Assembly (NCBI GenBank): GCA_000471045.1
Contig: KI301992.1
Coordinates: 1-64,000 of the forward strand
DNA: 64,000 nt
Direction: 5' to 3'
DNA from: an actinobacterium LLX17
GTDB lineage: Bacteria > Actinomycetota > Actinomycetes > Propionibacteriales > Nocardioidaceae
In this document: positions 1 through 64,000 of the stretch, one piece after another
Numbering within the stretch: the stretch's first letter is position 1
How the letters are laid out: each line of letters opens with the position of its first letter
Position numbers and translations under genes: made by a program
The notes under the pieces: model-generated
Told to the model about the DNA's origin: nothing
Database searches by the model: none
What the model saw: only the letters and a program-made list of their open reading frames with translations

Positions 1-797
1 TCAGCCACGCCCTCGTAGTGGTTGATGCCGCCGAGCCGCACCCCGAGCGCGCCCGCGAAGGACGCCTCGACCGGACCCGCATTCGGGCTGGGGTGGCCCG
101 GTGCGTCGCGGCGCCAGGCGCGCAGCGCGTCGGCCGGACGCCCACCGACCGTGGGTGCGAGGGCAGCGGCCAGCACGGCGGAGAGCCTGGCCGGCACGAC
201 GTTCGTCAGGTCGTCGAGCCGCGCCGAGGCCCACCCGAATCGCGCGTAGCGCGGCGAGCGGTGGCCGACCATCGCGTCGAGCGTGTTGACCGCGCGGTAG
301 CCGACCAGCCCCGGGACGCCGGCGACCGCCCCCCACCACAGGGGAGCCACCACGGCGTCGGAGGTGTTCTCGGCCACCGACTCCACGACCGCGCGGGCCA
401 GGTCGTCGGCGCCGAGCGAGCTGGGATCGCGACCCACCAGGCTGCGCACCCGGTGTCGCGCCCGCGGCAGGTCATCGGCCTCCACAGCCGCCCCCACCGC
501 CGCGGCCTCGCGACCGAGCGAACGACCCCCGAGCACGGCCCACGTGGCCAGCGCCGTCCACACGGTGTGCACCAGCGGCCGTCCGGCGGTGCGTCGTTCG
601 ACGATCGCCCCACCGGCGGTCACCGTGCCGACCACGGCTGCGGTGAACAGCGCACCGCGGCGTCGGTCGTCGGCGTACATCGTCCGCTCGAGCGCACCGG
701 CGGTCCGTCCCAACCCGGCGACGGGGTGGAAGCGGGCCGGGTCGCCCCACACCCGGTCGGCTGCGAAGCCGAGCGCCAGGCCGAGCGCCCGGCTCAC
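1..797 (-). CDS. cobD: Cobalamin biosynthesis protein CobD/CbiB, 3' end outside window
   Basis: Adenosylcobinamide-phosphate synthase, a membrane enzyme that attaches the aminopropanol arm to adenosylcobyric acid. The frame opens at GTG 797, overlapping the cobS stop as GTGA. It begins with the typical CbiB N-terminus GFAADRVWGDPARFHPVAG. Near the window edge it carries the family motif GHPSPNAGPVEASFAGALG followed by GGINHYEGVA. About 265 codons are visible and no stop is met before base 1, so some 40 C-terminal residues are missing from the window, not from the gene. It is the last visible gene of the riboswitch-led cbtB-cbtA-cobT-cobS-cobD operon. Hydrophobic stretches fit a polytopic membrane protein. 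Identity is based on motifs and neighbours. Confidence 0.93.
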   Translation of the reverse strand, partial: MSRALGLALGFAADRVWGDPARFHPVAGLGRTAGALERTMYADDRRRGALFTAAVVGTVTAGGAIVERRTAGRPLVHTVWTALATWAVLGGRSLGREAAAVGAAVEADDLPRARHRVRSLVGRDPSSLGADDLARAVVESVAENTSDAVVAPLWWGAVAGVPGLVGYRAVNTLDAMVGHRSPRYARFGWASARLDDLTNVVPARLSAVLAAALAPTVGGRPADALRAWRRDAPGHPSPNAGPVEASFAGALGVRLGGINHYEGVA

Positions 798-1570
798 GGC
801 ACGCTCGCCGCGACGAGTCCGGCGGCCAGTGCGACCTCGATCGCCGCACCGAAGCAGTCTCCGGTGACGCCCCCGTGCCGTCGCCAGCACCGCTCGAAAA
901 CGGCAAGCGTCGCGAGAGCGAGGGCGCCGGCGAGCACGAGACCACGCCACCACGGCAGGTCGCCGGCGAGCGCCAACCCGACAGATGCCGCCACCACGAG
1001 CACCCAGACCGCCCCGGTCGCGAGGCGCGAGACCGTGCCCGCGAACGAGACCGCGAGCCCGGACGTCCGAGCCGCCGGCACCCCTGCCGCGCAGCACAGG
1101 GCCAGCGCGGCCCGCGACAGGCAGACCACGGCGCCGACGACGAGCGGTGCGGCATCGCTGCCAGCCAGCGAGGCGATCGCCGCAGCCTGCAGGCCCAGCA
1201 CGACGACCAACGTGGCCGCGCCGGCCGGCCCCGCGGTCCCACCCTTCATGACGTCCAGCGAGCGGTCGCGGTCGTGCGACGCCGTGAGGCTGTCGGCCAC
1301 GTCCGAGAGGCCGTCGAGATGCAGACCACGACTGCCGAGACCGATGACTCCCACGGTGAGCAGCCCGACCACCAGCGGCGGTGCGTCCGTCAGGTCACCG
1401 AGCCACACGACCAGGGCCGCGAGCACCCCGATCGGCACCACGGCCAGCGGCCCGAGCGCCATGGCCCAGCCCGCGCTCCGCCGGTCGACGCGGGCGGGGG
1501 ACGGCCACCGCACCACGGTCAGCGTGCCCGCGGCGAGGAGCCACCCTTGCCACGCCGACGAGGCGCGCAT
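794..1570 (-). CDS. cobS: Adenosylcobinamide-GDP ribazoletransferase CobS
   Basis: Cobalamin synthase: condenses adenosylcobinamide-GDP with alpha-ribazole (or its phosphate) at the membrane to give adenosylcobalamin. The 258-residue product is close to family length and is mostly hydrophobic helices. The acidic active-site signature appears as LHLDGLSDVADSL near residue 83, followed by RSLDVMKGGTAGPAGA, matching the DGLADTADG and MKD-type motifs of the family. The ATG at 1570 shares one base with the cobT stop (TGATG) and its own stop overlaps the cobD start, so cobT-cobS-cobD are translationally coupled. Confidence 0.96.
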   Translation of the reverse strand: MRASSAWQGWLLAAGTLTVVRWPSPARVDRRSAGWAMALGPLAVVPIGVLAALVVWLGDLTDAPPLVVGLLTVGVIGLGSRGLHLDGLSDVADSLTASHDRDRSLDVMKGGTAGPAGAATLVVVLGLQAAAIASLAGSDAAPLVVGAVVCLSRAALALCCAAGVPAARTSGLAVSFAGTVSRLATGAVWVLVVAASVGLALAGDLPWWRGLVLAGALALATLAVFERCWRRHGGVTGDCFGAAIEVALAAGLVAASVP

Positions 1571-2616
1571 CAGGGCAGCAGGTCGGCCAGCAGCGCGACG
1601 TCCGACAGCAGGAGTCCGGCCGACCGCACGAGTGGAACGGCCGCGACGGCACCGCTGCCCTCGCCCAGGCGCATGCCGAGGTCGAGCACAGGGTCGAGGC
1701 CCAGCTTGTCGAGCGCCAGCGACTGGGCGGGCTCGGTGGACCGGTGGCCCGCGGCGAACCAGGCGGCGGCACCCGGCGCGAGCCGGTCGGCGAGCAGCGC
1801 GGCAGCCACGCTGATCACGCCGTCGAGCAGCACCGGCACGCCCGAGCGGGCGGCGGTGGCCAGGAACGCAGCCGAGGCGGCGAGATCGGCGCTGCCCAGC
1901 GCCTGCAGCGTCTGCACCGGGTCGTCGACGCGGTCGCCGGCCCGGTCGAGGGCCTGCTGGACGAGGGCGATCTTGTGCGCGAGCGCGGTGTCGTCGACGC
2001 CCGTGCCGCGACCGGTGACCTCGGTGGCGGGCAGTCCGAGCGACGCGGCGATGAGCGCGGCGGCAGGGGTCGTGTTGCCGATGCCCATGTCGCCGCCGAT
2101 CAGCAGCTGCGCACCGGCGGCGATCTCATCCTCGGCGATCCGCGCCCCGGCCGTCAGGGAACGCTGCAGCTCGTCGGCGGTCAACGCGTCCTCGAGGTGG
2201 ATCGCGCCCGAGCCGTGACGAACCTTGAAGGCCTTGACGGCGGGGTCGACGTCGGCGAGGTCCTCCTCGACGCCGAGGTCGAGCACCCGCAGCGACACGC
2301 CGTGCTGGGCGGCGAGCACCGAGACGCCGGCGCGGCCGGACAGGAAGGTCCGCACCATCGCGCCGGTGATGGCCTTGGGGTACGCCGAGACGCCGTGGTC
2401 GGCCACGCCGTGGTCGCCGGCGAAGACGACCGCACGCACGTGCTCGATCGGGGCGGGCGGCACGGCTCCCTGGGTGGCGGCGACCCAGATGGCCAGCTCG
2501 CCGAGCCGGCCGAGCGCGCCGGCGGGGGTGGCGAGCCCTTCCAGGCGGTCGCGGGCGGCGGCGACGAGCGCGGGGTCGGGCGCGACGACGGGCGTGCCCC
2601 AGTCGAGATTTGTCAT
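1570..2616 (-). CDS. cobT: Nicotinate-nucleotide-dimethylbenzimidazole phosphoribosyltransferase CobT
   Basis: Makes alpha-ribazole phosphate, the lower-ligand nucleotide, from dimethylbenzimidazole and nicotinate mononucleotide. The 348-residue product has normal family length. Visible motifs are AGDHGVADHGVSAYP around residue 70, GDMGIGNTTPAAAL mid-protein, and GMRLGEGSGA near the C-terminus, which holds the conserved catalytic glutamate. The ATG at 2616 overlaps the cbtA stop by one base (TGATG). No DMB synthase (BluB) gene is seen in the window, so the source of DMB is unknown here. Confidence 0.97.
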   Translation of the reverse strand: MTNLDWGTPVVAPDPALVAAARDRLEGLATPAGALGRLGELAIWVAATQGAVPPAPIEHVRAVVFAGDHGVADHGVSAYPKAITGAMVRTFLSGRAGVSVLAAQHGVSLRVLDLGVEEDLADVDPAVKAFKVRHGSGAIHLEDALTADELQRSLTAGARIAEDEIAAGAQLLIGGDMGIGNTTPAAALIAASLGLPATEVTGRGTGVDDTALAHKIALVQQALDRAGDRVDDPVQTLQALGSADLAASAAFLATAARSGVPVLLDGVISVAAALLADRLAPGAAAWFAAGHRSTEPAQSLALDKLGLDPVLDLGMRLGEGSGAVAAVPLVRSAGLLLSDVALLADLLP

Positions 2617-3413
2617 CAGAGGGCCTGCGCCTTCTCGAGCCGCACGGCCTCAGCCGCACGCGCGGTCCACGCCCGGTGCACCAGGCCGGTCAGCACGACG
2701 CCGATCGTCAGCCACAGGGCCGACTGCGTCAGCAGCGAGCCGACCCGGAAGTCCACCAGTGTGTTGGCCGGGAAGCTGTCGGGCACCTCGTCGATCGGCG
2801 CCATCAGGACCGTGGCCAGACCGACGAGGCCCAGGTAGAAGGCGCCACCGGTGACGCTCGCGGTCCAGGCCGACCTGTCCTCCAGCACGCGCCGCGCGAT
2901 GATCAGCGCGCCGATCACGGCGAGCACCGAGATGGCGAGGAAGCCGAAGTACAGCGCCGTGCGCTCGCCGATCGTGTCGCCACTGCCGACGGCCGGCGGG
3001 TTCGGCGGGTACTTGAGCCACGGCACGAGCACGGCCGACAGGAAGCCGAGCCCCACGACGAGGCCGGTCGTGGCGACCGGCGAGAGACGGCCGAACCGCC
3101 CGGCCGCGAAGGCGGCACCGATGCCGGCGACACCGCCGAGCACGACGCCGAACAGGACGGTGGCAGTCGCCAGACCGGGTCCGGCCTGCTGGCCGCGGCT
3201 GATGCCGCCTTCCTCGTCGCCGTGCGAGTGGCCCTCGGTCGAGGTGCCCTCCTCGGCGTGCTCGGCCGCGTGCGCGGCGGCCGCGGACGACTCCTCCTCG
3301 GCGATGGCGTCGTTGATGGCGGGCTCGCCGACGCCCAGGGCGACGACGAAGGCGACCAGGCCGCCGAGGAGGCCGGCGATCAGGCCGTGGATCAGGAAGC
3401 TGCGGGGATTCAT
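2616..3413 (-). CDS. cbtA: CbtA family cobalt transporter subunit
   Basis: Predicted membrane component of the CbtAB cobalt uptake system, which is typically found under B12 riboswitches. ATG 3413 was chosen because GGAG lies 5 bases upstream and the protein then starts MNPRSFLIHGLIAGLLGG, a first membrane segment; longer in-frame starts lack homology-like sequence. The 265 residues contain about five hydrophobic segments. An acidic, histidine-containing stretch (EEGTSTEGHSHGDEEGG, about residues 52-68) between the first two segments could bind metal. It lies downstream of cbtB and is coupled to cobT. Transport of cobalt is family knowledge, not shown by the sequence. Confidence 0.9.
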   Translation of the reverse strand: MNPRSFLIHGLIAGLLGGLVAFVVALGVGEPAINDAIAEEESSAAAAHAAEHAEEGTSTEGHSHGDEEGGISRGQQAGPGLATATVLFGVVLGGVAGIGAAFAAGRFGRLSPVATTGLVVGLGFLSAVLVPWLKYPPNPPAVGSGDTIGERTALYFGFLAISVLAVIGALIIARRVLEDRSAWTASVTGGAFYLGLVGLATVLMAPIDEVPDSFPANTLVDFRVGSLLTQSALWLTIGVVLTGLVHRAWTARAAEAVRLEKAQAL

Positions 3414-3527
3414 GGGTCTCCGTCCGGGAGGGGTCGCGCAGACACGCGAGGATCGGCCGACCGCGAGGGATCGGCGAGGACGGCGGACCGGCGGCACTCA
3501 TGCCGCGGTCAGGCCGACGTGTGCAGG

Positions 3528-3544
3528 ACCGGCGCTCGGCCGGT
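3528..3544 (-). terminator. Hairpin between cbtB and cbtA
   Basis: Perfect inverted repeat ACCGGC-GCTCG-GCCGGT in the 162-base gap between cbtB and cbtA. There is no T-run, so it could be an attenuator, a processing site or chance GC-rich structure. Confidence 0.35.
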
Positions 3545-3575
3545 GACGGGGCGCTGACTCAGTCGCAGCGCTGGA

Positions 3576-3791
3576 TCAGTGGCAGGGGAAGCCGAGCAGG
3601 TGGCGTCCGTCGTGGACCCACTCGTGCACGCCCGTGCCGGACAGGAGCGTCGTGGCGCCCTGCTCGGAGCCGACGAAGTACAGGGTGACGACGGCCAGCA
3701 GCGCGCTGAACAGGGCCCAGGGGGCGAGCTGGCGGACGGGGATCGCGACCGGGGCGATCTCCGGCGTGGCGACGGCAGTGGTGTGGCTCAT
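3576..3791 (-). CDS. cbtB: CbtB domain-containing protein
   Basis: Small partner of CbtA in the predicted cobalt transporter. The 71-residue product starting at ATG 3791 (AAGGAG 5 bases upstream) has one membrane span (APWALFSALLAVVTLYFVG, about residues 20-38). Its C-terminal histidine motif, HEWVHDGRHLLGFPCH, is characteristic of CbtB and presumably coordinates cobalt. It is the first gene after the riboswitch at 3830-3940. A longer frame starting at 3902 runs through the riboswitch and is not credible. Confidence 0.92.
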   Translation of the reverse strand: MSHTTAVATPEIAPVAIPVRQLAPWALFSALLAVVTLYFVGSEQGATTLLSGTGVHEWVHDGRHLLGFPCH

Positions 3792-3829
3792 GACTCTCCT
3801 TGGGATGCGTGCGTCCCGTTGATGGATGT

Positions 3830-3940
3830 TCGCCGTGACCTCGGGTCTGACTCCACCCGCCGGAGCGGATGTCACAGTAGCGCGACTGTGCCGGACTCTC
3901 ACCGGACTTCCGAAGGCCTCGGACTGCGCTCATCGTAGGG
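3830..3940 (-). promoter_or_regulatory. Cobalamin riboswitch upstream of cbtB
   Basis: On the minus strand the core GTCCGGTGAGAGTCCGGCAC, an ACTGTGAC element and the B12 box GAGTCAGACCCGAGGTCACG follow in the order expected for a cobalamin aptamer. The box ends about 40 bases before the cbtB start. B12 is expected to repress cbtBA-cobTSD. This copy is more compact than the one at 18978-19140. Confidence 0.92.
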
Positions 3941-3966
3941 CACGCGGTCCGCGCGTGGAACGGGTC

Positions 3967-4404
3967 TCAGGAACCGGGCCGGCCGACGACCTGGACCTCG
4001 CCGTTCTCGGGGATCCGCGGGACCCCGCCGGTGGCCCGCGCGACCGCCAAACCGATCAGGTCACCGTGGCTCACCACCAGGGGAACGGCGTCGTCCGGCA
4101 GCTCGGCCAGCACCTCGCGCGTGCGGGTCTCCACGTCGTCGATCGACTCCTGCAGGCCCTGCTCGACCAGCCGCGGCTCCAGCTCCACCTCGAGGCCGAG
4201 CCGCTCGGCGACGATGGTCGCGGTCTGCCGGGCGCGGACGGCGGGCGACGACAGCACGGTGGTGATGCCGAGCCCGGCCAGCTCATCGGCGGCGGCGCGG
4301 GCCTGCTGGCGACCGAGGTCGGTGAGGGGAGGGTGCGCGGTGTGGCCCTGCATCCGGCCGGTCGCGTTCCACGTGGACTGGCCGTGCCGCAGCCAGACGA
4401 TCAC
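3967..4404 (-). CDS. Histidine phosphatase family protein, probable alpha-ribazole phosphatase
   Basis: Phosphoglycerate-mutase-like phosphatase of 145 residues. It has the catalytic LRHGQSTWN motif at residues 5-13, SSPAVRARQTA around residue 52 and VSHGD near residue 113, so the RHG, the arginine and the second histidine are all present. The start is GTG 4404, overlapping the SUMT stop as GTGA. Position at the end of a cobalamin operon suggests it dephosphorylates alpha-ribazole phosphate or adenosylcobalamin phosphate (CobC/CobZ role). The family has many substrates, so that assignment is inference from context. Confidence 0.8.
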   Translation of the reverse strand: MIVWLRHGQSTWNATGRMQGHTAHPPLTDLGRQQARAAADELAGLGITTVLSSPAVRARQTATIVAERLGLEVELEPRLVEQGLQESIDDVETRTREVLAELPDDAVPLVVSHGDLIGLAVARATGGVPRIPENGEVQVVGRPGS

Positions 4405-5408
4405 GCCTCGACCTCGACGCCGCGCGCGGCGACCGCGCCGATGACCGCCACGGCTGGGGCGCCGATGCCTGCGGCAGTGGCCACCGCGTCGATCGTGCGG
4501 ACGGTTCCGCGCACGACCTCCTGGCTGGGGCGAGCGGCGTCGGCCACGACCGCGGCGGGCGTGTGCGGGTCGAGCCCGCCGGTGATGAGCGCCTCGGCGA
4601 TCGCCGGCAGCGTGCGCACCCCCATCAGCACCACGATCGTCGTGCCGGACCGGGCGAGGGCGGACCAGTCGATCGTCGACTCGGGATGCCCCGGGGGCAC
4701 GTGGCCGGAGACGACGGTGAAGCCCTGGCTGACGCCGCGGTGCGTGACGGGGATGCCGGCCAGCGCTGGACCTGAGATGGCCGAGCTGACGCCGGGCACG
4801 ACCGAGACGGGCACGCCGGCCTCGCGGCAGGCATCGACCTCCTCGCCGCCGCGGCCGAAGACGTAGGAGTCGCCACCCTTCAGGCGGACGACGCGGCGAC
4901 CCGCGCGGGCGTGCTCGACGAGCACCCGGTTGATCTCCTCCTGCGGCGTCGAGCGGCCGTGCGGGATCTTGCCGACGTCGATCACCTCGACCTCGGGGCG
5001 CAGGGCGGTGAGTGCGGCCAGCGGTGCGAGCCGGTCGGTGACGATGACGTCGGCGGCGAGCAGCGCGGCATGCCCGGCGATCGTGAGCAGGCCGGGATCG
5101 GACGGTCCGCCGCCCACGAGCGTCACGTGTCCCTCGCCGCTCGATGCCGGGGGACAGTCGGCCAAGGCCTCGGGACGGTTCACCACGACGTCGGCGGCGT
5201 GCACGTCGTCGAGCGTCAGGTCGCGCGCGTGCCAGGTGACCAGGCCGCGCAGGCTCCAGTCCTCGATCGTCGCGCAGACCTCGGCGGCCACGACGGTGAC
5301 GTCGGCGCCGCCGGCGAGCAGTGCGTCGACGTGGGCGGCGGTGCGGGCGTCACCCGACGTGACGAGGATGCGGCGGCCCGTGGAGGTCGCGGGGAGCACG
5401 CTGGTCAT
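4401..5408 (-). CDS. cobA: Uroporphyrinogen-III C-methyltransferase with vestigial N-terminal Met8-like domain
   Basis: SUMT, which methylates uroporphyrinogen III at C2 and C7 to precorrin-2, the committed step. The catalytic domain starts at about residue 92 (HVTLVGGGPSDPGLLT) and contains VVRLKGGDSYVFGRGGEE and PGVSSAISGPALAGIPVTHR, all typical. The preceding ~90 residues (RRILVTSGDARTAAHVDALL, then ADVTVVAAEV) look like a shortened dehydrogenase/ferrochelatase domain of the CysG type. It is too short for a full Met8 domain and I see no catalytic aspartate, so siroheme synthesis is unlikely. Start ATG 5408 has GAGGGGG upstream; it lies 10 bases after the cobB-cobC stop. Confidence 0.93.
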   Translation of the reverse strand: MTSVLPATSTGRRILVTSGDARTAAHVDALLAGGADVTVVAAEVCATIEDWSLRGLVTWHARDLTLDDVHAADVVVNRPEALADCPPASSGEGHVTLVGGGPSDPGLLTIAGHAALLAADVIVTDRLAPLAALTALRPEVEVIDVGKIPHGRSTPQEEINRVLVEHARAGRRVVRLKGGDSYVFGRGGEEVDACREAGVPVSVVPGVSSAISGPALAGIPVTHRGVSQGFTVVSGHVPPGHPESTIDWSALARSGTTIVVLMGVRTLPAIAEALITGGLDPHTPAAVVADAARPSQEVVRGTVRTIDAVATAAGIGAPAVAVIGAVAARGVEVEA

Positions 5409-5418
5409 GAGAGCCCCC

Positions 5419-7944
5419 TCATGACAACACCGTCCGCCAGGCCGCGAGCAGCGACCGCGTGGTGACAGGGCGCCGCACGGCGATGCGGACCCAGGTGTCG
5501 TCGAGTCCCGGGAAGGTGTCGGCGCGGCGCACAGCGAACCCGGCAGCCCGCAGCCGTGCGTGGGCCCCGGCGCCGGCCTGCGCGAGCACGAACGGACCGG
5601 TGGGGGCAGCGACGACGGGCACGCCCAGCTCGGCCAGTCCGTCGACCAGGACGGCGCGCTGTTGCGTGACCAGTCGGGCGCGCCGCTCGGCCTCGGCGGA
5701 GGCCTCGTCGCCGGCGGTGGCCAGCACGGCGGCGAGAGCGGGACCCGACACCGACCACGGCGGCTGCTGGCGGCGCAGGTCGGCGACGACCTCGCCGTCG
5801 CCGACCACGTAGCCGGCGCGGATGCCCGGGATGGCCCACAGCTTCGTGAGGCTGCGCAGCACCACCAGGCCCGGCATCGGCGTGGACGTGAGGCTGGCGC
5901 GCTCGCCCGGCACGGCGTCCATGAACGCCTCGTCGACCACCACGACGCGGCCCGGTCGCAGCAGCCGGCGCAGGGCCGTCGTGGGGTGCAGGACCGACGT
6001 GGGGTTGGTGGGGTTGCCGATGACCACGAGGTCGGCCGCCTCGGGCACGAGGTCGGGGTCGAGGCGGAAGCCGTCCTCCGCGCGGGTCTGCACGCGGTGC
6101 ACGGCGTGGCCGGCGGTGGTCAGCGCGACCTCGGGCTCGGTGAACTGTGGGTGCACGACCACTGGATGGCTCCAGGCGCGGGCGCGGGCCAGCAGGGTGA
6201 AGGCCTCGGCGGCGCCGGAGGTCACCAGCACCTCGGCGGGGGAACGACCGTGCCGGCGGGCCACGGCCTTCTGCGCGACGCGGGCGTCGGGGTAGGCGGT
6301 CGATCCGGTGAGTCCGTCGTGCAGGGCGCGGGTCAACCACTCGGGGTGCGGCTCGTCGGACACGTTGACCGCGAGGTCGACCAGCCCCTCCGACAGCTCG
6401 GCGTCCCCGTGCCACGTCAGGTCGACCGGCTCGACCGGCTCGGGTCCCCGCTGACTGTCACGTTTCGGCTGCGAAATCGCCGATTCTGCGACCGAAACGT
6501 GCCAGTCAACGGGGGCGGCGGGGGTGGCGGCCGCGGCGGCGTCGGCGAGACGTTGCGCGAGGACGGGGGCGCCGGCCCAGTGGGTGTGCAGGTACGACGC
6601 GTGCAGGGTCGGTCCGGCGAAGCCGATCGCGTCGCCGCGGTCGAGCCACGCCGGCACCTGGCCGTGCACGGGCTGCACCGTCGTGCGGTGGAACTCGTGC
6701 GCCGTCACGCGCTCACCCGCGCGGGTCAGCAGGGTGTCGTGTCCTGCGATGCCCGTGCGGTACGCCAGCGTCAGCCGGGGCGTCATGACGGCGGTGGCGT
6801 CGATCGCACCGATCATCGGCACGTCATCGACGCTCTGGCACAGGTACAGCAGGCCGGCGCACTCGGCGACGGTCGGGATGCCGTCGGCCACCGCGGCGCG
6901 CAGCTGCTCACGCAGCGCGTTGTTGCCGGTGAGGCCCGCGGCGTGCACCTCGGGGAAGCCGCCGCCGAGGTAGATGGCCTGCGTGCCGGCGGGCAGCTCG
7001 GTGTCGGTCAACGGGTCGAACACCTCGACCCGGCAGCCGGCGGCCGCGAGCAGCTCGGTGGTCTCGGCATACGTGAACGTGAAGGCGCGACCGCCCGCGA
7101 CGGCCACGACGGGCTCGCCGGCCACGGGCGTCACGTGGTCGCGGGGGTCCCACGGCGTGGCCGTGAGGTCGGGCGCCGAGCGGGCCAGCTCGAGCACCGT
7201 GTCGAGGTCGATGCGCTCGGCCACCTGCGCGGCGAGCCGGTCGAGCGCGCGGGCGGCCTCCTCACGCTCCTGCGCGGGGACGAGACCGAGGTGGCGCGAC
7301 GGCGCGACGATGCCGTCGTCGCGCGACAGCACGCCCAGCACGGGGATGCCCAGCGGTTCGATCGAGCGACGGACCTCGTCGGCGTGCCGCTGCGAGCCGG
7401 CCTTGTTGAGGATGACGCCGGCCACCCGCACCGCGGGGTCGAACGCGGCGATGCCGTGCACCAGCGCGCCGATCGTGCGGGAGGCGTGCGAGATGTCGAC
7501 GACGAGGATCACCGGGGTGCGGGTGACGGCGGCGACGTGGGCGGTGGAGGCGAACCCCTCGCCACCGATCTGCCCGTCGTACAGCCCCATGACCCCCTCG
7601 ATGACCGCCAGGTCCGCGGCCCCGGTGGGGGTGCCGGGCCGTGGGGGGCGAACAGGTCCAGCTCCGTGCAGCAGCAGGGGCTCGAGGAGGTGCTCGCCGA
7701 CCAGGTGGGGGTCGAGGTTGCGGCCGGGGCGTCCGGTGGCGAGTGCGTGGTAGCCGGGGTCGATGTAGTCGGGGCCGACCTTGTGGCCGCTGACGACGTG
7801 ACCGGACCGCGCGAGGGCAGCCATCAGCCCGGTCGCGACGGTCGTCTTCCCGTGCCCCGAAGCGGGCGCCGCAACGACGAACCGAGGCAGGGCTGACCCG
7901 GCAGGGGTGCCGGGCCCTGGGCGGCGATCAGACTCAGTCACCAT
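5419..7944 (-). CDS. cobB-cobC: Fused cobyrinate a,c-diamide synthase (CobB) and threonine-phosphate decarboxylase-like aminotransferase (CobC)
   Basis: Two enzymes in one 841-residue frame. Residues ~20-470 are CobB: P-loop ASGHGKTT (28-35), KVGPDYIDPGYH, EGVMGLYDG, then a glutaminase domain with GGGFPEVHAAGLTGN, the nucleophile in PTVAECAGLLYLC, and HEFHRT. Residues ~505-841 are a PLP enzyme of the CobC/CobD-decarboxylase type: NPTNPTSV, VVVDEAFMD and the PLP-lysine motif SLTKLWAIPGIRAGY. CobB amidates cobyrinate; the CobC half should supply the aminopropanol linker precursor. The linker (about 477-500) is encoded by a palindromic repeat, and residues 7-16 and 99-108 come from a 35-base repeat. 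The start is ATG 7944 or GTG 7941; both overlap the cobO stop. Confidence 0.93.
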   Translation of the reverse strand: MVTESDRRPGPGTPAGSALPRFVVAAPASGHGKTTVATGLMAALARSGHVVSGHKVGPDYIDPGYHALATGRPGRNLDPHLVGEHLLEPLLLHGAGPVRPPRPGTPTGAADLAVIEGVMGLYDGQIGGEGFASTAHVAAVTRTPVILVVDISHASRTIGALVHGIAAFDPAVRVAGVILNKAGSQRHADEVRRSIEPLGIPVLGVLSRDDGIVAPSRHLGLVPAQEREEAARALDRLAAQVAERIDLDTVLELARSAPDLTATPWDPRDHVTPVAGEPVVAVAGGRAFTFTYAETTELLAAAGCRVEVFDPLTDTELPAGTQAIYLGGGFPEVHAAGLTGNNALREQLRAAVADGIPTVAECAGLLYLCQSVDDVPMIGAIDATAVMTPRLTLAYRTGIAGHDTLLTRAGERVTAHEFHRTTVQPVHGQVPAWLDRGDAIGFAGPTLHASYLHTHWAGAPVLAQRLADAAAAATPAAPVDWHVSVAESAISQPKRDSQRGPEPVEPVDLTWHGDAELSEGLVDLAVNVSDEPHPEWLTRALHDGLTGSTAYPDARVAQKAVARRHGRSPAEVLVTSGAAEAFTLLARARAWSHPVVVHPQFTEPEVALTTAGHAVHRVQTRAEDGFRLDPDLVPEAADLVVIGNPTNPTSVLHPTTALRRLLRPGRVVVVDEAFMDAVPGERASLTSTPMPGLVVLRSLTKLWAIPGIRAGYVVGDGEVVADLRRQQPPWSVSGPALAAVLATAGDEASAEAERRARLVTQQRAVLVDGLAELGVPVVAAPTGPFVLAQAGAGAHARLRAAGFAVRRADTFPGLDDTWVRIAVRRPVTTRSLLAAWRTVLS
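6446..6514. repeat. Long-armed palindrome, type 1 (copy A), in the CobB-CobC linker
   Basis: Two 34-base arms around a single central base; 28 of 34 positions pair. The left arm starts CCCCGCTGACTGTCACGTTT and the right arm is its near complement. The outer arm sequence is shared with copy B at 12819-12881 (CGCTGAGTGTCACGTTT). It is fully translated within the cobB-cobC frame as the interdomain linker. Confidence 0.85.
7621..7655 (+). repeat. 35-base dispersed repeat, copy 1, inside cobB
   Basis: Core CCCGGTGGGGGTGCCGGG followed by CCGTGGGGGGCGAAC. The first 18 bases form a CCCGG...CCGGG stem. It lies antisense to the gene and is read in frame as PPRPGTPTG (within residues 99-108). The other copies are at 7897, 9146, 19888 and 27685. 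Confidence 0.85.
7897..7931 (+). repeat. 35-base dispersed repeat, copy 2, at the CobB N-terminus
   Basis: CCCGGCAGGGGTGCCGGG then CCCTGGGCGGCGATCAG. Antisense to cobB and read in frame as RRPGPGTPAG, residues 7-16, directly before the P-loop strand. Confidence 0.85.
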
Positions 7945-8552
7945 TCGATGCCCCTTTGACCCTTCTGACCGCGGTCGAAGGGGTGCTTGGTGTGATGCAT
8001 CTCGGTGACCAGGTCGGCGATCTCGACGAGCGCGGGGTGGGCGCGGCGGCCGGTGATCATCACGTACTGGCGGCCCGGGCGGTCGCGGAACGTCTCGATC
8101 ACGTCGTCGACGTCGATCCAGCCCCACTCCATGAGGTAGGTGAACTCGTCGAGCACGTAGAGGTCGTGGCGCTCCTCGGCGAGGCGGCGCTTGACCTCCT
8201 GCCAGCCCTCGGCGGCGTCGGCGGCGTGGTCGGTCTCGGAGCCGGCCTTGCGCGACCACGACCAGCCCGAGCCCATCTTGTGCCACTCGACGGGGCCGCC
8301 CTCGCCGGTCTGGGTGTGCAGCTCGCCGAGGCGCTCGAGCACGGTCTGCTCGCCGATGCGCCACTTGGCGGACTTCACGAACTGGAAGACGCCGATGTCC
8401 CAGCCCTGGTTCCAGCCGCGGAGCGCGAGGCCGAAGGCAGAGGTGGACTTGCCCTTGCCGTCACCGGTGTTGACCATCAGCAGCGGCTGATTGCGGCGCT
8501 GGCGGGTGGTGAGGCCGTCGTCGGGGACGGCGATCGGCTGACCCTTGGGCAT
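7938..8552 (-). CDS. cobO: Cob(I)yrinic acid a,c-diamide adenosyltransferase
   Basis: CobO/BtuR-type adenosyltransferase of 204 residues; transfers the adenosyl group from ATP to the reduced corrinoid. The P-loop is NTGDGKGKSTSAFG at about residues 28-41, followed by GVFQFVKSAKWRIGE and the acidic motif LDEFTYLMEWGW, all family hallmarks. Start ATG 8552 shares one base with the stop of the chelatase gene (TGATG), and the stop overlaps the cobB-cobC start, so the three are coupled. Full length, no oddities. Confidence 0.97.
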   Translation of the reverse strand: MPKGQPIAVPDDGLTTRQRRNQPLLMVNTGDGKGKSTSAFGLALRGWNQGWDIGVFQFVKSAKWRIGEQTVLERLGELHTQTGEGGPVEWHKMGSGWSWSRKAGSETDHAADAAEGWQEVKRRLAEERHDLYVLDEFTYLMEWGWIDVDDVIETFRDRPGRQYVMITGRRAHPALVEIADLVTEMHHTKHPFDRGQKGQRGIEW

Positions 8553-10561
8553 CAGGCCACCTCGCGGACGACGGAGGTCAGGGCGTCGGCGGTCACCTCG
8601 GCCAGCGGCACGTAGGAGGCCTCGAGGTGCTCGGCCAGCACCCGCGCGAGGCCGAGCTGGAACGCCCCGGACTCGCAGTCGACCACCACGGTCTCGACAC
8701 CGGCGAGCAGGCCGGCGGCGCGGCGGGACCGAACGACGGGATCGACCCCGTGCGTGGCGCGACCGTCGGTGACGAGCACGACCAGCGGGCGGCGCCGCGG
8801 GTCGCGCACACGCTCGATGCGCAGCGTCTCGACCACCTGCAGCAGCCCTTCGGCGAGCGGGGTGCGCCCGCCGGCGGGGAGGTCGTCGAGGCGCCGGGCG
8901 GCGATGTCGACCGAGCCGGTGGGCGGAAGGGCGAGATCGGCGGAGTCGCCGCGGAAGGTGACCAGGCCGACCTTGTCGCGGCGCTGGTACGCGTCGAGCA
9001 GCAGCGAGAGGATCGCGGTCTTGACCTGACCCATGCGCTTGCGCGCGGCCATCGACCCGGAGGCGTCGACGCAGAACAGCACGAGGTTCGACTCGCGCCC
9101 CTCGGTGATGGCCACGCGGAGGTCAGTGGGGTCGAGGAGCACGCGCCCGGCGGGGGTGCCGGGCCGTGGGCGGCGAACGGATTGGTGGGGGGCGGCGGCC
9201 CAGAGGGTCTGGGGCAGGTCGAGGCGACCGCCGGAGCCCTCGGGTCGGCGGGCGCCGACGCGACGACCGTTGGAGGTCAGGGCTCGGGAGCGACGGCCAG
9301 CCTCGCCTGCGCCGAGTCCCTCGACCGTGAACAGGCGGGCCCGCGACGGCGTGCCGGCCTGGGCGGTGCTGGTACTTCCTGAGCCGGGACCGGAGGGGGA
9401 GGACTCACCCTCGGCGTCGCCCGGCGTGGGGGGAGGGGTGTCGCTGGGGCCATCGTCGGCGTCCGGGCCACCTTCGTCGGAACCACCCTCCGGTCCACCC
9501 TCGGGCGGAGTGTCCGGACCCTCGGGGTCGTCGTCCGGATCGGTGTCGGGCTCGTCGTCGCCCAGCAGGTCCTCGAGCTGCTGCTCGTCGATGCCGGGCT
9601 CGTCGAACGGGTTGCGGCGTCGGCGGTGCGGCAGGGCCAGGCGCGCGGCGACGCGGATGTCCTCGGTGCTGACGTGGGTGCGGCCCTCCCACGCGGCGTG
9701 CGCCACGGCGGCGCGGGCTGTCACGATGTCGGCGCGCATGCCGTCGACGTCGAAGGCCGCGCAGATCTCGGCGATGCGCACGAGGTCGTCGTCGGTCAGC
9801 AGCACCTGGTCGAGCAGCTTCTGCGCGGCGGCGAGGCGATCGGTCAGCGTGGCCTCGTCGTCGGCCCAGCGAGCGGCGAACGTCTCGGGCGCGGCGTCGA
9901 ACGCCAGCCGGCGGCGGGTCACCTCGGCCCGCAGCTGCGGGTCACGCGGCGCGGAGACGTCGACGGTCAGGCCGAAGCGGTCGAGCAGCTGCGGACGCAG
10001 CTCGCCCTCCTCGGGGTTCATGGTGCCGATCAGCACGAACCGTGCGGCGTGCTCGATCGAGACGCCGTCACGCTCCACGGTGCTGCGGCCCATGGCGGCC
10101 GCATCGAGCAGGAGGTCGACCAGGTGGTCGTGCAGCAGGTTGACCTCGTCGACGTAGAGGATGCCGCGGTGCGCGCGCGCCAGCAGGCCGGGCTCGTACT
10201 CCGTGACGCCCTCGCTCAGCGCCTTCTGCAGGTGCAGCGAGCCGAGCACGCGGTCCTCGGTGGCGCCCACCGGCAGCTCCACGAGCCGGACCGGCCGGGA
10301 CTCGACGTCGGGGTGGGGGCCGAACGGTCCATCGGGCGAGCGCGGATCGGCCTCGGCCGGGTCGGACGAGAACCGGTCACCGGCGACGACGTCGATCGGC
10401 GGCAGCACCGACGCGAGGGCGCGCACCATCGTCGACTTCGCGGTGCCCTTCTCGCCGCGCACGAGGACACCACCGATCGCCGGCGAGATCGACGCCAGCA
10501 CGAGGGCCAGCGCCATGTCGTCGGATCCGACGACGGCAGAAAAGGGGTACTGACGTGGCAT
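8552..10561 (-). CDS. Fused ChlI/ChlD-type AAA+ and VWA subunit, probable cobaltochelatase partner of CobN
   Basis: 669 residues combining a magnesium-chelatase-like AAA+ motor and a von Willebrand A domain. Walker A is RGEKGTAKST (35-44), Walker B is ILYVDEVNLL, and the sensor region has NPEEGELRPQLLDRFGL. An acidic, Gly/Pro-rich linker (about 340-420) leads to a VWA domain with the MIDAS motif VDASGSM. In actinobacteria this type of protein is thought to replace CobS and CobT beside CobN for cobalt insertion into hydrogenobyrinate diamide. The 35-base repeat at 9146 encodes RRPRPGTPAG just before the VWA domain. ATG 10561 has GGGAG upstream; an in-frame start at 10651 would extend into the riboswitch. 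Confidence 0.9.
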   Translation of the reverse strand: MPRQYPFSAVVGSDDMALALVLASISPAIGGVLVRGEKGTAKSTMVRALASVLPPIDVVAGDRFSSDPAEADPRSPDGPFGPHPDVESRPVRLVELPVGATEDRVLGSLHLQKALSEGVTEYEPGLLARAHRGILYVDEVNLLHDHLVDLLLDAAAMGRSTVERDGVSIEHAARFVLIGTMNPEEGELRPQLLDRFGLTVDVSAPRDPQLRAEVTRRRLAFDAAPETFAARWADDEATLTDRLAAAQKLLDQVLLTDDDLVRIAEICAAFDVDGMRADIVTARAAVAHAAWEGRTHVSTEDIRVAARLALPHRRRRNPFDEPGIDEQQLEDLLGDDEPDTDPDDDPEGPDTPPEGGPEGGSDEGGPDADDGPSDTPPPTPGDAEGESSPSGPGSGSTSTAQAGTPSRARLFTVEGLGAGEAGRRSRALTSNGRRVGARRPEGSGGRLDLPQTLWAAAPHQSVRRPRPGTPAGRVLLDPTDLRVAITEGRESNLVLFCVDASGSMAARKRMGQVKTAILSLLLDAYQRRDKVGLVTFRGDSADLALPPTGSVDIAARRLDDLPAGGRTPLAEGLLQVVETLRIERVRDPRRRPLVVLVTDGRATHGVDPVVRSRRAAGLLAGVETVVVDCESGAFQLGLARVLAEHLEASYVPLAEVTADALTSVVREVA
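9146..9180 (+). repeat. 35-base dispersed repeat, copy 3, inside the chelatase gene
   Basis: CCCGGCGGGGGTGCCGGG then CCGTGGGCGGCGAACGG. Antisense to the gene and translated as RRPRPGTPAG between the acidic linker and the VWA domain. Confidence 0.87.
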
Positions 10562-10599
10562 GTGGGGCTCCCGCTCTCCGTGCCGTGGCTGTGTCCACA

Positions 10600-10745
10600 A
10601 GGGGAGGCCCGAGGCCGGTCTCCGGACTTCCCGGATCCAGGTCCGGGTCACCGTAGCGGGCCCTGTGCCGGATTCTCACCGGCTTCCCGATTCTCCCCTC
10701 CTGCGGACGCTCACGCGCTCGCCACCGGGGCACCTCGGGCCGTGT
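10600..10745 (-). promoter_or_regulatory. Cobalamin riboswitch upstream of the chelatase-cobO-cobB/C operon
   Basis: Minus strand: GGGAAGCCGGTGAGAATCCG, then GCACAGGGCCCGCTACGGTG, and the B12 box AGTCCGGAGACCGGCCTC at about 10609-10626. The order and spacing fit a cobalamin aptamer. It ends about 40 bases before the ATG at 10561. Confidence 0.94.
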
Positions 10746-10827
10746 TGACGGTTCAGGTTACTCGGTGCGGCCGCCCGCCGGACCATCGCGCGGCCCATCG
10801 CCACACCGCGAGGCCGGGGCCGGCCGG

Positions 10828-10833
10828 TAGCCT
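10828..10833 (+). promoter_or_regulatory. Putative -10 box of cobL
   Basis: TAGCCT, 8 bases before the cobL GTG, with no Shine-Dalgarno sequence between. Compatible with a leaderless or very short-leader transcript. No riboswitch is seen on this strand. Confidence 0.45.
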
Positions 10834-10841
10834 CGCCTCTC

Positions 10842-12047
10842 GTGGACCTGACGGTGGTGGGGATCGGAGCCGACGGCTGGGCCGGCCTCGCCGAGCCTCA
10901 GCGGTCGATCGTGCGCGCCGCCGAGGTGGTCGTGGGGGGTGAGCGGCACCTCGCCCTGCTGCCCGACGACGTACCGGCCGAGCGCGTGCCGTGGCCGACG
11001 CCGCTGCGGGCCGGACTGCCCCGCCTGGCCGCCGAGTGGGACGGTCGACGCGTCGTGGTGCTGGCCTCAGGTGATCCGTTCGTCGCCGGCATCGCCACCA
11101 CGCTGATGGACGTGCTGCCGGATGTGCGACTCGACGTCCACCCGGCCGTCTCCTCCGTCGCCCTGGCGCGGTCCCGGATGGGCTGGCCGGCCGAGTCGGT
11201 GACGGTGCTGCGCGACCACCGCGAGCTGCCGCGTCACCTCGCCGCCGGTCACCGTGTGCTGGTGCTGAGCGCCGACGCCTCGACGCCTGCGGCGGTGGCC
11301 GCGCTGCTGCGGGAGGCCGGTCATGGCGGGAGTCGGATGACTGCGCTCGGCGAGCTGGGTTCGCCCGACGAGCAGGTAGTGGCAGGGACCGCTGCGGACT
11401 GGGACCTGACCGTGCCGTCGCTGCACGTGCTGGCCGTCGAAGTGTCGGGCGACCCCGGCGTCGCCGTTCTGGGCTGGACCCCGGGCCTGCCCGACGACGC
11501 CTTCGAGCACGACGGCCAGCTGACCAAGCGCGACCTGCGCGCCTCGGCCCTCGCCCGTCTCGCGCCCACACCGGGCGAGATGCTGTGGGACGTCGGCGCC
11601 GGTGCCGGCTCGGTCGGCATCGAGTGGATGCGCGCGCACCCGACGTGCCGCACCCATGCCGTCGAGACCGATCCGGACCGCGCCGCCCGCATCGCGCGCA
11701 ACGCCGCGCGACTCGGCGTGCCGACGCTCGCCGTCGTCACCGGACGCGCTCCCGACGCCCTCGCCGACCTGCCCGAGCCCGACGCGGTCTTCGTCGGCGG
11801 TGGAGCAACCTGCGAGGGCGTTCTCGACACCGTCTGGCAGAGGCTGCGTCCGGGCGGGCGGCTCGTCGTCCACGCCGTGACGCTCGAGACCGAGACCTTG
11901 GTGCACGCGTGGGCCCGTCGCCACGGGGGCGAGCTGACCCGCGTGGCCGTCGAGACCGCCACCGCCATCGGCACCTTCACCGGCTGGACCCCCGCCCGTG
12001 CGGTCGTGCAGTGGGCCGTCACCAAGCCCGAGAGGACGTCCGCATGA
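10842..12047 (+). CDS. cobL: Precorrin-6Y C5,15-methyltransferase (decarboxylating), CbiE-CbiT fusion
   Basis: Methylates C5 and C15 and decarboxylates the C12 acetate of precorrin-6Y. The 401-residue product has the CbiE-type methyltransferase in residues 1-200 (LTVVGIGADGWAGL, then LASGDPFVAGIA) and a CbiT domain after about residue 215. The CbiT SAM-binding motif is WDVGAGAGSVGIEW. Start GTG 10842 is used because the family N-terminus begins right there. It is divergent from the riboswitch-led chelatase operon and overlaps cobM by ATGA. It is probably made independently of B12 repression. Confidence 0.96.
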   Translation: MDLTVVGIGADGWAGLAEPQRSIVRAAEVVVGGERHLALLPDDVPAERVPWPTPLRAGLPRLAAEWDGRRVVVLASGDPFVAGIATTLMDVLPDVRLDVHPAVSSVALARSRMGWPAESVTVLRDHRELPRHLAAGHRVLVLSADASTPAAVAALLREAGHGGSRMTALGELGSPDEQVVAGTAADWDLTVPSLHVLAVEVSGDPGVAVLGWTPGLPDDAFEHDGQLTKRDLRASALARLAPTPGEMLWDVGAGAGSVGIEWMRAHPTCRTHAVETDPDRAARIARNAARLGVPTLAVVTGRAPDALADLPEPDAVFVGGGATCEGVLDTVWQRLRPGGRLVVHAVTLETETLVHAWARRHGGELTRVAVETATAIGTFTGWTPARAVVQWAVTKPERTSA

Positions 12048-12805
12048 CCGTGCACTTCGTGGGGGCCGGTCCCGGCGCCGCCGACCTGCTGACCCTGCGT
12101 GCGGTGAACCTGCTGCGTGCGGCCGACGTCGTCGTCTACGCCGGCACCTACCTCGACGCCGAGGTGCTCTCGCACTGCCGGTCCGAGGCGCGTCTCGTCG
12201 ACACCCAGGACCTCGACCTCGACCAGATCACCGACGAGCTGGTGGGTGGGCACGAGGCAGGGCTGGAGGTCGTGCGGCTCTGCTCGGGCGACCCGTCGCT
12301 GTATTCCGCGGTGCACGAGCAGGCGCGGCGGCTCGACGCGGCCGGGGTGACGTGGGACGTCACGCCGGGTGTGCCGGCGTACGCCGCTGCGGCGGCCGTC
12401 GTCGGTGCCGAGCTGACGGTGCCCGAGCTGGTGCAGTCGGTGGTGCTCACCCGCACGCAGGCGCGGTCGACGGCGATGCCTGAGGGCGAGTCGCTGGCCG
12501 CGTTCGCCGCCATCAACGCCACGCTCTGCCTGCACCTGGCCATCACCCGCACGCGCGTGTTGGCCGCCGAGCTGGCCGAGCACTACGGCGCCGACTGCCC
12601 GGTCGTGGTCGTCGCGAGCGCCTCACGGCCGGACCAGCTGGTGCTGCGCGGCACGCTCGCCGACATCGCCGACGCGGTCGAGGACGCAGGCCTGCGCCAA
12701 GCCGCCGTCATCCTGGTCGGCCGGGCCCTGGCTCCCGACGTCCGCGCCGGCGAGTCCTACCTCTACGCCCCCACCCGAGACCGCACCGCCAAGCGCCGTC
12801 CCTGA
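12044..12805 (+). CDS. cobM: Precorrin-4 C11-methyltransferase
   Basis: CobM, SAM-dependent methyltransferase acting at C11 of precorrin-4. The 253-residue length is normal. Motifs: VHFVGAGPGAADLLTLRA at the N-terminus, RLCSGDPSLYSAVHEQ, and TPGVPAYAAAAAVVGAELT, which form the tetrapyrrole methylase signature. ATG 12044 overlaps the cobL stop (ATGA). The stop is followed by a palindromic repeat that separates it from the convergent cobI-cobJ gene. Confidence 0.96.
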   Translation: MTVHFVGAGPGAADLLTLRAVNLLRAADVVVYAGTYLDAEVLSHCRSEARLVDTQDLDLDQITDELVGGHEAGLEVVRLCSGDPSLYSAVHEQARRLDAAGVTWDVTPGVPAYAAAAAVVGAELTVPELVQSVVLTRTQARSTAMPEGESLAAFAAINATLCLHLAITRTRVLAAELAEHYGADCPVVVVASASRPDQLVLRGTLADIADAVEDAGLRQAAVILVGRALAPDVRAGESYLYAPTRDRTAKRRP

Positions 12806-12818
12806 CCCGGCCCGCTCA

Positions 12819-12881
12819 CGCTGAGTGTCACATTTTGGTAGTGCATCGGCCGATTTGACAGCACAAACGTGACACTCAGCG
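12819..12881. repeat. Long-armed palindrome, type 1 (copy B), between convergent cobM and cobI-cobJ
   Basis: Outer stem of 13 perfect pairs (CGCTGAGTGTCAC with GTGACACTCAGCG) and weaker inner pairing across about 30-base arms. The arm sequence matches copy A at 6446-6514. It occupies almost the whole 85-base gap and could serve as a bidirectional terminator, though there is no clear T-run. Confidence 0.85.
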
Positions 12882-12890
12882 GGGAGGGAG

Positions 12891-14390
12891 TCAGTCGACG
12901 AAGCGGGGGGTCCAGACGCGGCCGGCGGGGGTGACGCGGGTGGAGGACGCGCCGACGATCAGGAGGCACTTCATGTCGATCGAATCGGGGTCCAGCTCGG
13001 CGAGCGTGGTGACGGTGAGTGACGCCTCGTCGCGGCCGATGTCGCGGCCCACGACGACCACCGTCTCGGGCGCCTTGTGCTCCAGCAGGATGCGCTGCAG
13101 ATCGGCCACCTGGGTGGTGCGGCTGCGCGAGCGCGGGTTGTAGACCGCCAGCACGAGGTCGGCCTCGGCGATCGCCCGCAGCCGACGCTCCACGACCTCC
13201 CACGGCTTGAGCCGGTCCGACAGGCTCAGCACCGCGAAGTCGGCACCCACGGGCGCTCCGGCACGAGCCGCCACCGCCTGCACGGCCGAGACACCCGGCA
13301 GCACCCGCACGTGGACGTCGGCGTACCGCGCGTCCTCCGCAGCGGCGGCCTCCTGCGCCTCGAACACCGCCGAGGCCATGCCGAACACCCCCGCGTCACC
13401 GCCGGACACGACGGCCACGCGTTCACCGGCGAGGGCGAGGTCGAGGGCGTGCCGAGCGCGGTCGACCTCGACCGTGTTGCCCGAGGCGTGCCGCTGCAGT
13501 CCCTCCCGCTGCGGCACGCGGTTGACGTAGGGCGCGTAGCCGATGACGTGCTGCACGTCGGCGAGCTCGGCTGACGCTTCAGGAGTCAGCCAACCGTCAG
13601 GACCGGGACCCAGGCCCACGACCAGCAGCTCGGCCGCACCCCGATGGCCGAGGTCGGACGGGGCTTCGCCCACGGGCTTGCTGTCGCCGGGAACGACGAT
13701 GAGGGAGAAGTACGGCACGGAGGCCGGATCGACGTCGGCGACGGGCAGCACGCGTTCCTCGGCCATGGACGCCCGCTCGACGTACAACGCGCCCTCGAGC
13801 CGCCCGGCCTGGGCGAGGGCGTCGCGGACGCCGGGGAACGTCCGGCCGAGCTTCATGATGACCGCCGCGTCGGTGTCGGCGAGTCGCCGCGCGAGCTCGG
13901 CGACCGGCAGGGTGCCCGGCAGCACCGTGAGGACGTCCGTGTGCCGCACGAGCGGGGCGCCGGCGGTGGCGGTGGCCGCGACGAAGGCCGGCACCCCGGG
14001 GACGACCGCGGTGTCGAACCGGTGCGAGAGCCGGTCGTGCAGGTACATCGCCGATCCGTAGAACAGTGGGTCGCCCTCGGCCAGCAGCACCACGTTGCGG
14101 CCGGCCTCGAGGTGCGCCGCGACGCGTCGCTCGCAGTCGTCGTAGAAGTCGCCCATCGCGCCGTCGTAGCCGCCGGGGTGATCGGTCGCACCCGTCGTCA
14201 CGGGATACTGCAGCACTTCCTCGAGCACGCCGTCGGGGAACAGACCCGCGGCGATCCGTCGCGCGTTCGACGACTTGCCGACGCCCTGGTGGAACGCCAC
14301 GACGTCGGCCGACCCGATGAGCCGCGCCGCCTTGAGCGTGATCAGCTCCGGGTCGCCGGGGCCCACGCCCACGACCCTGAAGCTGCTCAC
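12891..14390 (-). CDS. cobIJ: Fused precorrin-2 C20-methyltransferase (CobI) and precorrin-3B C17-methyltransferase (CobJ)
   Basis: 499-residue bifunctional enzyme. Residues 1-240 are CobI: FRVVGVGPGDPELITLKAAR, VVAFHQG and LAEGDPLFYGSAMYLHDR. Residues ~245-499 are CobJ: VVGLGPGPDGWLTPEAS, YAPYVNRVP, VVSGGDAGVFGMASAVFE and VYNPRSRSRTTQ. CobI makes precorrin-3A; CobJ performs ring contraction and C17 methylation. CobIJ fusions are known in actinobacteria. GTG 14390 overlaps the cobH stop (GTGA) and fits the family N-terminus; a longer frame to 14699 runs into cobH in the wrong frame. Last gene of the btuF-led operon. Confidence 0.96.
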   Translation of the reverse strand: MSSFRVVGVGPGDPELITLKAARLIGSADVVAFHQGVGKSSNARRIAAGLFPDGVLEEVLQYPVTTGATDHPGGYDGAMGDFYDDCERRVAAHLEAGRNVVLLAEGDPLFYGSAMYLHDRLSHRFDTAVVPGVPAFVAATATAGAPLVRHTDVLTVLPGTLPVAELARRLADTDAAVIMKLGRTFPGVRDALAQAGRLEGALYVERASMAEERVLPVADVDPASVPYFSLIVVPGDSKPVGEAPSDLGHRGAAELLVVGLGPGPDGWLTPEASAELADVQHVIGYAPYVNRVPQREGLQRHASGNTVEVDRARHALDLALAGERVAVVSGGDAGVFGMASAVFEAQEAAAAEDARYADVHVRVLPGVSAVQAVAARAGAPVGADFAVLSLSDRLKPWEVVERRLRAIAEADLVLAVYNPRSRSRTTQVADLQRILLEHKAPETVVVVGRDIGRDEASLTVTTLAELDPDSIDMKCLLIVGASSTRVTPAGRVWTPRFVD

Positions 14391-15058
14391 TCGCGCTCCT
14401 GGGCGAGGGCGTTGAGCGCCGACGCGGCCATCGCGGAACCACCGCGGCGCCCTCGCACGGTCACGAAGGGCACGTCGATGTCGTGATCGGCGGCGAACGA
14501 CGCTAGTGCGTGCTTCGACTCGGCCGCGCCGATGAACCCGACCGGCACGCCGACGATCGCGGCGGGACGCGGCGCCCCGTCGATCAGCATCTCCAGCAGG
14601 TGGAACAGCGCCGTGGGCGCGTTGCCGATGGCCACCACCGCGCCCTCCATGCGGTCGGCCCACAAGGAGACGGCCGCGGCCGAGCGCGTGGTGCCCCACT
14701 CTCGGGCGAGATCGGGCACGCGGGAGTCGCGCAGCAGGCAGACCACGTCGTTGCCCGCAGGGAGCCGGGCGCGGGTGACGCCCGAGGCGACCATGTGCGC
14801 GTCGGTCAGGATCGGCGCCCCCGACTCGAGCGCCGCACGCGCCGACGACGCCAGCTGCGGGTGGATCACGAGGTCGCGCACCAGGTCGGTCTGCCCGGTG
14901 CCGTGGATCATCCGCACCGCGACCTTCTCGGCGTCGGCGGGCACGCCGGACAGGTCGGCCTCGGCGCGGATCGTCGCGAACGAGTCGACATAGATGGCGG
15001 GGCCGCTGTCGACGTAGTCGTACCGGGACGGGGGACGGCGGGGGTGCGTGAGGGTCAT
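14387..15058 (-). CDS. cobH: Precorrin-8X methylmutase
   Basis: CobH moves the C11 methyl to C12, forming hydrogenobyrinate. The 223-residue product has SFATIRAEADLSG near residue 26, RMIHGTGQTDLV (with the catalytic histidine), PILTDAHMVASGV and the C-terminal signature GVPVGFIGAAESK. ATG 15058 overlaps the cobG stop (ATGA) and its own stop overlaps cobI-cobJ. Complete and typical. Confidence 0.97.
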   Translation of the reverse strand: MTLTHPRRPPSRYDYVDSGPAIYVDSFATIRAEADLSGVPADAEKVAVRMIHGTGQTDLVRDLVIHPQLASSARAALESGAPILTDAHMVASGVTRARLPAGNDVVCLLRDSRVPDLAREWGTTRSAAAVSLWADRMEGAVVAIGNAPTALFHLLEMLIDGAPRPAAIVGVPVGFIGAAESKHALASFAADHDIDVPFVTVRGRRGGSAMAASALNALAQERE

Positions 15059-15995
15059 GCGGGCTCCAGGTCGGGCAGCAGCAGGCTGCGCCAGGGGGTC
15101 ACGACGATCTCGGGACCGGCATGCGCGAGCACCTGCCGGGCGAGGTCGGGGGTGAGCAGGCCGTCGGGGACCGCGACGTGCTCGGTCTCCAGGCCGTCGA
15201 TCTGCGGGATGCGGCCGTGGGGCAGGGGCAGCGCCGTGACGTGCGTGCGCAGGTCGCGGGCGTGGTGCGGCTGCGCGAAGTCCGAGCCGCGGTCGGGCAG
15301 CTCGTCGACGTGCCAGACGGCGTTCTCCGCCGCCCGTGGCCCGGTGGTTCCTGAGGTGCGAGCCTGTGAGCCTCGAAGGGCACCCCCGCCAGGGGCGGCG
15401 GTGCGAACCTGGAGGAAGCGCTGGGCGAGGGCGATCAGCGCCTCCGGCAGGTCGTCAAGACCGATGACCTCGCCCCAGAAGTCGGACCCGATGCGCAGCT
15501 GCGCCGAGTCGGCGTCGACCGCCATCGCCCCCAGGTCGAGCGAGCGGTCGGCCAGGTCACCGCGACCGTCGTCGAGCACCACGAGGAAGCGGGCCGAAAG
15601 TCCGGCCAGGTCGGGGTCGGCGCGCAGCAGCTCGTCGAACCGGTCGGCCGCCGGTCGCAGGTCGGCACGGCCGCCCATCCGACCCGACAGCGGCGACACC
15701 ATGATGTTGCGCACCAGCTCGTGCGTCGGCGACGGCAGCAGCCCGGCCTCGGTGATGGCGTCGACGAACGCGGGGGAGACGCAGCCGTCGTCGTGCGCGA
15801 GCGCGCGCAGCTGCACGTTGGCGCGGCTGGTCAGGTGCAGGTTGCCGTCGGCGTGCTCGGCCGAGGTGCGCACCAGACGGCTGAGGGACTCGGTGGGCAG
15901 GCGTCCACCGACGAGTCGAAGCCGCACGAGGGCGCCGTCGTCGGCGATCCACGGTCGCAGCACCCCGGGGCAGCGGTCGGCACGGTCACGCGTCG

Positions 15996-15999
<4 letters not shown>
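15055..15999 (-). CDS. cobG: CobG-like precorrin-3B synthase, C-terminally short
   Basis: Resembles aerobic CobG, the monooxygenase that converts precorrin-3A to precorrin-3B. N-terminal half: ADRCPGVLRPW, LHLTSRANVQLRAL, LLPSPTHELVRNIMVSPLSG and FLVVLDDGRGD, all family-like. After ETEHVAVPDGLL it reaches VVTPWRSLLLPDL and then stops at 314 residues. Related proteins, as I recall them, continue some 50-80 residues with a cysteine cluster (ACTG..GC type) for the iron-sulfur centre; this is absent here. Residues ~197-220 are encoded by a repeat-like insert (15343-15411). ATG 15999 overlaps the ATPase stop. It may be inactive or use a different cofactor arrangement. Confidence 0.85.
15343..15411. 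repeat. In-frame repeat-like insert in cobG
   Basis: About 69 bases with imperfect complementary halves around GCGAGCCTGTGAGCCTCG. The insert adds roughly 23 residues (TAAPGGGALRGSQARTSG and following) between RFLQVR and AVWHVDEL, which are adjacent in other CobG proteins as I recall them. Its GGTGCGAGC...CTCGAAGGGCACC pattern resembles intergenic repeats of this lineage; only one copy is evident in the window. Confidence 0.5.
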
Positions 16000-16846
<847 letters not shown>

Positions 16847-16850
<4 letters not shown>

Positions 16851-17896
16851 GCCGACCTCCGCCGTTGCCGCAGCATGATCAGCACGAACGCCGGTACGCC
16901 GACGAGCGCCGTCGCGACGCCCACCGGCAGCTCCTGCGGAGCGATCACCACCCGCGACCCCATCTCGACCCACACCAGGAAGATGGCACCCAGCACCGTG
17001 GCGGTCGGCACCAGGAGTCGGTGCCGCACCCCGACGATCGCCCGCGCCGCGTGCGGCAGCACCAGTCCGACGAAGCCGATCGCCCCCGACGTCGAGACGA
17101 TCACGGCCGTCATCAGCGCCGTGACCACCAGCAGCAGCAGGCGCACCTTCACCACCGAGACCCCCAGCGTCGCGGCGGCGTCCTGACCGAACGTGAACGC
17201 GTCGAGCGTCCCGGCCGCGGCCCAGCAGACGGCGGTGCCCAGCAGCACGACCGACCCACACACCACCACGTCGTTCCAGGAGGCGGTGCTGAGGGACCCC
17301 AGCAGCCAGAACAGCACCCCGCGGGTCTGCTCGGCGTCGGCCGCCGTGAACACGATGAACGAGGTGAGCGCCGAGAACAGCTGCGTGGCCGCGACGCCCG
17401 CGAGGATGACGCGATCGGTCGTGCCGCCGGTGACGAAGCCGAGCAGCAGCACCAGCCCGAACGCCACGACCGCGCCGACGAACGCACCGCCGGCGAGCCC
17501 GATCGCGCCCGCACCGACGCCGGTGAGCACCACCAGCACCGCGCCCGTCGAGGCACCCGACGAGACGCCCAGCACGAACGGATCGGCCAGTGGATTGCGC
17601 AGCAGCGACTGCAGCACGACCCCGCACAGCGCGAGCCCGGCGCCACAGACTGCCGCGAGGACCGCCCGCGGCAGCCGCAGCTCCCAGATGATGCCTTCGC
17701 GCAGGTCCGACAGCCCCGAGTCCGGTCCGCCGAGCCGCTCCAGCATCACGGCGAGTGCGTCCCGGGCCCCCAGGTCGGACGGTCCGACGGTCGTGGCGAC
17801 GGCGACCGACAGCACCAGCACCGCCAGCGCCACGGGGGCGAGGGCGGTGAGGACGGGGCGACCCACGGGGGTGGGGCGGGTGCCGACGTGCGCCAC
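16847..17896 (-). CDS. FecCD-family iron/cobalamin ABC permease
   Basis: BtuC-like permease of 349 residues with about ten membrane helices. Family motifs are visible: ELRLPRAVLAAVCGAGLALC, LQSLLRNPLADPFVLG and GAIGFVGLVLPHAARAIVG. The start is GTG 17896, one base after the SBP stop. The last codons overlap the ATPase start. With the adjacent SBP and ATPase it forms a complete importer under a cobalamin riboswitch. Confidence 0.95.
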
Positions 17897-17897
17897 G

Positions 17898-18911
17898 TCA
17901 GTCCGTCAGGCCGAGCTCGCGCAGACCGGCTGCGACCTTCTCGACCGCGTCGACCGTGCGAATCGACGGGTTGAGCTCGGCGCCCGCGAGGGTGATGTAC
18001 CGCTTCTCGCGCACGGCCGTCATCTGACGCGTCACGGGGTTCGACTCGAGGAACGCGATCTTCGCCGCAGCCGTCTCGGCCGTCTGGCTCTTGCGCGTGA
18101 GGTCGCCGATCACCAGCAGGTCGGGGTCGGCGGCGGCGACGACCTCCCAGTTGATCTGCGGCCACTCGGCGGTCTGCTCGACGAAGACGTTCTCCAGGCC
18201 CAGCGCCCGCGAGACGATGCCGGGGCCGCCGCAGCACCCGGCCATGTACGGCGACTCGGAGTTGGCGAACCAGTACATGACCGAGATGCCCGGCGTCACC
18301 TGCTGCGACGCGTCGGCCATACGGTCGGTCAGCTCGGCGACCAGGGCCTCGCCCTCGGCGACGGTGTCGGTCAGCTCGGCGAGCTGGCGCACCTCGGTGT
18401 AGATGTCGTCGATCTGCAGCGTGCCGACACGCGCGCCGTCGGTGTTGCCCTCCTCGACCTTGCCGCACTCGGCGGCCGAGAGGTACGCGGGCAGGCCGTA
18501 GTCCACCTCGAGCTGCTCGGCGGAGGCCACCCCACCGTCGGTGAGGGTGCCGGTGAAGGACGCCGTGACGAGGTCCGGCTCGGCGTCGAGGACGACCTCG
18601 AGCGACGGCTTCGTGTCGGCCAGTCGCTCGACCTCGGCGTTGGCGGACTCGAGGCCCGAGAGGATCGGATCGGTCCACCCGGCGGTGCCGGCCATCCGGT
18701 CGGCCAAGCCGAGCGAGAGCAGGATCTCGGTGGTGCCCTGGTTGAGCGACGCGATGCGCTCGGGGCGGTCGGCCACGGTCACGTCGCCGTGGCACGTCTC
18801 GATCGTGACGGGGTAGCCCGCAGCCACGTCACCGCCGACGGAGCCGGCGGACGAGCCACAGGCGGTCAGGGCGAGAGTCGTGCAGGCGAGCAGGGGCAGG
18901 AGAGGACGCAT
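17898..18911 (-). CDS. Lipoprotein substrate-binding protein of the B12-type ABC importer
   Basis: BtuF-like periplasmic-binding-fold lipoprotein, 337 residues. The signal peptide ends in the lipobox LTAC, so Cys18 is the lipidated residue. The mature part begins with TIETCHGDVTVADRPERIA, typical of the iron/cobalamin binding family, followed by ASLNQGTTEILLSLGLADR and ADPDLLVIGD. First gene after the riboswitch at 18978-19140. Cobalamin is the favoured substrate by regulation; a cobalt chelate or siderophore is possible. Confidence 0.92.
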   Translation of the reverse strand: MRPLLPLLACTTLALTACGSSAGSVGGDVAAGYPVTIETCHGDVTVADRPERIASLNQGTTEILLSLGLADRMAGTAGWTDPILSGLESANAEVERLADTKPSLEVVLDAEPDLVTASFTGTLTDGGVASAEQLEVDYGLPAYLSAAECGKVEEGNTDGARVGTLQIDDIYTEVRQLAELTDTVAEGEALVAELTDRMADASQQVTPGISVMYWFANSESPYMAGCCGGPGIVSRALGLENVFVEQTAEWPQINWEVVAAADPDLLVIGDLTRKSQTAETAAAKIAFLESNPVTRQMTAVREKRYITLAGAELNPSIRTVDAVEKVAAGLRELGLTD

Positions 18912-18977
18912 CGGCGTTCCTTCGCATCAGGGGTCCTTGCGCGAGACCCGGAGGACGCACCGCGACGGCTGCCGCGG

Positions 18978-19140
18978 TGTGCCAGCAGGTCTTCGGACTC
19001 GGGATCATCCGGACGGAACGCCTTCCCAGGACCCCCGAAGGAGTCCCAGTGACCGACGCCTCTCGACGTCGTTGTCCCGCCCGTCACCCTCACCGCTGCG
19101 CGTCAGTCCCGGAGTCACACCGGGTTCCCTGGCTCTGGTG
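18978..19140 (-). promoter_or_regulatory. Cobalamin riboswitch upstream of the importer-cobGHIJ operon
   Basis: Minus strand: GGGAACCCGGTGTGACTCCG, then GCGCAGCGGTGAGGGTGACG, CACTGGGACTCCTTCGGGGG, and the B12 box GAGTCCGAAGACCTGCTGGC. All class-I elements are present in order. The most complete of the four copies. Confidence 0.96.
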
Positions 19141-19182
19141 AGCACGACTGGCGCTCGCACCCTAGCAGCGGGAGCCGACCGG

Positions 19183-19188
19183 TAGCGT
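19183..19188 (+). promoter_or_regulatory. Putative -10 box of the FhuF-like gene
   Basis: TAGCGT, 21 bases before ATG 19210; AGGAG lies between, so this transcript would have a short leader with a ribosome binding site. It abuts the upstream edge of the divergent riboswitch. Confidence 0.4.
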
Positions 19189-19209
19189 GGCCGCGATCCG
19201 AGGAGTCCG

Positions 19210-19860
19210 ATGCCCCACCCCGCGCAACCCCGCCTGGCGGCGCTCGGTGCGTTCTACGCCATCGAGAAGCGCGAGGGGAATGACTGGCGGCCCATCGCGG
19301 ACCTGGTCTCCGGACCGGCACTCGGCGAACGGGTGACGTGGACGCGCGAGGCCTTGAGCGGTCGTGCGGGCGTCGACGTCGAGGAGCGGGTCGCCGCGTC
19401 CACCGCCTCGCTCGGCTTCTTCGCCCGCCTGCTGTCGCCGGTCTGCGGGGCCGCGCTGCTCGGCGTCGAGGCTCCCCAGGTCGATGCGCTGTGGTGGCAG
19501 CCGGCCGACGGCGGTCCGCTGCGCCTCGCGGCCGACACGTGGGGCGAACCGGACCCGGCGGCCGTGCTGAGCGGTGTCATCTCGCCGCTGGTCGACCGGC
19601 TCGCCGACGAGCACGGCGTCTCGACCCAGGTCCTGTGGGGCAACGCCGCGTCGGCCGCGCACGGTGCCGTCCGGATGGCCGTCCAGGCCGACCACTCGCT
19701 CGGTCGGCGCGGTCTGCGGCTCGTCGAGCGGCTCTTCGCCCTCCCCGAGCTGGCCGGCACCGCCGACCTCGGCCCGCCGTTCGTGCGTCGGTCGTGCTGC
19801 CTCTACTACCGGCTTCCCGGTGGCGGCTACTGCGGCGACTGCGTCCTCGCCCACCCCTGA
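19210..19860 (+). CDS. FhuF-like (2Fe-2S)-binding protein
   Basis: 216-residue protein whose C-terminus, SCCLYYRLPGGGYCGDC, has the C-C-x10-C-x2-C pattern of FhuF-type iron-sulfur reductases. The rest is a mixed sequence with LWWQPADGGPLRLA, as in ferric-siderophore reductase proteins. FhuF releases iron from hydroxamate siderophores, and a hydroxamate operon lies 7 kb away. Here the gene is wedged between two cobalamin riboswitches, so a corrinoid-reducing role (for example Co(II) to Co(I) ahead of CobO) is an alternative, purely from context. ATG 19210 has AGGAG 5 bases upstream. Confidence 0.85.
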   Translation: MPHPAQPRLAALGAFYAIEKREGNDWRPIADLVSGPALGERVTWTREALSGRAGVDVEERVAASTASLGFFARLLSPVCGAALLGVEAPQVDALWWQPADGGPLRLAADTWGEPDPAAVLSGVISPLVDRLADEHGVSTQVLWGNAASAAHGAVRMAVQADHSLGRRGLRLVERLFALPELAGTADLGPPFVRRSCCLYYRLPGGGYCGDCVLAHP

Positions 19861-19887
19861 TCGCTCGTGCACGGGGTCGGGTCGGTG

Positions 19888-19922
19888 CTGTTTGCCGCCC
19901 ACGGCCCGGCGCCCCCGCCGGG
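19888..19922 (-). repeat. 35-base dispersed repeat, copy 5, abutting the cobN riboswitch
   Basis: Minus strand CCCGGCGGGGGCGCCGGG then CCGTGGGCGGCAAACAG. The only intergenic copy; it ends where the cobN leader begins, so it may lie over the promoter or within the 5' end of the transcript. Confidence 0.85.
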
Positions 19923-20040
19923 ATACCCTGTGCGCACCGGCCGCGTGGGCCCGGGAACCCGGTGCGACTCCGGGGCGGTTCCGCCACTGTGACTTCGACT
20001 CCTCCAGGTGACGAAGCAGCCAGACACCGACCACGCCGGC
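19923..20040 (+). promoter_or_regulatory. Cobalamin riboswitch upstream of cobN
   Basis: Plus strand: CGGGAACCCGGTGCGACTCC, GGTTCCGCCACTGTGAC and the B12 box AAGCAGCCAGACACCGACC. Downstream, GGAGG and CTCC flank ACC just before the ATG at 20081, so the ribosome binding site may be sequestered, suggesting translational control. Confidence 0.95.
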
Positions 20041-20080
20041 TTCCGCACCGATGGGGCGAGAACCCCGAGGAGGACCCTCC

Positions 20081-23000
20081 ATGACCCGCATTGCCCTGCT
20101 CTCCACGTCCGACACCGACCTGCTGTCGGCCCGGGCCAGCGGCGCCGACTACCTGTGGGCCAACCCGGGCCGGCAGGTCGAGGGCCACCAGTCGATGGCC
20201 GAGGCGATCGAGGCGTCCGACCTCGTCATCTGCCGCCTGCTCGGCTCGCCGCAGGACCTCTGCGGCGGCTTCGAGCGCATCCGCGCCACCGGCAAGCCGA
20301 TGATCGTGCTGGGCGGCGAGCTCACCCCCAACGCCGAGCTGATGGAGATGTCGACCGTGCCGGTCGGTGTCGCCGCCGAGGCGCACCGCTACCTGGTCGA
20401 GGGCGGACCCGAGAACCTCACGCAGCTGCACGCCTTCTGCTCCGACACCGTGCTGCTGACCGGCGAGGGCTTCGAGCCCCCGGCGCAGGTGCCCGCCTGG
20501 GGCTGGCTCGACCGCCCCGCGGCGAGCCCGAGCGGTGACAGCGATGGGGACGGGCAGGGCGTCCCACGCGTCGGCGTGCTGTTCTACCGCGCGCACCACA
20601 CCAGCGGCAACGAGGACTTCGCGCACGCGCTGGCCGACGCCATCGACGCCACGGGCGAGGCCGTCGGCCTGCCGATCTTCAGCAGCTCGCTGCGCGCCGC
20701 TCCCGACGACCTCTACGACGCTCTCGGCACCCTCGACGCGCTGATCGTCACGGTGCTCGCGGCGGGTGGCTCCACCCCCGCATCGGCGTCGGCCGGTGGT
20801 GACGACGAGGCCTGGGACGTCGCGCGCATGGCGGCCCTCGACATCCCCGTCCTGCAGGGCCTGTGCCTCACGTCGAGTCGCGAGGAGTGGCTGGCCAACG
20901 ACGACGGCGTCACGCCGCTCGACTCGGCCAATCAGATCGCGATCCCCGAGTTCGACGGCCGCATCATCACCGCGCCGTTCTCGTTCAAGGAGGTCGACGA
21001 GGACGGCCTGCCGCGCTACGTCGCCGACCCCGAGCGCTGCGACCGCGTGGCTCGCATCGCCGTGCACCACGCGCGCCTGCGCCACGTCGCGGCCGCCGAC
21101 CGCCGCGTCGCGCTGATGCTCTCGGCCTACCCCACCAAGCACAGCCGCGTGGGCAACGCCGTCGGCCTCGACACCCCCGTCTCGGCCGTGCGCATGCTGC
21201 GCCTCATGGCCGAGGCCGGCTACGACCTCGGCGACGACAACGAGGTCACCCGCATCCTCGCGATGGACGACGACACCGAGGCCGGCAACAAGCTCATCCA
21301 CACGCTGATCGACGCCGGCGGCCAGGACGAGGAGTGGCTGACGTCCGCGCAGCTCACCGAGTCGCACGTGCGCATCACGCCCGAGCAGTACGCCGAGTGG
21401 ACCGCCGACCTGCCGCAGGACCTCAAGGACGAGATCGTCGAGGCGTGGGGCGCCGCGCCCGGCACGCTGTTCGTCAACGACCAGGGCCACATCGTGCTGG
21501 CCACGCTGCAGGCCGGCAACGTCGTCATCCTCATCCAGCCGCCGCGCGGCTTCGGCGAGAACCCGGTCGCGATCTACCACGACCCCGACATGGCGCCCTC
21601 GCACCACTACCTCGCTGCCTACCGCTGGCTGCGCGGCTCGGTCGCGTCCGGTGGCTTCGGCGCGCACGCCGTGGTGCACCTGGGCAAGCACGGCTCGATG
21701 GAGTGGCTGCCGGGCAAGAACGCCGCGCTCTCGGCGTCCTGCGCCACCGACGCCGCGATCGCCGACCTGCCGCTGATCTACCCGTTCCTCGTGAACGACC
21801 CGGGTGAGGGCGCGCAGGCCAAGCGTCGTGCGCACGCCGTGGTGGTCGACCACCTCATCCCCCCGATGGCCCGCGCCGAGACGTACGGCGACATCGCACG
21901 GCTCGAGCAGCTGCTCGACGAGTACGGCAACATCGCCGCGATGGACCCGGGCAAGCTGCCCGCCATCCGGGGCGAGATCTGGACGCTCATGCGCTCGGCC
22001 GAGATGCACCGCGACCTCGGTCTGGACGAGCAGCCGGACGACGAGGAGTTCGACGACTTCATCATGCACGTCGACGGCTGGCTGTGTGAGATCAAGGACG
22101 TGCAGATCCGCGACGGCCTGCACGTGCTGGGCCAGGCGCCGGAAGGCTCGGTGCGAGTCGACCTCGTGCTCGCCATCCTGCGCGCCGCCCAGGTCTGGGG
22201 CGGCGAGACCGGCGCCGTGCCCGGTCTGCGTGCCGCACTGGGCCTGAAGGACGGCGAGGCCACCGCCGCCGTCGACTCCATCGAGACGCAGGCCCGGTCG
22301 CTGGTGCAGGCGATGGACGACGCCGGCTGGGACCCCGAGGCCTCCACCGGACTGCACGACGACCCGGAGGTGCAGCGCGTGCTGCGCTTCGCCGCCACCG
22401 AGGTCGTGCCGCGACTCGACGGCACCCGCAACGAGCTGACCGCCGTGCTGCACGCGCTCGACGGCGGCTTCATCCCGGCCGGCCCGTCCGGCTCCCCGCT
22501 GCGTGGCCTGGTCAACGTGCTGCCGACCGGCCGAAACTTCTACACCGTCGACCCGCGGGCCGTTCCGTCGCGCCTGGCCTGGGACACCGGCCAGGCCATG
22601 GCCGACTCGCTGCTCGAGCGCTACCTCGCCGACACCGGCGAGTACCCCGCCTCGGTCGGTCTGTCCGTGTGGGGAACGTCGGCGATGCGCACCAGTGGTG
22701 ACGACATCGCCGAGGTGCTGGCGTTGCTCGGTGTCCGGCCGGTGTGGGACGAGGCCTCGCGCCGCGTCAGCGACCTGGTGGTCGTCCCGCTGGAGGAGCT
22801 GGGCCGTCCGCGGATCGACGTCACGGTGCGCATCTCGGGCTTCTTCCGCGACGCGTTCCCGCACGTGGTCTCGATGCTCGACGACGCGGTGCGCCTCGTG
22901 GCCGACCTCGACGAGCCGGACGACCAGAACTTCGTCCGCCGCCACACGCTGGCCGACCTGGAGGAGCACGGCGACGCCCGCCGCGCCACCACCCGCATCT

Positions 23001-23716
23001 TCGGCTCGGCCCCGGGGTCGTACGGCGCGGGCATCCTGCAGGTCATCGAGTCGGGCACGTGGCGCGACGACGCCGACCTCGCCGAGGTCTACACGGCGTG
23101 GGGCGGCTTCGCCTACGGTCGCGACCTCGCCGGCGTGCCGGCCGCCGACGACATGCGCACCTCGTACAAGCGCATCAAGGTCGCGGCCAAGAACATCGAC
23201 ACCCGCGAGCACGACATCGCTGACTCCGACGACTACTTCCAGTACCACGGCGGCATGGTCGCCACGATCCGCGCGCTCACCGGCTCGGACCCGAAGGCGT
23301 ACGTCGGCGACTCCACCTCGCCCGACGCGGTGCGCACCCGCACGCTGCAGGAGGAGACCAACCGCGTCTTCCGCTCGCGCGTCGTCAACCCGCGCTGGAT
23401 CGGCGCGATGCGCCGCCACGGCTACAAGGGCGCGTTCGAGCTGGCGGCCACGGTCGACTACCTGTTCGGCTTCGACGCCACCGCCGGTGTGGTGCACGAC
23501 TGGATGTACGAGTCGCTGGCCAAGGAGTACGTGCTCGACGCCGAGACGCAGGAGTTCCTGCGCGAGGCCAACCCGTGGGCGCTGCGCGGCATCGTCGAGC
23601 GGCTGGGCGAGGCGGCCGAGCGCGGCCTCTGGGCGGAGCCGGATCCGGACGTCGTCGCGGCGATGCAGGCGGTCTACCTCGAGATCGAGGGTGACCTGGA
23701 GGATCGCGGGCAGTGA
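20081..23716 (+). CDS. cobN: Cobaltochelatase subunit CobN
   Basis: Large subunit of the aerobic ATP-dependent cobaltochelatase, which inserts cobalt into hydrogenobyrinate a,c-diamide. 1211 residues, normal length. Motifs: LYRAHHTSGNEDF-like segment near residue 165 (VGVLFYRAHHTSGN), HLGKHGSMEWLPGK around residue 535, PLIYPFLVNDPGEG and GRNFYTVDPRAVPS. ATG 20081 follows GAGGAGGA; an in-frame ATG at 20051 lies inside the riboswitch region and is less likely. Its motor partner is the fused ChlI/D-type protein at 8552-10561. The stop overlaps the cobF GTG. Confidence 0.97.
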   Translation: MTRIALLSTSDTDLLSARASGADYLWANPGRQVEGHQSMAEAIEASDLVICRLLGSPQDLCGGFERIRATGKPMIVLGGELTPNAELMEMSTVPVGVAAEAHRYLVEGGPENLTQLHAFCSDTVLLTGEGFEPPAQVPAWGWLDRPAASPSGDSDGDGQGVPRVGVLFYRAHHTSGNEDFAHALADAIDATGEAVGLPIFSSSLRAAPDDLYDALGTLDALIVTVLAAGGSTPASASAGGDDEAWDVARMAALDIPVLQGLCLTSSREEWLANDDGVTPLDSANQIAIPEFDGRIITAPFSFKEVDEDGLPRYVADPERCDRVARIAVHHARLRHVAAADRRVALMLSAYPTKHSRVGNAVGLDTPVSAVRMLRLMAEAGYDLGDDNEVTRILAMDDDTEAGNKLIHTLIDAGGQDEEWLTSAQLTESHVRITPEQYAEWTADLPQDLKDEIVEAWGAAPGTLFVNDQGHIVLATLQAGNVVILIQPPRGFGENPVAIYHDPDMAPSHHYLAAYRWLRGSVASGGFGAHAVVHLGKHGSMEWLPGKNAALSASCATDAAIADLPLIYPFLVNDPGEGAQAKRRAHAVVVDHLIPPMARAETYGDIARLEQLLDEYGNIAAMDPGKLPAIRGEIWTLMRSAEMHRDLGLDEQPDDEEFDDFIMHVDGWLCEIKDVQIRDGLHVLGQAPEGSVRVDLVLAILRAAQVWGGETGAVPGLRAALGLKDGEATAAVDSIETQARSLVQAMDDAGWDPEASTGLHDDPEVQRVLRFAATEVVPRLDGTRNELTAVLHALDGGFIPAGPSGSPLRGLVNVLPTGRNFYTVDPRAVPSRLAWDTGQAMADSLLERYLADTGEYPASVGLSVWGTSAMRTSGDDIAEVLALLGVRPVWDEASRRVSDLVVVPLEELGRPRIDVTVRISGFFRDAFPHVVSMLDDAVRLVADLDEPDDQNFVRRHTLADLEEHGDARRATTRIFGSAPGSYGAGILQVIESGTWRDDADLAEVYTAWGGFAYGRDLAGVPAADDMRTSYKRIKVAAKNIDTREHDIADSDDYFQYHGGMVATIRALTGSDPKAYVGDSTSPDAVRTRTLQEETNRVFRSRVVNPRWIGAMRRHGYKGAFELAATVDYLFGFDATAGVVHDWMYESLAKEYVLDAETQEFLREANPWALRGIVERLGEAAERGLWAEPDPDVVAAMQAVYLEIEGDLEDRGQ

Positions 23717-24594
23717 CCACCCCGGCCGAGACCCCCGGGGCCCCCGAGCGGGCGGGGCGGCGCCGTCACGTCTCGCTGGTCGGCATCGGCGCGGGCGACC
23801 CGGCGCACCTGACGGTCCAGGCCGTCGAGGCCCTGCGCGGCGCCGCGTTCACGCTGGTCACGGTCAAGCGCGAGGGCGATCCCCTGGCGGACGCGCGGCG
23901 CACGATCCTCGAGACGTACGCCCCGGACGTGCCGGTGGTCGAGGTCATCGACCCCGAACGCGACCGCTCGGACGCGTCCACCGCCACGACCTCGGGCTAC
24001 GAGCACGTCGTCGTCGACTGGCACGAGGCCCGCGCCGCCGCGTGGGAAGCGGCCCTCGCCGACGGCTGGGCCGCCCACGGGACCGCCCCTTCGCCAGATT
24101 TGCTGACTTCGCCACCGTCTGCCGCGGTGGAAAGGGTGGCGAGCTCAGCAAATCTGGGGACGGCGGCGCTGCTCGTGTGGGGTGACCCGGCGTTCTACGA
24201 CTCCACGATCCGGGTGGTCGAGAAGGTGCTGGCCCGCGGCGAGCTCGAGTTCGTCTGGGACGTGCTGCCCGGCATCTCGGCCCTGCAGCTGCTGGCCGCG
24301 AGGCACCGCATCGTGCTGCACGAGGTGGGCCAGCCGATCACCGTCACCACAGCCCGCCGGCTCGACGAGGCCGTCGCGTCGGGGGCCGACAATGTGCTGG
24401 TCATGCTCACCGCCCGCCTCGACCTGGCCGGCCTCGACGACTGGCAGGTCTGGTGGGGCGCCAACCTCGGCACCGACACCGAGGCCCTCGTCGCCGGCCG
24501 GGTGGCCGACGTGCGCGACGAGCTCGACCGCACCCGCGCCGCGGTGAAGGACGACGCCGGCTGGGTCATGGACGTCTACCTGCTCCGCCGCTGA
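23713..24594 (+). CDS. cobF: Precorrin-6A synthase (deacetylating) CobF
   Basis: CobF methylates C1 and removes the acetyl group from precorrin-5; it is specific to the aerobic pathway. The 293-residue product has VSLVGIGAGDPAHLTVQAVE at residues 16-35, LVWGDPAFYDSTIRVVE and VLPGISALQLLAARHRI. Residues ~128-148, encoded by a palindromic repeat (24094-24157), form an extra stretch just before the LLVWGDP motif. Excluding it, the length is close to normal. GTG 23713 overlaps the cobN stop (GTGA). The 3' end overlaps the convergent TetR gene by 29 bases. Confidence 0.95.
   Translation: MTTPAETPGAPERAGRRRHVSLVGIGAGDPAHLTVQAVEALRGAAFTLVTVKREGDPLADARRTILETYAPDVPVVEVIDPERDRSDASTATTSGYEHVVVDWHEARAAAWEAALADGWAAHGTAPSPDLLTSPPSAAVERVASSANLGTAALLVWGDPAFYDSTIRVVEKVLARGELEFVWDVLPGISALQLLAARHRIVLHEVGQPITVTTARRLDEAVASGADNVLVMLTARLDLAGLDDWQVWWGANLGTDTEALVAGRVADVRDELDRTRAAVKDDAGWVMDVYLLRR
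24094..24157. repeat. Palindromic element inside cobF
   Basis: 23-base arms, 21 of 23 positions pairing (CCAGATTTGCTGA..TCGCCACC), around an 18-base loop. Lower GC than the surrounding gene. Different arm sequence from the type 1 palindromes. Translated in frame as SPDLLTSPPSAAVERVASSA and flanking residues. Confidence 0.88.
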
Positions 24595-25171
24595 CGCCGA
24601 GGGACGCGAGGGCGGCCGCCACGGTCTGCTCGACCAGGGTCTCGTCAAGGGGCGGTAGACCGGGCAGCATCGCGCGCATCAACAGGGGACCGGTGACGAG
24701 GTCGCAGATCCACTCGGGGTCGTCGCAGGCCGCGATCTCACCGCGCTCCGTGGCGCGCTCGAGCACCCGGGCCGTGGCGGCGCGACGTGGTGCCAGGAAC
24801 CGCGACACGAAGACGGTCGCGGCTTCCTCGTCGGCGCGCAGCTCGTCGAGCAGGCCGACCATCGCACCCCGCAGCACCGGGTCGCCGAACAGTGTGACCT
24901 GGTGGCGCTGCAGGTCCTCGAGATCGCCGCGCAGCGTTCCGGTGTCGTGCGTGGGGTCGTGGCCGAACCGGTCGACGAGGGCCTCGGTGACCAGCTCGAC
25001 ACGGTTGCGGTGACGGCGGTAGAGCGTCGGCTTGGTGGTCCCGGCGCGACGGGCGACGTCCTCGATCGTCGTGGCGGCGTAGCCACGCTCGGCGAGCAGC
25101 TCGCAGGTGGCGTCGAGCAGCGCTCGCCCGAGCCGTTCGTCGCGAGGACGTCCCATCTGGTTGACCGACAT
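24566..25171 (-). CDS. TetR family transcriptional regulator
   Basis: 201-residue regulator with an N-terminal TetR helix-turn-helix (TIEDVARRAGTTKPTLYRRH, residues 36-55) and an all-helical C-terminal domain. It is divergent from the alpha/beta hydrolase at 25197, with a 25-base gap holding a TTAC/GTAA inverted repeat, so it probably represses both genes. Start ATG 25171 or the internal ATG at 25156 (MGRPRDERLG). The tail overlaps cobF. The ligand is unknown. Confidence 0.9.
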   Translation of the reverse strand: MSVNQMGRPRDERLGRALLDATCELLAERGYAATTIEDVARRAGTTKPTLYRRHRNRVELVTEALVDRFGHDPTHDTGTLRGDLEDLQRHQVTLFGDPVLRGAMVGLLDELRADEEAATVFVSRFLAPRRAATARVLERATERGEIAACDDPEWICDLVTGPLLMRAMLPGLPPLDETLVEQTVAAALASLGVSGGAGRRP

Positions 25172-25172
25172 A

Positions 25173-25196
25173 GTTTACTCACCGTAACGTAAGGAC
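25173..25196. promoter_or_regulatory. TetR operator and leaderless promoter between divergent genes
   Basis: TTACTCACCGTAA (25175-25187) is an inverted repeat with a second TTAC half-site (as GTAA) at 25189-25192. TAACGT at 25185-25190 sits 6 bases before ATG 25197 with TTGACC 18 bases upstream of it, giving a leaderless hydrolase transcript overlapped by the operator. Confidence 0.65.
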
Positions 25197-26111
25197 ATGA
25201 CCGATTCCGCAGTCCGCAGCAGCCAGATCATTGAGGGCGTCGACGGTACCCCGATCCACGCCTGGATCTACCCGGCCGTCGGCCGGACGGCCGCCGACGG
25301 GCCGGTCCCGGCGATCGTCATGGCCCATGGCATCGGCGGCATCAAGGCCGCCGGTCTCGCGCCGTTCGCCGAAGCCTTCTCCGCCGCGGGCTACACCTGC
25401 GTCGTCTTCGACTACCGGCACTGGGGCCAGTCCGGGGGCGAGCCCCGCGAGATGCTGTCGATGGCGGCGCAGCAGGCCGACTACCGGGCCGTTCTGCAGC
25501 ACGCGCGCACGATGGACAGCGTCGATCCCGACCGCATCGTCCTGTGGGGCACGTCGTTCGCCGGCATGCACGTGGTCGAGCTCGCGGCCACCGAGACCTA
25601 CCTCGTCGGTGCGATCGCGCAGTGCCCGCTGGTCGACGGGCTCGCCGGCATCCTCAACGTCCCACCGGCGCGAGGGGTGCGCCTGATGCGGCAGGCCCTG
25701 CTCGATCGGCTCGGCGCAGGGCGCGGCCACGAAGCCCGCTACCTGCCGCTCATCGTCGACGAGGGCGAGCTCGGCGTCATCGCCACGAAGGACGCACTGC
25801 TGGGGCAGGACCGCCTGGCGCCCACCGACGGCACCGACTGGCCCAACCGCATCACCGCGCGCAGCCTGCTCGACGTCACGTTCAGCCGCCCGGCGCGCCG
25901 CGCGTCCCAGGTCCGGTGCCCGCTGCTGATGGTGGTGGCCGAGGAAGACACGATGGCGCCCACCGGCCCTGCGGTGAAGGTGGCGGCAAAGGCGCCGCGC
26001 GGCGAGCTCTACCGCAGTCAGGGCGGGCACTACGACCTCTACGCCGGGGGGCCTGCCCACGACGACGTGCTGGCCGTCGAGCTCGCCTTCCTCGCCCGGG
26101 TCACCAGCTAG
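25197..26111 (+). CDS. Alpha/beta hydrolase
   Basis: 304-residue serine hydrolase. The oxyanion region is MAHGIGG (about 42-48), the nucleophile elbow is GTSFAG (about 119-124), an acidic residue lies in AEEDTMAP and the catalytic histidine in QGGHYDLY. No signal peptide, so cytosolic. The fold group includes esterases and the acetyl xylan esterase/dienelactone hydrolase type; the substrate cannot be told. Probably controlled by the divergent TetR. The 3' end overlaps the convergent DUF2461 gene by 4 bases. Confidence 0.9.
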   Translation: MTDSAVRSSQIIEGVDGTPIHAWIYPAVGRTAADGPVPAIVMAHGIGGIKAAGLAPFAEAFSAAGYTCVVFDYRHWGQSGGEPREMLSMAAQQADYRAVLQHARTMDSVDPDRIVLWGTSFAGMHVVELAATETYLVGAIAQCPLVDGLAGILNVPPARGVRLMRQALLDRLGAGRGHEARYLPLIVDEGELGVIATKDALLGQDRLAPTDGTDWPNRITARSLLDVTFSRPARRASQVRCPLLMVVAEEDTMAPTGPAVKVAAKAPRGELYRSQGGHYDLYAGGPAHDDVLAVELAFLARVTS

Positions 26112-26746
26112 TCCTTGGCATGGGCGATGACCCAGTCGGTCAGGACGGTCGCCTCGCGCCAGTCGGCGCGGATCACGTCGACGAGGTCGGGCGTGCCGAT
26201 CACGTCGGGCCCGAAGCCGCGCTCGCGGCGGACGCTGAGCGACTTGTGCCGCAGCAGCTCGATGCGCGGGTGCTCGGGGTCGTAGCCGCGCGGGTGGGTC
26301 TTGAGCCGCTCGCCGGTGCGCTTCCAGCCGACCGACTCGAGCTGCTCGAGGATCTGCTCCAGCTCGGGACCGTGCAGGTCGTTGACGATCGCGTCGCGGA
26401 AGGTCGCGAGCCGGGCCGGTGACGCGCCGTAGAACCCGACGGCGACCTCGATGCCGGGCGGGCCGATCTGCACGTAGTAGCCCGTCGACGGCCCGCGTGG
26501 CACGAACAGTCCCTGGTGGGTCTTGTACGGCGTCTTGTCCTTGCTGAACCGCACGTCGCGGTACGGCCGGAAGATCTTCGTCTCGCCGAACTCCTCGGTC
26601 AGCTCGGCCGCGAGCGCCTTCATCGGGGCGGCGACGAACTCGTCGTAGCGGTGCTTGTTGGCGGCCCAGAACGTCTTGGTGTTGTCGGCCTCGAGGTCGT
26701 CGTAGAAGTCGAGCGCCTCGTCCCGGAACCCCGCGAACTCACCCAT
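26108..26746 (-). CDS. DUF2461 (TIGR02453) family protein
   Basis: 212-residue conserved protein of unknown function. Characteristic sequences are FYDDLEADNTKTFWAANKHR, RFSKDKTPYKTHQG and GGP-like YYVQIGPPGIEVAVGFY. The family is widespread but has no established activity. Upstream on its strand TAGGGT lies exactly 6 bases before the ATG with no Shine-Dalgarno, pointing to a leaderless mRNA. No clear link to the des operon, from which it diverges. Confidence 0.92.
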   Translation of the reverse strand: MGEFAGFRDEALDFYDDLEADNTKTFWAANKHRYDEFVAAPMKALAAELTEEFGETKIFRPYRDVRFSKDKTPYKTHQGLFVPRGPSTGYYVQIGPPGIEVAVGFYGASPARLATFRDAIVNDLHGPELEQILEQLESVGWKRTGERLKTHPRGYDPEHPRIELLRHKSLSVRRERGFGPDVIGTPDLVDVIRADWREATVLTDWVIAHAKD

Positions 26747-26752
26747 CCCTCG

Positions 26753-26758
26753 ACCCTA
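26753..26758 (-). promoter_or_regulatory. -10 box of a leaderless DUF2461 transcript
   Basis: TAGGGT with a 6-base spacer to the ATG at 26746. Confidence 0.6.
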
Positions 26759-26837
26759 CGTCGGGCCGGCGGCGACGTCAGTCCGGCCCGGGTGTGACGC
26801 AGAACCCCTTGCGGCCGACTGCACAGGAACCGCTAGG

Positions 26838-26856
26838 TTAGGTGAGCCTTGCCAAT
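26838..26856. promoter_or_regulatory. Iron box (DmdR/IdeR type) upstream of the siderophore operon
   Basis: TTAGGTGAGCCTTGCC and flanks match the actinobacterial iron-box consensus TTAGGTTAGGCTAACC at 13 of 19 positions, best in the left half. It lies 35 bases before desA. Repression by an iron-loaded DtxR-family regulator is the usual mechanism for des operons. Confidence 0.75.
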
Positions 26857-26890
26857 CTTGGGCAGCCCCTCGACGGAAGGACTGGCGCCG

Positions 26891-28402
26891 GTGCGTCACA
26901 CCGATCACCTCTTCACGGCCGACACGATCGGCACCTACGCCGATGCGATGCAGCAAGGTGTCGACCACCTCGTGCGGCACGTCGAGCACCTGCAGCAACC
27001 GTTCTCCGGGGTCACCCCCACCGCATCGGCGACGAAGGTCGGCCCGGTCGACCTCGACCGGCCGCTCGGCGACACCGCCGAGGCGCTCGCCGAGCTGAGC
27101 GAGCTCTACCTCGACGACGCCGTGTGGTTCCACGACCCGCGCTATGCCGCCCACCTGAACTGCCCGGTCGTCGTGCCGGCACTGCTGGCCGAGGTGTTCG
27201 TCTCGGCCGTGAACAGCTCGCTCGACACCTGGGACCAGAGCGCCGGCGGAACGCTCATCGAGCGCAAGCTGATCGACTGGACCGTCGCGCGCGTCGGGTT
27301 CGGACCCGAGGGCGACGGCATCTTCACGAGTGGAGGAACGCAGTCGAACCTGCAGGCCCTGCTGCTGGCCCGCGGCCAGGCCTTTCTGGAAGAGACCGAC
27401 CCCACCGCGCCGATGGCCGCGACCCTGGCGCGGATGCGGATCTTCGCGACCGCCGAGAGCCACTTCAGCGTGCAGAAGGCCGCGAACCTCCTCGGACTCG
27501 GGGCGGAGGCCGTGGTGCTGGTGCCCACCGACCCCGGCCACCGCATGGACCCGTTCGCCCTCGCCGAGGCGCTCGACCAGACCCGCCGTGCGGGTCTGCT
27601 GCCGATGGCGGTCGTCGCCACGGCCGGCACCACCGACCTCGGCGCGATCGACCCGATCGACCGGATCGCGGACGTCTGCAGCGCCCCGGCGGGGGTGCCG
27701 GGCCGTGGGCGGCAAGAAGGCGCCGTCTGGCTCCACGTCGACGCCGCGTACGGCGGGGGCCTGCTGGCCTCGACCCGGCGCCGCCACCTGCTGACCGGCA
27801 TCGAGCGCGCCGACTCGGTCACGATCGACTACCACAAGACGTGGTTCCAACCGGTCAGCGCGAGCGCCATTGTCGTGCGTGACCGCGAGGCGCTGCGGCA
27901 CGTCACGTGGCACGCCGACTACCTCAACCCCCGCTCCGCGGTGCTGCCGAACCAGGTCGACAAGAGCATGCAGACGACGCGCCGCTTCGACGCGCTGAAG
28001 CTCTGGATGACGCTACGCACGATGGGTGCCGACGCGGTCGGTGAGCTCTTCGACCGCTCCATCGACCTCGCGCAGGAGCTGTTCTGGACCCTGCACGACG
28101 ACGCCGGGATCGGTGCCGACTTCGAGGTCGCGATGCACCCGACCCTCAGCACGCTGGTGTTCCGCTTCCGGCCGTCCGCCGTGGGCGAGGAGGCGGCCTC
28201 GCGGCTCAACGCGCGCATCCGCCAGGAGGTCTTCGCCGGTGGTCGCGCGGTGGTGGCAGGCACGACGTTCCACCACGGCACCTGGCTCAAGCTGACGCTG
28301 CTCAACCCCACCGCGACGATCGAGGACCTGCGGGCCGTGCTGTCGCTCGTGCACGGCATCGGCCACGACCTGCTCGACAGCGCGACGGAGGAGGTCGCCT
28401 GA
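26891..28402 (+). CDS. desA: PLP-dependent lysine decarboxylase of desferrioxamine biosynthesis (DesA type)
   Basis: Group II pyridoxal decarboxylase (503 residues), expected to make cadaverine from lysine as the first siderophore step. Motifs: GGTQSNLQALLLAR, VVATAGTTDLGAIDPI, LHVDAAYGGG and the PLP lysine in VTIDYHKTWFQP. GTG 26891 was chosen because the family N-terminus (RHTDHLFTADTI) begins there; a TTG at 26849 would lie over the iron box. The 35-base repeat at 27685 inserts about 12 residues (APAGVPGRGRQEG) just before LHVDAAYGG. It is followed without a gap by desB. A diaminobutyrate or ornithine substrate cannot be excluded. Confidence 0.92.
   Translation: MRHTDHLFTADTIGTYADAMQQGVDHLVRHVEHLQQPFSGVTPTASATKVGPVDLDRPLGDTAEALAELSELYLDDAVWFHDPRYAAHLNCPVVVPALLAEVFVSAVNSSLDTWDQSAGGTLIERKLIDWTVARVGFGPEGDGIFTSGGTQSNLQALLLARGQAFLEETDPTAPMAATLARMRIFATAESHFSVQKAANLLGLGAEAVVLVPTDPGHRMDPFALAEALDQTRRAGLLPMAVVATAGTTDLGAIDPIDRIADVCSAPAGVPGRGRQEGAVWLHVDAAYGGGLLASTRRRHLLTGIERADSVTIDYHKTWFQPVSASAIVVRDREALRHVTWHADYLNPRSAVLPNQVDKSMQTTRRFDALKLWMTLRTMGADAVGELFDRSIDLAQELFWTLHDDAGIGADFEVAMHPTLSTLVFRFRPSAVGEEAASRLNARIRQEVFAGGRAVVAGTTFHHGTWLKLTLLNPTATIEDLRAVLSLVHGIGHDLLDSATEEVA
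27685..27719 (+). repeat. 35-base dispersed repeat, copy 4, inside desA
   Basis: CCCGGCGGGGGTGCCGGG then CCGTGGGCGGCAAGAAG. Here it is in the sense direction and is read as PAGVPGRGRQE, next to the conserved HVDAAYGG core. Confidence 0.87.
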
Positions 28403-29742
28403 TGACCGACGCGCCCCCCACCGACGTGCCCCCCACCGACGAGCACCGCACCGACTTCATCGCCATCGGCGTCGGACCGTTCAACCTTGGGCTGGCCGCG
28501 CTGACCGACCCCGTCGACGGGCTCCACGGCGTCTTCCTGGAGTCACGCGACGACTTCGAGTGGCACCCCGGGATGGTCCTCGACGACGCCACGCTGCAGG
28601 TGCCGTTCCTCGCCGACGTCGTGACGATGGCCGACCCGACGTCGCGCTTCTCGTTCCTCGCGTTCCTGAAGGACGTCGGCCGGCTCTACCCGTTCTACAT
28701 CCGCGAGAGCTTCTACCCGCTGCGCGCCGAGTTCGTCGAGTACGGCCGGTGGGTCGCCGCACAGCTGCCGCAGGTGCACTTCGGCCGCCACGTCGAGAGT
28801 GTCGAGCACGACGGCGAGCAGTACGTGGTGCGCGCCCGCGTCGGCGGCGACACGCAGACCTACCGGGCGCCTCGCCTCGTGCTCGGCACCGGCACGCAGC
28901 CGCACGTGCCGCCTGCGGCGTCCGACCTCATCGGATCAGCCGCCCTCGCCCTGCACTCGGCCGACTACCTGCACCGCAAGAACGAGCTGCTCGCGCGCGA
29001 CTCCGTCACCGTGATCGGCAGCGGACAGAGCGCCGCCGAGGTCTACCTCGACCTCGTGACGGCCGGCGGGCCCGAGGTCACCTGGCTCACGCGCTCGCCG
29101 CGGTTCTTCCCGATGGAGTACACCAAGCTCACGCTCGAGATGACCTCGCCGGAGTACACGGCCTACTTCCAGGGTCTGCCCGAGGCCACGCGCGAGCAGC
29201 TGCTGCGCGAGCAGCGGGGGCTCTACAAGGGCATCAGCGGCGACCTCGTCGACACGATCTACGACACCCTCTACCGCCTTCGCGTGCAGGGCCGGCTCCG
29301 CACCCGCCTGCTCAGTGCGACCGAGCTCGACGAGGCCACCGGCGACGTCGACGGCATCGACCTGCGCCTGCGGCACACCGAGACCGGCGAGTCGTTCGCC
29401 ACCCGCACCGACGCCGTCGTGCTGGCCACCGGCTACCGCTCCGGCGTGCCGCAGCTCCTCGACGGCGTGCGCGACCGCCTCCGCCTCGACGACCGCGGCC
29501 GGTACCTGGCCACGGCCGACTACCAGGTGGGCGTCGAACCGGGGGAGATCTGGGTGCAGAACGGCGAGGAGCACACCCATGGCTTCATCGCGCCCGACCT
29601 CGGCATGGGTGCCTACCGCAACTCCGTCATCATCGCCTCGATGCTCGGCCGCGAGGTGTACCCCGTCGAGACCCGCATCGCCGTGCAGGAGTTCGGCGTC
29701 CCCTCCTGGGTTGAACGGCCTGTGCGGGAGGAAGCCCGATGA
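28402..29742 (+). CDS. desB: Lysine/ornithine N-monooxygenase family, cadaverine hydroxylase (DesB type)
   Basis: FAD- and NADPH-dependent N-hydroxylating monooxygenase of 446 residues, expected to hydroxylate cadaverine. FAD site IGVGPFNLGLAAL (about 24-36), conserved substrate-region FLESRDDFEWHPGM and FLADVVTMADPTS, NADPH site VIGSGQSAAEVYLDL, and ATGYRSG near the C-terminus. The ATG overlaps the end of desA (last base 28402). The N-terminal PPTDVPPTD is a small duplicated tail. Stop overlaps desC (ATGA). Confidence 0.95.
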   Translation: MTDAPPTDVPPTDEHRTDFIAIGVGPFNLGLAALTDPVDGLHGVFLESRDDFEWHPGMVLDDATLQVPFLADVVTMADPTSRFSFLAFLKDVGRLYPFYIRESFYPLRAEFVEYGRWVAAQLPQVHFGRHVESVEHDGEQYVVRARVGGDTQTYRAPRLVLGTGTQPHVPPAASDLIGSAALALHSADYLHRKNELLARDSVTVIGSGQSAAEVYLDLVTAGGPEVTWLTRSPRFFPMEYTKLTLEMTSPEYTAYFQGLPEATREQLLREQRGLYKGISGDLVDTIYDTLYRLRVQGRLRTRLLSATELDEATGDVDGIDLRLRHTETGESFATRTDAVVLATGYRSGVPQLLDGVRDRLRLDDRGRYLATADYQVGVEPGEIWVQNGEEHTHGFIAPDLGMGAYRNSVIIASMLGREVYPVETRIAVQEFGVPSWVERPVREEAR

Positions 29743-30281
29743 GGATCTCGCACCACCCGCTCGACCTCGCGCAGCACCTCGACCTGCTGCACGCCTGGGT
29801 CACCCACCCGCGGTCGGTGTACTGGCAGATGCAGGACGCCACCCCCGATGACGTCCGGGCCGAGTACGCCCGCATCGCCGCCGACCCCCACCACACCGCG
29901 TGGCTGGGCACGGTCGACGACGAGCCCGCGTTCCTCGCCGAGCACTACGACCCCGCCCTCTCCGAGCTCGCGCCCCACCTCGAGGCGCGCCCCGGCGACG
30001 TCGGGATGCACGTGCTCGTGGCGCCCACCGACACCCCGCAGCACGGCTTCACCGACGCGGTGTTCGCGGCGGTGCTGCGGCACCTCTTCGACGACCCAAC
30101 GGTCGAGCGCGTCGTCGTCGAGCCCGACGTGCGCAACACGGCGATCCGCGCCAAGAACGTGGCGGCCGGCTTCGTCGAGCTCCGCGAGATCTCCTTGCGC
30201 ACCAAGACCGCCGTGCTCAGCACCTGCACCCGTGAGGACTTCCTCACCAGCCGGCTGGGAGGTGCGCATGCCCTCGCCTGA
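29739..30281 (+). CDS. desC: GNAT acyltransferase of siderophore biosynthesis (DesC type)
   Basis: 180-residue acyltransferase of the IucB/AlcB family, expected to acylate N-hydroxycadaverine with succinyl-CoA or acetyl-CoA. The catalytic region GDVGMHVLVAP (about 87-97) and VVVEPDVRNTAIRAKN (about 128-143) are typical. ATG 29739 overlaps desB; the 3' end overlaps desD by 14 bases. A second, diverged copy of this domain is fused to the acylase at the end of the operon. Confidence 0.94.
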   Translation: MRISHHPLDLAQHLDLLHAWVTHPRSVYWQMQDATPDDVRAEYARIAADPHHTAWLGTVDDEPAFLAEHYDPALSELAPHLEARPGDVGMHVLVAPTDTPQHGFTDAVFAAVLRHLFDDPTVERVVVEPDVRNTAIRAKNVAAGFVELREISLRTKTAVLSTCTREDFLTSRLGGAHALA

Positions 30282-32058
30282 CACGCTCGCGACGCCAGTG
30301 ATCGACCCCGCGGCGGCGCACCTCGAACCGACCGTCATGGCACGGGCGCACCGCCACCTGGTCGCGAAGATCCTCGGCGAGCTGAGCCACGAACGGGTGG
30401 TGACGCCGCGCGGCGCTGGGGATGCGTGGATCGTCGAGAGCGCCGACGGCGTCACGGTCTACCGCTTCGCCGCGCGCGTCCACGCGCTCGAGCACTGGAG
30501 CGTCGACGCCGCCAGCATCACGCGCACGATCGACGGCGCCGACGCCGAGCCCGACGCGCTCGACGCCGTCGTCGACCTCGCGCCGCTGCTCGGCATTCCC
30601 GAGCACCTCCTGCCCACCTACCTCGAGGAGGTCGCCGCCACGCTGCAGGCCGCCGCGTGGAAGCTGACCCACCACCGGCTCTCGGCCGCTGACCTCGTGC
30701 ACGCCGACCTCGCCACGATCGAGGCCGCGATGACCGAGGGCCACCCCGCCTTCATCGCCAACAACGGCCGCATCGGCTTCGGGCTCGACGACTACGCCGC
30801 CTACGCGCCCGAGGTGGGGGCTCCGGTCCGCCTGCAGTGGGTGGCGGTGCGCCGGAGCCTCGGCCACCTCTCGGTCGGCGACGGCTGGGACGAGGAGTCA
30901 TTGCTGTCCCACGAGCACGATCCCGAGGTGGTGGCCGGCTGGCGCGAGCTGCTGCGCGGACTGGGGGAGGACCCCGACGCCTACCTGTTCGCGCCGGTCC
31001 ATCCCTGGCAGTGGCAACACAAGCTCGCCATCACGTTCGCGCCCGACGTCGCCCGCCGTGACCTCGTGCCGCTCGGGCCCGGTGCCGACGACCACCGCCC
31101 CCAGCAGTCGATCCGCACCTTCCTCAACCACTCGAGGCCGGAGCGGCACTACGTCAAGACCGCCTTGTCGATCCAGAACATGGGATTCCTGCGGGGCCTC
31201 TCGCCGCAGTACATGCGGGTGACGCCGGCCATCAACGACTGGGTCGCCGACGTCGTGCGCACCGATCCCGTGCTGCGCGACTGCGGCTTCGACGTGCTGC
31301 GCGAGGTGGCCGCGTTCGGCTACACCGGTGGCGCCTACCAACGGCTCGGACGGCCCTCGGCGCACCAGAAGATGTTCGCGGCGCTCTGGCGGGAGAGCGC
31401 CACCTCGCGGCTCCAACCGGGTGAGCGCGCCGCCACGATGGCCTCGCTGCTGCACCGCGACGCGTCCGGGCGCAGCCACGTGGCCGCACTCGTCGAGGCA
31501 TCGGGACGGACCGCCGAGGACTGGATCAGCACCTACCTCACCGCCTACCTGCGCCCGCTGCTGCACTGCCTGGCGGCCCACGACCTGGCGTTCATGCCGC
31601 ACGGCGAGAACCTCATCTGCGTGCTGCGCGACCACGTGCCAGTACGGATGCTGATGAAGGACGTCGGCGAGGAGGTCGCGGTGTTCGGCGACCGCGAGCT
31701 GCCGCCGGAGATCGAGCGGATCCGCGTCGACGCCGGTCCCGACCTGCAGGTGCTCTCGGTCCTGACCGATGCGGTCGACGGGTTCCTGCGCTTCCTCGCC
31801 GCCATCTGCGACGACGACGGCCTGCTGCCCGAGGACAGGTTCTGGGCGCTCGCCCGGGGGGTGGTCGAGCAGCACGCGGCCGACAACCCCGGGCTCGCTC
31901 CGGCGCTCGCCCGGCTGGACGTGCAGCGGCCGACGTTCCCACACTCGTGCCTGAACCGCCTGCAGCTGCGCAACACCCTGCAGATGGTCGACCTGGCGGA
32001 CCAGGCGTCCTCGCTGATCATGGCCGGCGAGCTCGCGAACCCCCTGGCGCGCCCATGA
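30268..32058 (+). CDS. desD: NRPS-independent siderophore synthetase, IucA/IucC family (DesD type)
   Basis: ATP-dependent ligase that oligomerises and cyclises N-hydroxy-N-succinylcadaverine units. 596 residues, normal. Motifs: FAPVHPWQWQHK, SIRTFLNHSRPERHYVKTAL-type region beginning QQSIRTFLN, GRPSAHQKMFAALWRES, FMPHGENLICVLR and LMKDVGEEVAVFGD. ATG 30268 follows GGGAGG by 5 bases and lies within the end of desC. The stop overlaps the next ATG (ATGA). The product is probably a desferrioxamine-type trishydroxamate. Confidence 0.95.
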   Translation: MPSPDTLATPVIDPAAAHLEPTVMARAHRHLVAKILGELSHERVVTPRGAGDAWIVESADGVTVYRFAARVHALEHWSVDAASITRTIDGADAEPDALDAVVDLAPLLGIPEHLLPTYLEEVAATLQAAAWKLTHHRLSAADLVHADLATIEAAMTEGHPAFIANNGRIGFGLDDYAAYAPEVGAPVRLQWVAVRRSLGHLSVGDGWDEESLLSHEHDPEVVAGWRELLRGLGEDPDAYLFAPVHPWQWQHKLAITFAPDVARRDLVPLGPGADDHRPQQSIRTFLNHSRPERHYVKTALSIQNMGFLRGLSPQYMRVTPAINDWVADVVRTDPVLRDCGFDVLREVAAFGYTGGAYQRLGRPSAHQKMFAALWRESATSRLQPGERAATMASLLHRDASGRSHVAALVEASGRTAEDWISTYLTAYLRPLLHCLAAHDLAFMPHGENLICVLRDHVPVRMLMKDVGEEVAVFGDRELPPEIERIRVDAGPDLQVLSVLTDAVDGFLRFLAAICDDDGLLPEDRFWALARGVVEQHAADNPGLAPALARLDVQRPTFPHSCLNRLQLRNTLQMVDLADQASSLIMAGELANPLARP

Positions 32059-34619
32059 CCGTCACCCGCGACGCCCACGGCGTGCCCATCATCCGCGGTG
32101 CCTCGCTGGCCGAGATGGCCCGCGAGCAGGGGCGCACTGTGGCACGCGACCGCGGCTGGCAGATCGAGCTGGAACGGCTGCGCGGCGAGGGCCGGACCGC
32201 CGAGCTGCTCGGTGAGGCCGGCGTCGCGTGGGACGTCTTCGCGCGTCGGGCGATGCTCGAGGAGGTCGCCAAGCACGCCTACCGGAACCTCGACCCGGTG
32301 AGTCGCGAGCTCGTCGACTCCTTCGTCGACGGCGTCAACGGCGGGCTGCTCACCTCGCCCGTGCCGATCGAGCTGGAACGGCTCGGGGCGCGACCGGGCA
32401 CGTGGCAGTCGTGGACGCCCCTGGCGGTCTTCCTCGTGCAGAACGTGCTGTTCGCGACGTTCCCGTCGAAGTGGTGGCGCGAGCGCCTCGCCGCTGTCGC
32501 AGGCGACGACGTCGTGCAGCTGTTCGGCCTCGAGGGTCCCACGTGGTCGGGGTCGAACGCGTGGGCCGTGGGTGGCGACCGGACGGCCTCGGGCCTGCCG
32601 ATCGTGGCCGGCGACCCGCATCGGCTCATCGAGTCACCGGGGGTCTACCAACAGGTCCGGCTCGTGGCACCGGGCATCGACGTCGTGGGCCTCACCTTCC
32701 CGGGCGTGCCCGGCGTGCAGCACTTCGGGCACACCGGGCACGTGGCGTGGGGCATCACGAACGCGATGGCCGACTACCAGGACCTCTACCTCGAACGGTT
32801 GCGCCGCGACGACGACGTGGTGATGGTCGAGGGGCCGGACGGTTGGTACGACGCCGACACGTCGACCTCCCGGGTGCTGGTGCGCGACGGGCCTCCGGTC
32901 GACGTCGAGATCGTGGTGACGCGGAACGGACCGGTCGTGCACGGCGGGCCGGGGGAGCGGGCGTACTCCCTGCGCACTCCGTCCTTCGTCCTGCGTGACC
33001 TGGGCTTCGATGCACTGGTGCCGCTGCTGAGGACCCGCACGGTCGACGACGTCGAGCAGGCGCTCGCCCGCTGGGTCGAGCCGGTCAACGACGTGCTGGT
33101 GGCCGACACCACCGGCCGAGTGCGGCACCTGACCGCGGGCCGGGTGCCGGTGCGGGCCGAGGCCAACCGGCACCGGCCGGTCCCGGGGTGGGAGCCCGGC
33201 CACGAGTGGTCCGGCTGGGTCGAGTCGATGCCCTGCCGCGACCTGCCGGCCGACGGCTTCGTCGTCACCGCGAACGAACGCCGCGGACCGGCTCCGTGGC
33301 TCGGCACGGAGTACGCGCCGCCCCACCGCGCCCGGCGCATCGCCGACCTGCTGGATGCCGAGGCCGCCGTCGATCGCGCGGTCTGCGAGCGCATCCACGG
33401 CGACACGGTGCTGGCCACGGCTCCGCGGGTGCAGAAGCTGGTCGCCGACCTCGGGGGTCTGGGCGACGCGGCGGTCCGCTGGCGCGACGTCATCGTGAGC
33501 TGGGACGGCCGGATGGAGGCCGACAGCGAGGGCGCGGGTGCCTTCGGCGCCTTCCGCGCAGCCTTGGTTGCGCGCATCGCCGCGGACTGTGACCTGCTGG
33601 CGTCGCTGCACGAGCCGACTGATCTCGGTCCCCTCTTCGAGCCGTGGTTCCTGGTGGCCACGCGGATCATGACCAGCCTCGACGCGATCATCACCGACGG
33701 CGGTGACCTGCTGGGGATCGACCTGGCCGACCTGGCGCGCGCCGCGCTGGAGGAGGTCGCGAGCGAACCGCCCGCGGCGTGGGGCGACCGGCACACGCTG
33801 TGGCCGTTGCACGCGGCCGACGAGCCGCCGCCTCGAACCATCGGCCTGTCCGGCGACCTCGACTGCGTGCTCTCGACCACCGCCGCCCCGACCCTCGGCG
33901 ACCTCTGCTTCCGCGGTCCCGTCGCCCGCTACGTCTGGGACCTCGCTGACCGGTCGGCCGGGGGCTGGGTCGTGCCGCTCGGCGCGAGCGGCGTGCCGGG
34001 GGACCCGCACCACCACGACCAGCTCGACGCCTGGTCGCAGGCGCGCCTCGTGCCGCTCCCGGAGGAGACCACGAGAGCCACCACGTTGCCCGCGCTGTCC
34101 GTCCGCCCGATCGACCCTGTCGCGGACGCCGAGGTCATCCACCGCTGGGTCACCGAGGACCGTGGCAGCTTCTGGATGATGAGCGAGTACTCGCTCGAGG
34201 AGGTCGTCGAGGTCTACACCTGGCTCGACGAGCAACCGACCCACACGGCGTCGTTCGTGCTGGCCGACGGTGAACCGGCGGCGATCGTGCAGACCTACCG
34301 CGTCGACGCGGAGGTCGAGCCGATCTCCCGCCTGGTCGAGCACCGGCCCGGCGATCTCGGCATCCACTTCTTCGTCGCCGGTGGTGACCGTCGTCGTGAG
34401 GGCTGGACGGCCGGCCTGATCGCGGCGGGTGCCGCGCACGTGCTGAAGGACCCAGCGATCCACCGGCTGGTGCTCGACCCTGACGTCGGGAACGCTCGCG
34501 CCATCGGTCTGGCCGAGCGCCTCGGAGCCGTCCGCGGACCGATCGTCGACCTCGGCCACAAGACCGCCCAGGTCTTGTTCCTCGACGCCACGGTCCTGCG
34601 CCCTCGGTGGTGGAGGTAG
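32055..34619 (+). CDS. Penicillin-acylase family Ntn hydrolase fused to a DesC-like GNAT acyltransferase
   Basis: 854 residues. Residues 1-670 are a penicillin amidase-type enzyme: N-terminal VTRDAHGVPIIRGASLAEMA, then the autoprocessing site WSG|SNAWAVGG with Ser167 as predicted N-terminal nucleophile of the beta chain, LPIVAGDPHR, and FPGVPGVQHFGHTGHVAWGI. No signal peptide is present, so it should act in the cytosol. Residues ~678-854 are a GNAT domain resembling DesC (GDLGIHFFVAGG; RLVLDPDVGNARAI). Separate acylase and acyltransferase genes (named DesG and DesH, as I recall) have been linked to arylated desferrioxamines; here both are one protein. Position and coupling to desD support siderophore acyl-group tailoring or remodelling. 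Confidence 0.88.
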   Translation: MTVTRDAHGVPIIRGASLAEMAREQGRTVARDRGWQIELERLRGEGRTAELLGEAGVAWDVFARRAMLEEVAKHAYRNLDPVSRELVDSFVDGVNGGLLTSPVPIELERLGARPGTWQSWTPLAVFLVQNVLFATFPSKWWRERLAAVAGDDVVQLFGLEGPTWSGSNAWAVGGDRTASGLPIVAGDPHRLIESPGVYQQVRLVAPGIDVVGLTFPGVPGVQHFGHTGHVAWGITNAMADYQDLYLERLRRDDDVVMVEGPDGWYDADTSTSRVLVRDGPPVDVEIVVTRNGPVVHGGPGERAYSLRTPSFVLRDLGFDALVPLLRTRTVDDVEQALARWVEPVNDVLVADTTGRVRHLTAGRVPVRAEANRHRPVPGWEPGHEWSGWVESMPCRDLPADGFVVTANERRGPAPWLGTEYAPPHRARRIADLLDAEAAVDRAVCERIHGDTVLATAPRVQKLVADLGGLGDAAVRWRDVIVSWDGRMEADSEGAGAFGAFRAALVARIAADCDLLASLHEPTDLGPLFEPWFLVATRIMTSLDAIITDGGDLLGIDLADLARAALEEVASEPPAAWGDRHTLWPLHAADEPPPRTIGLSGDLDCVLSTTAAPTLGDLCFRGPVARYVWDLADRSAGGWVVPLGASGVPGDPHHHDQLDAWSQARLVPLPEETTRATTLPALSVRPIDPVADAEVIHRWVTEDRGSFWMMSEYSLEEVVEVYTWLDEQPTHTASFVLADGEPAAIVQTYRVDAEVEPISRLVEHRPGDLGIHFFVAGGDRRREGWTAGLIAAGAAHVLKDPAIHRLVLDPDVGNARAIGLAERLGAVRGPIVDLGHKTAQVLFLDATVLRPRWWR

Positions 34620-34692
34620 TCCTAAAGGATGGTTTCTTGGTGCAACGAGCTTGGGGCGGAGTCGTGCACCCCGCGCCGTGCGACCATCAGCC

Positions 34693-37600
34693 GTGACGAT
34701 TCTCGGGACGATCCCGCCTGCCCGCACGACGCCGACGGGTCGGGGCACCCGGCTCCACCTCCTGCTGGCCACCCTGCTCGCGGCCGTCTCCCTCTCGGTG
34801 CTGGCCGCGCCGGCGCAGGCCGCGCCCACCGTGACGACCATTCCCGTGGGAGGCTTCCCGGCGGGGGCTGCGCTGTCGCCGGACGGCGCGCGCCTGTACG
34901 TCGCGGGGTGGTCCGGACAGCGCGTGATCGTCGTCGACACGGTCACCAACGCGCAGGTCGGGAGCTTCCCCCTCGGCGGCAGACCTGCCGACGTGGCAAT
35001 CTCGCCGGACGGCTCGAAGCTCTACGTCAGCCAGTACGACACCAGCACCGTCTCGGTCCTGACCACGGCTACCGGCGTGGTCACGGCGACGATCGGGGTC
35101 GGCAGCATGCCGTTCGACATGGAGATCAACGACGACGGCTCCCGTCTGTACGTGGCGAACTCGAGCACCACCTCATCGATCTCGGTGATCGACACCGTCG
35201 CCCTCTCCGCCGTGGCGACGGTGCCCTTCGGTGCTGCCGGTCTGCGGCAGATCGCGCTCTCTCCCGACGAGTCGATGCTCTACGTCCCCGGCGTGACGAG
35301 CGGCACGCTCAGCAGGGTCGCGACGGCTTCCAACACCTTGGCCGGCAGCGCGACGTTCCCCGCCGGGGCTGCCCCGTGGGGAGTGGCACCGTCGGCGGAC
35401 GGGTCCACCATCTACGTGACGGGGTCGGGGACCAACGTGGTCTACTCCGTGAGCGCTGCGTCAGGCTCGGTCAGCGCGACCACCATTCCTGTCGGCGTCG
35501 GCCCGCGCAACGCGGTGGTGTCCGATGACGGCACCCGGTTGTTCGTCGCCAACGGTGGCGCTAACTCGGTCTCGGTCATCGCGACCGCCACCGGGACGGT
35601 GCAGAGCACGGTCGCGACGGGGGGTGCCCTTCCGTGGTTCCTCACCAACGGCACGACCAGCTCGACGGCCTACGCGATGAACTACTCCGGCGGCACGGTC
35701 TCGAAGATCGTGCTCGACTCGCTGACCCCGGCGACGCAGACCGTCACGGCCACCGCGGGCGAGGCCATCACGCCCACCACCGCGTTCACGCCGGACGGCT
35801 TCGCCGGCACGGCGTCGTACGCGGTCGCCCCGGCCCTGCCGGCCGGTTTGAGCATCGACAGCGCCACCGGCGTCGTGAGCGGCACGCCGACCACCGCGCA
35901 GGACGCGACGACCTACACCGTGACCGGCACGGGCTCGACCGCCGGCAGCGCCACGGCGACGATCTCGATCGCCGTCGCGGCCACCGTCACGCCCGCGTCG
36001 CAGTCCATTGCCGGCACCGCGGGTCAGCCCATCACCCCGACCCAGGCCCTGACGTCGACCGTGGCCGGGACACCCTCGTACTCGGTGGCACCGGCGCTGC
36101 CCGCCGGTCTGAGCCTCGACACGTCCACCGGCGTGGTGAGTGGCACGCCCACGACGGCCCAGACGTCCACGTCGCACACGATCACCGTGACGGGCGCGAC
36201 GTTCGGCACCGCCACCGCGACCGTCTCGGTCGAGGTCGCCGCGGCGATCACACCGATCACGCAGTCCGTCTCGGGCTCTGCCGGTGAGGCGATCACTCCC
36301 ACGACCGCGCTGACCCCGGTCGGGTTTCCGGTGGCGCCGACCTACACGGTCTCGCCGGCGCTGCCGGATGGCCTGAGCCTCAACAGCTCCACCGGTGTCG
36401 TCAGTGGCACGCCCACCGCGTCGCAGCTCGCGCAGACCTACACGATCACGGGCACCGGCGGCGGCTTCACGGCCACCACCGAGCTCGTCGTGGCGGTCTC
36501 GGCGCTGTCACCCGCGACGCAGACCGTCACGGCCACGCAGGGCGAGGCCATCACCCCGACCTCGGCGCTGACGGGCTCCGGCTTCGTCGGCGACGTCACC
36601 TTCACGTCGACGCCGTTGCCCGCCGGACTCAGCCTCGACCCCGACACCGGCGTCATCAGCGGCACGCCCACCGGCGGCGCCCAGGCGGCCGCGAGCTACA
36701 CGATCACCGGCGCGGGCGAGACGTCCGGCGTCGCACGGGCCTCGGTCTCGATCTCGGTCGACCCAGTGGTCTCCGGCACCACGACCAGCGTGCAGGGCAC
36801 GGTCGGCGAGGAGATCACGCCGACGACGGCGCCCTCGACCGACGGCTTCCCCGGCACGGTCACCTACTCGGTCGACCCGGCCCTGCCGGACGGCCTGAGC
36901 CTCGACACTGCGACCGGCGTCATCAGCGGCACCCCCACCACCGCCTCGGCCGCCGCCGACTTCACGCTCACGGCGACCGATGGTGAGTTCACTGACTCTG
37001 CGATCGTCACGATCCAGGTGGCCGGACTCTCGCCGGCGACGCAGACGGTCGCCGCCACGCGGGGCACCCCGATCACCAGCACGGCAGCGATCACCGCCAC
37101 GGGCTTCACGGGCGCCGTCACCTACGTGGTCGACCAGCCGCTGCCCGCCGGGCTCACGCTCGATCCCGCCACCGGCGTCATCAGCGGCACCCCGACGGGG
37201 GACCCCCAGGAGGCCACCGCCTACACCGTCACGGGCTCCGGCGCGACGGCCGGCACCGCCTCGGCGACCGTCTCGATCTCGGTCGCGGCCGTCGCCCCCG
37301 GTGCCCCGACCGACGTCGTGGCCACGCCTGGCGCCAACCAGGCGATCATCAGCTGGACCGCGCCGACCGACGACGGTGGCGACGGACCGGTCAGCTACAC
37401 GGTGACTTCTGAGCCCGGTGGCGCGACGTGCACCACGACCGAGACGTCCTGCCTGATCACGGGACTCCAGTCCGGTGAGACGACGTTCTCGGTCGTCGCG
37501 TCGACGCCGGCGGGGTCCTCGGCCGCGGCCGTCTCACCGGCGGTCACGATCGTCGGCACGGTCGCGCCGGCCACGGTGCCGCCCGCCACGGCGGGTCTCG

Positions 37601-38085
37601 ACGTCGCCCTGACCGACGCTGCAGGCACGCCGGTCACGACCGTCCGCGCCGGTCAGCCGGTCGTTGCGACGGCCACCGGCTTCTACCCGGGCTCGCTGGT
37701 CGAGATCCACGTGTACTCGGTGCCGGAGCCGCTGGGCGTCGCCCAGGCCGACGCCTCGGGAACCGCGGTCCTGCCGCTGACCTTCCCGAGCAACGCCGCA
37801 GTGACCCCGGGCGACCACTCGCTCGTGGCCTCGGGCTTCACGCCGGCTGCCGCCACGGGGCACGCGGTCTCGCCGCTGACCGTCCTGGCCGACGCCGTGC
37901 CGCCCGTCCCCGGCACCCCGCCGGCCGACACGGCAGGCGCCGTCGACGTCTCCCGCGATGTCCTCCCGGACACCGGAGCTCCCGAGGTGCCGTCGGTGTG
38001 GACCGCGCTGCGCCTCGTCCTGCTCGGCAGCCTGGCCCTCGTGGTCGCGGCCGGCCTGCGCCGCCGCGAGGCCCTCGCCCGCTGA
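34693..38085 (+). CDS. LPDTG-anchored surface protein with YVTN propeller and six Ig-like repeats
   Basis: About 1130 residues from GTG 34693. A signal peptide ends near SLSVLAAPAQA. Seven YVTN-type blades follow (about residues 50-343; pattern P-x-SPDGxxLYV), then six putative-Ig (He_PIG-like) repeats of about 87 residues (ALPAGLSLD...GVVSGTPT), one fibronectin-III-like domain (APGAPTDVVATPGANQAIIS) and a stalk. The C-terminus has the sortase signal LPDTG (residues 1091-1095), a hydrophobic helix and RRRE. It is probably a cell-wall adhesin or scaffold. No sortase gene lies in the window. The start is uncertain; TTG 34651 is also in frame. Confidence 0.88.
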   Translation: MTILGTIPPARTTPTGRGTRLHLLLATLLAAVSLSVLAAPAQAAPTVTTIPVGGFPAGAALSPDGARLYVAGWSGQRVIVVDTVTNAQVGSFPLGGRPADVAISPDGSKLYVSQYDTSTVSVLTTATGVVTATIGVGSMPFDMEINDDGSRLYVANSSTTSSISVIDTVALSAVATVPFGAAGLRQIALSPDESMLYVPGVTSGTLSRVATASNTLAGSATFPAGAAPWGVAPSADGSTIYVTGSGTNVVYSVSAASGSVSATTIPVGVGPRNAVVSDDGTRLFVANGGANSVSVIATATGTVQSTVATGGALPWFLTNGTTSSTAYAMNYSGGTVSKIVLDSLTPATQTVTATAGEAITPTTAFTPDGFAGTASYAVAPALPAGLSIDSATGVVSGTPTTAQDATTYTVTGTGSTAGSATATISIAVAATVTPASQSIAGTAGQPITPTQALTSTVAGTPSYSVAPALPAGLSLDTSTGVVSGTPTTAQTSTSHTITVTGATFGTATATVSVEVAAAITPITQSVSGSAGEAITPTTALTPVGFPVAPTYTVSPALPDGLSLNSSTGVVSGTPTASQLAQTYTITGTGGGFTATTELVVAVSALSPATQTVTATQGEAITPTSALTGSGFVGDVTFTSTPLPAGLSLDPDTGVISGTPTGGAQAAASYTITGAGETSGVARASVSISVDPVVSGTTTSVQGTVGEEITPTTAPSTDGFPGTVTYSVDPALPDGLSLDTATGVISGTPTTASAAADFTLTATDGEFTDSAIVTIQVAGLSPATQTVAATRGTPITSTAAITATGFTGAVTYVVDQPLPAGLTLDPATGVISGTPTGDPQEATAYTVTGSGATAGTASATVSISVAAVAPGAPTDVVATPGANQAIISWTAPTDDGGDGPVSYTVTSEPGGATCTTTETSCLITGLQSGETTFSVVASTPAGSSAAAVSPAVTIVGTVAPATVPPATAGLDVALTDAAGTPVTTVRAGQPVVATATGFYPGSLVEIHVYSVPEPLGVAQADASGTAVLPLTFPSNAAVTPGDHSLVASGFTPAAATGHAVSPLTVLADAVPPVPGTPPADTAGAVDVSRDVLPDTGAPEVPSVWTALRLVLLGSLALVVAAGLRRREALAR
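35722..37290 (+). repeat. Six tandem Ig-like coding repeats in the surface protein
   Basis: Units begin with variants of LTPATQTVTATAGEAITPT and end with GTATATVSISV-like strands; about 260 bases each. The protein repeats are diverged, so the DNA is not a simple tandem array. They would form a rigid stalk between propeller and wall. Confidence 0.85.
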
Positions 38086-38101
38086 CCCCCCCGGTGGGTG
38101 A

Positions 38102-38944
38102 TCAGGGGCGGGGGACGCCCGTGGGGTTGGGGTAGGCCATGAGGCCGGCGGCCTCGGTGGCGCGCGCGATGGGCACCAGCGAGGGCACCAGCGCGTAGGC
38201 ACGGGCCGTGCCCTCCTGGTCCAGACCGGCGCTGCAGGACCGGTCGGTGGCGTCCTCGATCCGCTCGCGGGCAACCCGACCGGTCTCGGTCGCGTCGGTG
38301 CCGTCGACCCAGCCGAACTGCTGCAGGCGACCGAACGCCGCAATCCACTCCTCGTCGGTCCAGCCGCGCATCTCGTGCTGCTTCATCCCCACCAGGCCGT
38401 TCGCTGCGGACAGGGCGTTGGCCTCGGCGCCACCCAGACCGGCGGCGGTCAGCACCGCCACGTGCGAGTCGCCCCGGTACTCCCGCAGCACGGTGGCCGC
38501 GTGCCAGAGTCGGCCGACCGGGTCGGTCGGCACCGGCGCCGCGCGGTGCGCAGCGGCCAGGGGGCGACCGGCGAGGTCGAGGAGGGTCGACAGGTTCTGC
38601 AGGGCATCGGCGGTCCGCGCGACGTCGACCTCACCCTCCACCTGCTCGAGCACACGGGTGAGCACCTCGGTCGCGGCGTCCTGGCGGGCGGCGAGGATGT
38701 CGGACGGCGAGGCCAGCGACCACGCGTCAGGCAGCGCCCGGGCCACGCGGCTGGGCGCGAAGCCGTGGAACAGGGCCGTGACGACCTGCGGGTCGGCGGG
38801 TCCGAGCGCGGCCGAGCGCGACGCGAAGTACCCCATCCAGTACCCCTTGAGCCCGAGGTCGGCGTACCGCTGTGTCGCCTCCGGGGCGAAGTAGACGATG
38901 TCGTGGATGGCCTCGATGCTGCGCCAGAACTCGCGAGTGGTCAT
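38102..38944 (-). CDS. SCO6745 family protein
   Basis: 280-residue actinobacterial protein. It begins with AIHDIVYFAPEATQRYADLG and contains LKGYWMGYFASRSAALG and FHGFAPSRVARALPDAW, which are typical of the SCO6745 group; the C-terminal half (GWTDEEWIAAFGRLQQFGWV) looks like a winged-helix domain. Function is unknown. CAGGAT lies 6 bases before the ATG, suggesting leaderless expression. It runs convergently towards the surface protein, with only 16 bases between their stops. Confidence 0.85.
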   Translation of the reverse strand: MTTREFWRSIEAIHDIVYFAPEATQRYADLGLKGYWMGYFASRSAALGPADPQVVTALFHGFAPSRVARALPDAWSLASPSDILAARQDAATEVLTRVLEQVEGEVDVARTADALQNLSTLLDLAGRPLAAAHRAAPVPTDPVGRLWHAATVLREYRGDSHVAVLTAAGLGGAEANALSAANGLVGMKQHEMRGWTDEEWIAAFGRLQQFGWVDGTDATETGRVARERIEDATDRSCSAGLDQEGTARAYALVPSLVPIARATEAAGLMAYPNPTGVPRP

Positions 38945-38966
38945 GGGCCGATCCTGACAGGGGGCG

Positions 38967-39776
38967 CTACGCGGTGCTCCTCAGGCCGGTGCTCATCAGT
39001 CGGGGGGGGAACAGGCGCTCGTCATGTGCGTTGACCACTCGCACGCCCGGCTCGCGGTCCAGGGCCGCGAGCGCCTCGTGGTTGCCGCGCAGCCGGCTCG
39101 GCTGGATGGCCATCGTGCGCTCGAACGCCCGCAGGAGGCGCACCGGGTCGAGCCGGCTGCCGTCACGGACGTGTGTGGCGCCGAAGCAGCTGGCGTCGAA
39201 GACGGCATCGCCGGCGTGCACCAGCAGGTCGTGATCGGTCTCCACCGCCACGGCCGCGTGCCCGCGGGTGTGACCGGCCAGCGGCACGAGGGTGATGCCG
39301 CTCAAGACCTCGTGGCCCGAGAGACCGTGCCGCCACGCATCACCCTCGCCCTCCCACGTGCGCACCTCGGGGTCGTGCGCCCACTGCACCGGGCTGTAGC
39401 GCGCCTTCTCGGCCAGCTTCGTGTCGACCGTCGCCGCGGCCCACTCGTCGGCCGTGGTGTGCAGCGTGGCGCCGGGGAAGTCGGCCGCGCCGCCGACGTG
39501 GTCGATGTCCAGGTGCGTCAGCACGATGTGCCGCACGTCGTCGGTCGAGAACCCGAGCGCTTCGACGGCCGACGCCGCCGTGGTCGACGGGTCGCGCTCC
39601 GGGCGCAGCAGGTGACGCGACGGACCGAGCCGTCGTGGGTCCACCAGGTCGGCCCGTCCGACGCCGGCGTCGACGAGCACCAGGCCCTCAGGGTGCTCTA
39701 CCAGCAGCACGTGACAGATGATGCGGGGCACGAGCGGAGGGTGCATGACCCCGGCGATCAGGTGGTGGACGCGCAT
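38967..39776 (-). CDS. MBL-fold metallo-hydrolase
   Basis: 269-residue metallo-beta-lactamase-fold enzyme. The zinc motif is THLDIDHVGG (HxDxDH type, about residues 92-101), with further ligands in LAGHTRGHAA and HAGDAVFDA. The layout resembles AHL-lactonase-like and related hydrolases, but the substrate is not determinable. TAGCAT lies 6 bases upstream of the ATG, so the mRNA is probably leaderless. Stands alone between the SCO6745-family gene and the stress protein. Confidence 0.9.
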   Translation of the reverse strand: MRVHHLIAGVMHPPLVPRIICHVLLVEHPEGLVLVDAGVGRADLVDPRRLGPSRHLLRPERDPSTTAASAVEALGFSTDDVRHIVLTHLDIDHVGGAADFPGATLHTTADEWAAATVDTKLAEKARYSPVQWAHDPEVRTWEGEGDAWRHGLSGHEVLSGITLVPLAGHTRGHAAVAVETDHDLLVHAGDAVFDASCFGATHVRDGSRLDPVRLLRAFERTMAIQPSRLRGNHEALAALDREPGVRVVNAHDERLFPPRLMSTGLRSTA

Positions 39777-39782
39777 GCGGTG

Positions 39783-39788
39783 ATGCTA
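39783..39788 (-). promoter_or_regulatory. -10 box of a leaderless MBL hydrolase transcript
   Basis: TAGCAT, 6-base spacer to ATG 39776, no Shine-Dalgarno. Confidence 0.6.
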
Positions 39789-39816
39789 GGGGTGACGGCC
39801 GAGGCGCGCCCGGGAA

Positions 39817-40302
39817 TCACTTCTTGGTGGACTTGGCCTTGCTCACGGCCTTGCGGACGGACTTGCGCTTCTTGGGCTCGGGCCGGTGCACCAGCACGGG
39901 GCACTCCGCCTGGTTGAGCACCTTGTGCGCGACCGAACCCATCAGCACGGCGCTGGTGCGCGTGCTGGTGCTGGCCAGCACGATCAGGCCGGAGTTGAAG
40001 CGATTGGCGGCCTTGATGATCTCGGCGGCCGGCGCTCCGCTGTAGATGTGGGTGCTGACGGTCGGCCCCCAGTCGGCGAGCGTCTTGGCGACCGCGTGCG
40101 TGGCCTCCTCCGCCGCGGTGCGGAACGACAGCTCGTCGATGCCGGCGTCGCTGCCGTCCGTGGCGAACGGGACGGCCGCGAGCGGACTCACGACTGCGAC
40201 GACCGCGATCTTCGAGATCGTCGAGGGGTCGGTGGTGGCGCGCAGGAAGCGCGCCGCGTCGAGCGACTGACGGGATCCATCGGTGGCGACGAGCACGTGC
40301 AT
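39817..40302 (-). CDS. Universal stress protein with a lysine-rich tail
   Basis: 161-residue UspA-domain protein: HVLVATDGSRQSLDAARFL at the start and GLIVLASTSTRTSAVLMGSV, SVAHKVLNQAECPVLV at the end of the domain, which matches the nucleotide-binding G-x2-G-x9-G(S/T) region loosely. The last ~20 residues (PEPKKRKSVRKAVSKAKST and KK) are strongly basic, unlike ordinary Usp proteins, and might bind nucleic acid. ATG 40302 has GGAGG 4 bases upstream. A longer in-frame start at 40404 is not supported. Confidence 0.92.
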   Translation of the reverse strand: MHVLVATDGSRQSLDAARFLRATTDPSTISKIAVVAVVSPLAAVPFATDGSDAGIDELSFRTAAEEATHAVAKTLADWGPTVSTHIYSGAPAAEIIKAANRFNSGLIVLASTSTRTSAVLMGSVAHKVLNQAECPVLVHRPEPKKRKSVRKAVSKAKSTKK

Positions 40303-40419
40303 GGTTCCTCCAGGGTCGGCCACGTGGCTCGGCGGTCGAGCCGCCCCCCGATCGAGGCGATGCAGCCGTTCAGCCGATGATCGCACCGGTCGGGGTGGGT
40401 GCAAGTCGGAATCTGCCCC

Positions 40420-40425
40420 TAGGCT
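40420..40425 (+). promoter_or_regulatory. Putative -10 box of cobU
   Basis: TAGGCT about 25 bases before ATG 40451; GAGGTGA lies between as ribosome binding site. No complete cobalamin aptamer is present here. Confidence 0.45.
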
Positions 40426-40450
40426 GCACAGGAGTCAAGAGGTGAGTGCC

Positions 40451-40981
40451 ATGAAGGTGCTGGTGACGGGCGGAGTTCGCTCGGGCAAGTCGTTCCACGC
40501 CGAGTCGCTGGTGGTGGGTGAACCGGTCGTCACCTACGTCGCGCCCGGCCCCTCCGTCGACGACGAGCCCGACCCGGACTGGCGCTCCCGCGTCGAGGCG
40601 CATCGCTCACGGCGGCCGTCGCACTGGACGACCGTCGAGACGGTCGACCTGCCGGCCGCCCTGGCCGAGGCCGAGGGCGCCGTGCTGATCGACTGCCTCG
40701 GCACCTGGTTGACCGCGCAGCTCGACGAGCTCGACGCGTGGGACGCGGTGCGCGAGGACTGGGAGGCCGTGCTGCGCGACCGCATCGAGGCCTTGGCCGA
40801 GGCCGTCGCCGCGACGAAGCACCCCGTCGTGGTGGTGACCAACGAGGTCGGTCTCGGGGTCGTGCCGGAGCACCGGTCCGGCCGCATCTTCCGCGACCTG
40901 CTCGGACTCGCCAACCAGCGGGTGGCCGCCGAGTGCGACCAGGTGCTGCTGGTCGTCGCCGGACGCGTGCTGACCCTTTAG
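40451..40981 (+). CDS. cobU: Adenosylcobinamide kinase / adenosylcobinamide-phosphate guanylyltransferase
   Basis: CobU phosphorylates adenosylcobinamide and activates it with GTP for CobS. The 176-residue product has Walker A GGVRSGKS (7-14), HRSRRPSHWTTVE, DCLGTWL and VTNEVGLGVVPEHRSGRIF, all diagnostic. It lies 16 kb from the main cobalamin cluster, as a single gene, and overlaps the convergent MpaB-type gene by 3-4 bases. Unlike the main operons it lacks a recognisable riboswitch, so it may be available for cobinamide salvage when B12 is present. Confidence 0.96.
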   Translation: MKVLVTGGVRSGKSFHAESLVVGEPVVTYVAPGPSVDDEPDPDWRSRVEAHRSRRPSHWTTVETVDLPAALAEAEGAVLIDCLGTWLTAQLDELDAWDAVREDWEAVLRDRIEALAEAVAATKHPVVVVTNEVGLGVVPEHRSGRIFRDLLGLANQRVAAECDQVLLVVAGRVLTL

Positions 40982-41841
40982 GAGGCCGTCTCTGCTGTCG
41001 AGGACGCCTTCGGCGTCATGGCCCACCGGATGGTCCGGACTGCGGTCTCGCCACCGAGGCGCACGGCGGTCGACTCGGCCACCGGCAGCCACGGCAGGCG
41101 CAGCGGCCCGCGTGACCAGCGGGGGAGCAGTCCCACCGCGGCTCCGGCCAGCAGCGCGTAGGGAGCGCGGAGCGGCAACGGCACCGGCGGGTTGATCAGC
41201 AGGTACCGGGCCGTGCGCCGCGCCGCCGGCGTGCTCTCGAGCTCGGGCCGGAACTCGGCCAACGCATCCTCGAGCTCGGCCACCGACTCCGGCACCCGCT
41301 CCGCACCCAGCTCGCGCGCCACGACGGCGGCCTCGGCCAGGTAGCGGTCGCGCCCGGCGGCGTCGAGGGGTTGCGAACCGTAGCGGTCGTGGGCCCGCAG
41401 GAAGCTGTCGACCTCGGCCACGTGCACCCACCGCACCAGGTTCGGGTCGGACGCCGCGTACGGCCGTCCGTCCGGCGCGGTGCCGGTCACGGTTTCGTGC
41501 ACGGCACGCACGGCCCGCACCATGCGGTCGGAGTCCTCGATCGTGCCGAACGTCGTGACGGCCAGGAAGTGGCTGGTGCGCTGCAGCCGGCCCCACGGGT
41601 CACCCCGGAAGCCGGAGTGCTGGTCGACCGCCGCCATCGCCAGCGGGTGCAGCGACTGCAGCAGCAGCGCGCGGATGCCACCGACGAACATCGACGCGTC
41701 GCCGTGCACCTGCACGATGGCGGAGTCGGGCCCGAATCGGCGCGGCCCAGGGGCGGTGTGGATGCGGTCACGCTTGGCGGGGCCCTCGTCGCCGGCCACG
41801 CGGGCGAAGATCAGCTCGCCGAGCCGGCTCCGGGGATCCAT
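40978..41841 (-). CDS. Oxygenase MpaB family protein (DUF2236)
   Basis: 287-residue protein of the latex-clearing/MpaB-like group. Diagnostic region: GDASMFVGGIRALLLQSLHP with the conserved histidine, RTSHFLAVTTFGT and LVRWVHVAEVDSFLRAH. Some relatives are b-type haem oxygenases; most actinobacterial paralogues are uncharacterised, so the reaction is unknown. The stop is TAA at 40980-40978, convergent with cobU. GACACT lies 6 bases before the ATG, a possible leaderless promoter. Confidence 0.88.
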   Translation of the reverse strand: MDPRSRLGELIFARVAGDEGPAKRDRIHTAPGPRRFGPDSAIVQVHGDASMFVGGIRALLLQSLHPLAMAAVDQHSGFRGDPWGRLQRTSHFLAVTTFGTIEDSDRMVRAVRAVHETVTGTAPDGRPYAASDPNLVRWVHVAEVDSFLRAHDRYGSQPLDAAGRDRYLAEAAVVARELGAERVPESVAELEDALAEFRPELESTPAARRTARYLLINPPVPLPLRAPYALLAGAAVGLLPRWSRGPLRLPWLPVAESTAVRLGGETAVRTIRWAMTPKASSTAETAS

Positions 41842-41901
41842 GGGCCCAGTGTCCCTCGCGGTGCATCATGCTGCCCGGCTGATGCCGGTCGGGTGCCGGA
41901 C

Positions 41902-41907
41902 TAATCT
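41902..41907 (+). promoter_or_regulatory. -10 box of a leaderless SCP2-like transcript
   Basis: TAATCT, then 6 bases (GTCGGC), then the GTG start at 41914. Confidence 0.65.
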
Positions 41908-41913
41908 GTCGGC

Positions 41914-42267
41914 GTGGCCCGCCGACTCACCCCGCTGCCAGCCGAGGAGTTCGCGGCCGTGTGCGCGCGGATCGACGCCGGGTCCACCGACCGCGTCGAC
42001 CTCGCCGCCGCCACACGCCACCTCATGGCGGTGCTGCAGCACCGGGCGCCGGGTCACAGCGTCGAGGTGCGGGTGCCGCCGTTCGCGGCGGTGCAGGTGA
42101 TCGAGGGGGCCAGCCACACCCGCGGCACGCCCCCGGCGGTCGTCGAGATGGATGCCGCCACCTGGATCGCCCTGGGCCGCGGCGCCACCACCTGGTCCGA
42201 GGCCCGTCCGCGCATCAGCGCCTCCGGCGAGCGCTCCGACCTCACCGAGTGGCTCCCCCTCGCCTGA
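41914..42267 (+). CDS. Sterol carrier (SCP2-like) family protein
   Basis: 117-residue actinobacterial protein with one SCP2-like domain, including VEVRVPPFAAVQVIEG, HTRGTPPAVVEMDAATWIAL and WSEARPRISASGERSDLTEW. Proteins of this type are commonly found next to purF in actinobacteria; the ligand and role are unknown. Starts at GTG 41914 directly after a -10 box. Its end faces the SRPBCC gene across a strong palindrome. Confidence 0.85.
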   Translation: MARRLTPLPAEEFAAVCARIDAGSTDRVDLAAATRHLMAVLQHRAPGHSVEVRVPPFAAVQVIEGASHTRGTPPAVVEMDAATWIALGRGATTWSEARPRISASGERSDLTEWLPLA

Positions 42268-42286
42268 CCACCCCCTGACCACGAGC

Positions 42287-42339
42287 TTTGAAGCCTTGTG
42301 TCACGAATTTCGCTCAGATCCGTGACACAACGCTTCAAA
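42287..42339. terminator. Long palindrome between convergent genes, probable bidirectional terminator
   Basis: 19-base arms (TTTGAAGCCTTGTGTCACG), 18 of 19 pairing, around a 15-base loop; outer A/T bases (TTT/AAA) then GGGG. The GTGTCACG core recalls the type 1 palindromes in cobB-cobC and after cobM. Confidence 0.8.
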
Positions 42340-42354
42340 ATTTGGGGAGGGGGG

Positions 42355-42804
42355 TCAGTGCTCGACGGCCTTGGCGAGGCGGTCGAGGGTGCGGCGCATG
42401 TCGTTCTTGGTCTTGGCGGGCATCTTGCTGCGCTCGAGCAGGACGCGCTGCTTGTCCTGGCTGAGGTCCCACGTCTCGGTGACCCGCGTGCCGTTGGCGG
42501 TGGGCTCGAGCTCGTAGCGCCAGATGCGACCGCCGATCACGCCGCCCAGGCCCGTGGTCTGCCACGCGATGCGGCGGTCCGGTTCGTGCTCGATGACGGT
42601 GTTCTTGGTCGTGTAGGGCAGCCCCATCTTCATCGACATGCCAAACACGGAACCGAGGCTCAGCGGCTCCCGGGACCCGCGCGCCTCCCGCACCGTGCCG
42701 GAGCCGTCGATCTCGCTGTGCCGCGAGGCGTCGGAAAGGATCGCGAAGATGGTCGAGGGGTCGGCGGAGATCTCGCGCTCGACGCTGAGTCGGTGGTGGT
42801 CCAT
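42355..42804 (-). CDS. SRPBCC (START-like) family protein
   Basis: 149-residue hydrophobic-ligand-binding fold. It begins HHRLSVEREISADPSTIFAI and has the usual polyketide-cyclase/START pattern (SRHSEIDGSGTVREA; YELEPTANGTRVTETWDLS). No catalytic residues can be assigned. Monocistronic. Ends at the palindrome shared with the SCP2-like gene. Confidence 0.9.
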   Translation of the reverse strand: MDHHRLSVEREISADPSTIFAILSDASRHSEIDGSGTVREARGSREPLSLGSVFGMSMKMGLPYTTKNTVIEHEPDRRIAWQTTGLGGVIGGRIWRYELEPTANGTRVTETWDLSQDKQRVLLERSKMPAKTKNDMRRTLDRLAKAVEH

Positions 42805-42865
42805 GACCCCATCCGACAGGTCACCGGACCCGGGGGCAACCCGAGTCGTCAGGAACGGCCAGGTC

Positions 42866-43312
42866 TCACTCGTCCGGACGGGCCTCGTGCGCCGGACGAC
42901 CGTGCGATCGCCGGTCCTCCTTCATCTGCGCCTCGAACAGGTGCCGGCGGCCCCCGGCCAGCTGGTCGCGGGCCGTCTTCTCCAGCTCGCGGAACAGTGC
43001 GTAGTAGCCGTCGTCGTAGTCCTCGACGATCTGGAACGTCCAGCGTCCCTCGATGACGTTGCGCCCCACGAGCTCGGTCTCGACCCGGTCGGCGAGCTCG
43101 GTGTGCCCCGCCTCCCGCAGCTCGTCGACGGCGTCGCCGGCCAGCAGGTCGGCGGTGCCGGAGAGCCGGTGGAAGCCGTACAACATGCCCCGCGCGTGCT
43201 CGGCGGTCTCGAGCGCCTTGCTCAAGGTGCCCAGGGCCTCGACGGTGGCGTCGTCGAGTCCTTCGGGGCGCTGGTGGGCGGCGTCGGGCTGGTCGGCTGG
43301 CTGGTCGCTCAT
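42866..43312 (-). CDS. Conserved hypothetical actinobacterial protein
   Basis: 148 residues from ATG 43312 (GGAG 6 bases upstream). No function recognised. It is soluble and helix-rich, with LSKALETAEHARGMLYGFHR and ADRVETELVGRNVIEGRWTF, and a polar C-terminal tail (RRSHGRPAHEARPDE). Related proteins appear near purF in this lineage, as I recall. A longer frame up to 43702 runs through the purF gene in antisense and is rejected. Confidence 0.8.
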   Translation of the reverse strand: MSDQPADQPDAAHQRPEGLDDATVEALGTLSKALETAEHARGMLYGFHRLSGTADLLAGDAVDELREAGHTELADRVETELVGRNVIEGRWTFQIVEDYDDGYYALFRELEKTARDQLAGGRRHLFEAQMKEDRRSHGRPAHEARPDE

Positions 43313-43411
43313 GCATCTCCTCGGTCGGTCGCTGCGACCATCGTCGGCCGCGCACGCCTCACCCGCGAGCCGAGGCGGACGCGCACGGTTCGTGGGTGGC
43401 CGCGGGGCCCC

Positions 43412-43417
43412 TACACT
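43412..43417 (+). promoter_or_regulatory. -10 box of a leaderless purF transcript
   Basis: TACACT, 6 bases (GGTGGG), then the purF GTG at 43424. Confidence 0.7.
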
Positions 43418-43423
43418 GGTGGG

Positions 43424-44911
43424 GTGGCGCGCGGAGACGGTCGACTGACCCACGACATTGATCCCTCGGATCGCGGACCCCAGGACGCCTGTGGCGTGTT
43501 CGGCGTCTGGGCCCCCGGCGAGGAGGTCGCGAAGCTGACCTACTTCGGCCTGTACGCCCTGCAGCACCGCGGCCAGGAGTCGGCCGGCATCGCAGTCAGC
43601 AACGGCCGCCAGATCCTCGTCTACAAGGACATGGGTCTCGTCAGCCAGGTGTTCGACGAGGCGACGCTCGAGTCGCTCAAGGGCGAGATCGCCATCGGCC
43701 ACGCCCGCTACTCCACGACGGGCGCCAGCGTCTGGCAGAACGCCCAGCCGACCTTCCGCCCCACGTCATCGGGCTCGGTCGCGCTGGCCCACAACGGCAA
43801 CCTCACCAACACGCACCAGCTGGTCGAGCTGCTCGAGGAGCGCACCGCCACCACGTCGCGCGGTGTCGAGGCCGCCACCAGCGACACCGCCGCCATGGCC
43901 AGCCTGCTGTCGTCCTACCCCGACCGCTCGGTCGAGGAGGCCGCGCTCGAGGTGCTGCCACGGCTGCGCGGTGCGTTCTCGCTCGTCTTCATGGACGAGG
44001 GCACGCTGTACGCCGCGCGCGACCCGCAGGGCATCCGTCCGCTCGTGCTGGGCCGGCTCGAGCGCGGCTGGGTCATCGCCTCCGAGACCGCCGCCCTCGA
44101 CATCGTCGGCGCGTCGTACATCCGTGAGGTCGAGCCCGGTGAGTTCATCGCCGTCGACGCCGACGGCCTGCGCAGCGAGCACTTCGCGAAGCCCGAGCCC
44201 AAGGGCTGCATCTTCGAGTACGTCTACCTGGCGCGCCCCGACACCACGATCAACGACCAGCGAGTCTTCAGCGTCCGCGAGCGCATCGGCCGCAAGCTCG
44301 CCCGCACGGCCCCGGTCGACGCCGACCTGGTCATCCCCGTGCCGGAGTCGGGAACCCCAGCTGCGATCGGCTACGCGGCGGAGTCAGGCATCCCGTTCGG
44401 GCACGGCTTGGTCAAGAACTCCTACGTGGGCCGTACCTTCATCCAGCCCTCGCAGACGATCCGCCAGCTGGGCATCCGGCTCAAGCTCAACCCGCTGCGC
44501 GACGTCGTCGAGGGCAAGCGCCTCGTGGTCGTCGACGACTCGATCGTCCGCGGCAACACCCAGCGCGCGCTGGTCCGCATGCTGCGTGAGTTCGGCGCCG
44601 CCGAGGTGCACGTGCGCATCTCCAGCCCGCCGGTCAAGTGGCCGTGCTTCTACGGCATCGACTTCGCCTCGCGCGCCGAGCTGATCGCCAACGGCATCAG
44701 CGTCGACGAGATCCGCCGGTCCATCGGGGCCGACTCGCTGTCGTACGTCGAGCTCGACGACCTGGTCGAGGCCACCAACGTGCCGAAGGACAACCTGTGC
44801 CGGGCCTGCTTCGACGGCATCTACCCGGTGCCGCTGCCCGAGGACGACCTGATCGGCAAGCACCTGCTCGAGCTGCCGCTCGACACCCCCACGCTCAAGG
44901 TGATCCAGTGA
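43424..44911 (+). CDS. purF: Amidophosphoribosyltransferase
   Basis: First committed enzyme of purine synthesis, converting PRPP and glutamine to phosphoribosylamine. 495 residues. Cys (DACGVFGVWAPGEE, about residue 23) becomes the N-terminal nucleophile after propeptide removal, as in the processed class of PurF. YALQHRGQESAGIAV, LAHNGNLTN and the PRPP loop LVVVDDSIVRGNTQ are present. Later cysteines (KGCIFEYVYLARPD, NLCRACFDG) fit a [4Fe-4S]-containing enzyme. GTG 43424 is immediately downstream of a -10 box. Its stop overlaps purM (GTGA). Confidence 0.97.
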   Translation: MARGDGRLTHDIDPSDRGPQDACGVFGVWAPGEEVAKLTYFGLYALQHRGQESAGIAVSNGRQILVYKDMGLVSQVFDEATLESLKGEIAIGHARYSTTGASVWQNAQPTFRPTSSGSVALAHNGNLTNTHQLVELLEERTATTSRGVEAATSDTAAMASLLSSYPDRSVEEAALEVLPRLRGAFSLVFMDEGTLYAARDPQGIRPLVLGRLERGWVIASETAALDIVGASYIREVEPGEFIAVDADGLRSEHFAKPEPKGCIFEYVYLARPDTTINDQRVFSVRERIGRKLARTAPVDADLVIPVPESGTPAAIGYAAESGIPFGHGLVKNSYVGRTFIQPSQTIRQLGIRLKLNPLRDVVEGKRLVVVDDSIVRGNTQRALVRMLREFGAAEVHVRISSPPVKWPCFYGIDFASRAELIANGISVDEIRRSIGADSLSYVELDDLVEATNVPKDNLCRACFDGIYPVPLPEDDLIGKHLLELPLDTPTLKVIQ

Positions 44912-45960
44912 CCGACTACGCCGCGGCCGGGGTGTCGGTCGCCGAGGGCGACCGCGCCGTCGAGCTGATGAAGGAGTGGGTCGCCAAGGCCCGCCGCCCC
45001 GAGGTCGTCGGCGGCATCGGCGGCTTCGCCGGCCTGTTCGACGCCTCCGCGCTGAAGGACTACCGCCGCCCGCTCCTGGCCACGTCCGCCGACGGCGTCG
45101 GCACCAAGGTGCAGATCGCCCAGCGCATGGACAAGCACGACACGATCGGCTTCGACCTCGTCGGCATGCTCGTCGACGACCTCGTGGTCTGTGGCGCCGA
45201 GCCGTTGTTCATGACCGACTACATCGCCTGCGGCAAGGTCGTGCCCGAGCGCATCGCCGAGATCGTCAAGGGCATCGCCGAGGCGTGCGCCGAGTCGGGC
45301 ACCGCGCTGCTGGGTGGCGAAACCGCCGAGCACCCCGGACTCCTCGGACCCGACGAGTACGACATGGCCGGCTCCACCACCGGCGTGGTCGAGGCCGACC
45401 GCCTGCTGGGTGCCGAGCTCGTGCGTCCCGGTGACGTCGTCATCGCGATGGCGTCGTCCGGCCTGCACTCCAACGGCTACTCGCTCGTGCGGCACGTGTT
45501 CTTCGGGCAGGCTGGCTGGTCGCTCGACCGCCACGTCGACGAGCTCGGCGGCACGCTCGGCGAGACGCTGCTGACGCCCACCCGGCTCTACACCAAGCCG
45601 TGCCTGGCGCTGGCCGACCTGGGCGGGGTGCACGCGATGTCGCACGTCACCGGTGGCGGACTCGCGGCCAACCTCGAGCGCGTCCTGCCCGACACGGTCT
45701 CGGTCGTCATGGACCGCGGCACCTGGACGCCTGCCCCGATCTTCGGCCTGGTCGCCGAGCTCGGCGGGGTGGCCCGCCCGGCGCTCGAGCAGGCCCTCAA
45801 CATGGGTGTCGGCATGGTCGCCCTCGTCGATCCCGAGACTGCCGACGCCGCGGTGCGCCTCCTGGGTGAGCACGGCGTCGACGCCTGGGTCGCCGGTGAG
45901 GTCGCTGACGCCGGGGTCCACGGCCCCGCCGCATCCGTCACGTTGGTCGGAGAGCAGTGA
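44908..45960 (+). CDS. purM: Phosphoribosylformylglycinamidine cyclo-ligase
   Basis: PurM (AIR synthetase), fifth step of purine synthesis. 350 residues. Motifs: GGFAGLFDASALKDYRRPLL, ATSADGVGTKVQIAQ, LLGGETAEHPGLLGPDEYD and MSHVTGGGLAANLERVLP. GTG 44908 overlaps the purF stop, and the stop overlaps the DinB-family gene, so three genes are coupled. Confidence 0.97.
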   Translation: MTDYAAAGVSVAEGDRAVELMKEWVAKARRPEVVGGIGGFAGLFDASALKDYRRPLLATSADGVGTKVQIAQRMDKHDTIGFDLVGMLVDDLVVCGAEPLFMTDYIACGKVVPERIAEIVKGIAEACAESGTALLGGETAEHPGLLGPDEYDMAGSTTGVVEADRLLGAELVRPGDVVIAMASSGLHSNGYSLVRHVFFGQAGWSLDRHVDELGGTLGETLLTPTRLYTKPCLALADLGGVHAMSHVTGGGLAANLERVLPDTVSVVMDRGTWTPAPIFGLVAELGGVARPALEQALNMGVGMVALVDPETADAAVRLLGEHGVDAWVAGEVADAGVHGPAASVTLVGEQ

Positions 45961-46460
45961 CCGAGCGCGTCCCGCGTGTGTGGGACGTGCTGTCCGCCTC
46001 CGAGGACGCGACGCTCCGCGCGTTCGTCGGCGACAACCGACACGACGTGGCGGCGCTGCTCGACGGCCTCTCCGAGGAGCAGGCCCGCCGCCGGCTGGTG
46101 CCATCGCGCACGTGCCTGCTGTCGATCGTCAAGCACTGCGCCTACGTCGAGCGTGTCTGGTTCCAGGAGGCCGTGCTGGGTCATTCCCGTGAGGTCCTGG
46201 GCATCCCCGTCGACGTCGAGGACAGCTGGCAGCTCGACGACTCCGACACCGTCGCCTCGGTGCGCGAGGACTTCCTGGCCGCCGTCGCCGAGTCCGAGCG
46301 CATCGCTGCGGGCCTGGCGCCCGACGACCTGGCGGTGCACCCGCGGTTCGGTCAGCTGACCGTGCGGTGGATCCACGCCCATCTGGTGCAGGAGCTGGCC
46401 CGGCACGCCGGACACGGCGACATCCTCCGCGAGCAGGTGCTGGGCGCAGACGAGGATTAG
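45957..46460 (+). CDS. DinB/DUF664 family protein
   Basis: 167-residue four-helix-bundle protein of the DinB/DUF664 group. LLSIVKHCAYVERVWFQEAV contains a first histidine ligand and LTVRWIHAHLVQELARHAGH the others, consistent with a metal site. Some relatives are thiol-dependent transferases (mycothiol or bacillithiol); activity here is unknown. It starts at GTG 45957, overlapping the purM stop. Confidence 0.9.
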   Translation: MTERVPRVWDVLSASEDATLRAFVGDNRHDVAALLDGLSEEQARRRLVPSRTCLLSIVKHCAYVERVWFQEAVLGHSREVLGIPVDVEDSWQLDDSDTVASVREDFLAAVAESERIAAGLAPDDLAVHPRFGQLTVRWIHAHLVQELARHAGHGDILREQVLGADED

Positions 46461-46598
46461 ATCGTCTCTGCGGTGGAACCGCAGCGTTTTCGCGTGGTCG
46501 CGACAGGCCGAACGGTGGGGTAGGTGCACGCCGTTCGCCCCTCTTCTGTACTCTTGACGGCACGACATCTGACTATCTCTGTGCGAGGGGGTCGACCC

Positions 46599-46772
46599 AT
46601 GGGGCGCGGCCGTGCTAAAGCCAAGCAGACCAAGGTTGCACGCGACCTGAAGTACCGGTCTTTCGATACCGACTTCAGTGACCTGCAGCGAGAACTACAC
46701 GGAGAGTCGGGCGATCCCATCCCCGACCAGTACGCCGACCTCGTCGAGCGCGAGGACCCCGCAGCCTCCTGA
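46599..46772 (+). CDS. DUF3073 domain protein
   Basis: 57-residue actinobacterial protein: MGRGRAKAKQTKVARDLKYR then FDTDFSDLQREL and a short acidic end. DUF3073 proteins are small, conserved, often found near purF/purM, and have no known function; the basic N-terminus could bind nucleic acid. ATG 46599 follows a GAGGGGG sequence. An in-frame start at 46524 lies outside the domain. Confidence 0.93.
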   Translation: MGRGRAKAKQTKVARDLKYRSFDTDFSDLQRELHGESGDPIPDQYADLVEREDPAAS

Positions 46773-46778
46773 GGGCGC

Positions 46779-46839
46779 GCGACTCGCTTCGCTCGTCGCA
46801 CCTGCGTTTCGTTCCTCAGCGCAGCCGGGCTTCGCCCGG
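46779..46839. terminator. Hairpin cluster between DUF3073 and MMPL genes
   Basis: Two clear hairpins with TTC loops: GCGACTCGC-TTC-GCTCGTCGC (46779-46799, 7 of 9 pairs) and CCGGGC-TTC-GCCCGG (46825-46839, perfect). A third, weaker one follows near 46845. No T-run; probably a bidirectional transcription end or a TTCG-type intergenic repeat. Confidence 0.6.
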
Positions 46840-46904
46840 GCGCCTGCCTCGCTGCGCTCGGCCTATGGTCGGGTCCGTGGTTCAGTCGCGTGCGCGTGAC
46901 GGAT

Positions 46905-48965
46905 TCAGTGCTTGCGTGACAGGGCGCCGGGCCACCAGAAGCGGCGGCCCAGCACGGCCACGATGGGCGGCGTGATGATGCCGCGCACCAGCACGGTGTC
47001 CAGCAGCACGCCCAGGCCCACGACGATGCCGAGCTGAGCCAGCAGCACGAGCGGCAGCACGCCCAGCACGGCGAACACCGCCGCCAGCAGGATGCCGGCG
47101 CTGGTGATGACACCGCCGGTCGTGGCGAGCGCGCGCACGATCGACTCGGTCGCGTCGCCGTCGCTGCGCATCTCCTGCTTGGCCCGAGCCGTCAGGAAGA
47201 TGTTGTAGTCGACGCCCAGTGCCACCAGGAAGATGAAGGCCAGCAGCGGCAGGCTCACGTCGACGGCCGACCAGCCCAGCAGGTTCTCGATGGCCAGCCA
47301 CGCCAGGCCCAGCGCGGCGGCGTACGACAGCACGGTGAGGCTGATCAACAGCACTGAGGCGACGACGGACCGCAGCAGCAGGAGCAGGCCGAGCAGCACC
47401 ACGCCCAGCACGACGGGCACGACGACCACGCGGTCGCGGGCGGCCGTGTCGCGCTCGTCCACGGCCTCCGCGTCGGGCCCGCCGACCAGGGCGTTCGGGT
47501 CGACCTCCGACACGGCTGGACGCAGGTCGCGCACGGCCTGCAGCGCCTCGTCCGACTCCGGGCCGGCCTCGAGCACGACCCGCACCTCGGCGACGTCGGC
47601 CGACGCCTCGCCTGGCGTCGCGTCACGCACCCCGTCGACCGACCGGGCGGCCTCGGCGACCTGCTCGGCGCGGTCCGGCGACGCTGCCACGACCGTGGGC
47701 GCCGCGGTCCCGGCGGGGAACGCCTGCGCCAGCACCTGCTGCGTGCTGACCGACTCGGGCGTGTCGACGAACTGCTCGTCCTGACCCAGTCCGGTGCGCA
47801 GGCCAAACGCCGCCAAAGCCATCGCCACCAGGGCGAGCGTCCCGGCGACCACCACAGGCCAGGGACGGCGGGTCACGGCGCGGCCGATGCGGTACCACGC
47901 CCCGCGGCGGGTGGGGTCGGGGTCGCCGACGCGAGGCACGAACGGCCAGAACAGCCAGCGCCCGGGCAGCGACATGGCCGGCGGCAGCACCACGAGCGCG
48001 AACAGCACGGCGACGGCGATGCCGGTGGCACCCGCCAGGCCGATCCGGCTGACGAAGGGCGAGTCGGCGAGCAGCAGTGCCAGCAGGCCCAGCAGCACCG
48101 TTCCCGAGCTGGACAGGATGGCCGGCGCGGCCGCACCCACCGCGGTACGCATGGCGGTGTGCCGGTCCTCCTCGTGGCGCAGCTCCTCGCGGTACCGCGC
48201 GATCAGCAGCAGCGCGTAGTTCGTTCCGGCGCCGAAGACCAGCACCGACGTGATGCCGGTGATGGACCCGTCGACGTCGAGGCCCGACCAGGCCGAGACT
48301 GTGTCGACGACCTTCGCGGCGACCCGGTCGGCCAGGCCGATCACCGCCAACGGGACCAGCCACAGCCATGGACTGCGGTACGTGACGATCAGCAGCAGGG
48401 CCACCACGCCGGCGGTGACGAGCAGGAGGCGGGTGTCGGCGCCGTCGAAGACCTTGCCGAGGTCGGCCTGCACGGCAGGGGCGCCGGTGACGCCGACGGT
48501 GAGGCCGTCGGGCAGCTCCTCGCCAGCGAGTCCGCGGAGGTCCTCGATGGCGGCGGCGTTCTCGTCGTTCGAGAGGTCGGTGGGCAGCGGCACGACCAGC
48601 AGGGCGACCGTGCCGTCGTCGGAGGTCGTGGGTGGCACCGGGGGAGCGTCGAGCTCCTGCGCGGCTTGGGCGCCCCGCTGCTCGATCGCGGTCAGGTCGT
48701 CATCGGTGAGCGGCTCGCCATCGCGGGAGAAGACCACGAGGGCGGGCGCCTCGTCGGCGTCTGGCAGCTCGGCGAGGGCCTTGTCGGCCATCGCGGACTC
48801 GGCGTCCGACGGCAGGTTCGAACCGGCCTCCGACCCGACGGTGGGCGCAGGAGCGAAGGCCAGGACCACGCCGGCCAGCAGCAGCCCGAGCAGGAGCACG
48901 ACGACCGAGCGGCGCCGACCCACGAGGCGAGCTATCGGAAAGGTTCGATGATCGAATGATTCCAC
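46905..48965 (-). CDS. MMPL family transporter
   Basis: RND-superfamily membrane protein (686 residues) with about 11-12 helices and two extracytoplasmic loops. The first loop has APTVGSEAGSNLPSDAESAM, and YALLLIARYREELR and VDYNIFLTARAKQEM are the conserved MMPL segments after helices 4 and 10. It exports lipids, drugs or similar compounds; substrate unknown. GTG 48965 is preferred: TACGCT lies exactly 6 bases upstream, giving a leaderless mRNA; GTG 48971 is also in frame. Divergent from the MarR gene, which probably controls it. Confidence 0.92.
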   Translation of the reverse strand: MESFDHRTFPIARLVGRRRSVVVLLLGLLLAGVVLAFAPAPTVGSEAGSNLPSDAESAMADKALAELPDADEAPALVVFSRDGEPLTDDDLTAIEQRGAQAAQELDAPPVPPTTSDDGTVALLVVPLPTDLSNDENAAAIEDLRGLAGEELPDGLTVGVTGAPAVQADLGKVFDGADTRLLLVTAGVVALLLIVTYRSPWLWLVPLAVIGLADRVAAKVVDTVSAWSGLDVDGSITGITSVLVFGAGTNYALLLIARYREELRHEEDRHTAMRTAVGAAAPAILSSSGTVLLGLLALLLADSPFVSRIGLAGATGIAVAVLFALVVLPPAMSLPGRWLFWPFVPRVGDPDPTRRGAWYRIGRAVTRRPWPVVVAGTLALVAMALAAFGLRTGLGQDEQFVDTPESVSTQQVLAQAFPAGTAAPTVVAASPDRAEQVAEAARSVDGVRDATPGEASADVAEVRVVLEAGPESDEALQAVRDLRPAVSEVDPNALVGGPDAEAVDERDTAARDRVVVVPVVLGVVLLGLLLLLRSVVASVLLISLTVLSYAAALGLAWLAIENLLGWSAVDVSLPLLAFIFLVALGVDYNIFLTARAKQEMRSDGDATESIVRALATTGGVITSAGILLAAVFAVLGVLPLVLLAQLGIVVGLGVLLDTVLVRGIITPPIVAVLGRRFWWPGALSRKH

Positions 48966-48981
48966 GATCACAGCGTAGGCT
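48944..48981. promoter_or_regulatory. Overlapping divergent promoters and palindromic operator of the mmpL/marR pair
   Basis: Minus strand -10 TACGCT (48972-48977) and plus strand -10 TAGGCT (48976-48981) overlap by two bases, each 6-7 bases from its start codon. TTCGAT-G-ATCGAA (48944-48956) is a perfect palindrome at about the -35 position for marR, a likely MarR site. Confidence 0.65.
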
Positions 48982-48988
48982 GCCGCCC

Positions 48989-49486
48989 ATGACGTCGCAG
49001 GATGGACCCACGGGAGGTCGGGCGCGTGAGGTGGCGGTCCTGCTGCAGCGGCTGACCGCCGCCACCGCTCGGTACAGCGACAAGGCCGGCGCGGTGCGCG
49101 GCCTGCACCGGTCGGACCTGCACGCGCTGCAGGCCGTGGTGGCAGCGCGGACCGCGGGGGAGCCGCCCCTCACCCCGTCCCGCCTCGCGGCGACCCTGGG
49201 ACTCACGCCGTCCGCGACCACCGCGCTCCTGGACCGGTTGGAGCGCGTGGGTCACGTGTGGCGCGACCATGACTCGGTCGACCGGCGTCGCGTCGGGGTG
49301 CACATGACCGAGACCGCGGGGCAGGAGGCGCGCACGATCTTTGGCCCCCTCGCCGCCCGGATGGCCGCCGTCGTCGACGAGCTCGACCCGGCGGAGGTCG
49401 ACGTGGTGGTGCACTTCCTGCAGGCTGCCGCCGAGGTGGTCGAGACCCAGCCCCTGCCGGACGCACTGCCGGACGCCCCGACCTGA
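48989..49486 (+). CDS. MarR family transcriptional regulator
   Basis: 165-residue MarR-type winged-helix protein. The recognition region is LTPSRLAATLGLTPSATTAL and the wing is DHDSVDRRRVGVHMTETA. It probably regulates itself and the divergent MMPL transporter. ATG 48989 sits 7 bases after TAGGCT without a Shine-Dalgarno; an ATG at 48956 lies upstream of that -10 box and is unlikely. Confidence 0.92.
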   Translation: MTSQDGPTGGRAREVAVLLQRLTAATARYSDKAGAVRGLHRSDLHALQAVVAARTAGEPPLTPSRLAATLGLTPSATTALLDRLERVGHVWRDHDSVDRRRVGVHMTETAGQEARTIFGPLAARMAAVVDELDPAEVDVVVHFLQAAAEVVETQPLPDALPDAPT

Positions 49487-49492
49487 GGTGGC

Positions 49493-50575
49493 TCAGCCCG
49501 GGAGGTGGATGGCGCGCAACCGGCCGACGTCGCGCATGCGCTGCTCGGCCTGGCGGTCCGCGGCCTCGGCGGTGGTGACGCCCTCGCTCGCGGCCCGCTC
49601 CAGCACGCTCAGCGTCGTGTCGAAGATGCCGCTGGCGCGGGTCTTCGCCCGGTCGAAGGAGAAGCCCGACGGGTCGAGCTCGTCGGCCACCTGCATGACG
49701 CCGCCGGAGTTGACGCAGTAGTCGGGCGCGTAGGTGATGTCCTTCTCGGCCAGCAGCTTCGCGATGCCGTCGTGGGCCAGCTGGTTGTTCGCGCCGCCGC
49801 ACACGACCTTCGCCGACAGGGCCGAGACGACCTCGTCTGTCAGGGCGTGGCCGAGGGCGCAGGGTGAGAACACGTCGAGCTGCTCGCGCACCAGCTCGTC
49901 GGCGGAGGCGGCCACGCGCACGCTGGGGTACGTCTCGGTGAGCCGACGGACGGCCTCACCGTCGGGGTCGGTGACCACCACGTGGGCGTCCTCCTGCACG
50001 AGGTGTCCGACCAGGTGCCGTCCGACCTTGCCCACGCCGGCGACGCCGATCGTGCGGCCGGACAGCGCCGTGGTGCCCCAGCGGTGCTGGGCGGCGGCGC
50101 GCAGGCCCTGGTAGACGCCGAACGCGGTCAGCACCGAGGAGTCACCGGCGCCGCCGTGCTCGACGGTGCGCCCGGTGACGAAGTCGGTCTCGCGGGCGAT
50201 GACGTCCATGTCGGGGCTGAACGTGCCGACGTCGCACGCGGTGTAGTACCGGCCGCCGAGGGTCTCGACGAACCGGCCGTACGCCCGCAGCAGCGCCTCG
50301 GACTTGTCGGCGCGCGGGTCACCGATGATGACGGCCTTGCCGCCGCCGAGGTCGAGCCCGGCCAGCGCGTTCTTGTAGGCCATGCCCCGTGACAGGTCGA
50401 GCACGTCGGCGAGGGCGTCGGCCTCGGTCGCGTACGGATGGAACCGCGTGCCGCCGAGGCCCGGGCCCAGAGCCGTGGAGTGGAGAGCGATGATCGCGCG
50501 CAGGCCGCTCGGCTCGTCGTGGCAGAACACGACCTGCTCGTGCGGGTGGGCGAAGACGTTGGATGAGCCGGTCAC
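49493..50575 (-). CDS. vdh: Valine/leucine dehydrogenase (Glu/Leu/Phe/Val dehydrogenase family)
   Basis: NAD-dependent oxidative deamination of branched-chain amino acids. 360 residues, normal. The substrate region is [14 protein letters not shown] and the catalytic lysine lies in [19 protein letters not shown]; the NAD fold begins [17 protein letters not shown]. Start GTG 50575 with GGAAGG upstream. A perfect 8-bp hairpin (50630-50653) lies in its predicted leader. Substrate preference for valine is inferred from actinobacterial relatives. Confidence 0.92.
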
Positions 50576-50629
50576 GGTGGTGCCTTCCGTCGGGGTGGCG
50601 AGGACGCGGTGGTGGGCGCCCTCATCGGT

Positions 50630-50668
50630 GGAGCCGCGGGGTGGTGCGGCTCCGTCCCGACTCTACGC
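50630..50668 (-). promoter_or_regulatory. Promoter and leader hairpin of valine dehydrogenase
   Basis: TAGAGT (minus strand, 50663-50668) is a likely -10. About 10 bases on, GGAGCCGC-(8)-GCGGCTCC (50630-50653) forms a perfect stem at the start of the ~80-base leader. Confidence 0.5.
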
Positions 50669-50716
50669 CGATTGCGTTCTCAGGCCCTTCGGAACGCGCG
50701 CCCCAGACCGTGGAGC

Positions 50717-51244
50717 TCAGTCCTCGCGGGCTGCCCGCTCGGCGGCTTCCTGGTGGTCGGGCAATCCGCGGAACCGGCGGAAGCTGTAGACCATGAATCC
50801 GAGCGCGATGATGGCCGAGAAGATCAGTGTCGCCCCCGTGCCCCACCCGCCGAGCAGCCACCACTTCTCGTCGATCGGCCACCACCCGGGTGCGTCCGGT
50901 CCGATGCCCCAGACGACGCCCAGCGCGCCGAGCAGCAGGGCGGCGACGGTGCTGGCGATGATGCGCGGCCAGCTCTGCACGCCGTCGGCGGCCGCCTTGA
51001 ACGCGCGCACCTTCACCGGCTCGAGCCGACGCTCGGCCCACTCGTACTGCGTCGACAGCACGGCGAGGCCGCCCACCAGCGCCAGCAGGCCGGGGCCGGG
51101 AAGGAAGATCGCCGCGATCCCGGCGAGCACGAGGATCCAGCCGATGATCGTCAGCGCGATGGCCTTGGCCGCGTCCTGGGACCGCTTGCTCGCGGACCGG
51201 TGCTCGCTCACCGGACGGCCGGATTCGGGAAGGTCATGCTCCAT
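50717..51244 (-). CDS. TIGR02611 / PGPGW-type transmembrane protein
   Basis: 175-residue membrane protein. Two helices near the N-terminus flank FLPGPGLLALVGGLAVLS, the PGPG signature; two more follow (IIASTVAALLLGALGVVWG and TLIFSAIIALGFMVYSF). Function unknown; in other actinobacteria such genes lie near unrelated loci. ATG 51244; sequence before it (ACGATT, 6 bases) could be a leaderless -10. Confidence 0.85.
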   Translation of the reverse strand: MEHDLPESGRPVSEHRSASKRSQDAAKAIALTIIGWILVLAGIAAIFLPGPGLLALVGGLAVLSTQYEWAERRLEPVKVRAFKAAADGVQSWPRIIASTVAALLLGALGVVWGIGPDAPGWWPIDEKWWLLGGWGTGATLIFSAIIALGFMVYSFRRFRGLPDHQEAAERAARED

Positions 51245-51352
51245 CCTCCCAATCGTGGGACTGTCCCGCTCGGCAGGACGCCGTTGGACGGAAGGCAGGG
51301 CGGGCCGGTCGGTCGTAGGGTGTGGGGCACATCGATGGAACGGGGACCATCC

Positions 51353-52903
51353 ATGACCACGCCGACCAACACCTCGCAGCAGGGCGGCGACGACGCCGAC
51401 CACCGGTCCGCCGGGATGCAGGAGGAGGACGAGTCCACGGGCACCGCCCGCCGGCGGTGGGCCGGGCTGGCGGCAGGTCCGTTGCTGGGGCTCGCGACCT
51501 TCGTCGCCCTGCCCGGGAGCCTCGCGACCGACGGACGCCTCACGGCGGGCATCGCCGTGCTGATGGCGGTGTGGTGGATGACCGAGGCCATCCCGATCCC
51601 GGCCACAGCGCTGCTGCCGCTGGTCCTGTTCCCCGTGCTGACCGACACCGAGGTCGACGACGTCGGTGCCTCCTACGGCAACAACATCATCTTCCTGTTC
51701 ATGGGCGGGTTCCTGCTGGCGCTCGCGATGCAGCGCTGGAACCTGCACCGCCGCATCGCCCTGCTGACCGTGCGCGCGATGGGCACCAAGCCGTCGATGG
51801 TCATCGCGGGCTTCATGATCGCGACCGGCTTCCTGAGCATGTGGGTGTCCAACACCGCGACGGCGGTCATGATGCTGCCGATCGGCCTGTCGGTGCTGGT
51901 GCTCATCACCAAGCTCGGCATCGACGACGTCGCCGACCTCGCGGGCGACGAGCCGGTGACGGCCTCGAACTTCGGCACCGCGTTGATGCTGGGCATCGCC
52001 TACGCGGCGTCGATCGGGTCGCTGGCCACCATCATCGGCACGCCGCCCAACACGTTGCTGGTGGGCTACCTCTCCGAGACCCACGACGTGACCATCGGCT
52101 TCGGCCAGTGGATGCTGTTCGGCCTGCCGATCGCGATCGTGCTGCTGGTCATCTGCTGGTGGGTGCTGACGCGTTGGATCTTCCCGCCGGAGATGGACGA
52201 CATCCCGGGTGGCCGCAAGCTCATGAACGACGAGCTCGCGAAGCTCGATCGCATGTCGCGGCCGGAGTGGATGGTGGCGGCTGTCTTCGCGCTGGCGGCG
52301 TTCAGCTGGGTCGCGGTACCGCTGATCCAGGACGACCCGTTCATCTCCGATGCCGGCATCGCGATGACCGTCGGTGTGCTGCTGTTCATCCTCCCGGCCG
52401 GCACGGCGCGGGGGGTGCGGCTGCTCGACTGGGAGGCTGCGGTGCAGCTGCCGTGGGGCGTGCTGCTGCTGTTCGGCGGCGGGTTGGCTCTCAGTGCGCA
52501 GTTCGGCGAGAGCGGTCTGACCGAGTGGATCGGTGAACGCGCCGAGGGACTCGAGGGCGTGCCGCTCGTGCTGCTGGTGCTGATCGTCGCGGCCGGGGTG
52601 CTGGCCCTGACCGAGCTGACCAGCAACACCGCGACCGCGGCGACGTTCCTGCCGCTGGCCGGGGGAGTGGCGATCGGCCTGGGCCTGGACCCGTTGCTGC
52701 TGACGATCCCGGTGGCGATCGCGGCCACCAGCGCGTTCATGCTGCCGGTCGCGACGCCGCCCAACGCCATCGCGTACGGCTCGGGCTACGTGACGATCGG
52801 CCAGATGATCAAGGGCGGCATCTGGATCAACCTCGTCGCCCTCGTGCTGGTGACGATGGCGACCATGACCCTCGCCGTGTGGGTCTTCGACATTGCTCTG
52901 TAG
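51353..52903 (+). CDS. DASS/SLC13 family sodium:dicarboxylate-type transporter
   Basis: 516-residue polytopic transporter. The two sodium-site motifs SNT occur as SMWVSNTATAVMMLPIG and ALTELTSNTATAATFLPLA, and TEAIPIPATALLPLVLFP is typical of the family. Expected substrates are C4-dicarboxylates, citrate or sulfate-like anions. ATG 51353 follows GGGGA; an upstream ATG at 51335 adds six residues. Single gene. Confidence 0.94.
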   Translation: MTTPTNTSQQGGDDADHRSAGMQEEDESTGTARRRWAGLAAGPLLGLATFVALPGSLATDGRLTAGIAVLMAVWWMTEAIPIPATALLPLVLFPVLTDTEVDDVGASYGNNIIFLFMGGFLLALAMQRWNLHRRIALLTVRAMGTKPSMVIAGFMIATGFLSMWVSNTATAVMMLPIGLSVLVLITKLGIDDVADLAGDEPVTASNFGTALMLGIAYAASIGSLATIIGTPPNTLLVGYLSETHDVTIGFGQWMLFGLPIAIVLLVICWWVLTRWIFPPEMDDIPGGRKLMNDELAKLDRMSRPEWMVAAVFALAAFSWVAVPLIQDDPFISDAGIAMTVGVLLFILPAGTARGVRLLDWEAAVQLPWGVLLLFGGGLALSAQFGESGLTEWIGERAEGLEGVPLVLLVLIVAAGVLALTELTSNTATAATFLPLAGGVAIGLGLDPLLLTIPVAIAATSAFMLPVATPPNAIAYGSGYVTIGQMIKGGIWINLVALVLVTMATMTLAVWVFDIAL

Positions 52904-52936
52904 CGATGGGCCCTCTGGCTTCGCGGGCAGGGACGG

Positions 52937-53734
52937 TCAGTCGGTGACGCGGCGGGCGAGGCGCTTGTCCATGCGGCGGATCTGGGGGGTGACGACCTTG
53001 GTCAGCACCCCGGGCAGCACCGACATGCCGGCCTGACCGATCGCGCCGCCCAGGGACGTGACGCGGCTCGGCCGGTCGAGCGCCGCCTTGAGGAGCCAGC
53101 GGCCGGCGCGGTCCGGTCCCATCATCGGCATCGCCGCGTAGATGCTGGTCGCGCCGGACATCTCGGTGCGCACCATGGGGAAGTAGACGATGGTCGAGGT
53201 GATGCCGGCGTGGGCGTGCTCGGCCGCCAGCGACCGTGCGAACGACTCGAGCGCGCTCTTGCTGGCCAGGTAGGCCGAGAACAGCGGGATGGGCACCTGC
53301 GTCGACATCGTGGAGCTGACCACGACGTGCCCGTGCCCCTGCTCGAGGAACGTCGGCATCAGCCCGAGCGTCAGCCGCACGGCGCCCAGGTAGTTGACCG
53401 CCATGGTGCGTTCGTAGTCGTGCACGCGGTCGAGGGAGTCGGCGATGCCGCGGCGGATCGAGCGACCCGCGTTGTTCACCAGCACGTCGATGACCTCGTG
53501 CTCGTCCCGCAGCGTCGCGACCACGGCGTCGACGGCGTCCGGGTCGGTCAGGTCGACCGGGTAGGCGTGCGCGGCGCCGCCCGAGGCGCGGATCTCGTCG
53601 ACCACCTCGGCCAGCTGGTCGGCGCGCCGCGCGAGCAGGCAGACGGTGTGGCCCTGCTCGGCGAGCTGCCGAGCGGCGGCCGCACCGATGCCGCTCGAGG
53701 CGCCCGTCAGCACGATGGTGCGCGGCCGGCTCAT
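52937..53734 (-). CDS. SDR family oxidoreductase
   Basis: 265-residue short-chain dehydrogenase. NAD(P) motif TGASSGIGAAAARQL (10-24), NNAG, catalytic Ser in VVVSSTMSTQ, and the YxxxK motif in FSAYLASKSALESF. The C-terminal basic part (RRMDKRLARRVTD) may associate with the membrane. ATG 53734 overlaps the tetR stop (ATGA), so it is in an operon with the regulator. Substrate unknown, possibly a lipid given the neighbouring sterol-desaturase gene. Confidence 0.92.
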   Translation of the reverse strand: MSRPRTIVLTGASSGIGAAAARQLAEQGHTVCLLARRADQLAEVVDEIRASGGAAHAYPVDLTDPDAVDAVVATLRDEHEVIDVLVNNAGRSIRRGIADSLDRVHDYERTMAVNYLGAVRLTLGLMPTFLEQGHGHVVVSSTMSTQVPIPLFSAYLASKSALESFARSLAAEHAHAGITSTIVYFPMVRTEMSGATSIYAAMPMMGPDRAGRWLLKAALDRPSRVTSLGGAIGQAGMSVLPGVLTKVVTPQIRRMDKRLARRVTD

Positions 53735-54372
53735 GCCAGGTCACCTGTCGAGAGGTGCCCGCGCGTGGCGTCCGAGAACAGTGCCTCGACCAGGCGGACG
53801 CACCGACTGAGCATCGAGTCGGCGGTCTCGTCGGGGTGGTCGACCCACCAGCTCATCAGCGAGTCCACGATGCCGAGCCAGGTGGCGGTCATGGCCGAGA
53901 CGTCGAGGGGATCGCGGTCACCGGCCAGCGCCAGCAGCTCGGTGACGCCCTCGTGGGCCAGCTTGCCGATGCGGTCGGTGTGCGCCGCGATGGTCTCGGC
54001 GACCGGCCCCGAAGCGGGGGCCGTGCGGTCGTGCAGCAGCCGCCAGAGGTGCCGTTCGGGCTCGAGCACCGTGAACATGCCGGCCAGGGTCAGGATGCCG
54101 CGCTCGATGCCCACGGCCTCACCGTCGGCGATGCGCTCGATCTCGCCGCCCAGGCGCGCGCCGGCGCGGTCGAGGCAGGCGACGAACAGCCCTTCCTTCG
54201 AGCCGAAGTACTGGTAGACGAGCGGCTTGGAGATGCCGGCGCGCTGCGCGATCGTCTGCAGGCTCGTGCCGGCGTAGCCCACCTCACCGAACTCGCGGGA
54301 GGCCTCGTCGAGGATCTGCGCCTCGCGCTCCGAGCGGGGGACGCCCTTCGTGCCGGCGTTCGGTCGGACCAT
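53731..54372 (-). CDS. TetR family transcriptional regulator
   Basis: 213 residues. Helix-turn-helix LQTIAQRAGISKPLVYQYFG at about 38-57 and a C-terminal domain of the TetR_C-type (VDSLMSWWVDHPDETADSML). It is divergent from the sterol desaturase-type hydroxylase, and a 37-base inverted repeat lies between them. TAGAGT lies 7 bases before the ATG, so leaderless. It likely represses itself, the SDR and the hydroxylase. Confidence 0.93.
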   Translation of the reverse strand: MVRPNAGTKGVPRSEREAQILDEASREFGEVGYAGTSLQTIAQRAGISKPLVYQYFGSKEGLFVACLDRAGARLGGEIERIADGEAVGIERGILTLAGMFTVLEPERHLWRLLHDRTAPASGPVAETIAAHTDRIGKLAHEGVTELLALAGDRDPLDVSAMTATWLGIVDSLMSWWVDHPDETADSMLSRCVRLVEALFSDATRGHLSTGDLA

Positions 54373-54392
54373 GCGGAGAACTCTAGCGCGGC

Positions 54393-54429
54393 GATATGAT
54401 CTCGTGGTAACTTACCGCGAAGTCATATC
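54393..54429. promoter_or_regulatory. 37-base inverted-repeat operator for the adjacent TetR
   Basis: 18-base arms about one central base: GATATGAtctCGtGGTAA and its mirror, 15 of 18 positions pairing, with the inner GGTAA-C-TTACC perfect. Placed 21 bases from the tetR start and 22 from the hydroxylase start. Confidence 0.8.
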
Positions 54430-54451
54430 ACGATCCTGACCGGGAGACGCC

Positions 54452-55354
54452 GTGGAAGACCTGCTCGACCCTCTCAAGAACCCCGTCACCTACGCCGCGC
54501 CGTTCTTCCTGCTGACGATCCTCATCGAGTTCGCCGCGCTGAAGTGGCTCGACCATGACGACAACGTCACCGGCTACGCGATGAAGGACGCCCGCACCTC
54601 GATCTCGATGGGCGTGCTGTCGCTGTTCTTCCTCACCGCGTTCAAGGTGCTCTCGTTCTTCGGCTTCGTCGCGGTCTTCACCTACCTCGCACCGTGGCAG
54701 CTGCCGGTCGACACCTGGTGGTACTGGGTGCTGGTGCTGCTGGGCGTCGACCTCGGCTACTACTTCCACCACCGCTTCAGCCACCGCGTGCGCCTCGGCT
54801 GGGCGGGCCACCAGGCCCACCACTCCAGCGAGTTCATGAACTTCGGCACCGCGTTGCGGCAGAAGTGGAACCCGTGGTTCGAGTTCTTCTTCTGGCTGCC
54901 GCTGCCCCTGCTGGGCTTCTCGCCCTGGACGCTCTACGTGGCGTTCGGCATCAACCTGATCTTCCAGTTCTACGTGCACACCGAGCTGATCGGGAAGCTG
55001 CCGCGGCCCATCGAGTACGTCTTCAACACGCCCTCGCACCACCGCGTGCACCACGGCAGCGACGCCGAGTACCTCGACAAGAACTACGCGGGCATGCTCA
55101 TCATCTGGGACCGGATGTTCGGTACCTTCACCGAGGAGAAGCACCGCCCGACGTACGGACTCACGACGCCGGTCGGCACCTACAACCTGCTGAAGCTGCA
55201 GTACGGCGACTACGCGCAGATGACGCGCGACGTGCGCAGCGCCGAGCGGTTCCGCGACAAGCTGGGCTACGTCTTCGGGCCCCCGGGCTGGCAGCCGAGC
55301 ACCGAGCATGCTTCCGGGCCTGCTCCTGAGCCCGAGTCCGTCCCCCGCCGCTAG
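54452..55354 (+). CDS. Sterol desaturase / fatty acid hydroxylase family protein
   Basis: 300-residue membrane di-iron enzyme. Histidine boxes: YYFHHRFSHRVRL (HxxxH), GHQAHHSS (HxxHH) and SHHRVHHG (HxxHH). About four hydrophobic segments. It would hydroxylate or desaturate a lipid substrate at the membrane. Start GTG 54452 follows GGGAG by 6 bases. Regulation by the divergent TetR through the 37-base palindrome is likely. Confidence 0.93.
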   Translation: MEDLLDPLKNPVTYAAPFFLLTILIEFAALKWLDHDDNVTGYAMKDARTSISMGVLSLFFLTAFKVLSFFGFVAVFTYLAPWQLPVDTWWYWVLVLLGVDLGYYFHHRFSHRVRLGWAGHQAHHSSEFMNFGTALRQKWNPWFEFFFWLPLPLLGFSPWTLYVAFGINLIFQFYVHTELIGKLPRPIEYVFNTPSHHRVHHGSDAEYLDKNYAGMLIIWDRMFGTFTEEKHRPTYGLTTPVGTYNLLKLQYGDYAQMTRDVRSAERFRDKLGYVFGPPGWQPSTEHASGPAPEPESVPRR

Positions 55355-55385
55355 TCGGCCCGTCGGTCGCGCGGGGGCCGGGCGA

Positions 55386-56588
55386 TCAGCGCGCGACCTC
55401 GAACAGCCCGGCCGCGCCCATGCCGCCTCCGACGCACATCGACACGACGGCGAACTGCTGGTCGCGACGACGAGCCTCGAGCAGGGCGTGCCCGACCGCT
55501 CGTGATCCCGTCATTCCGTAGGGGTGTCCGAGGGCGATGGCGCCCCCGTTGACGTTCATCCGCTCCGGATCGATGCCCAGGACGTCCCGGCAGTGGACGG
55601 CCTGCGAGGCGAACGCCTCGTTGAGCTCCCAGACGCCGATGTCGGCGACGCTCAGGCCGTGCTGCTGGAGCAGCCGGGGGATGGCCGTCACGGGCCCGAT
55701 GCCCATCTCGTCCGGCTCGCACCCGGTCACGGCGATGCCGACGTAATAGCCGAGGGCCTCGATGCCGCGTGCGCTGGCGAGGTCGGCGTCCATCAGGACG
55801 TTGGCCGAGGCGCCGTCGCTCAGCTGTGAGGCGTTGCCGGCCGTGACGGTGGGGTGGGCCGTGACGTCACCGGGCGAGAGCACCGTGCGCAGCGCAGCGA
55901 GACCCTCGGCCGTCGTGCCGGCGCGGACGCCTTCGTCGGCCGACACGGTCTGCTCCACCTCCGTGGTCGTGCCGGTTGCCTTGTCGGTCACCAGGGTGCG
56001 GACCGTGATCGGGCTGATCTCGTCGTCGAAGATGCCGGCCGCCTGGGCCGCTGCGGCGCGATGCACCGACTGCAGCCCCATCTCGTCCTGCCGCTCCCGG
56101 CTCACGCCGTACCGTGCCGCCACGTTCTCGGCGGTGTGGAGCATGGGCATGTACAACCCCGGGACGTGCTCGCGAAGCCACGCGTCGCCGGCGCGGTGCG
56201 TGTTCATGTGCTCGTTCTGCACCAGGGAGATCGACTCGACGCCGCCCCCGATCGCCACGCGCATCCCGTCGACCATGATCTGCTTCGCGGCGGTGGCGAC
56301 GGCCATCAGACCAGAGGAGCACTGGCGGTCCATCGTGGTGCCGGGCACCGTCACGGGCAGCCCGGCTCGCAGGGCTCCCTGACGTGCCACGTTGAACCCG
56401 GTGCTGCCCTCGGGCAGTGCGCAGCCGAGGACGACGTCCTCGACCTCCGCAGGGTCGATGCCGGCCCGGGCCACCGCGTGGGCGATGGCGTGACCCACCA
56501 GCTCGGGGCCGGGGGTGTTGTTGAACGCCCCCTTGTACGCCTTGCCGACAGGGGTCCGGGTGGTGGCGATGATCGCGGCGCGGCGCAT
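55386..56588 (-). CDS. Acetyl-CoA acyltransferase (thiolase)
   Basis: 400-residue thiolase, cleaving 3-ketoacyl-CoA in beta-oxidation. The nucleophile lies in [18 protein letters not shown] (Cys about 90), then [11 protein letters not shown], the catalytic His in [16 protein letters not shown] and the second Cys in [17 protein letters not shown] 56588 has GAGGAG upstream. It is divergent from the acyl-CoA synthetase; the shared region holds a TGAAC-type operator and a Crp site. Biosynthetic thiolase activity is possible but less likely in this setting. Confidence 0.95.
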
Positions 56589-56634
56589 GGGTGCTCCTCG
56601 GGGAGAAGTGGAAAAGAACTTTCCGAAACCTACT

Positions 56635-56658
56635 TGAACATGAACCCGGGTTCAACTA
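56635..56658. promoter_or_regulatory. Operator-like sequence, copy 1, in the thiolase / acyl-CoA synthetase gap
   Basis: TGAACATGAACCCGGGTTCA (56635-56654) contains the perfect palindrome TGAACCCGGGTTCA; with flanking bases it matches 19 of 24 positions at 63381-63404 before the enoyl-CoA hydratase gene. Probable binding site of a local acyl-CoA-responsive regulator not encoded in the window. Confidence 0.7.
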
Positions 56659-56681
56659 CGGTCACCCATGTGAGGCCGATC

Positions 56682-56699
56682 ATGTGAGTCGGCTCACAT
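56682..56699. promoter_or_regulatory. Crp/GlxR-type site upstream of the acyl-CoA synthetase
   Basis: ATGTGAGTCGGCTCACAT is a perfect 7-4-7 palindrome and fits the TGTGA-N6-TCACA consensus of actinobacterial Crp/GlxR. A further half-site (ATGTGAGG) lies at 56668-56675. Its centre is 34 bases before the ATG at 56725. Confidence 0.72.
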
Positions 56700-56724
56700 C
56701 GCCGAGGAGAAAGCGCGGTACGAG

Positions 56725-58230
56725 ATGGTGAACGTGGCGGCGAACGTCTGGGCCCACGCCGAGACGGACCCGAACAGGGCAGCCCTGAGGTCGCCCGCGG
56801 GCGATCTGACCTACGGGGAGCTGGCGGCTGCCAGCCGACGCGCGGCGGGTGCCGTGCGAGAGGCCGGTGTGCGGCCCCTCGACCGGGTCGTCCTGATCGC
56901 CCCGAGCATCGTCGAGTTCCCCGTCGTCTACCTCGGTCTCCACGGGGCGGGGGTCAGCGTCATCACCATGAACACGATGGCCACGCCCGCGGAGATCGGC
57001 TACGTCCTGGACGACTCCGAGGCCGTGCTCGTCATCGCCTGGCACGAGTGTGCGGACGCAGCTGCGACGGCGGCCGCCGACCGTGGGCTTCCGCTGTGGC
57101 GGGTGGAGCCGGGCGCCGTCTTCGACGCGGAGCCCGTGGCCGTGGCGCACGACCACGCGCCGGACGACACCGCGATCATCCTGTACACCTCGGGCACCAC
57201 GGGACGCCCGAAGGGTGTGGAGCTGACCGCCGCCAACCTGCTCGACACCACGGCCTCCTTCCTGCCGGTGCTGTCGCTGACGCCGGACGACCGCTTCGGG
57301 ACCGCCCTGCCGCTGTTCCACGTCTACGGCCAGGCGGTCGTGATGAACACGGTCCTCGTAACGGGTGCGACTCTGTCCCTGCTGTCGCCGTTCGAGCCCA
57401 CGCAGATGCTCGAGATGGTGCGCCGCGACCGATTGACCGCGCTCGCCGGCGTGCCGACCATGTGGAACGCGATGCTGCACGCGGCGGCCGACTACGGTCC
57501 CGGCGACTTCGAGGACCTGCGACTCGCAACCTCCGGCGGGGCCTCGCTCCCGGTCGAGGTCATGCGGGCCTTCAAGGAGCGGTTCGACTGCGCGATCCTC
57601 GAGGGCTACGGCCTCACCGAGTCGACCGGCGCCGCGACGTTCAACGACATCAACCGGGTGCAGAAGGCCGGCACGGTGGGTCCTGCCCTCCCGGGTTCCG
57701 CCATCGAGGTGCGGGATCCCGACGGCCGACCGGTGGCCGCCGGTGTGGTGGGCGAGGTGTTCATCAAGGGCCCCACGATCATGAAGGGCTACCGCAACCG
57801 GCCCGACGCGACCGAGGCCGACCTTCGTGACGGCTGGCTGCGCACCGGCGACCTGGGGCAGCTCGACGAGGACGGCTACCTGAGCATCGTCGACCGCGCC
57901 AAGGACCTGATCATCCGCGGCGGTTACAACGTCTACCCCCGTGAGGTCGAAGAGGTGCTGTACGAGCACCCCGACATCGTCGAGGTCGCGGTCGTCGGCG
58001 TCCCGGACGAGCACTTCGGCGAGGAGGTCGCGGCGGTCGTCGCCCTGATGCCCGGTTCCACGTTGACCGGCGAGGAGCTCCGCGCCTGGGCCAAGGTGCA
58101 GCTCTCGGCCTACAAGGTGCCGCGCCTGGTCCAGTTCGTGGACACCCTGCCCAAGGGGCCGACGGGCAAGATCCTCAAGCGGGAGATCGACCGGAGTGGC
58201 ATCCGTGCCGCAGCGGGGGTCACCGCATGA
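56725..58230 (+). CDS. AMP-dependent acyl-CoA synthetase
   Basis: 501-residue adenylate-forming ligase activating a carboxylic acid to its CoA thioester. AMP motif ILYTSGTTGRPKGVEL (about 152-167), YGLTESTGAATFND, GWLRTGDLG, and the C-terminal PKGPTGKILKRE lysine. It belongs to the medium/long-chain FadD-like group; the exact substrate is unknown. ATG 56725 follows GAGGAG by 15 bases and AAAGCG nearer by; the site is only moderate. Coupled to the SDR (stop at 58230 overlaps ATG 58227). Confidence 0.95.
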   Translation: MVNVAANVWAHAETDPNRAALRSPAGDLTYGELAAASRRAAGAVREAGVRPLDRVVLIAPSIVEFPVVYLGLHGAGVSVITMNTMATPAEIGYVLDDSEAVLVIAWHECADAAATAAADRGLPLWRVEPGAVFDAEPVAVAHDHAPDDTAIILYTSGTTGRPKGVELTAANLLDTTASFLPVLSLTPDDRFGTALPLFHVYGQAVVMNTVLVTGATLSLLSPFEPTQMLEMVRRDRLTALAGVPTMWNAMLHAAADYGPGDFEDLRLATSGGASLPVEVMRAFKERFDCAILEGYGLTESTGAATFNDINRVQKAGTVGPALPGSAIEVRDPDGRPVAAGVVGEVFIKGPTIMKGYRNRPDATEADLRDGWLRTGDLGQLDEDGYLSIVDRAKDLIIRGGYNVYPREVEEVLYEHPDIVEVAVVGVPDEHFGEEVAAVVALMPGSTLTGEELRAWAKVQLSAYKVPRLVQFVDTLPKGPTGKILKREIDRSGIRAAAGVTA

Positions 58231-59036
58231 TCATCGACGGAACCGTCGCCATCGTCACCGGCGCGGCGGGCGGCATCGGCGCCGCCCTCGCGCAACGTCT
58301 CCTTGAGCACGGGGCGAGCGTCGTCGTCACCGACCTCGACGCCGCACGGCTGGACGCCACGGCCGCCTCCCTGGAGCGGGTTGCGCCGGGCCGGGTCGCC
58401 GGCCTGGCCGGTGACTGCTCGGTCGAGGCCGACGTGCAGGCCCTCATCGACCTGGCGCAGGACCGCTTCGGGCCCGTCGACCTCTACGCGGCCAACGCGG
58501 GCGTCGGCCTGGGCCAGGGGCTCGAGTCCTCCGAGGACGACTGGTCGACCTCGATCGACGTCAACGTCCTGGCCCACGTGCGGGCCGCACGCCTGTTGAC
58601 GCCGGGCTGGCTCGAGCGTGGTCGGGGCTACTTCCTCAGCACCGCCTCGGCCGCTGGGTTGCTGACCCAGATCGGGTCGCCCACCTATTCGGTCACCAAG
58701 CACGCCGCCGTGGCGTTCGCCGAGTGGATGTCGGTCACCTACGGGTCTCGCGGCATCGCGGTGAGCTGCCTGTGCCCCATGGGCGTGAACACGTCGATGC
58801 TCAACGGCGGCGCGGGCTCCGACGACGAGACCGCCCGGCTGGGCGCGCGCGCCGTGACCGAGGCCGGGGGAGTGCTCGAGCCGCTGGAGGTTGCCGACAT
58901 CGTCATCGAGGCGATCGGCACCGAGCAGTTCCTGGTCCTGCCGCATGCCGAGGTGCTCGAGTTCTACCGGCGCAAGGGGTCGGACTACGACCGCTGGCTC
59001 GCCGGGATGCGCCGCTACCAGGACACGCTCGCATGA
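58227..59036 (+). CDS. SDR family oxidoreductase
   Basis: 269 residues. NAD(P) motif VTGAAGGIGAALAQRL (9-24), ANAGVG, LSTASAAGLL with the catalytic serine, and YSVTKHAAVAFAEW with the YxxxK pair. Likely oxidises a hydroxyacyl-CoA or a free alcohol of the same pathway as the flanking acyl-CoA synthetase. Overlaps that gene and the following HAD gene (both ATGA), so they form one translational unit. Confidence 0.93.
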   Translation: MIIDGTVAIVTGAAGGIGAALAQRLLEHGASVVVTDLDAARLDATAASLERVAPGRVAGLAGDCSVEADVQALIDLAQDRFGPVDLYAANAGVGLGQGLESSEDDWSTSIDVNVLAHVRAARLLTPGWLERGRGYFLSTASAAGLLTQIGSPTYSVTKHAAVAFAEWMSVTYGSRGIAVSCLCPMGVNTSMLNGGAGSDDETARLGARAVTEAGGVLEPLEVADIVIEAIGTEQFLVLPHAEVLEFYRRKGSDYDRWLAGMRRYQDTLA

Positions 59037-59695
59037 CCGCTCCGGGCGCCACGACGCGCCGAGCTGTCTTGTTCGACTTCGGTGGAGTGCTCACCTCGAG
59101 CGTCATCGACGCCTTCGGGGAGTTCGGCCGGGTCGACTGCGGTGACCGCGACCTGCCGCTGAAGCTGCTGGGGTCGGACCCCGAGTCCCAGCGTCTGCTG
59201 ACCGACCACGAGGAAGGCCGCCTGGACGACGACGGGTTCGAGAACGGGTTCGCCGCTCGACTACGCGCCCACGGTGCCGACGTCGTGGCCGAGGGACTGA
59301 TCGCCAGGATGCAGTCTCGGCTCGTCCGCGACGAGGACACCGTGCAGCTCGTCGCCACCTTGCGCGACGCCGGCGTGCCGGTGGGACTGCTGTCGAACTC
59401 ACTGGGGCGCGACTGCTACGTCGGGTTCGACCTGCCCGCCCTGTTCGACGCCGTCACCATCTCCGGTCAGGAGGGCGTCCGCAAGCCCTCCAGGCGCCTG
59501 TACGAGATCGGGTGCGAACGCCTCGGCGCCCACCCGTCCGAGGTCGTCATGGTCGACGACCTCGCCCAGAACATCGACGCAGCCGAACGTCTCGGGATGG
59601 CCGGCGTCGTGCACCGCACCGCGGCAGGGACCGCCCGAGAGCTCGAGCGGCTCCTGGGGACGGAACTCGCGAGGAGCCTGCCCGCACAGCGGTGA
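59033..59695 (+). CDS. HAD family hydrolase
   Basis: 220-residue haloacid dehalogenase-like protein. Motif I is LFDFGGVLTSS (nucleophilic Asp about 15), motif II LLSNSLG, motif III lysine in VRKPSRRLYEIG and motif IV MVDDLAQNIDAAE. It resembles the HAD domain found next to or fused with aminoglycoside-phosphotransferase-like kinases and acyl-CoA dehydrogenases (ACAD10-type); neither partner lies in the window. It may dephosphorylate a phospho-hydroxyacyl intermediate; this is inference. Confidence 0.9.
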   Translation: MTAPGATTRRAVLFDFGGVLTSSVIDAFGEFGRVDCGDRDLPLKLLGSDPESQRLLTDHEEGRLDDDGFENGFAARLRAHGADVVAEGLIARMQSRLVRDEDTVQLVATLRDAGVPVGLLSNSLGRDCYVGFDLPALFDAVTISGQEGVRKPSRRLYEIGCERLGAHPSEVVMVDDLAQNIDAAERLGMAGVVHRTAAGTARELERLLGTELARSLPAQR

Positions 59696-59755
59696 GTCGG
59701 GGGAACCAGCACCACCCAGGCGAGACCGTCCGGTCGCGTCGTCAACATCCGCGTG

Positions 59756-59782
59756 CCTGAACCAGGCCACGGCAGTTTCAGG
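59756..59782. promoter_or_regulatory. Possible operator upstream of the ABC importer
   Basis: CCTGAA and TTCAGG, mirror images 15 bases apart, end at the AGGAGG ribosome binding site of the 59790 gene. Shares only the TGAA/TTCA ends with the other local operators. Confidence 0.35.
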
Positions 59783-59789
59783 AGGATCC

Positions 59790-60758
59790 ATGAAGGCTCG
59801 ACGAATCGCAACGGGCTTGGTGGCCGCGCTGGCCCTCACGGTCACCGCGGCGTGCGGCGGCGGCTCCGGGGGAGGTGACGCAGCCGACGGCGAGTACACG
59901 ATCGGCATCGTGAAGTTCGCCTCCAGCGACCAGACCTCCGAGGAGGCCATCGCCGGGTTCCGGGCGTACGCCGAGGAGCAGGGATGGGAGACCAGTGCGG
60001 TCGACCCGCAGGGCGCGGTGGACAAGGCCAACGGTGCGATGCAGGACTACGTCCAGAAGGACGTCGACCTCATCGTCACCGCCGTCTTCGACAGCAAGAC
60101 GCTGACCGCAGGGGCACAGGCTGCCAAGGCGGCCGACATCCCGGTGGTGTCGATCTCCGGAGGCACGGCCGACGGCATCACCGCGAACCTCGATGCCGGG
60201 GTGTCCAACGGGGAGCCGGTCGCCGCCCAGCTGGTGGAGGACATGGAGGGCAAGGGCGAGGTGCTGGTGCTCGGGTACAAGAGCGGCCTGCCGTGCATCG
60301 GGCGTGAGGAGGCGCTGAACGACGCGCTCGAGGACACCGACATCACGATCACCCGCAACGAGGTGCCGATCCCGGGGCAGGTCGAGGGCAGCACGCAGTT
60401 CGCGCAGGCCTGGCTCGCCAAGCATCCCAAGGGCAGCGGACCGCTGGCTGTGTGGGGCTGCTTCGACGACCCGGCCCTCGGGGCCATCGCGGCACTGAAG
60501 TCGTCGGGCCGCGACGACGTGCTCGTCTACGGCATCAACGGGCAGCCCGGGGCGATCAACGCCATCGAGGCCGGCGACATGAGGGCAACGGTCTACCTGC
60601 TGGCCACCGAGGCGGGCAAGAACTTCGCCAAGCTCGTGCCCGACTTCGTCGAGGGCGGTGTCGACGCCGAGCCCCAGGAGGTCGACCTGACCAACGTGCT
60701 GGTCACGACCGACACGATCGCCGACTTCCTGTCCGAGTACCCGGACGCCGGCGAGTAA
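59790..60758 (+). CDS. Ribose-type ABC transporter substrate-binding lipoprotein
   Basis: 322-residue periplasmic-binding protein of the sugar (RbsB/Peripla_BP_4) class. Lipobox VTAAC places the lipidated Cys at residue 22, followed by GGGSGGGDAADGEYTIGIV. Fold signatures: VKFASSDQTSEEAIAGFRAY, IVTAVFDSKTL and VWGCFDDPALGAIAALK. ATG 59790 has AGGAGG 5 bases upstream. The ligand is unknown; being embedded in an acyl-CoA operon suggests a carboxylic acid or a glycoside-like compound rather than ribose. Confidence 0.92.
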   Translation: MKARRIATGLVAALALTVTAACGGGSGGGDAADGEYTIGIVKFASSDQTSEEAIAGFRAYAEEQGWETSAVDPQGAVDKANGAMQDYVQKDVDLIVTAVFDSKTLTAGAQAAKAADIPVVSISGGTADGITANLDAGVSNGEPVAAQLVEDMEGKGEVLVLGYKSGLPCIGREEALNDALEDTDITITRNEVPIPGQVEGSTQFAQAWLAKHPKGSGPLAVWGCFDDPALGAIAALKSSGRDDVLVYGINGQPGAINAIEAGDMRATVYLLATEAGKNFAKLVPDFVEGGVDAEPQEVDLTNVLVTTDTIADFLSEYPDAGE

Positions 60759-60813
60759 TGCACGGCCACGTCCTCCAGGGCCGACCCGCCCTGGACCCCG
60801 AGGAGGAGCTTGC

Positions 60814-62373
60814 ATGACCGACGCGACAGCCCTCGACGACCCCACGGTCGCCTCGTCGCCCTCACCGACCTGCCTGGAGATGATCGGTGTCTCCAAGCAG
60901 TTCGGCGGGCACCAGGCCCTGGAGGACGTGTCCATCACGCTGAGCCCTGGCCGGGTGCTGGCCCTGTGCGGCGCCAACGGCGCCGGCAAGTCGACCCTGG
61001 TCCGCATCCTGGCCGGGGCGGAGTCCGCGGACACCGGCACCATCCGGGTGCACGGGTCGGAGGTCTCGATCCATGCACCCCAGGACGCGACGCGGCTCGG
61101 CCTGAGCTTCATCCACCAAGAGCTCAACCTGGTCCCGAAGTTCACCGCTCTGCAGAACATGGCGATGGGCGCGGACCGCACGGGGCGGGGTGGCGTGCTC
61201 GACCTGCGCAGCTTGCGCCGCAAGGCCCTGCAGGTGCAGGAGCGCATCGGGTACCAGGTGCCGCTGGACGTGAAGGTCGAGGACCTGGCGGTCTCGGAAC
61301 GGTGGATGGTGTCCCTCGGTCGCTCGCTGATGCGCGACGCGACGATCGTCGCGATGGACGAGCCGACGGCGTCCTTCACCCGGGAGGAGGCCGAACGGCT
61401 CTACTCCATCATCGACGAGCTGACCGCTGACGGCGTCGGCATCATCTACATCTCCCACCGTCTGGAGGAGGTGCTGCAGGTCGCGGACGACGTCACCGTG
61501 CTGCGCAACGGGCGGCTGGTCGGCAGCTTCGCGGCCGCGGACCTCGACATCGCCTCGCTGACCCACCACATCGTGGGGCGTGAGGTCGCCCAAGTGGCGC
61601 ACCGGGCCGGGGAGGTGGACCCGGCGTCGGGGCCCGCCCTGCTGGAGGTCCGTGGTCTGACGCGCGAGCCCCGCGTCAGGGACGCCAGCCTCACGCTGCA
61701 CCGCGGCGAGATCCTCGGCGTCGCCGGCCTCGTCGGCTCGGGCCGCACCGAGCTGGCGCGTCTGCTCATCGGTGCCGATCCGGTCGGCGCGGGGACCATG
61801 ACCCTCGACGGTGCTCCGTACCGTCCCCGATCTCCGTTCGAGGCGATCAAGGCCGGCGTGGCCCTCGTCCCGGAGGAGCGTCGGTCACAAGGCCTGATCC
61901 TGCGCAACACGGTCAGCACCAACCTCGGCATGGCGTCGTTGCGCGAGCCGGGCAACAAGCTCGGGACCTACAGCCCGCGCCGCGCCGTCAGGATCGCCCG
62001 CGAGGCGGTCGCGCGGTTCGGCATCAAGGCCAACTCCGTCCACGAGACGGTGGGCGAGCTCAGCGGCGGCAATCAGCAGAAGATCGTCGTCGGCAAGTAC
62101 GTGCTCGCCGGCCCCCAGCTGCTGATCCTCGACGAGCCGACCGTCGGCGTCGACGTCGGCGCCCGCGGCGAGATCTACGACATCATCCGGGACCTCGCCG
62201 CAGCCGGGACGTCGATCCTGATGATCTCCAGCGACTTCGAGGAGCTCGCGATCTGTGACCGCGTGGTGGTCATGCGCGAAGGATCGATCGTCGCCACCGT
62301 GCCCGCGGCCCGGGCCACGAAGGACCACCTCACCTCGCTCTGCTTCGGCACGACAGAACAGGAACCGTCATGA
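60814..62373 (+). CDS. Sugar-type ABC transporter ATP-binding protein (RbsA class)
   Basis: 519 residues with two ABC domains. The first has Walker A CGANGAGKSTLVRIL (about 55-69), signature-region LAVSERWMVSLGRSLM and Walker B IVAMDEPTASF. The second has a degenerate Walker A (GLVGSGRTELARLL), signature LSGGNQQKIVVGKYV and ILDEPTVGVDVGARGEIYD. This is the normal RbsA arrangement. ATG 60814 follows GAGGAGG. Coupled to the permease by ATGA. Confidence 0.95.
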   Translation: MTDATALDDPTVASSPSPTCLEMIGVSKQFGGHQALEDVSITLSPGRVLALCGANGAGKSTLVRILAGAESADTGTIRVHGSEVSIHAPQDATRLGLSFIHQELNLVPKFTALQNMAMGADRTGRGGVLDLRSLRRKALQVQERIGYQVPLDVKVEDLAVSERWMVSLGRSLMRDATIVAMDEPTASFTREEAERLYSIIDELTADGVGIIYISHRLEEVLQVADDVTVLRNGRLVGSFAAADLDIASLTHHIVGREVAQVAHRAGEVDPASGPALLEVRGLTREPRVRDASLTLHRGEILGVAGLVGSGRTELARLLIGADPVGAGTMTLDGAPYRPRSPFEAIKAGVALVPEERRSQGLILRNTVSTNLGMASLREPGNKLGTYSPRRAVRIAREAVARFGIKANSVHETVGELSGGNQQKIVVGKYVLAGPQLLILDEPTVGVDVGARGEIYDIIRDLAAAGTSILMISSDFEELAICDRVVVMREGSIVATVPAARATKDHLTSLCFGTTEQEPS

Positions 62374-63374
62374 GCACTGTCACTCTCGATCCGACGTCCG
62401 TCGTCGCGACTCGACCCGCGAGCGCACGCATCTGGAAGTGGTTCGGCCGCTACGGCGCGCTGCTCGTGCTCGGCGTCCTCGTCGTGGGGACGAGCCTGCT
62501 CGAGCCGACGACGTTCGCCACGTACGACAACTTCATCAACATCCTGAACCAGAGCGCCCTCTCCGCGATCATCGCGATGGGCCTGACGTTCGCCCTGGTC
62601 ACCGGCGAGTTCGACCTCAGCATCGGCAACGTCGCGAGCCTGTCGGGGGTGGTCTGTCTCAGCACGATGGTCAACCAGGACATCGGCATCGTCGCGGCCC
62701 TCGTTCTCGCGGTCGCCATCGGTGCTCTCGTGGGTCTGGTCAACGGACTCGTCGTGACGCTCCTGAACGTCAACGCCTTGGTGGCGACGCTCGGCATCGG
62801 CACGGTGGCCGTGGGTGTCAACTACGCCGTGGCGGGCGGCACACCGATCGGACTGCCGGACCCGGGCGGCTTCATCCAGCTCACGCTGGGCCGCTTCCTC
62901 GGCATTCCGTACCCCGTCTTCATGATGTTCGGCCTCGCGGCGATCCTGTGGTTCATCCTGAACCGGACGGTGCTCGGCCAGTCAATGCAGGCCGTGGGCG
63001 GCAATCCGGTCGCCGCGCAGCTGTCGGGCATCCGGGTCGACCGGGTGCGGGTCTTCGCGTTCGTGATCTGCGGCATCTGCGCCGCTCTGACCGGCATCCT
63101 GCTGGCGTCGCGCACCGGCAGCGCCGCGGTCTCCGGCGGCGACTCCTACCTGCTGGCAGCCTTCGCCGCGGCGTTCTTCGGCTCGGCGGTCCTGCGGGAC
63201 GGCGAGTTCCACGTGCTGGGCACGCTCGTCGGTGTCATCACGGTCTCGGTCGGCTTCAACGCCATCGCGCTGATCGGTCTGGAGACGTACTGGCAGTACC
63301 TGTTCCAGGGCCTGCTCCTGATCCTGGGGGTCGGCGTCGGTTCGCTGGCGCGGCGTCGAGCGGCGGCGGCCTGA
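62370..63374 (+). CDS. Ribose-type ABC transporter permease (RbsC class)
   Basis: 334-residue permease with 8-10 helices. Typical features are MGLTFALVTGEFDLSIGNVA, the family motif ALVATLGIGTVAVGVNYA and MQAVGGNPVAAQLSGIRVDR. Together with the lipoprotein and ATPase it completes an importer. ATG 62370 overlaps the ATPase stop. It is followed by the operator and promoter of the enoyl-CoA hydratase gene. Confidence 0.95.
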   Translation: MSTVTLDPTSVVATRPASARIWKWFGRYGALLVLGVLVVGTSLLEPTTFATYDNFINILNQSALSAIIAMGLTFALVTGEFDLSIGNVASLSGVVCLSTMVNQDIGIVAALVLAVAIGALVGLVNGLVVTLLNVNALVATLGIGTVAVGVNYAVAGGTPIGLPDPGGFIQLTLGRFLGIPYPVFMMFGLAAILWFILNRTVLGQSMQAVGGNPVAAQLSGIRVDRVRVFAFVICGICAALTGILLASRTGSAAVSGGDSYLLAAFAAAFFGSAVLRDGEFHVLGTLVGVITVSVGFNAIALIGLETYWQYLFQGLLLILGVGVGSLARRRAAAA

Positions 63375-63380
63375 TGAATA

Positions 63381-63408
63381 TGAACTTGAACTCGGATTCA
63401 GGTAGGGT
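63381..63408 (+). promoter_or_regulatory. Operator-like sequence, copy 2, with the leaderless promoter of the enoyl-CoA hydratase
   Basis: TGAACTTGAACTCGGATTCA at 63381-63400, the second copy of the 56635 motif, runs directly into the -10 box TAGGGT (63403-63408), which is 6 bases before ATG 63415. A bound protein would block RNA polymerase. Confidence 0.7.
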
Positions 63409-63414
63409 GTCGGC

Positions 63415-64000
63415 ATGACGACCTCCTCCGAACCGCTCGTGCTGACCGAGCGCCGCGGCGCAGTGCTCGTGCTGACCCTCAACCGGCCGGACCGCCTGAA
63501 CGCGTGGACCGACGCGCTGGAGGACGAGTACTTCGCGGCCCTCGAGGCCGGCGACCGGGACCCCGACGTCCGGGCCATCGTGGTGACCGGTGCGGGCCGC
63601 GGGTTCTGCGCGGGCGCCGACATGGACGACCTTTCCGGCGCCCAGGACGCGACCGACACCGAGATCGACCGGCCGCGGCCCCGTCACCTGCCCCTCACGA
63701 TCCGCACGCCGCTCGTGGCCGCCGTCAACGGTGCGGCGGCTGGGCTCGGGCTGGTCGAGGCGCTCTACTGCGACGTGCGGTTCGCGTCGCCGCAGGCACT
63801 GTTCCTCACCAGCTTCGTGCGTCGTGGCCTGATCGCCGAGTACGGAGTGTCGTGGCTGCTGCCGCGCATCGTGGGGCACAGCCGGGCCCTCGACCTGCTC
63901 CTGTCCGGCCGGCGGGTCGATGGCGAGGAGGCGTACCGGATCGGTCTGGTCGACCACCTGGTTCCGGCCGACGAGCTGGTCGAGGCCGCCGTCGCCTACG
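63415..64000 (+). CDS. Enoyl-CoA hydratase/isomerase family protein, 3' end outside window
   Basis: 195 residues visible of about 260. Crotonase motifs: VLVLTLNRPDRLNAW near residue 18, VVTGAGRGFCAGADMDDL, and VAAVNGAAAGLGLVEALYCD with the oxyanion-hole glycines. The RFASPQALFLTSFVRRGLI region is family-typical, and the usual glutamate is seen in AEYGVSW. It would hydrate an enoyl-CoA in the same degradation pathway. No stop is reached by base 64000. Confidence 0.94.
   Translation, partial: MTTSSEPLVLTERRGAVLVLTLNRPDRLNAWTDALEDEYFAALEAGDRDPDVRAIVVTGAGRGFCAGADMDDLSGAQDATDTEIDRPRPRHLPLTIRTPLVAAVNGAAAGLGLVEALYCDVRFASPQALFLTSFVRRGLIAEYGVSWLLPRIVGHSRALDLLLSGRRVDGEEAYRIGLVDHLVPADELVEAAVAY

What the first reader, a model, noticed from the sequence alone, without database searches (positions are those of the whole stretch)
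7621..27719. A 35-base repeat in at least five copies, four of them translated in frame
Copies at 7621, 7897, 9146, 27685 (plus) and 19888 (minus) share CCCGG(C/T)GGGGGTGCCGGG-type hairpins followed by CCGTGGGCGGC. Copies 1-3 lie antisense to their genes and are read in the same phase, giving (R)RPxPGTPAG in CobB (twice) and in the chelatase. Copy 4 is sense and read as PAGVPGRGR in DesA. Copy 5 abuts the cobN riboswitch. All frames stay open in both orientations, which suits an element spreading through genes.
Basis: seen in the sequence. Interest (0 to 1): 0.8.

Follow-up and report, generated by a model that had tools for sequence, protein, structure and literature searches.

The report
Tiny spreading repeat inside bacterial proteins
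A roughly 40-base DNA repeat has spread through the genomes of some Aeromicrobium bacteria and often sits inside the genes of ordinary enzymes, adding about 12 amino acids without breaking the reading frame.

Summary
The repeat is real: all five copies are present, and a sixth, split copy lies in a CobG-like gene. In the 3.0 Mb genome 49 places match at up to 3 mismatches, reversed control 0; it occurs in 14 of 49 genomes of the genus (Aeromicrobium, inferred) and 0 of 49 outside it. Delimited copies are mostly 39-42 nt.

It is inserted DNA. Orthologues without it: CobB 20 of 23 readable, AroB 26 of 30, chelatase 25 of 30 with neither repeat. One loop can hold it in different orientations, frames and copy numbers. 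Tandem spacing in genes is a multiple of 3 in 24 of 24 pairs, elsewhere in 15 of 36. The conserved structure is not the drawn hairpin but a 4-bp inverted pairing, fully complementary in 235 of 254 copies, with double changes at two of four pairs. A second REP-like family is nested inside it.

It works like Rickettsia palindromic elements and intragenic REPs but lacks their size, tags and Y1 transposase (0 of 49 genomes). What moves it is unknown. New variant of a known kind.

The parts
7622..7661 (+). Element A copy 1, antisense inside cobB; adds 12 residues (peptide ..RPPRPGTPTGA..)
   Evidence: 33-residue empty form in 17 of 23 readable orthologous loci
7898..7937 (+). Element A copy 2 (A5/CT subfamily), antisense at the 5' end of cobB; N-terminal extension TESDRRPGPGTPAGSA before LPRFVVAAPAS
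9147..9185 (+). Element A copy 3, antisense inside the magnesium-chelatase-like gene (RRPRPGTPAGR); 3' end uncertain
   Evidence: 25 of 30 orthologues without either repeat
15329..15392 (-). Element A copy 6, core split in two inside the CobG-like gene; halves 15379-15392 and 15329-15342
   Evidence: unsplit copy at the same site in L038
15343..15378 (+). Element B (second REP-like family), 36 nt, nested in copy 6 between GTGCC and GGGCC
19883..19921 (-). Element A copy 5, intergenic, upstream of the cobN cobalamin riboswitch
27686..27724 (+). Element A copy 4, sense, PAGVPGRGR frame, inside the desA-like decarboxylase gene; 3' end uncertain
   Evidence: 11-residue gap in the 5o5c and 2qma alignments
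5419..7941 (-). Host gene cobB (CbiA + GATase_3, fused to an aminotransferase domain); start at 7941 inferred from translation
8552..10651 (-). Host gene: magnesium-chelatase-like AAA/VWA protein
15055..15999 (-). Host gene: nitrite/sulfite-reductase ferredoxin half-domain protein (the name CobG is recalled)
26849..28402 (+). Host gene: pyridoxal-dependent decarboxylase, DesA/DfoJ-like
19952..20029 (+). Cobalamin riboswitch (partial match) upstream of cobN 20051-23716

Best explanation
A genus-restricted, non-autonomous interspersed element of about 39-42 nt ('A') inserts at many places, in either orientation. Selection removes insertions that break genes. Because the unit has no stop codon in any of six frames and the net gain measured in CobB is 36 or 39 nt, it can survive inside genes as a loop of 12-13 residues, mostly in the GGGAGPxAA register. 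After insertion, copies multiply locally as head-to-tail arrays (slippage or unequal exchange). Shown: dispersal, empty sites, frame keeping, different array sizes in relatives, pairing of core positions 11-14 with 24-27. Inferred: selfish or neutral character; recognition of that pairing, as a folded single strand or as a dimer site, by an unidentified enzyme.
For: Copies and control: 49 places in the own genome; 14 of 98 searched genomes, all in the genus; reversed control 0. Empty sites: CobB 20 of 23 readable loci lack A (17 with the 33-residue form, 3 with 38-40 residues and no A; 7 of 30 loci not readable by the motif), AroB 26 of 30, chelatase 25 of 30 (plus 1 with repeat B). Same loop hit differently: CobB antisense in G000 and G002, sense in G011; chelatase antisense in G000 and G004, two tandem sense copies in another frame in G002, sense GGGAGP frame in G016. 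Registers: 53 of 73 in-gene sites use one of six. Array spacing: 24 of 24 multiples of 3 in genes, 15 of 36 outside, Fisher p 8e-7, pairs not fully independent. Array size: ArgJ 5 copies in G005, 1 in G028 and G039 (ArgJ by the empty orthologue). Pairing: 235 of 254 complementary; covariation score 0.232, shuffles 0.045, 0 of 500. Nested second repeat of 36 nt.
Against: No mobilising enzyme found: PF01797 0 of 49; PF00078 in 5 of 49, only one of them element-bearing. No target-site duplication in 59 delimited copies. Folding energies are not clearly better than shuffles in 11 folds of 6 DNA and 5 RNA sequences, and two of five measures (number of pairs with a double change, further pair types) are reached by 129 and 98 of 500 shuffles. 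The distant CobQ homologue 5n9m has a loop of about the same length at the second CobQ insert, so it gives no support there. 12 of 22 G005 stretches had a filled counterpart among the G028 stretches fetched, so present activity is unproven. Gene calls were a crude codon-score script. Translation was not measured.
Confidence: 0.78

Rival explanations
1. It is a REP sequence moved by an IS200/IS605-like tyrosine transposase (RAYT), as GTAG-REPs are thought to be.
For: REP size class; palindromic core followed by a variable linker and a short end motif; in-ORF and intergenic copies; intragenic REPs are described in PMC3733652 (section 15).
Against: PF01797 has no match in any of 49 genus genomes while 5 of 14 control genomes ring; no GTAG or CGTC consensus at the borders of the core (199 copies) or in the delimited copies.
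Confidence: 0.1
2. It is a functional DNA site: the inverted NCCG...CGGN is bound by a dimeric DNA-binding protein (nucleoid, replication or repair factor), and copies are kept for that.
For: A symmetric dimer site would also give perfect inverted covariation; folding is weak.
Against: No match in 35 of 49 genomes of the genus and 1 to 56 places in the others by one pattern; it sits inside enzymes and in tandem arrays.
Confidence: 0.12
3. The peptide itself is selected: a useful flexible GGGAGPxAA linker added to proteins, convergent or copied for its protein function.
For: 53 of 73 in-gene sites use the same register.
Against: Other registers occur, sometimes in the same loop of the same protein; 82 of 155 sites are intergenic or at gene edges; the nucleotide pairing covaries in coding and intergenic copies alike.
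Confidence: 0.05
4. It spreads by reverse transcription of an RNA form or as filler DNA captured at break repair.
For: No target duplication, and both orientations at the same site, fit capture.
Against: Reverse transcriptase family PF00078 matches only 1 of the 14 element-bearing genomes. End joining was not tested.
Confidence: 0.08
5. The matches are conserved protein sequence or compositional chance in 72 percent GC DNA.
For: High GC makes GC-rich repeats common.
Against: Shuffles give 0, reversed control 0 in 98 genomes, most orthologues lack the residues.
Confidence: 0.01

Closest known systems
Rickettsia palindromic elements (RPE; Wolbachia counterparts)
   Same: Interspersed repeats translated in frame inside conserved proteins as well as intergenic (passages of PMC2229807, and PMC10969869).
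   Different: RPEs are given as 105-146 bp with long stem-loops; this is about 39-42 nt with a 4-bp pairing, in a 72 percent GC genome, in head-to-tail arrays, with all six frames open.
GTAG- and CGTC-tagged REPs found inside ORFs
   Same: 20-40 bp class, some inside ORFs including repair and tRNA-synthetase genes; the CGTC type has no known transposase (passages and section 15 of PMC3733652).
   Different: No GTAG or CGTC tag; arrays are head-to-tail, whereas the passages call HT dimers absent, under-represented or negligible; the word Actinobacteria does not occur in that paper's held text.
MITEs
   Same: Small, non-autonomous, dispersed, can fuse in frame (passages).
   Different: No terminal inverted repeats seen and no target duplication signal in 59 copies.
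MIRU-type mycobacterial tandem repeats (recalled, not looked up)
   Same: Actinobacterial short tandem units with variable copy number.
   Different: This one is also dispersed inside the bodies of conserved enzymes and carries a covarying pairing.

Membership tests
Rickettsia palindromic elements | in-frame insertion in conserved proteins | tested here: met
Rickettsia palindromic elements | 105-146 bp length with long stem-loop | tested here: not met
   58 of 59 delimited copies are 39-42 nt, one is 37; folding energies like shuffles
Rickettsia palindromic elements | sequence homology to an RPE family | not tested
   no RPE sequence was fetched
GTAG/CGTC REP | GTAG or CGTC at one end | tested here: not met
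   no such consensus in the column table from -5 to +47 of 199 copies; the 59 copies were picked by their end motif and so do not test the 3' end independently
GTAG REP | RAYT tyrosine transposase in the genome | tested here: not met
   PF01797 0 of 49 genomes, control rings in 5 of 14
REP | conserved palindromic stem | tested here: met
   4-bp pairing with double changes at two pairs; short for a REP
MITE | target-site duplication | tested here: not met
   no duplication above shuffled pairs for k 3-5 at the offsets tried, 59 copies
MITE | terminal inverted repeats | tested here: inconclusive
   none seen by eye in the 59 listed copies; no statistical test
MITE | ends matching an autonomous insertion sequence | not tested
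   no genome-wide search; among 119 of 387 neighbouring proteins no transposase family is in the 25 commonest of 184
Phage or plasmid borne repeat | presence on phages, viral contigs or plasmids | tested here: not met
   0 matches in viral contigs, plasmids and phages

The most novel reading that the evidence does not exclude
Aeromicrobium carries an undescribed mobilisation system, neither a Y1 tyrosine transposase nor a reverse transcriptase, that inserts stop-free elements with 36- or 39-nt net gain into genes. At least two families (A and B) use it, B entering A at one exact point, so whole-codon insertion is a recurrent source of new protein loops in these bacteria.
Probability: 0.3. Interest if true: 0.85.

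Novelty: new variant of a known kind. Interest (0 to 1): 0.66.

Why it matters
Protein-coding selfish repeats are best known from Rickettsia. Here is a compact, abundant case in actinobacteria, in core enzymes (CobB, CobQ, AroB, ArgD, ArgJ, LeuRS, chelatase), with natural series of empty site, one copy and up to five copies of the same enzyme. That makes two open questions testable: how proteins absorb inserted peptides, and what moves REP-like repeats when no Y1 transposase is present. It also warns annotators that a 12-residue difference between orthologues may be inserted DNA.

Tried and rejected
Tyrosine transposase route: PF01797, 0 of 49. Reverse transcriptase: PF00078 in 5 of 49, only G011 element-bearing. 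Vehicle: viral contigs, plasmids, phages, 0 each. Target-site duplication: none. A recurring transposase next to copies: none among the 25 commonest of 184 families in 119 scanned of 387 neighbouring proteins; the other 159 families were not shown. The obvious CCGGC/GCCGG hairpin: no double change. A pseudoknot with positions 4-8/17-21: weak, 50 of 80 cores unpaired at one pair. A first genome search with a mis-spaced pattern found 1 unrelated place and 5 in its reversed control. Xer dif-like 28-bp layout: considered, halves not alike, dropped by eye.

Wider spread: a covariance model over 293 genomes of the order matched in 13. Seven genus members have 24-32 matches each. Six genomes have one weak match each (E 1.8e-4 to 7.9e-4): G014 of the genus and five of other genera; that is more than the nominal 0.3 expected, though E-values are rough. 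I looked at three: the G014 one has TCCG/CGGA pairing and a CACAG end and may be a decayed copy; the other two lack the end. The other three were not looked at.

One Luteimonas stretch (L132) was dropped as chance; one 'Proteobacteria' MAG contig end (L100) was kept. One search used 199 and one search used 202 of the 208 contexts (dropped: six-mismatch rows, L132 and, rows with too little flank). One search's 254 copies were taken at up to 2 mismatches in fixed positions, chance hits included; on the later, larger set of loci the reversed control gave 3 against 305. Alignment A1 used 80 of the 91 distinct cores; 11 were dropped by eye as chance or out of register, several of them unpaired, which favours; one search has no such choice. 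Orthologue loci were the best 30 of 47 (AroB), 40 (CobB) and 43 (chelatase) genomes with hits. Searches use only loci L001-L158 and require at least 3 of 4 stem pairs; orthologous sites in different species count apart.

Full report
OBSERVATION. The five copies are at the stated places, with no match in 100 shuffles of the window. In the 3,000,939-base genome a 31-mer pattern at up to 3 mismatches finds 41 places and a 30-mer 49; the reversed pattern finds 0. Copy 2 lies just after the inferred cobB start (GTG at 7941) and gives MVTESDRRPGPGTPAGSALPRFVV where G032 has MVSASLPRFVV.

A SIXTH COPY AND A NESTED REPEAT. At 15329-15392 (-), in a gene with a nitrite/sulfite-reductase half domain (the name CobG is recalled), a copy is split between GTGCC and GGGCC by 36 nt of a different palindromic repeat, 'B'. 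The reading frame stays open: PGGGA[LRGSQARTSGTT]GPRAAEN. Locus L038 (genome G030) has an unsplit copy at the same place, TGGGAGPRAADGT. The same A::B junction occurs at 404 kb of the own genome and once in G032, and in no other of the 49 genus genomes by that exact pattern. Between the three loci the DNA similarity is the repeats themselves (66 to 115 nt, and a 27-nt tandem copy) plus one 44-nt hit elsewhere at E 2e-6. B matches in 9 of 49 genus genomes (G032 103, G030 45, G004 23, G014 21, own 3, G023 3, G002 2, G015 2, G033 1; reversed control 0) and forms a 36-nt-period array of four in G014.

DISTRIBUTION. 14 of 98 genomes searched carry A at up to 3 mismatches: 14 of 49 in the genus, with 1 to 56 places each, and 0 of 49 outside it. 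So the genus is inferred to be Aeromicrobium. A covariance model over 293 genomes of the order gave 24-32 matches in 7 genus members and one weak match in each of 6 others, one of them G014 of the genus, possibly a decayed copy. On a tree of AroB, chelatase and CobB the carriers fall in four lineages plus single-copy G043; G045 was not placed and some deep nodes are weak. None on viral contigs, plasmids or phages.

IT IS INSERTED DNA. CobB: of 30 loci 23 were readable by the motif; 3 carry A (+12, +12, +13 residues), 17 have the 33-residue empty form, 3 have 38-40 residues without A. AroB: 4 of 30 carry A, 26 do not. Chelatase: 4 of 30 carry A, 1 carries B, 25 neither. DesA: an 11-residue gap over the insert against 5o5c and 2qma. 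ArgD: 34 residues holding three copies where chain 7nn1 has 3; A. terrae has one copy at the same site (locus L107). LeuRS: a gap over the insert, longer than the insert itself. CobQ: the only homologues found are distant; at the second insert 5n9m has a loop of about the same length, so no support there. CobB: no solved homologue by sequence; a model (AlphaFold2, 26 sequences, mean pLDDT 70) places the insert in a coil between a helix ending at 55 and a strand starting at 72. AroB, ArgJ, ArgD-type and CobQ-type identities are by Pfam (ArgJ through the empty orthologue in L107).

HOT LOOPS. The same chelatase loop holds A antisense (G000, G004), two tandem sense copies in the AGVPGHGR frame (G002), one sense copy in the GGGAGP frame (G016) and B (G032). 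The same CobB loop holds A antisense (G000, G002) and sense (G011). At a gene junction G005 has A sense and its close relative G028 has A antisense. I read these as separate insertions into tolerant places; replacement or inversion is not excluded.

TRANSLATION AND SELECTION. In 155 distinct sites of loci L001-L158, 73 lie inside predicted genes, 26 at gene edges and 56 between genes. Of the 73, 53 read GGGAGPxAA, 10 PAGVPG, 6 RRPGTPAG, 3 AAxGPAP and 1 another; binomial p against one sixth is 7e-26, with sites not fully independent. Spacing of tandem copies is a multiple of 3 in 24 of 24 in-gene pairs and 15 of 36 others. Purifying selection on reading frame gives this, and it is the best evidence that the arrays are translated.

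TURNOVER. Of 22 stretches fetched from G005, 12 had a filled counterpart among the G028 stretches fetched; for the rest no counterpart was at hand, so nothing can be said. Array size differs: ArgJ 5 copies in G005, 1 in G028 and G039; another gene 4 against 2; AroB 2 against 1, each plus a partial copy. In this pair array size changes more readily than sites, as far as compared.

STRUCTURE. With the 4-mers at core positions 11-14 and 24-27 left free, 235 of 254 copies are fully complementary: GCCG/CGGC 191, TCCG/CGGA 30, CCCG/CGGG 6, GCGG/CCGC 6, CCGG/CCGG 2. On 80 distinct cores the covariation score is 0.232 against 0.045 in shuffles (0 of 500) and at most 0.057 when slid; two other measures (pairs with a double change, further pair types) are reached by 129 and 98 of 500 shuffles. 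Folding energies do not clearly beat shuffles, so the pairing may be read in a protein-bound single strand or be a symmetric dimer site; these data cannot tell.

ENDS. Among 199 copies not followed by another, one of nine short motifs such as CACAG, AACAG, CACCG or CAGAG follows the core in 52 percent, against 10 percent of random windows; 59 single copies delimited by such a motif are 37-42 nt, 58 of them 39-42. No target duplication was detected.

MECHANISM. Most likely a non-autonomous element placed by an unidentified enzyme, filtered by selection, then locally duplicated. Insertion, filtering and duplication rest on comparison; the enzyme is inference. A Y1 transposase and a reverse transcriptase are not supported.

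KNOWN KINDS. It behaves like Rickettsia palindromic elements (passages of PMC2229807, PMC10969869 and PMC2635572) and like REPs inside ORFs (PMC3733652, passages and section 15), but it fails their size, tag and transposase features. Searches for an Aeromicrobium repeat or this peptide in print found nothing relevant in the listings (open-licence library only).

Noticed in passing
window 15343-15378; L334, L335-L352, L354: A second REP-like family B (TGAGGTGCGAG...GAGCCTCGA) with variable loop, 103 places in G032, nested inside element A and inside the G032 chelatase gene.
   Followed up: partly
window 34651-38085: ORF with degenerate repeats at about 260-nt spacing (35720-37333); a repetitive protein, not identified.
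   Followed up: no
window 16786-16864: Three copies of a repeat with 24-nt spacing (TCCGTCGGGGTGCTCATGCCGACC, family D18).
   Followed up: no
window 5419-7941: cobB is fused in one ORF to an aminotransferase class I/II domain (CbiA, GATase_3, Aminotran_1_2).
   Followed up: no
L278 (G005), L305, L083: ArgJ carries five near-identical 36-nt units in G005, about 60 extra residues, against one in G028 and G039.
   Followed up: partly
L100: A contig binned as Proteobacteria ends in element A with the same kind of linker as an Aeromicrobium MAG; perhaps misbinned or a transfer.
   Followed up: no
L323 (G014): A weak covariance-model match with TCCG/CGGA pairing and a CACAG end, possibly a decayed copy of A in a genome without close copies.
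   Followed up: partly
L275, L304, L262, L102: One gene junction (downstream gene looks like a cysteine synthase, recalled) holds element A sense in G005, antisense in G028 and G000, and three sense copies in the HQM.2 MAG.
   Followed up: partly
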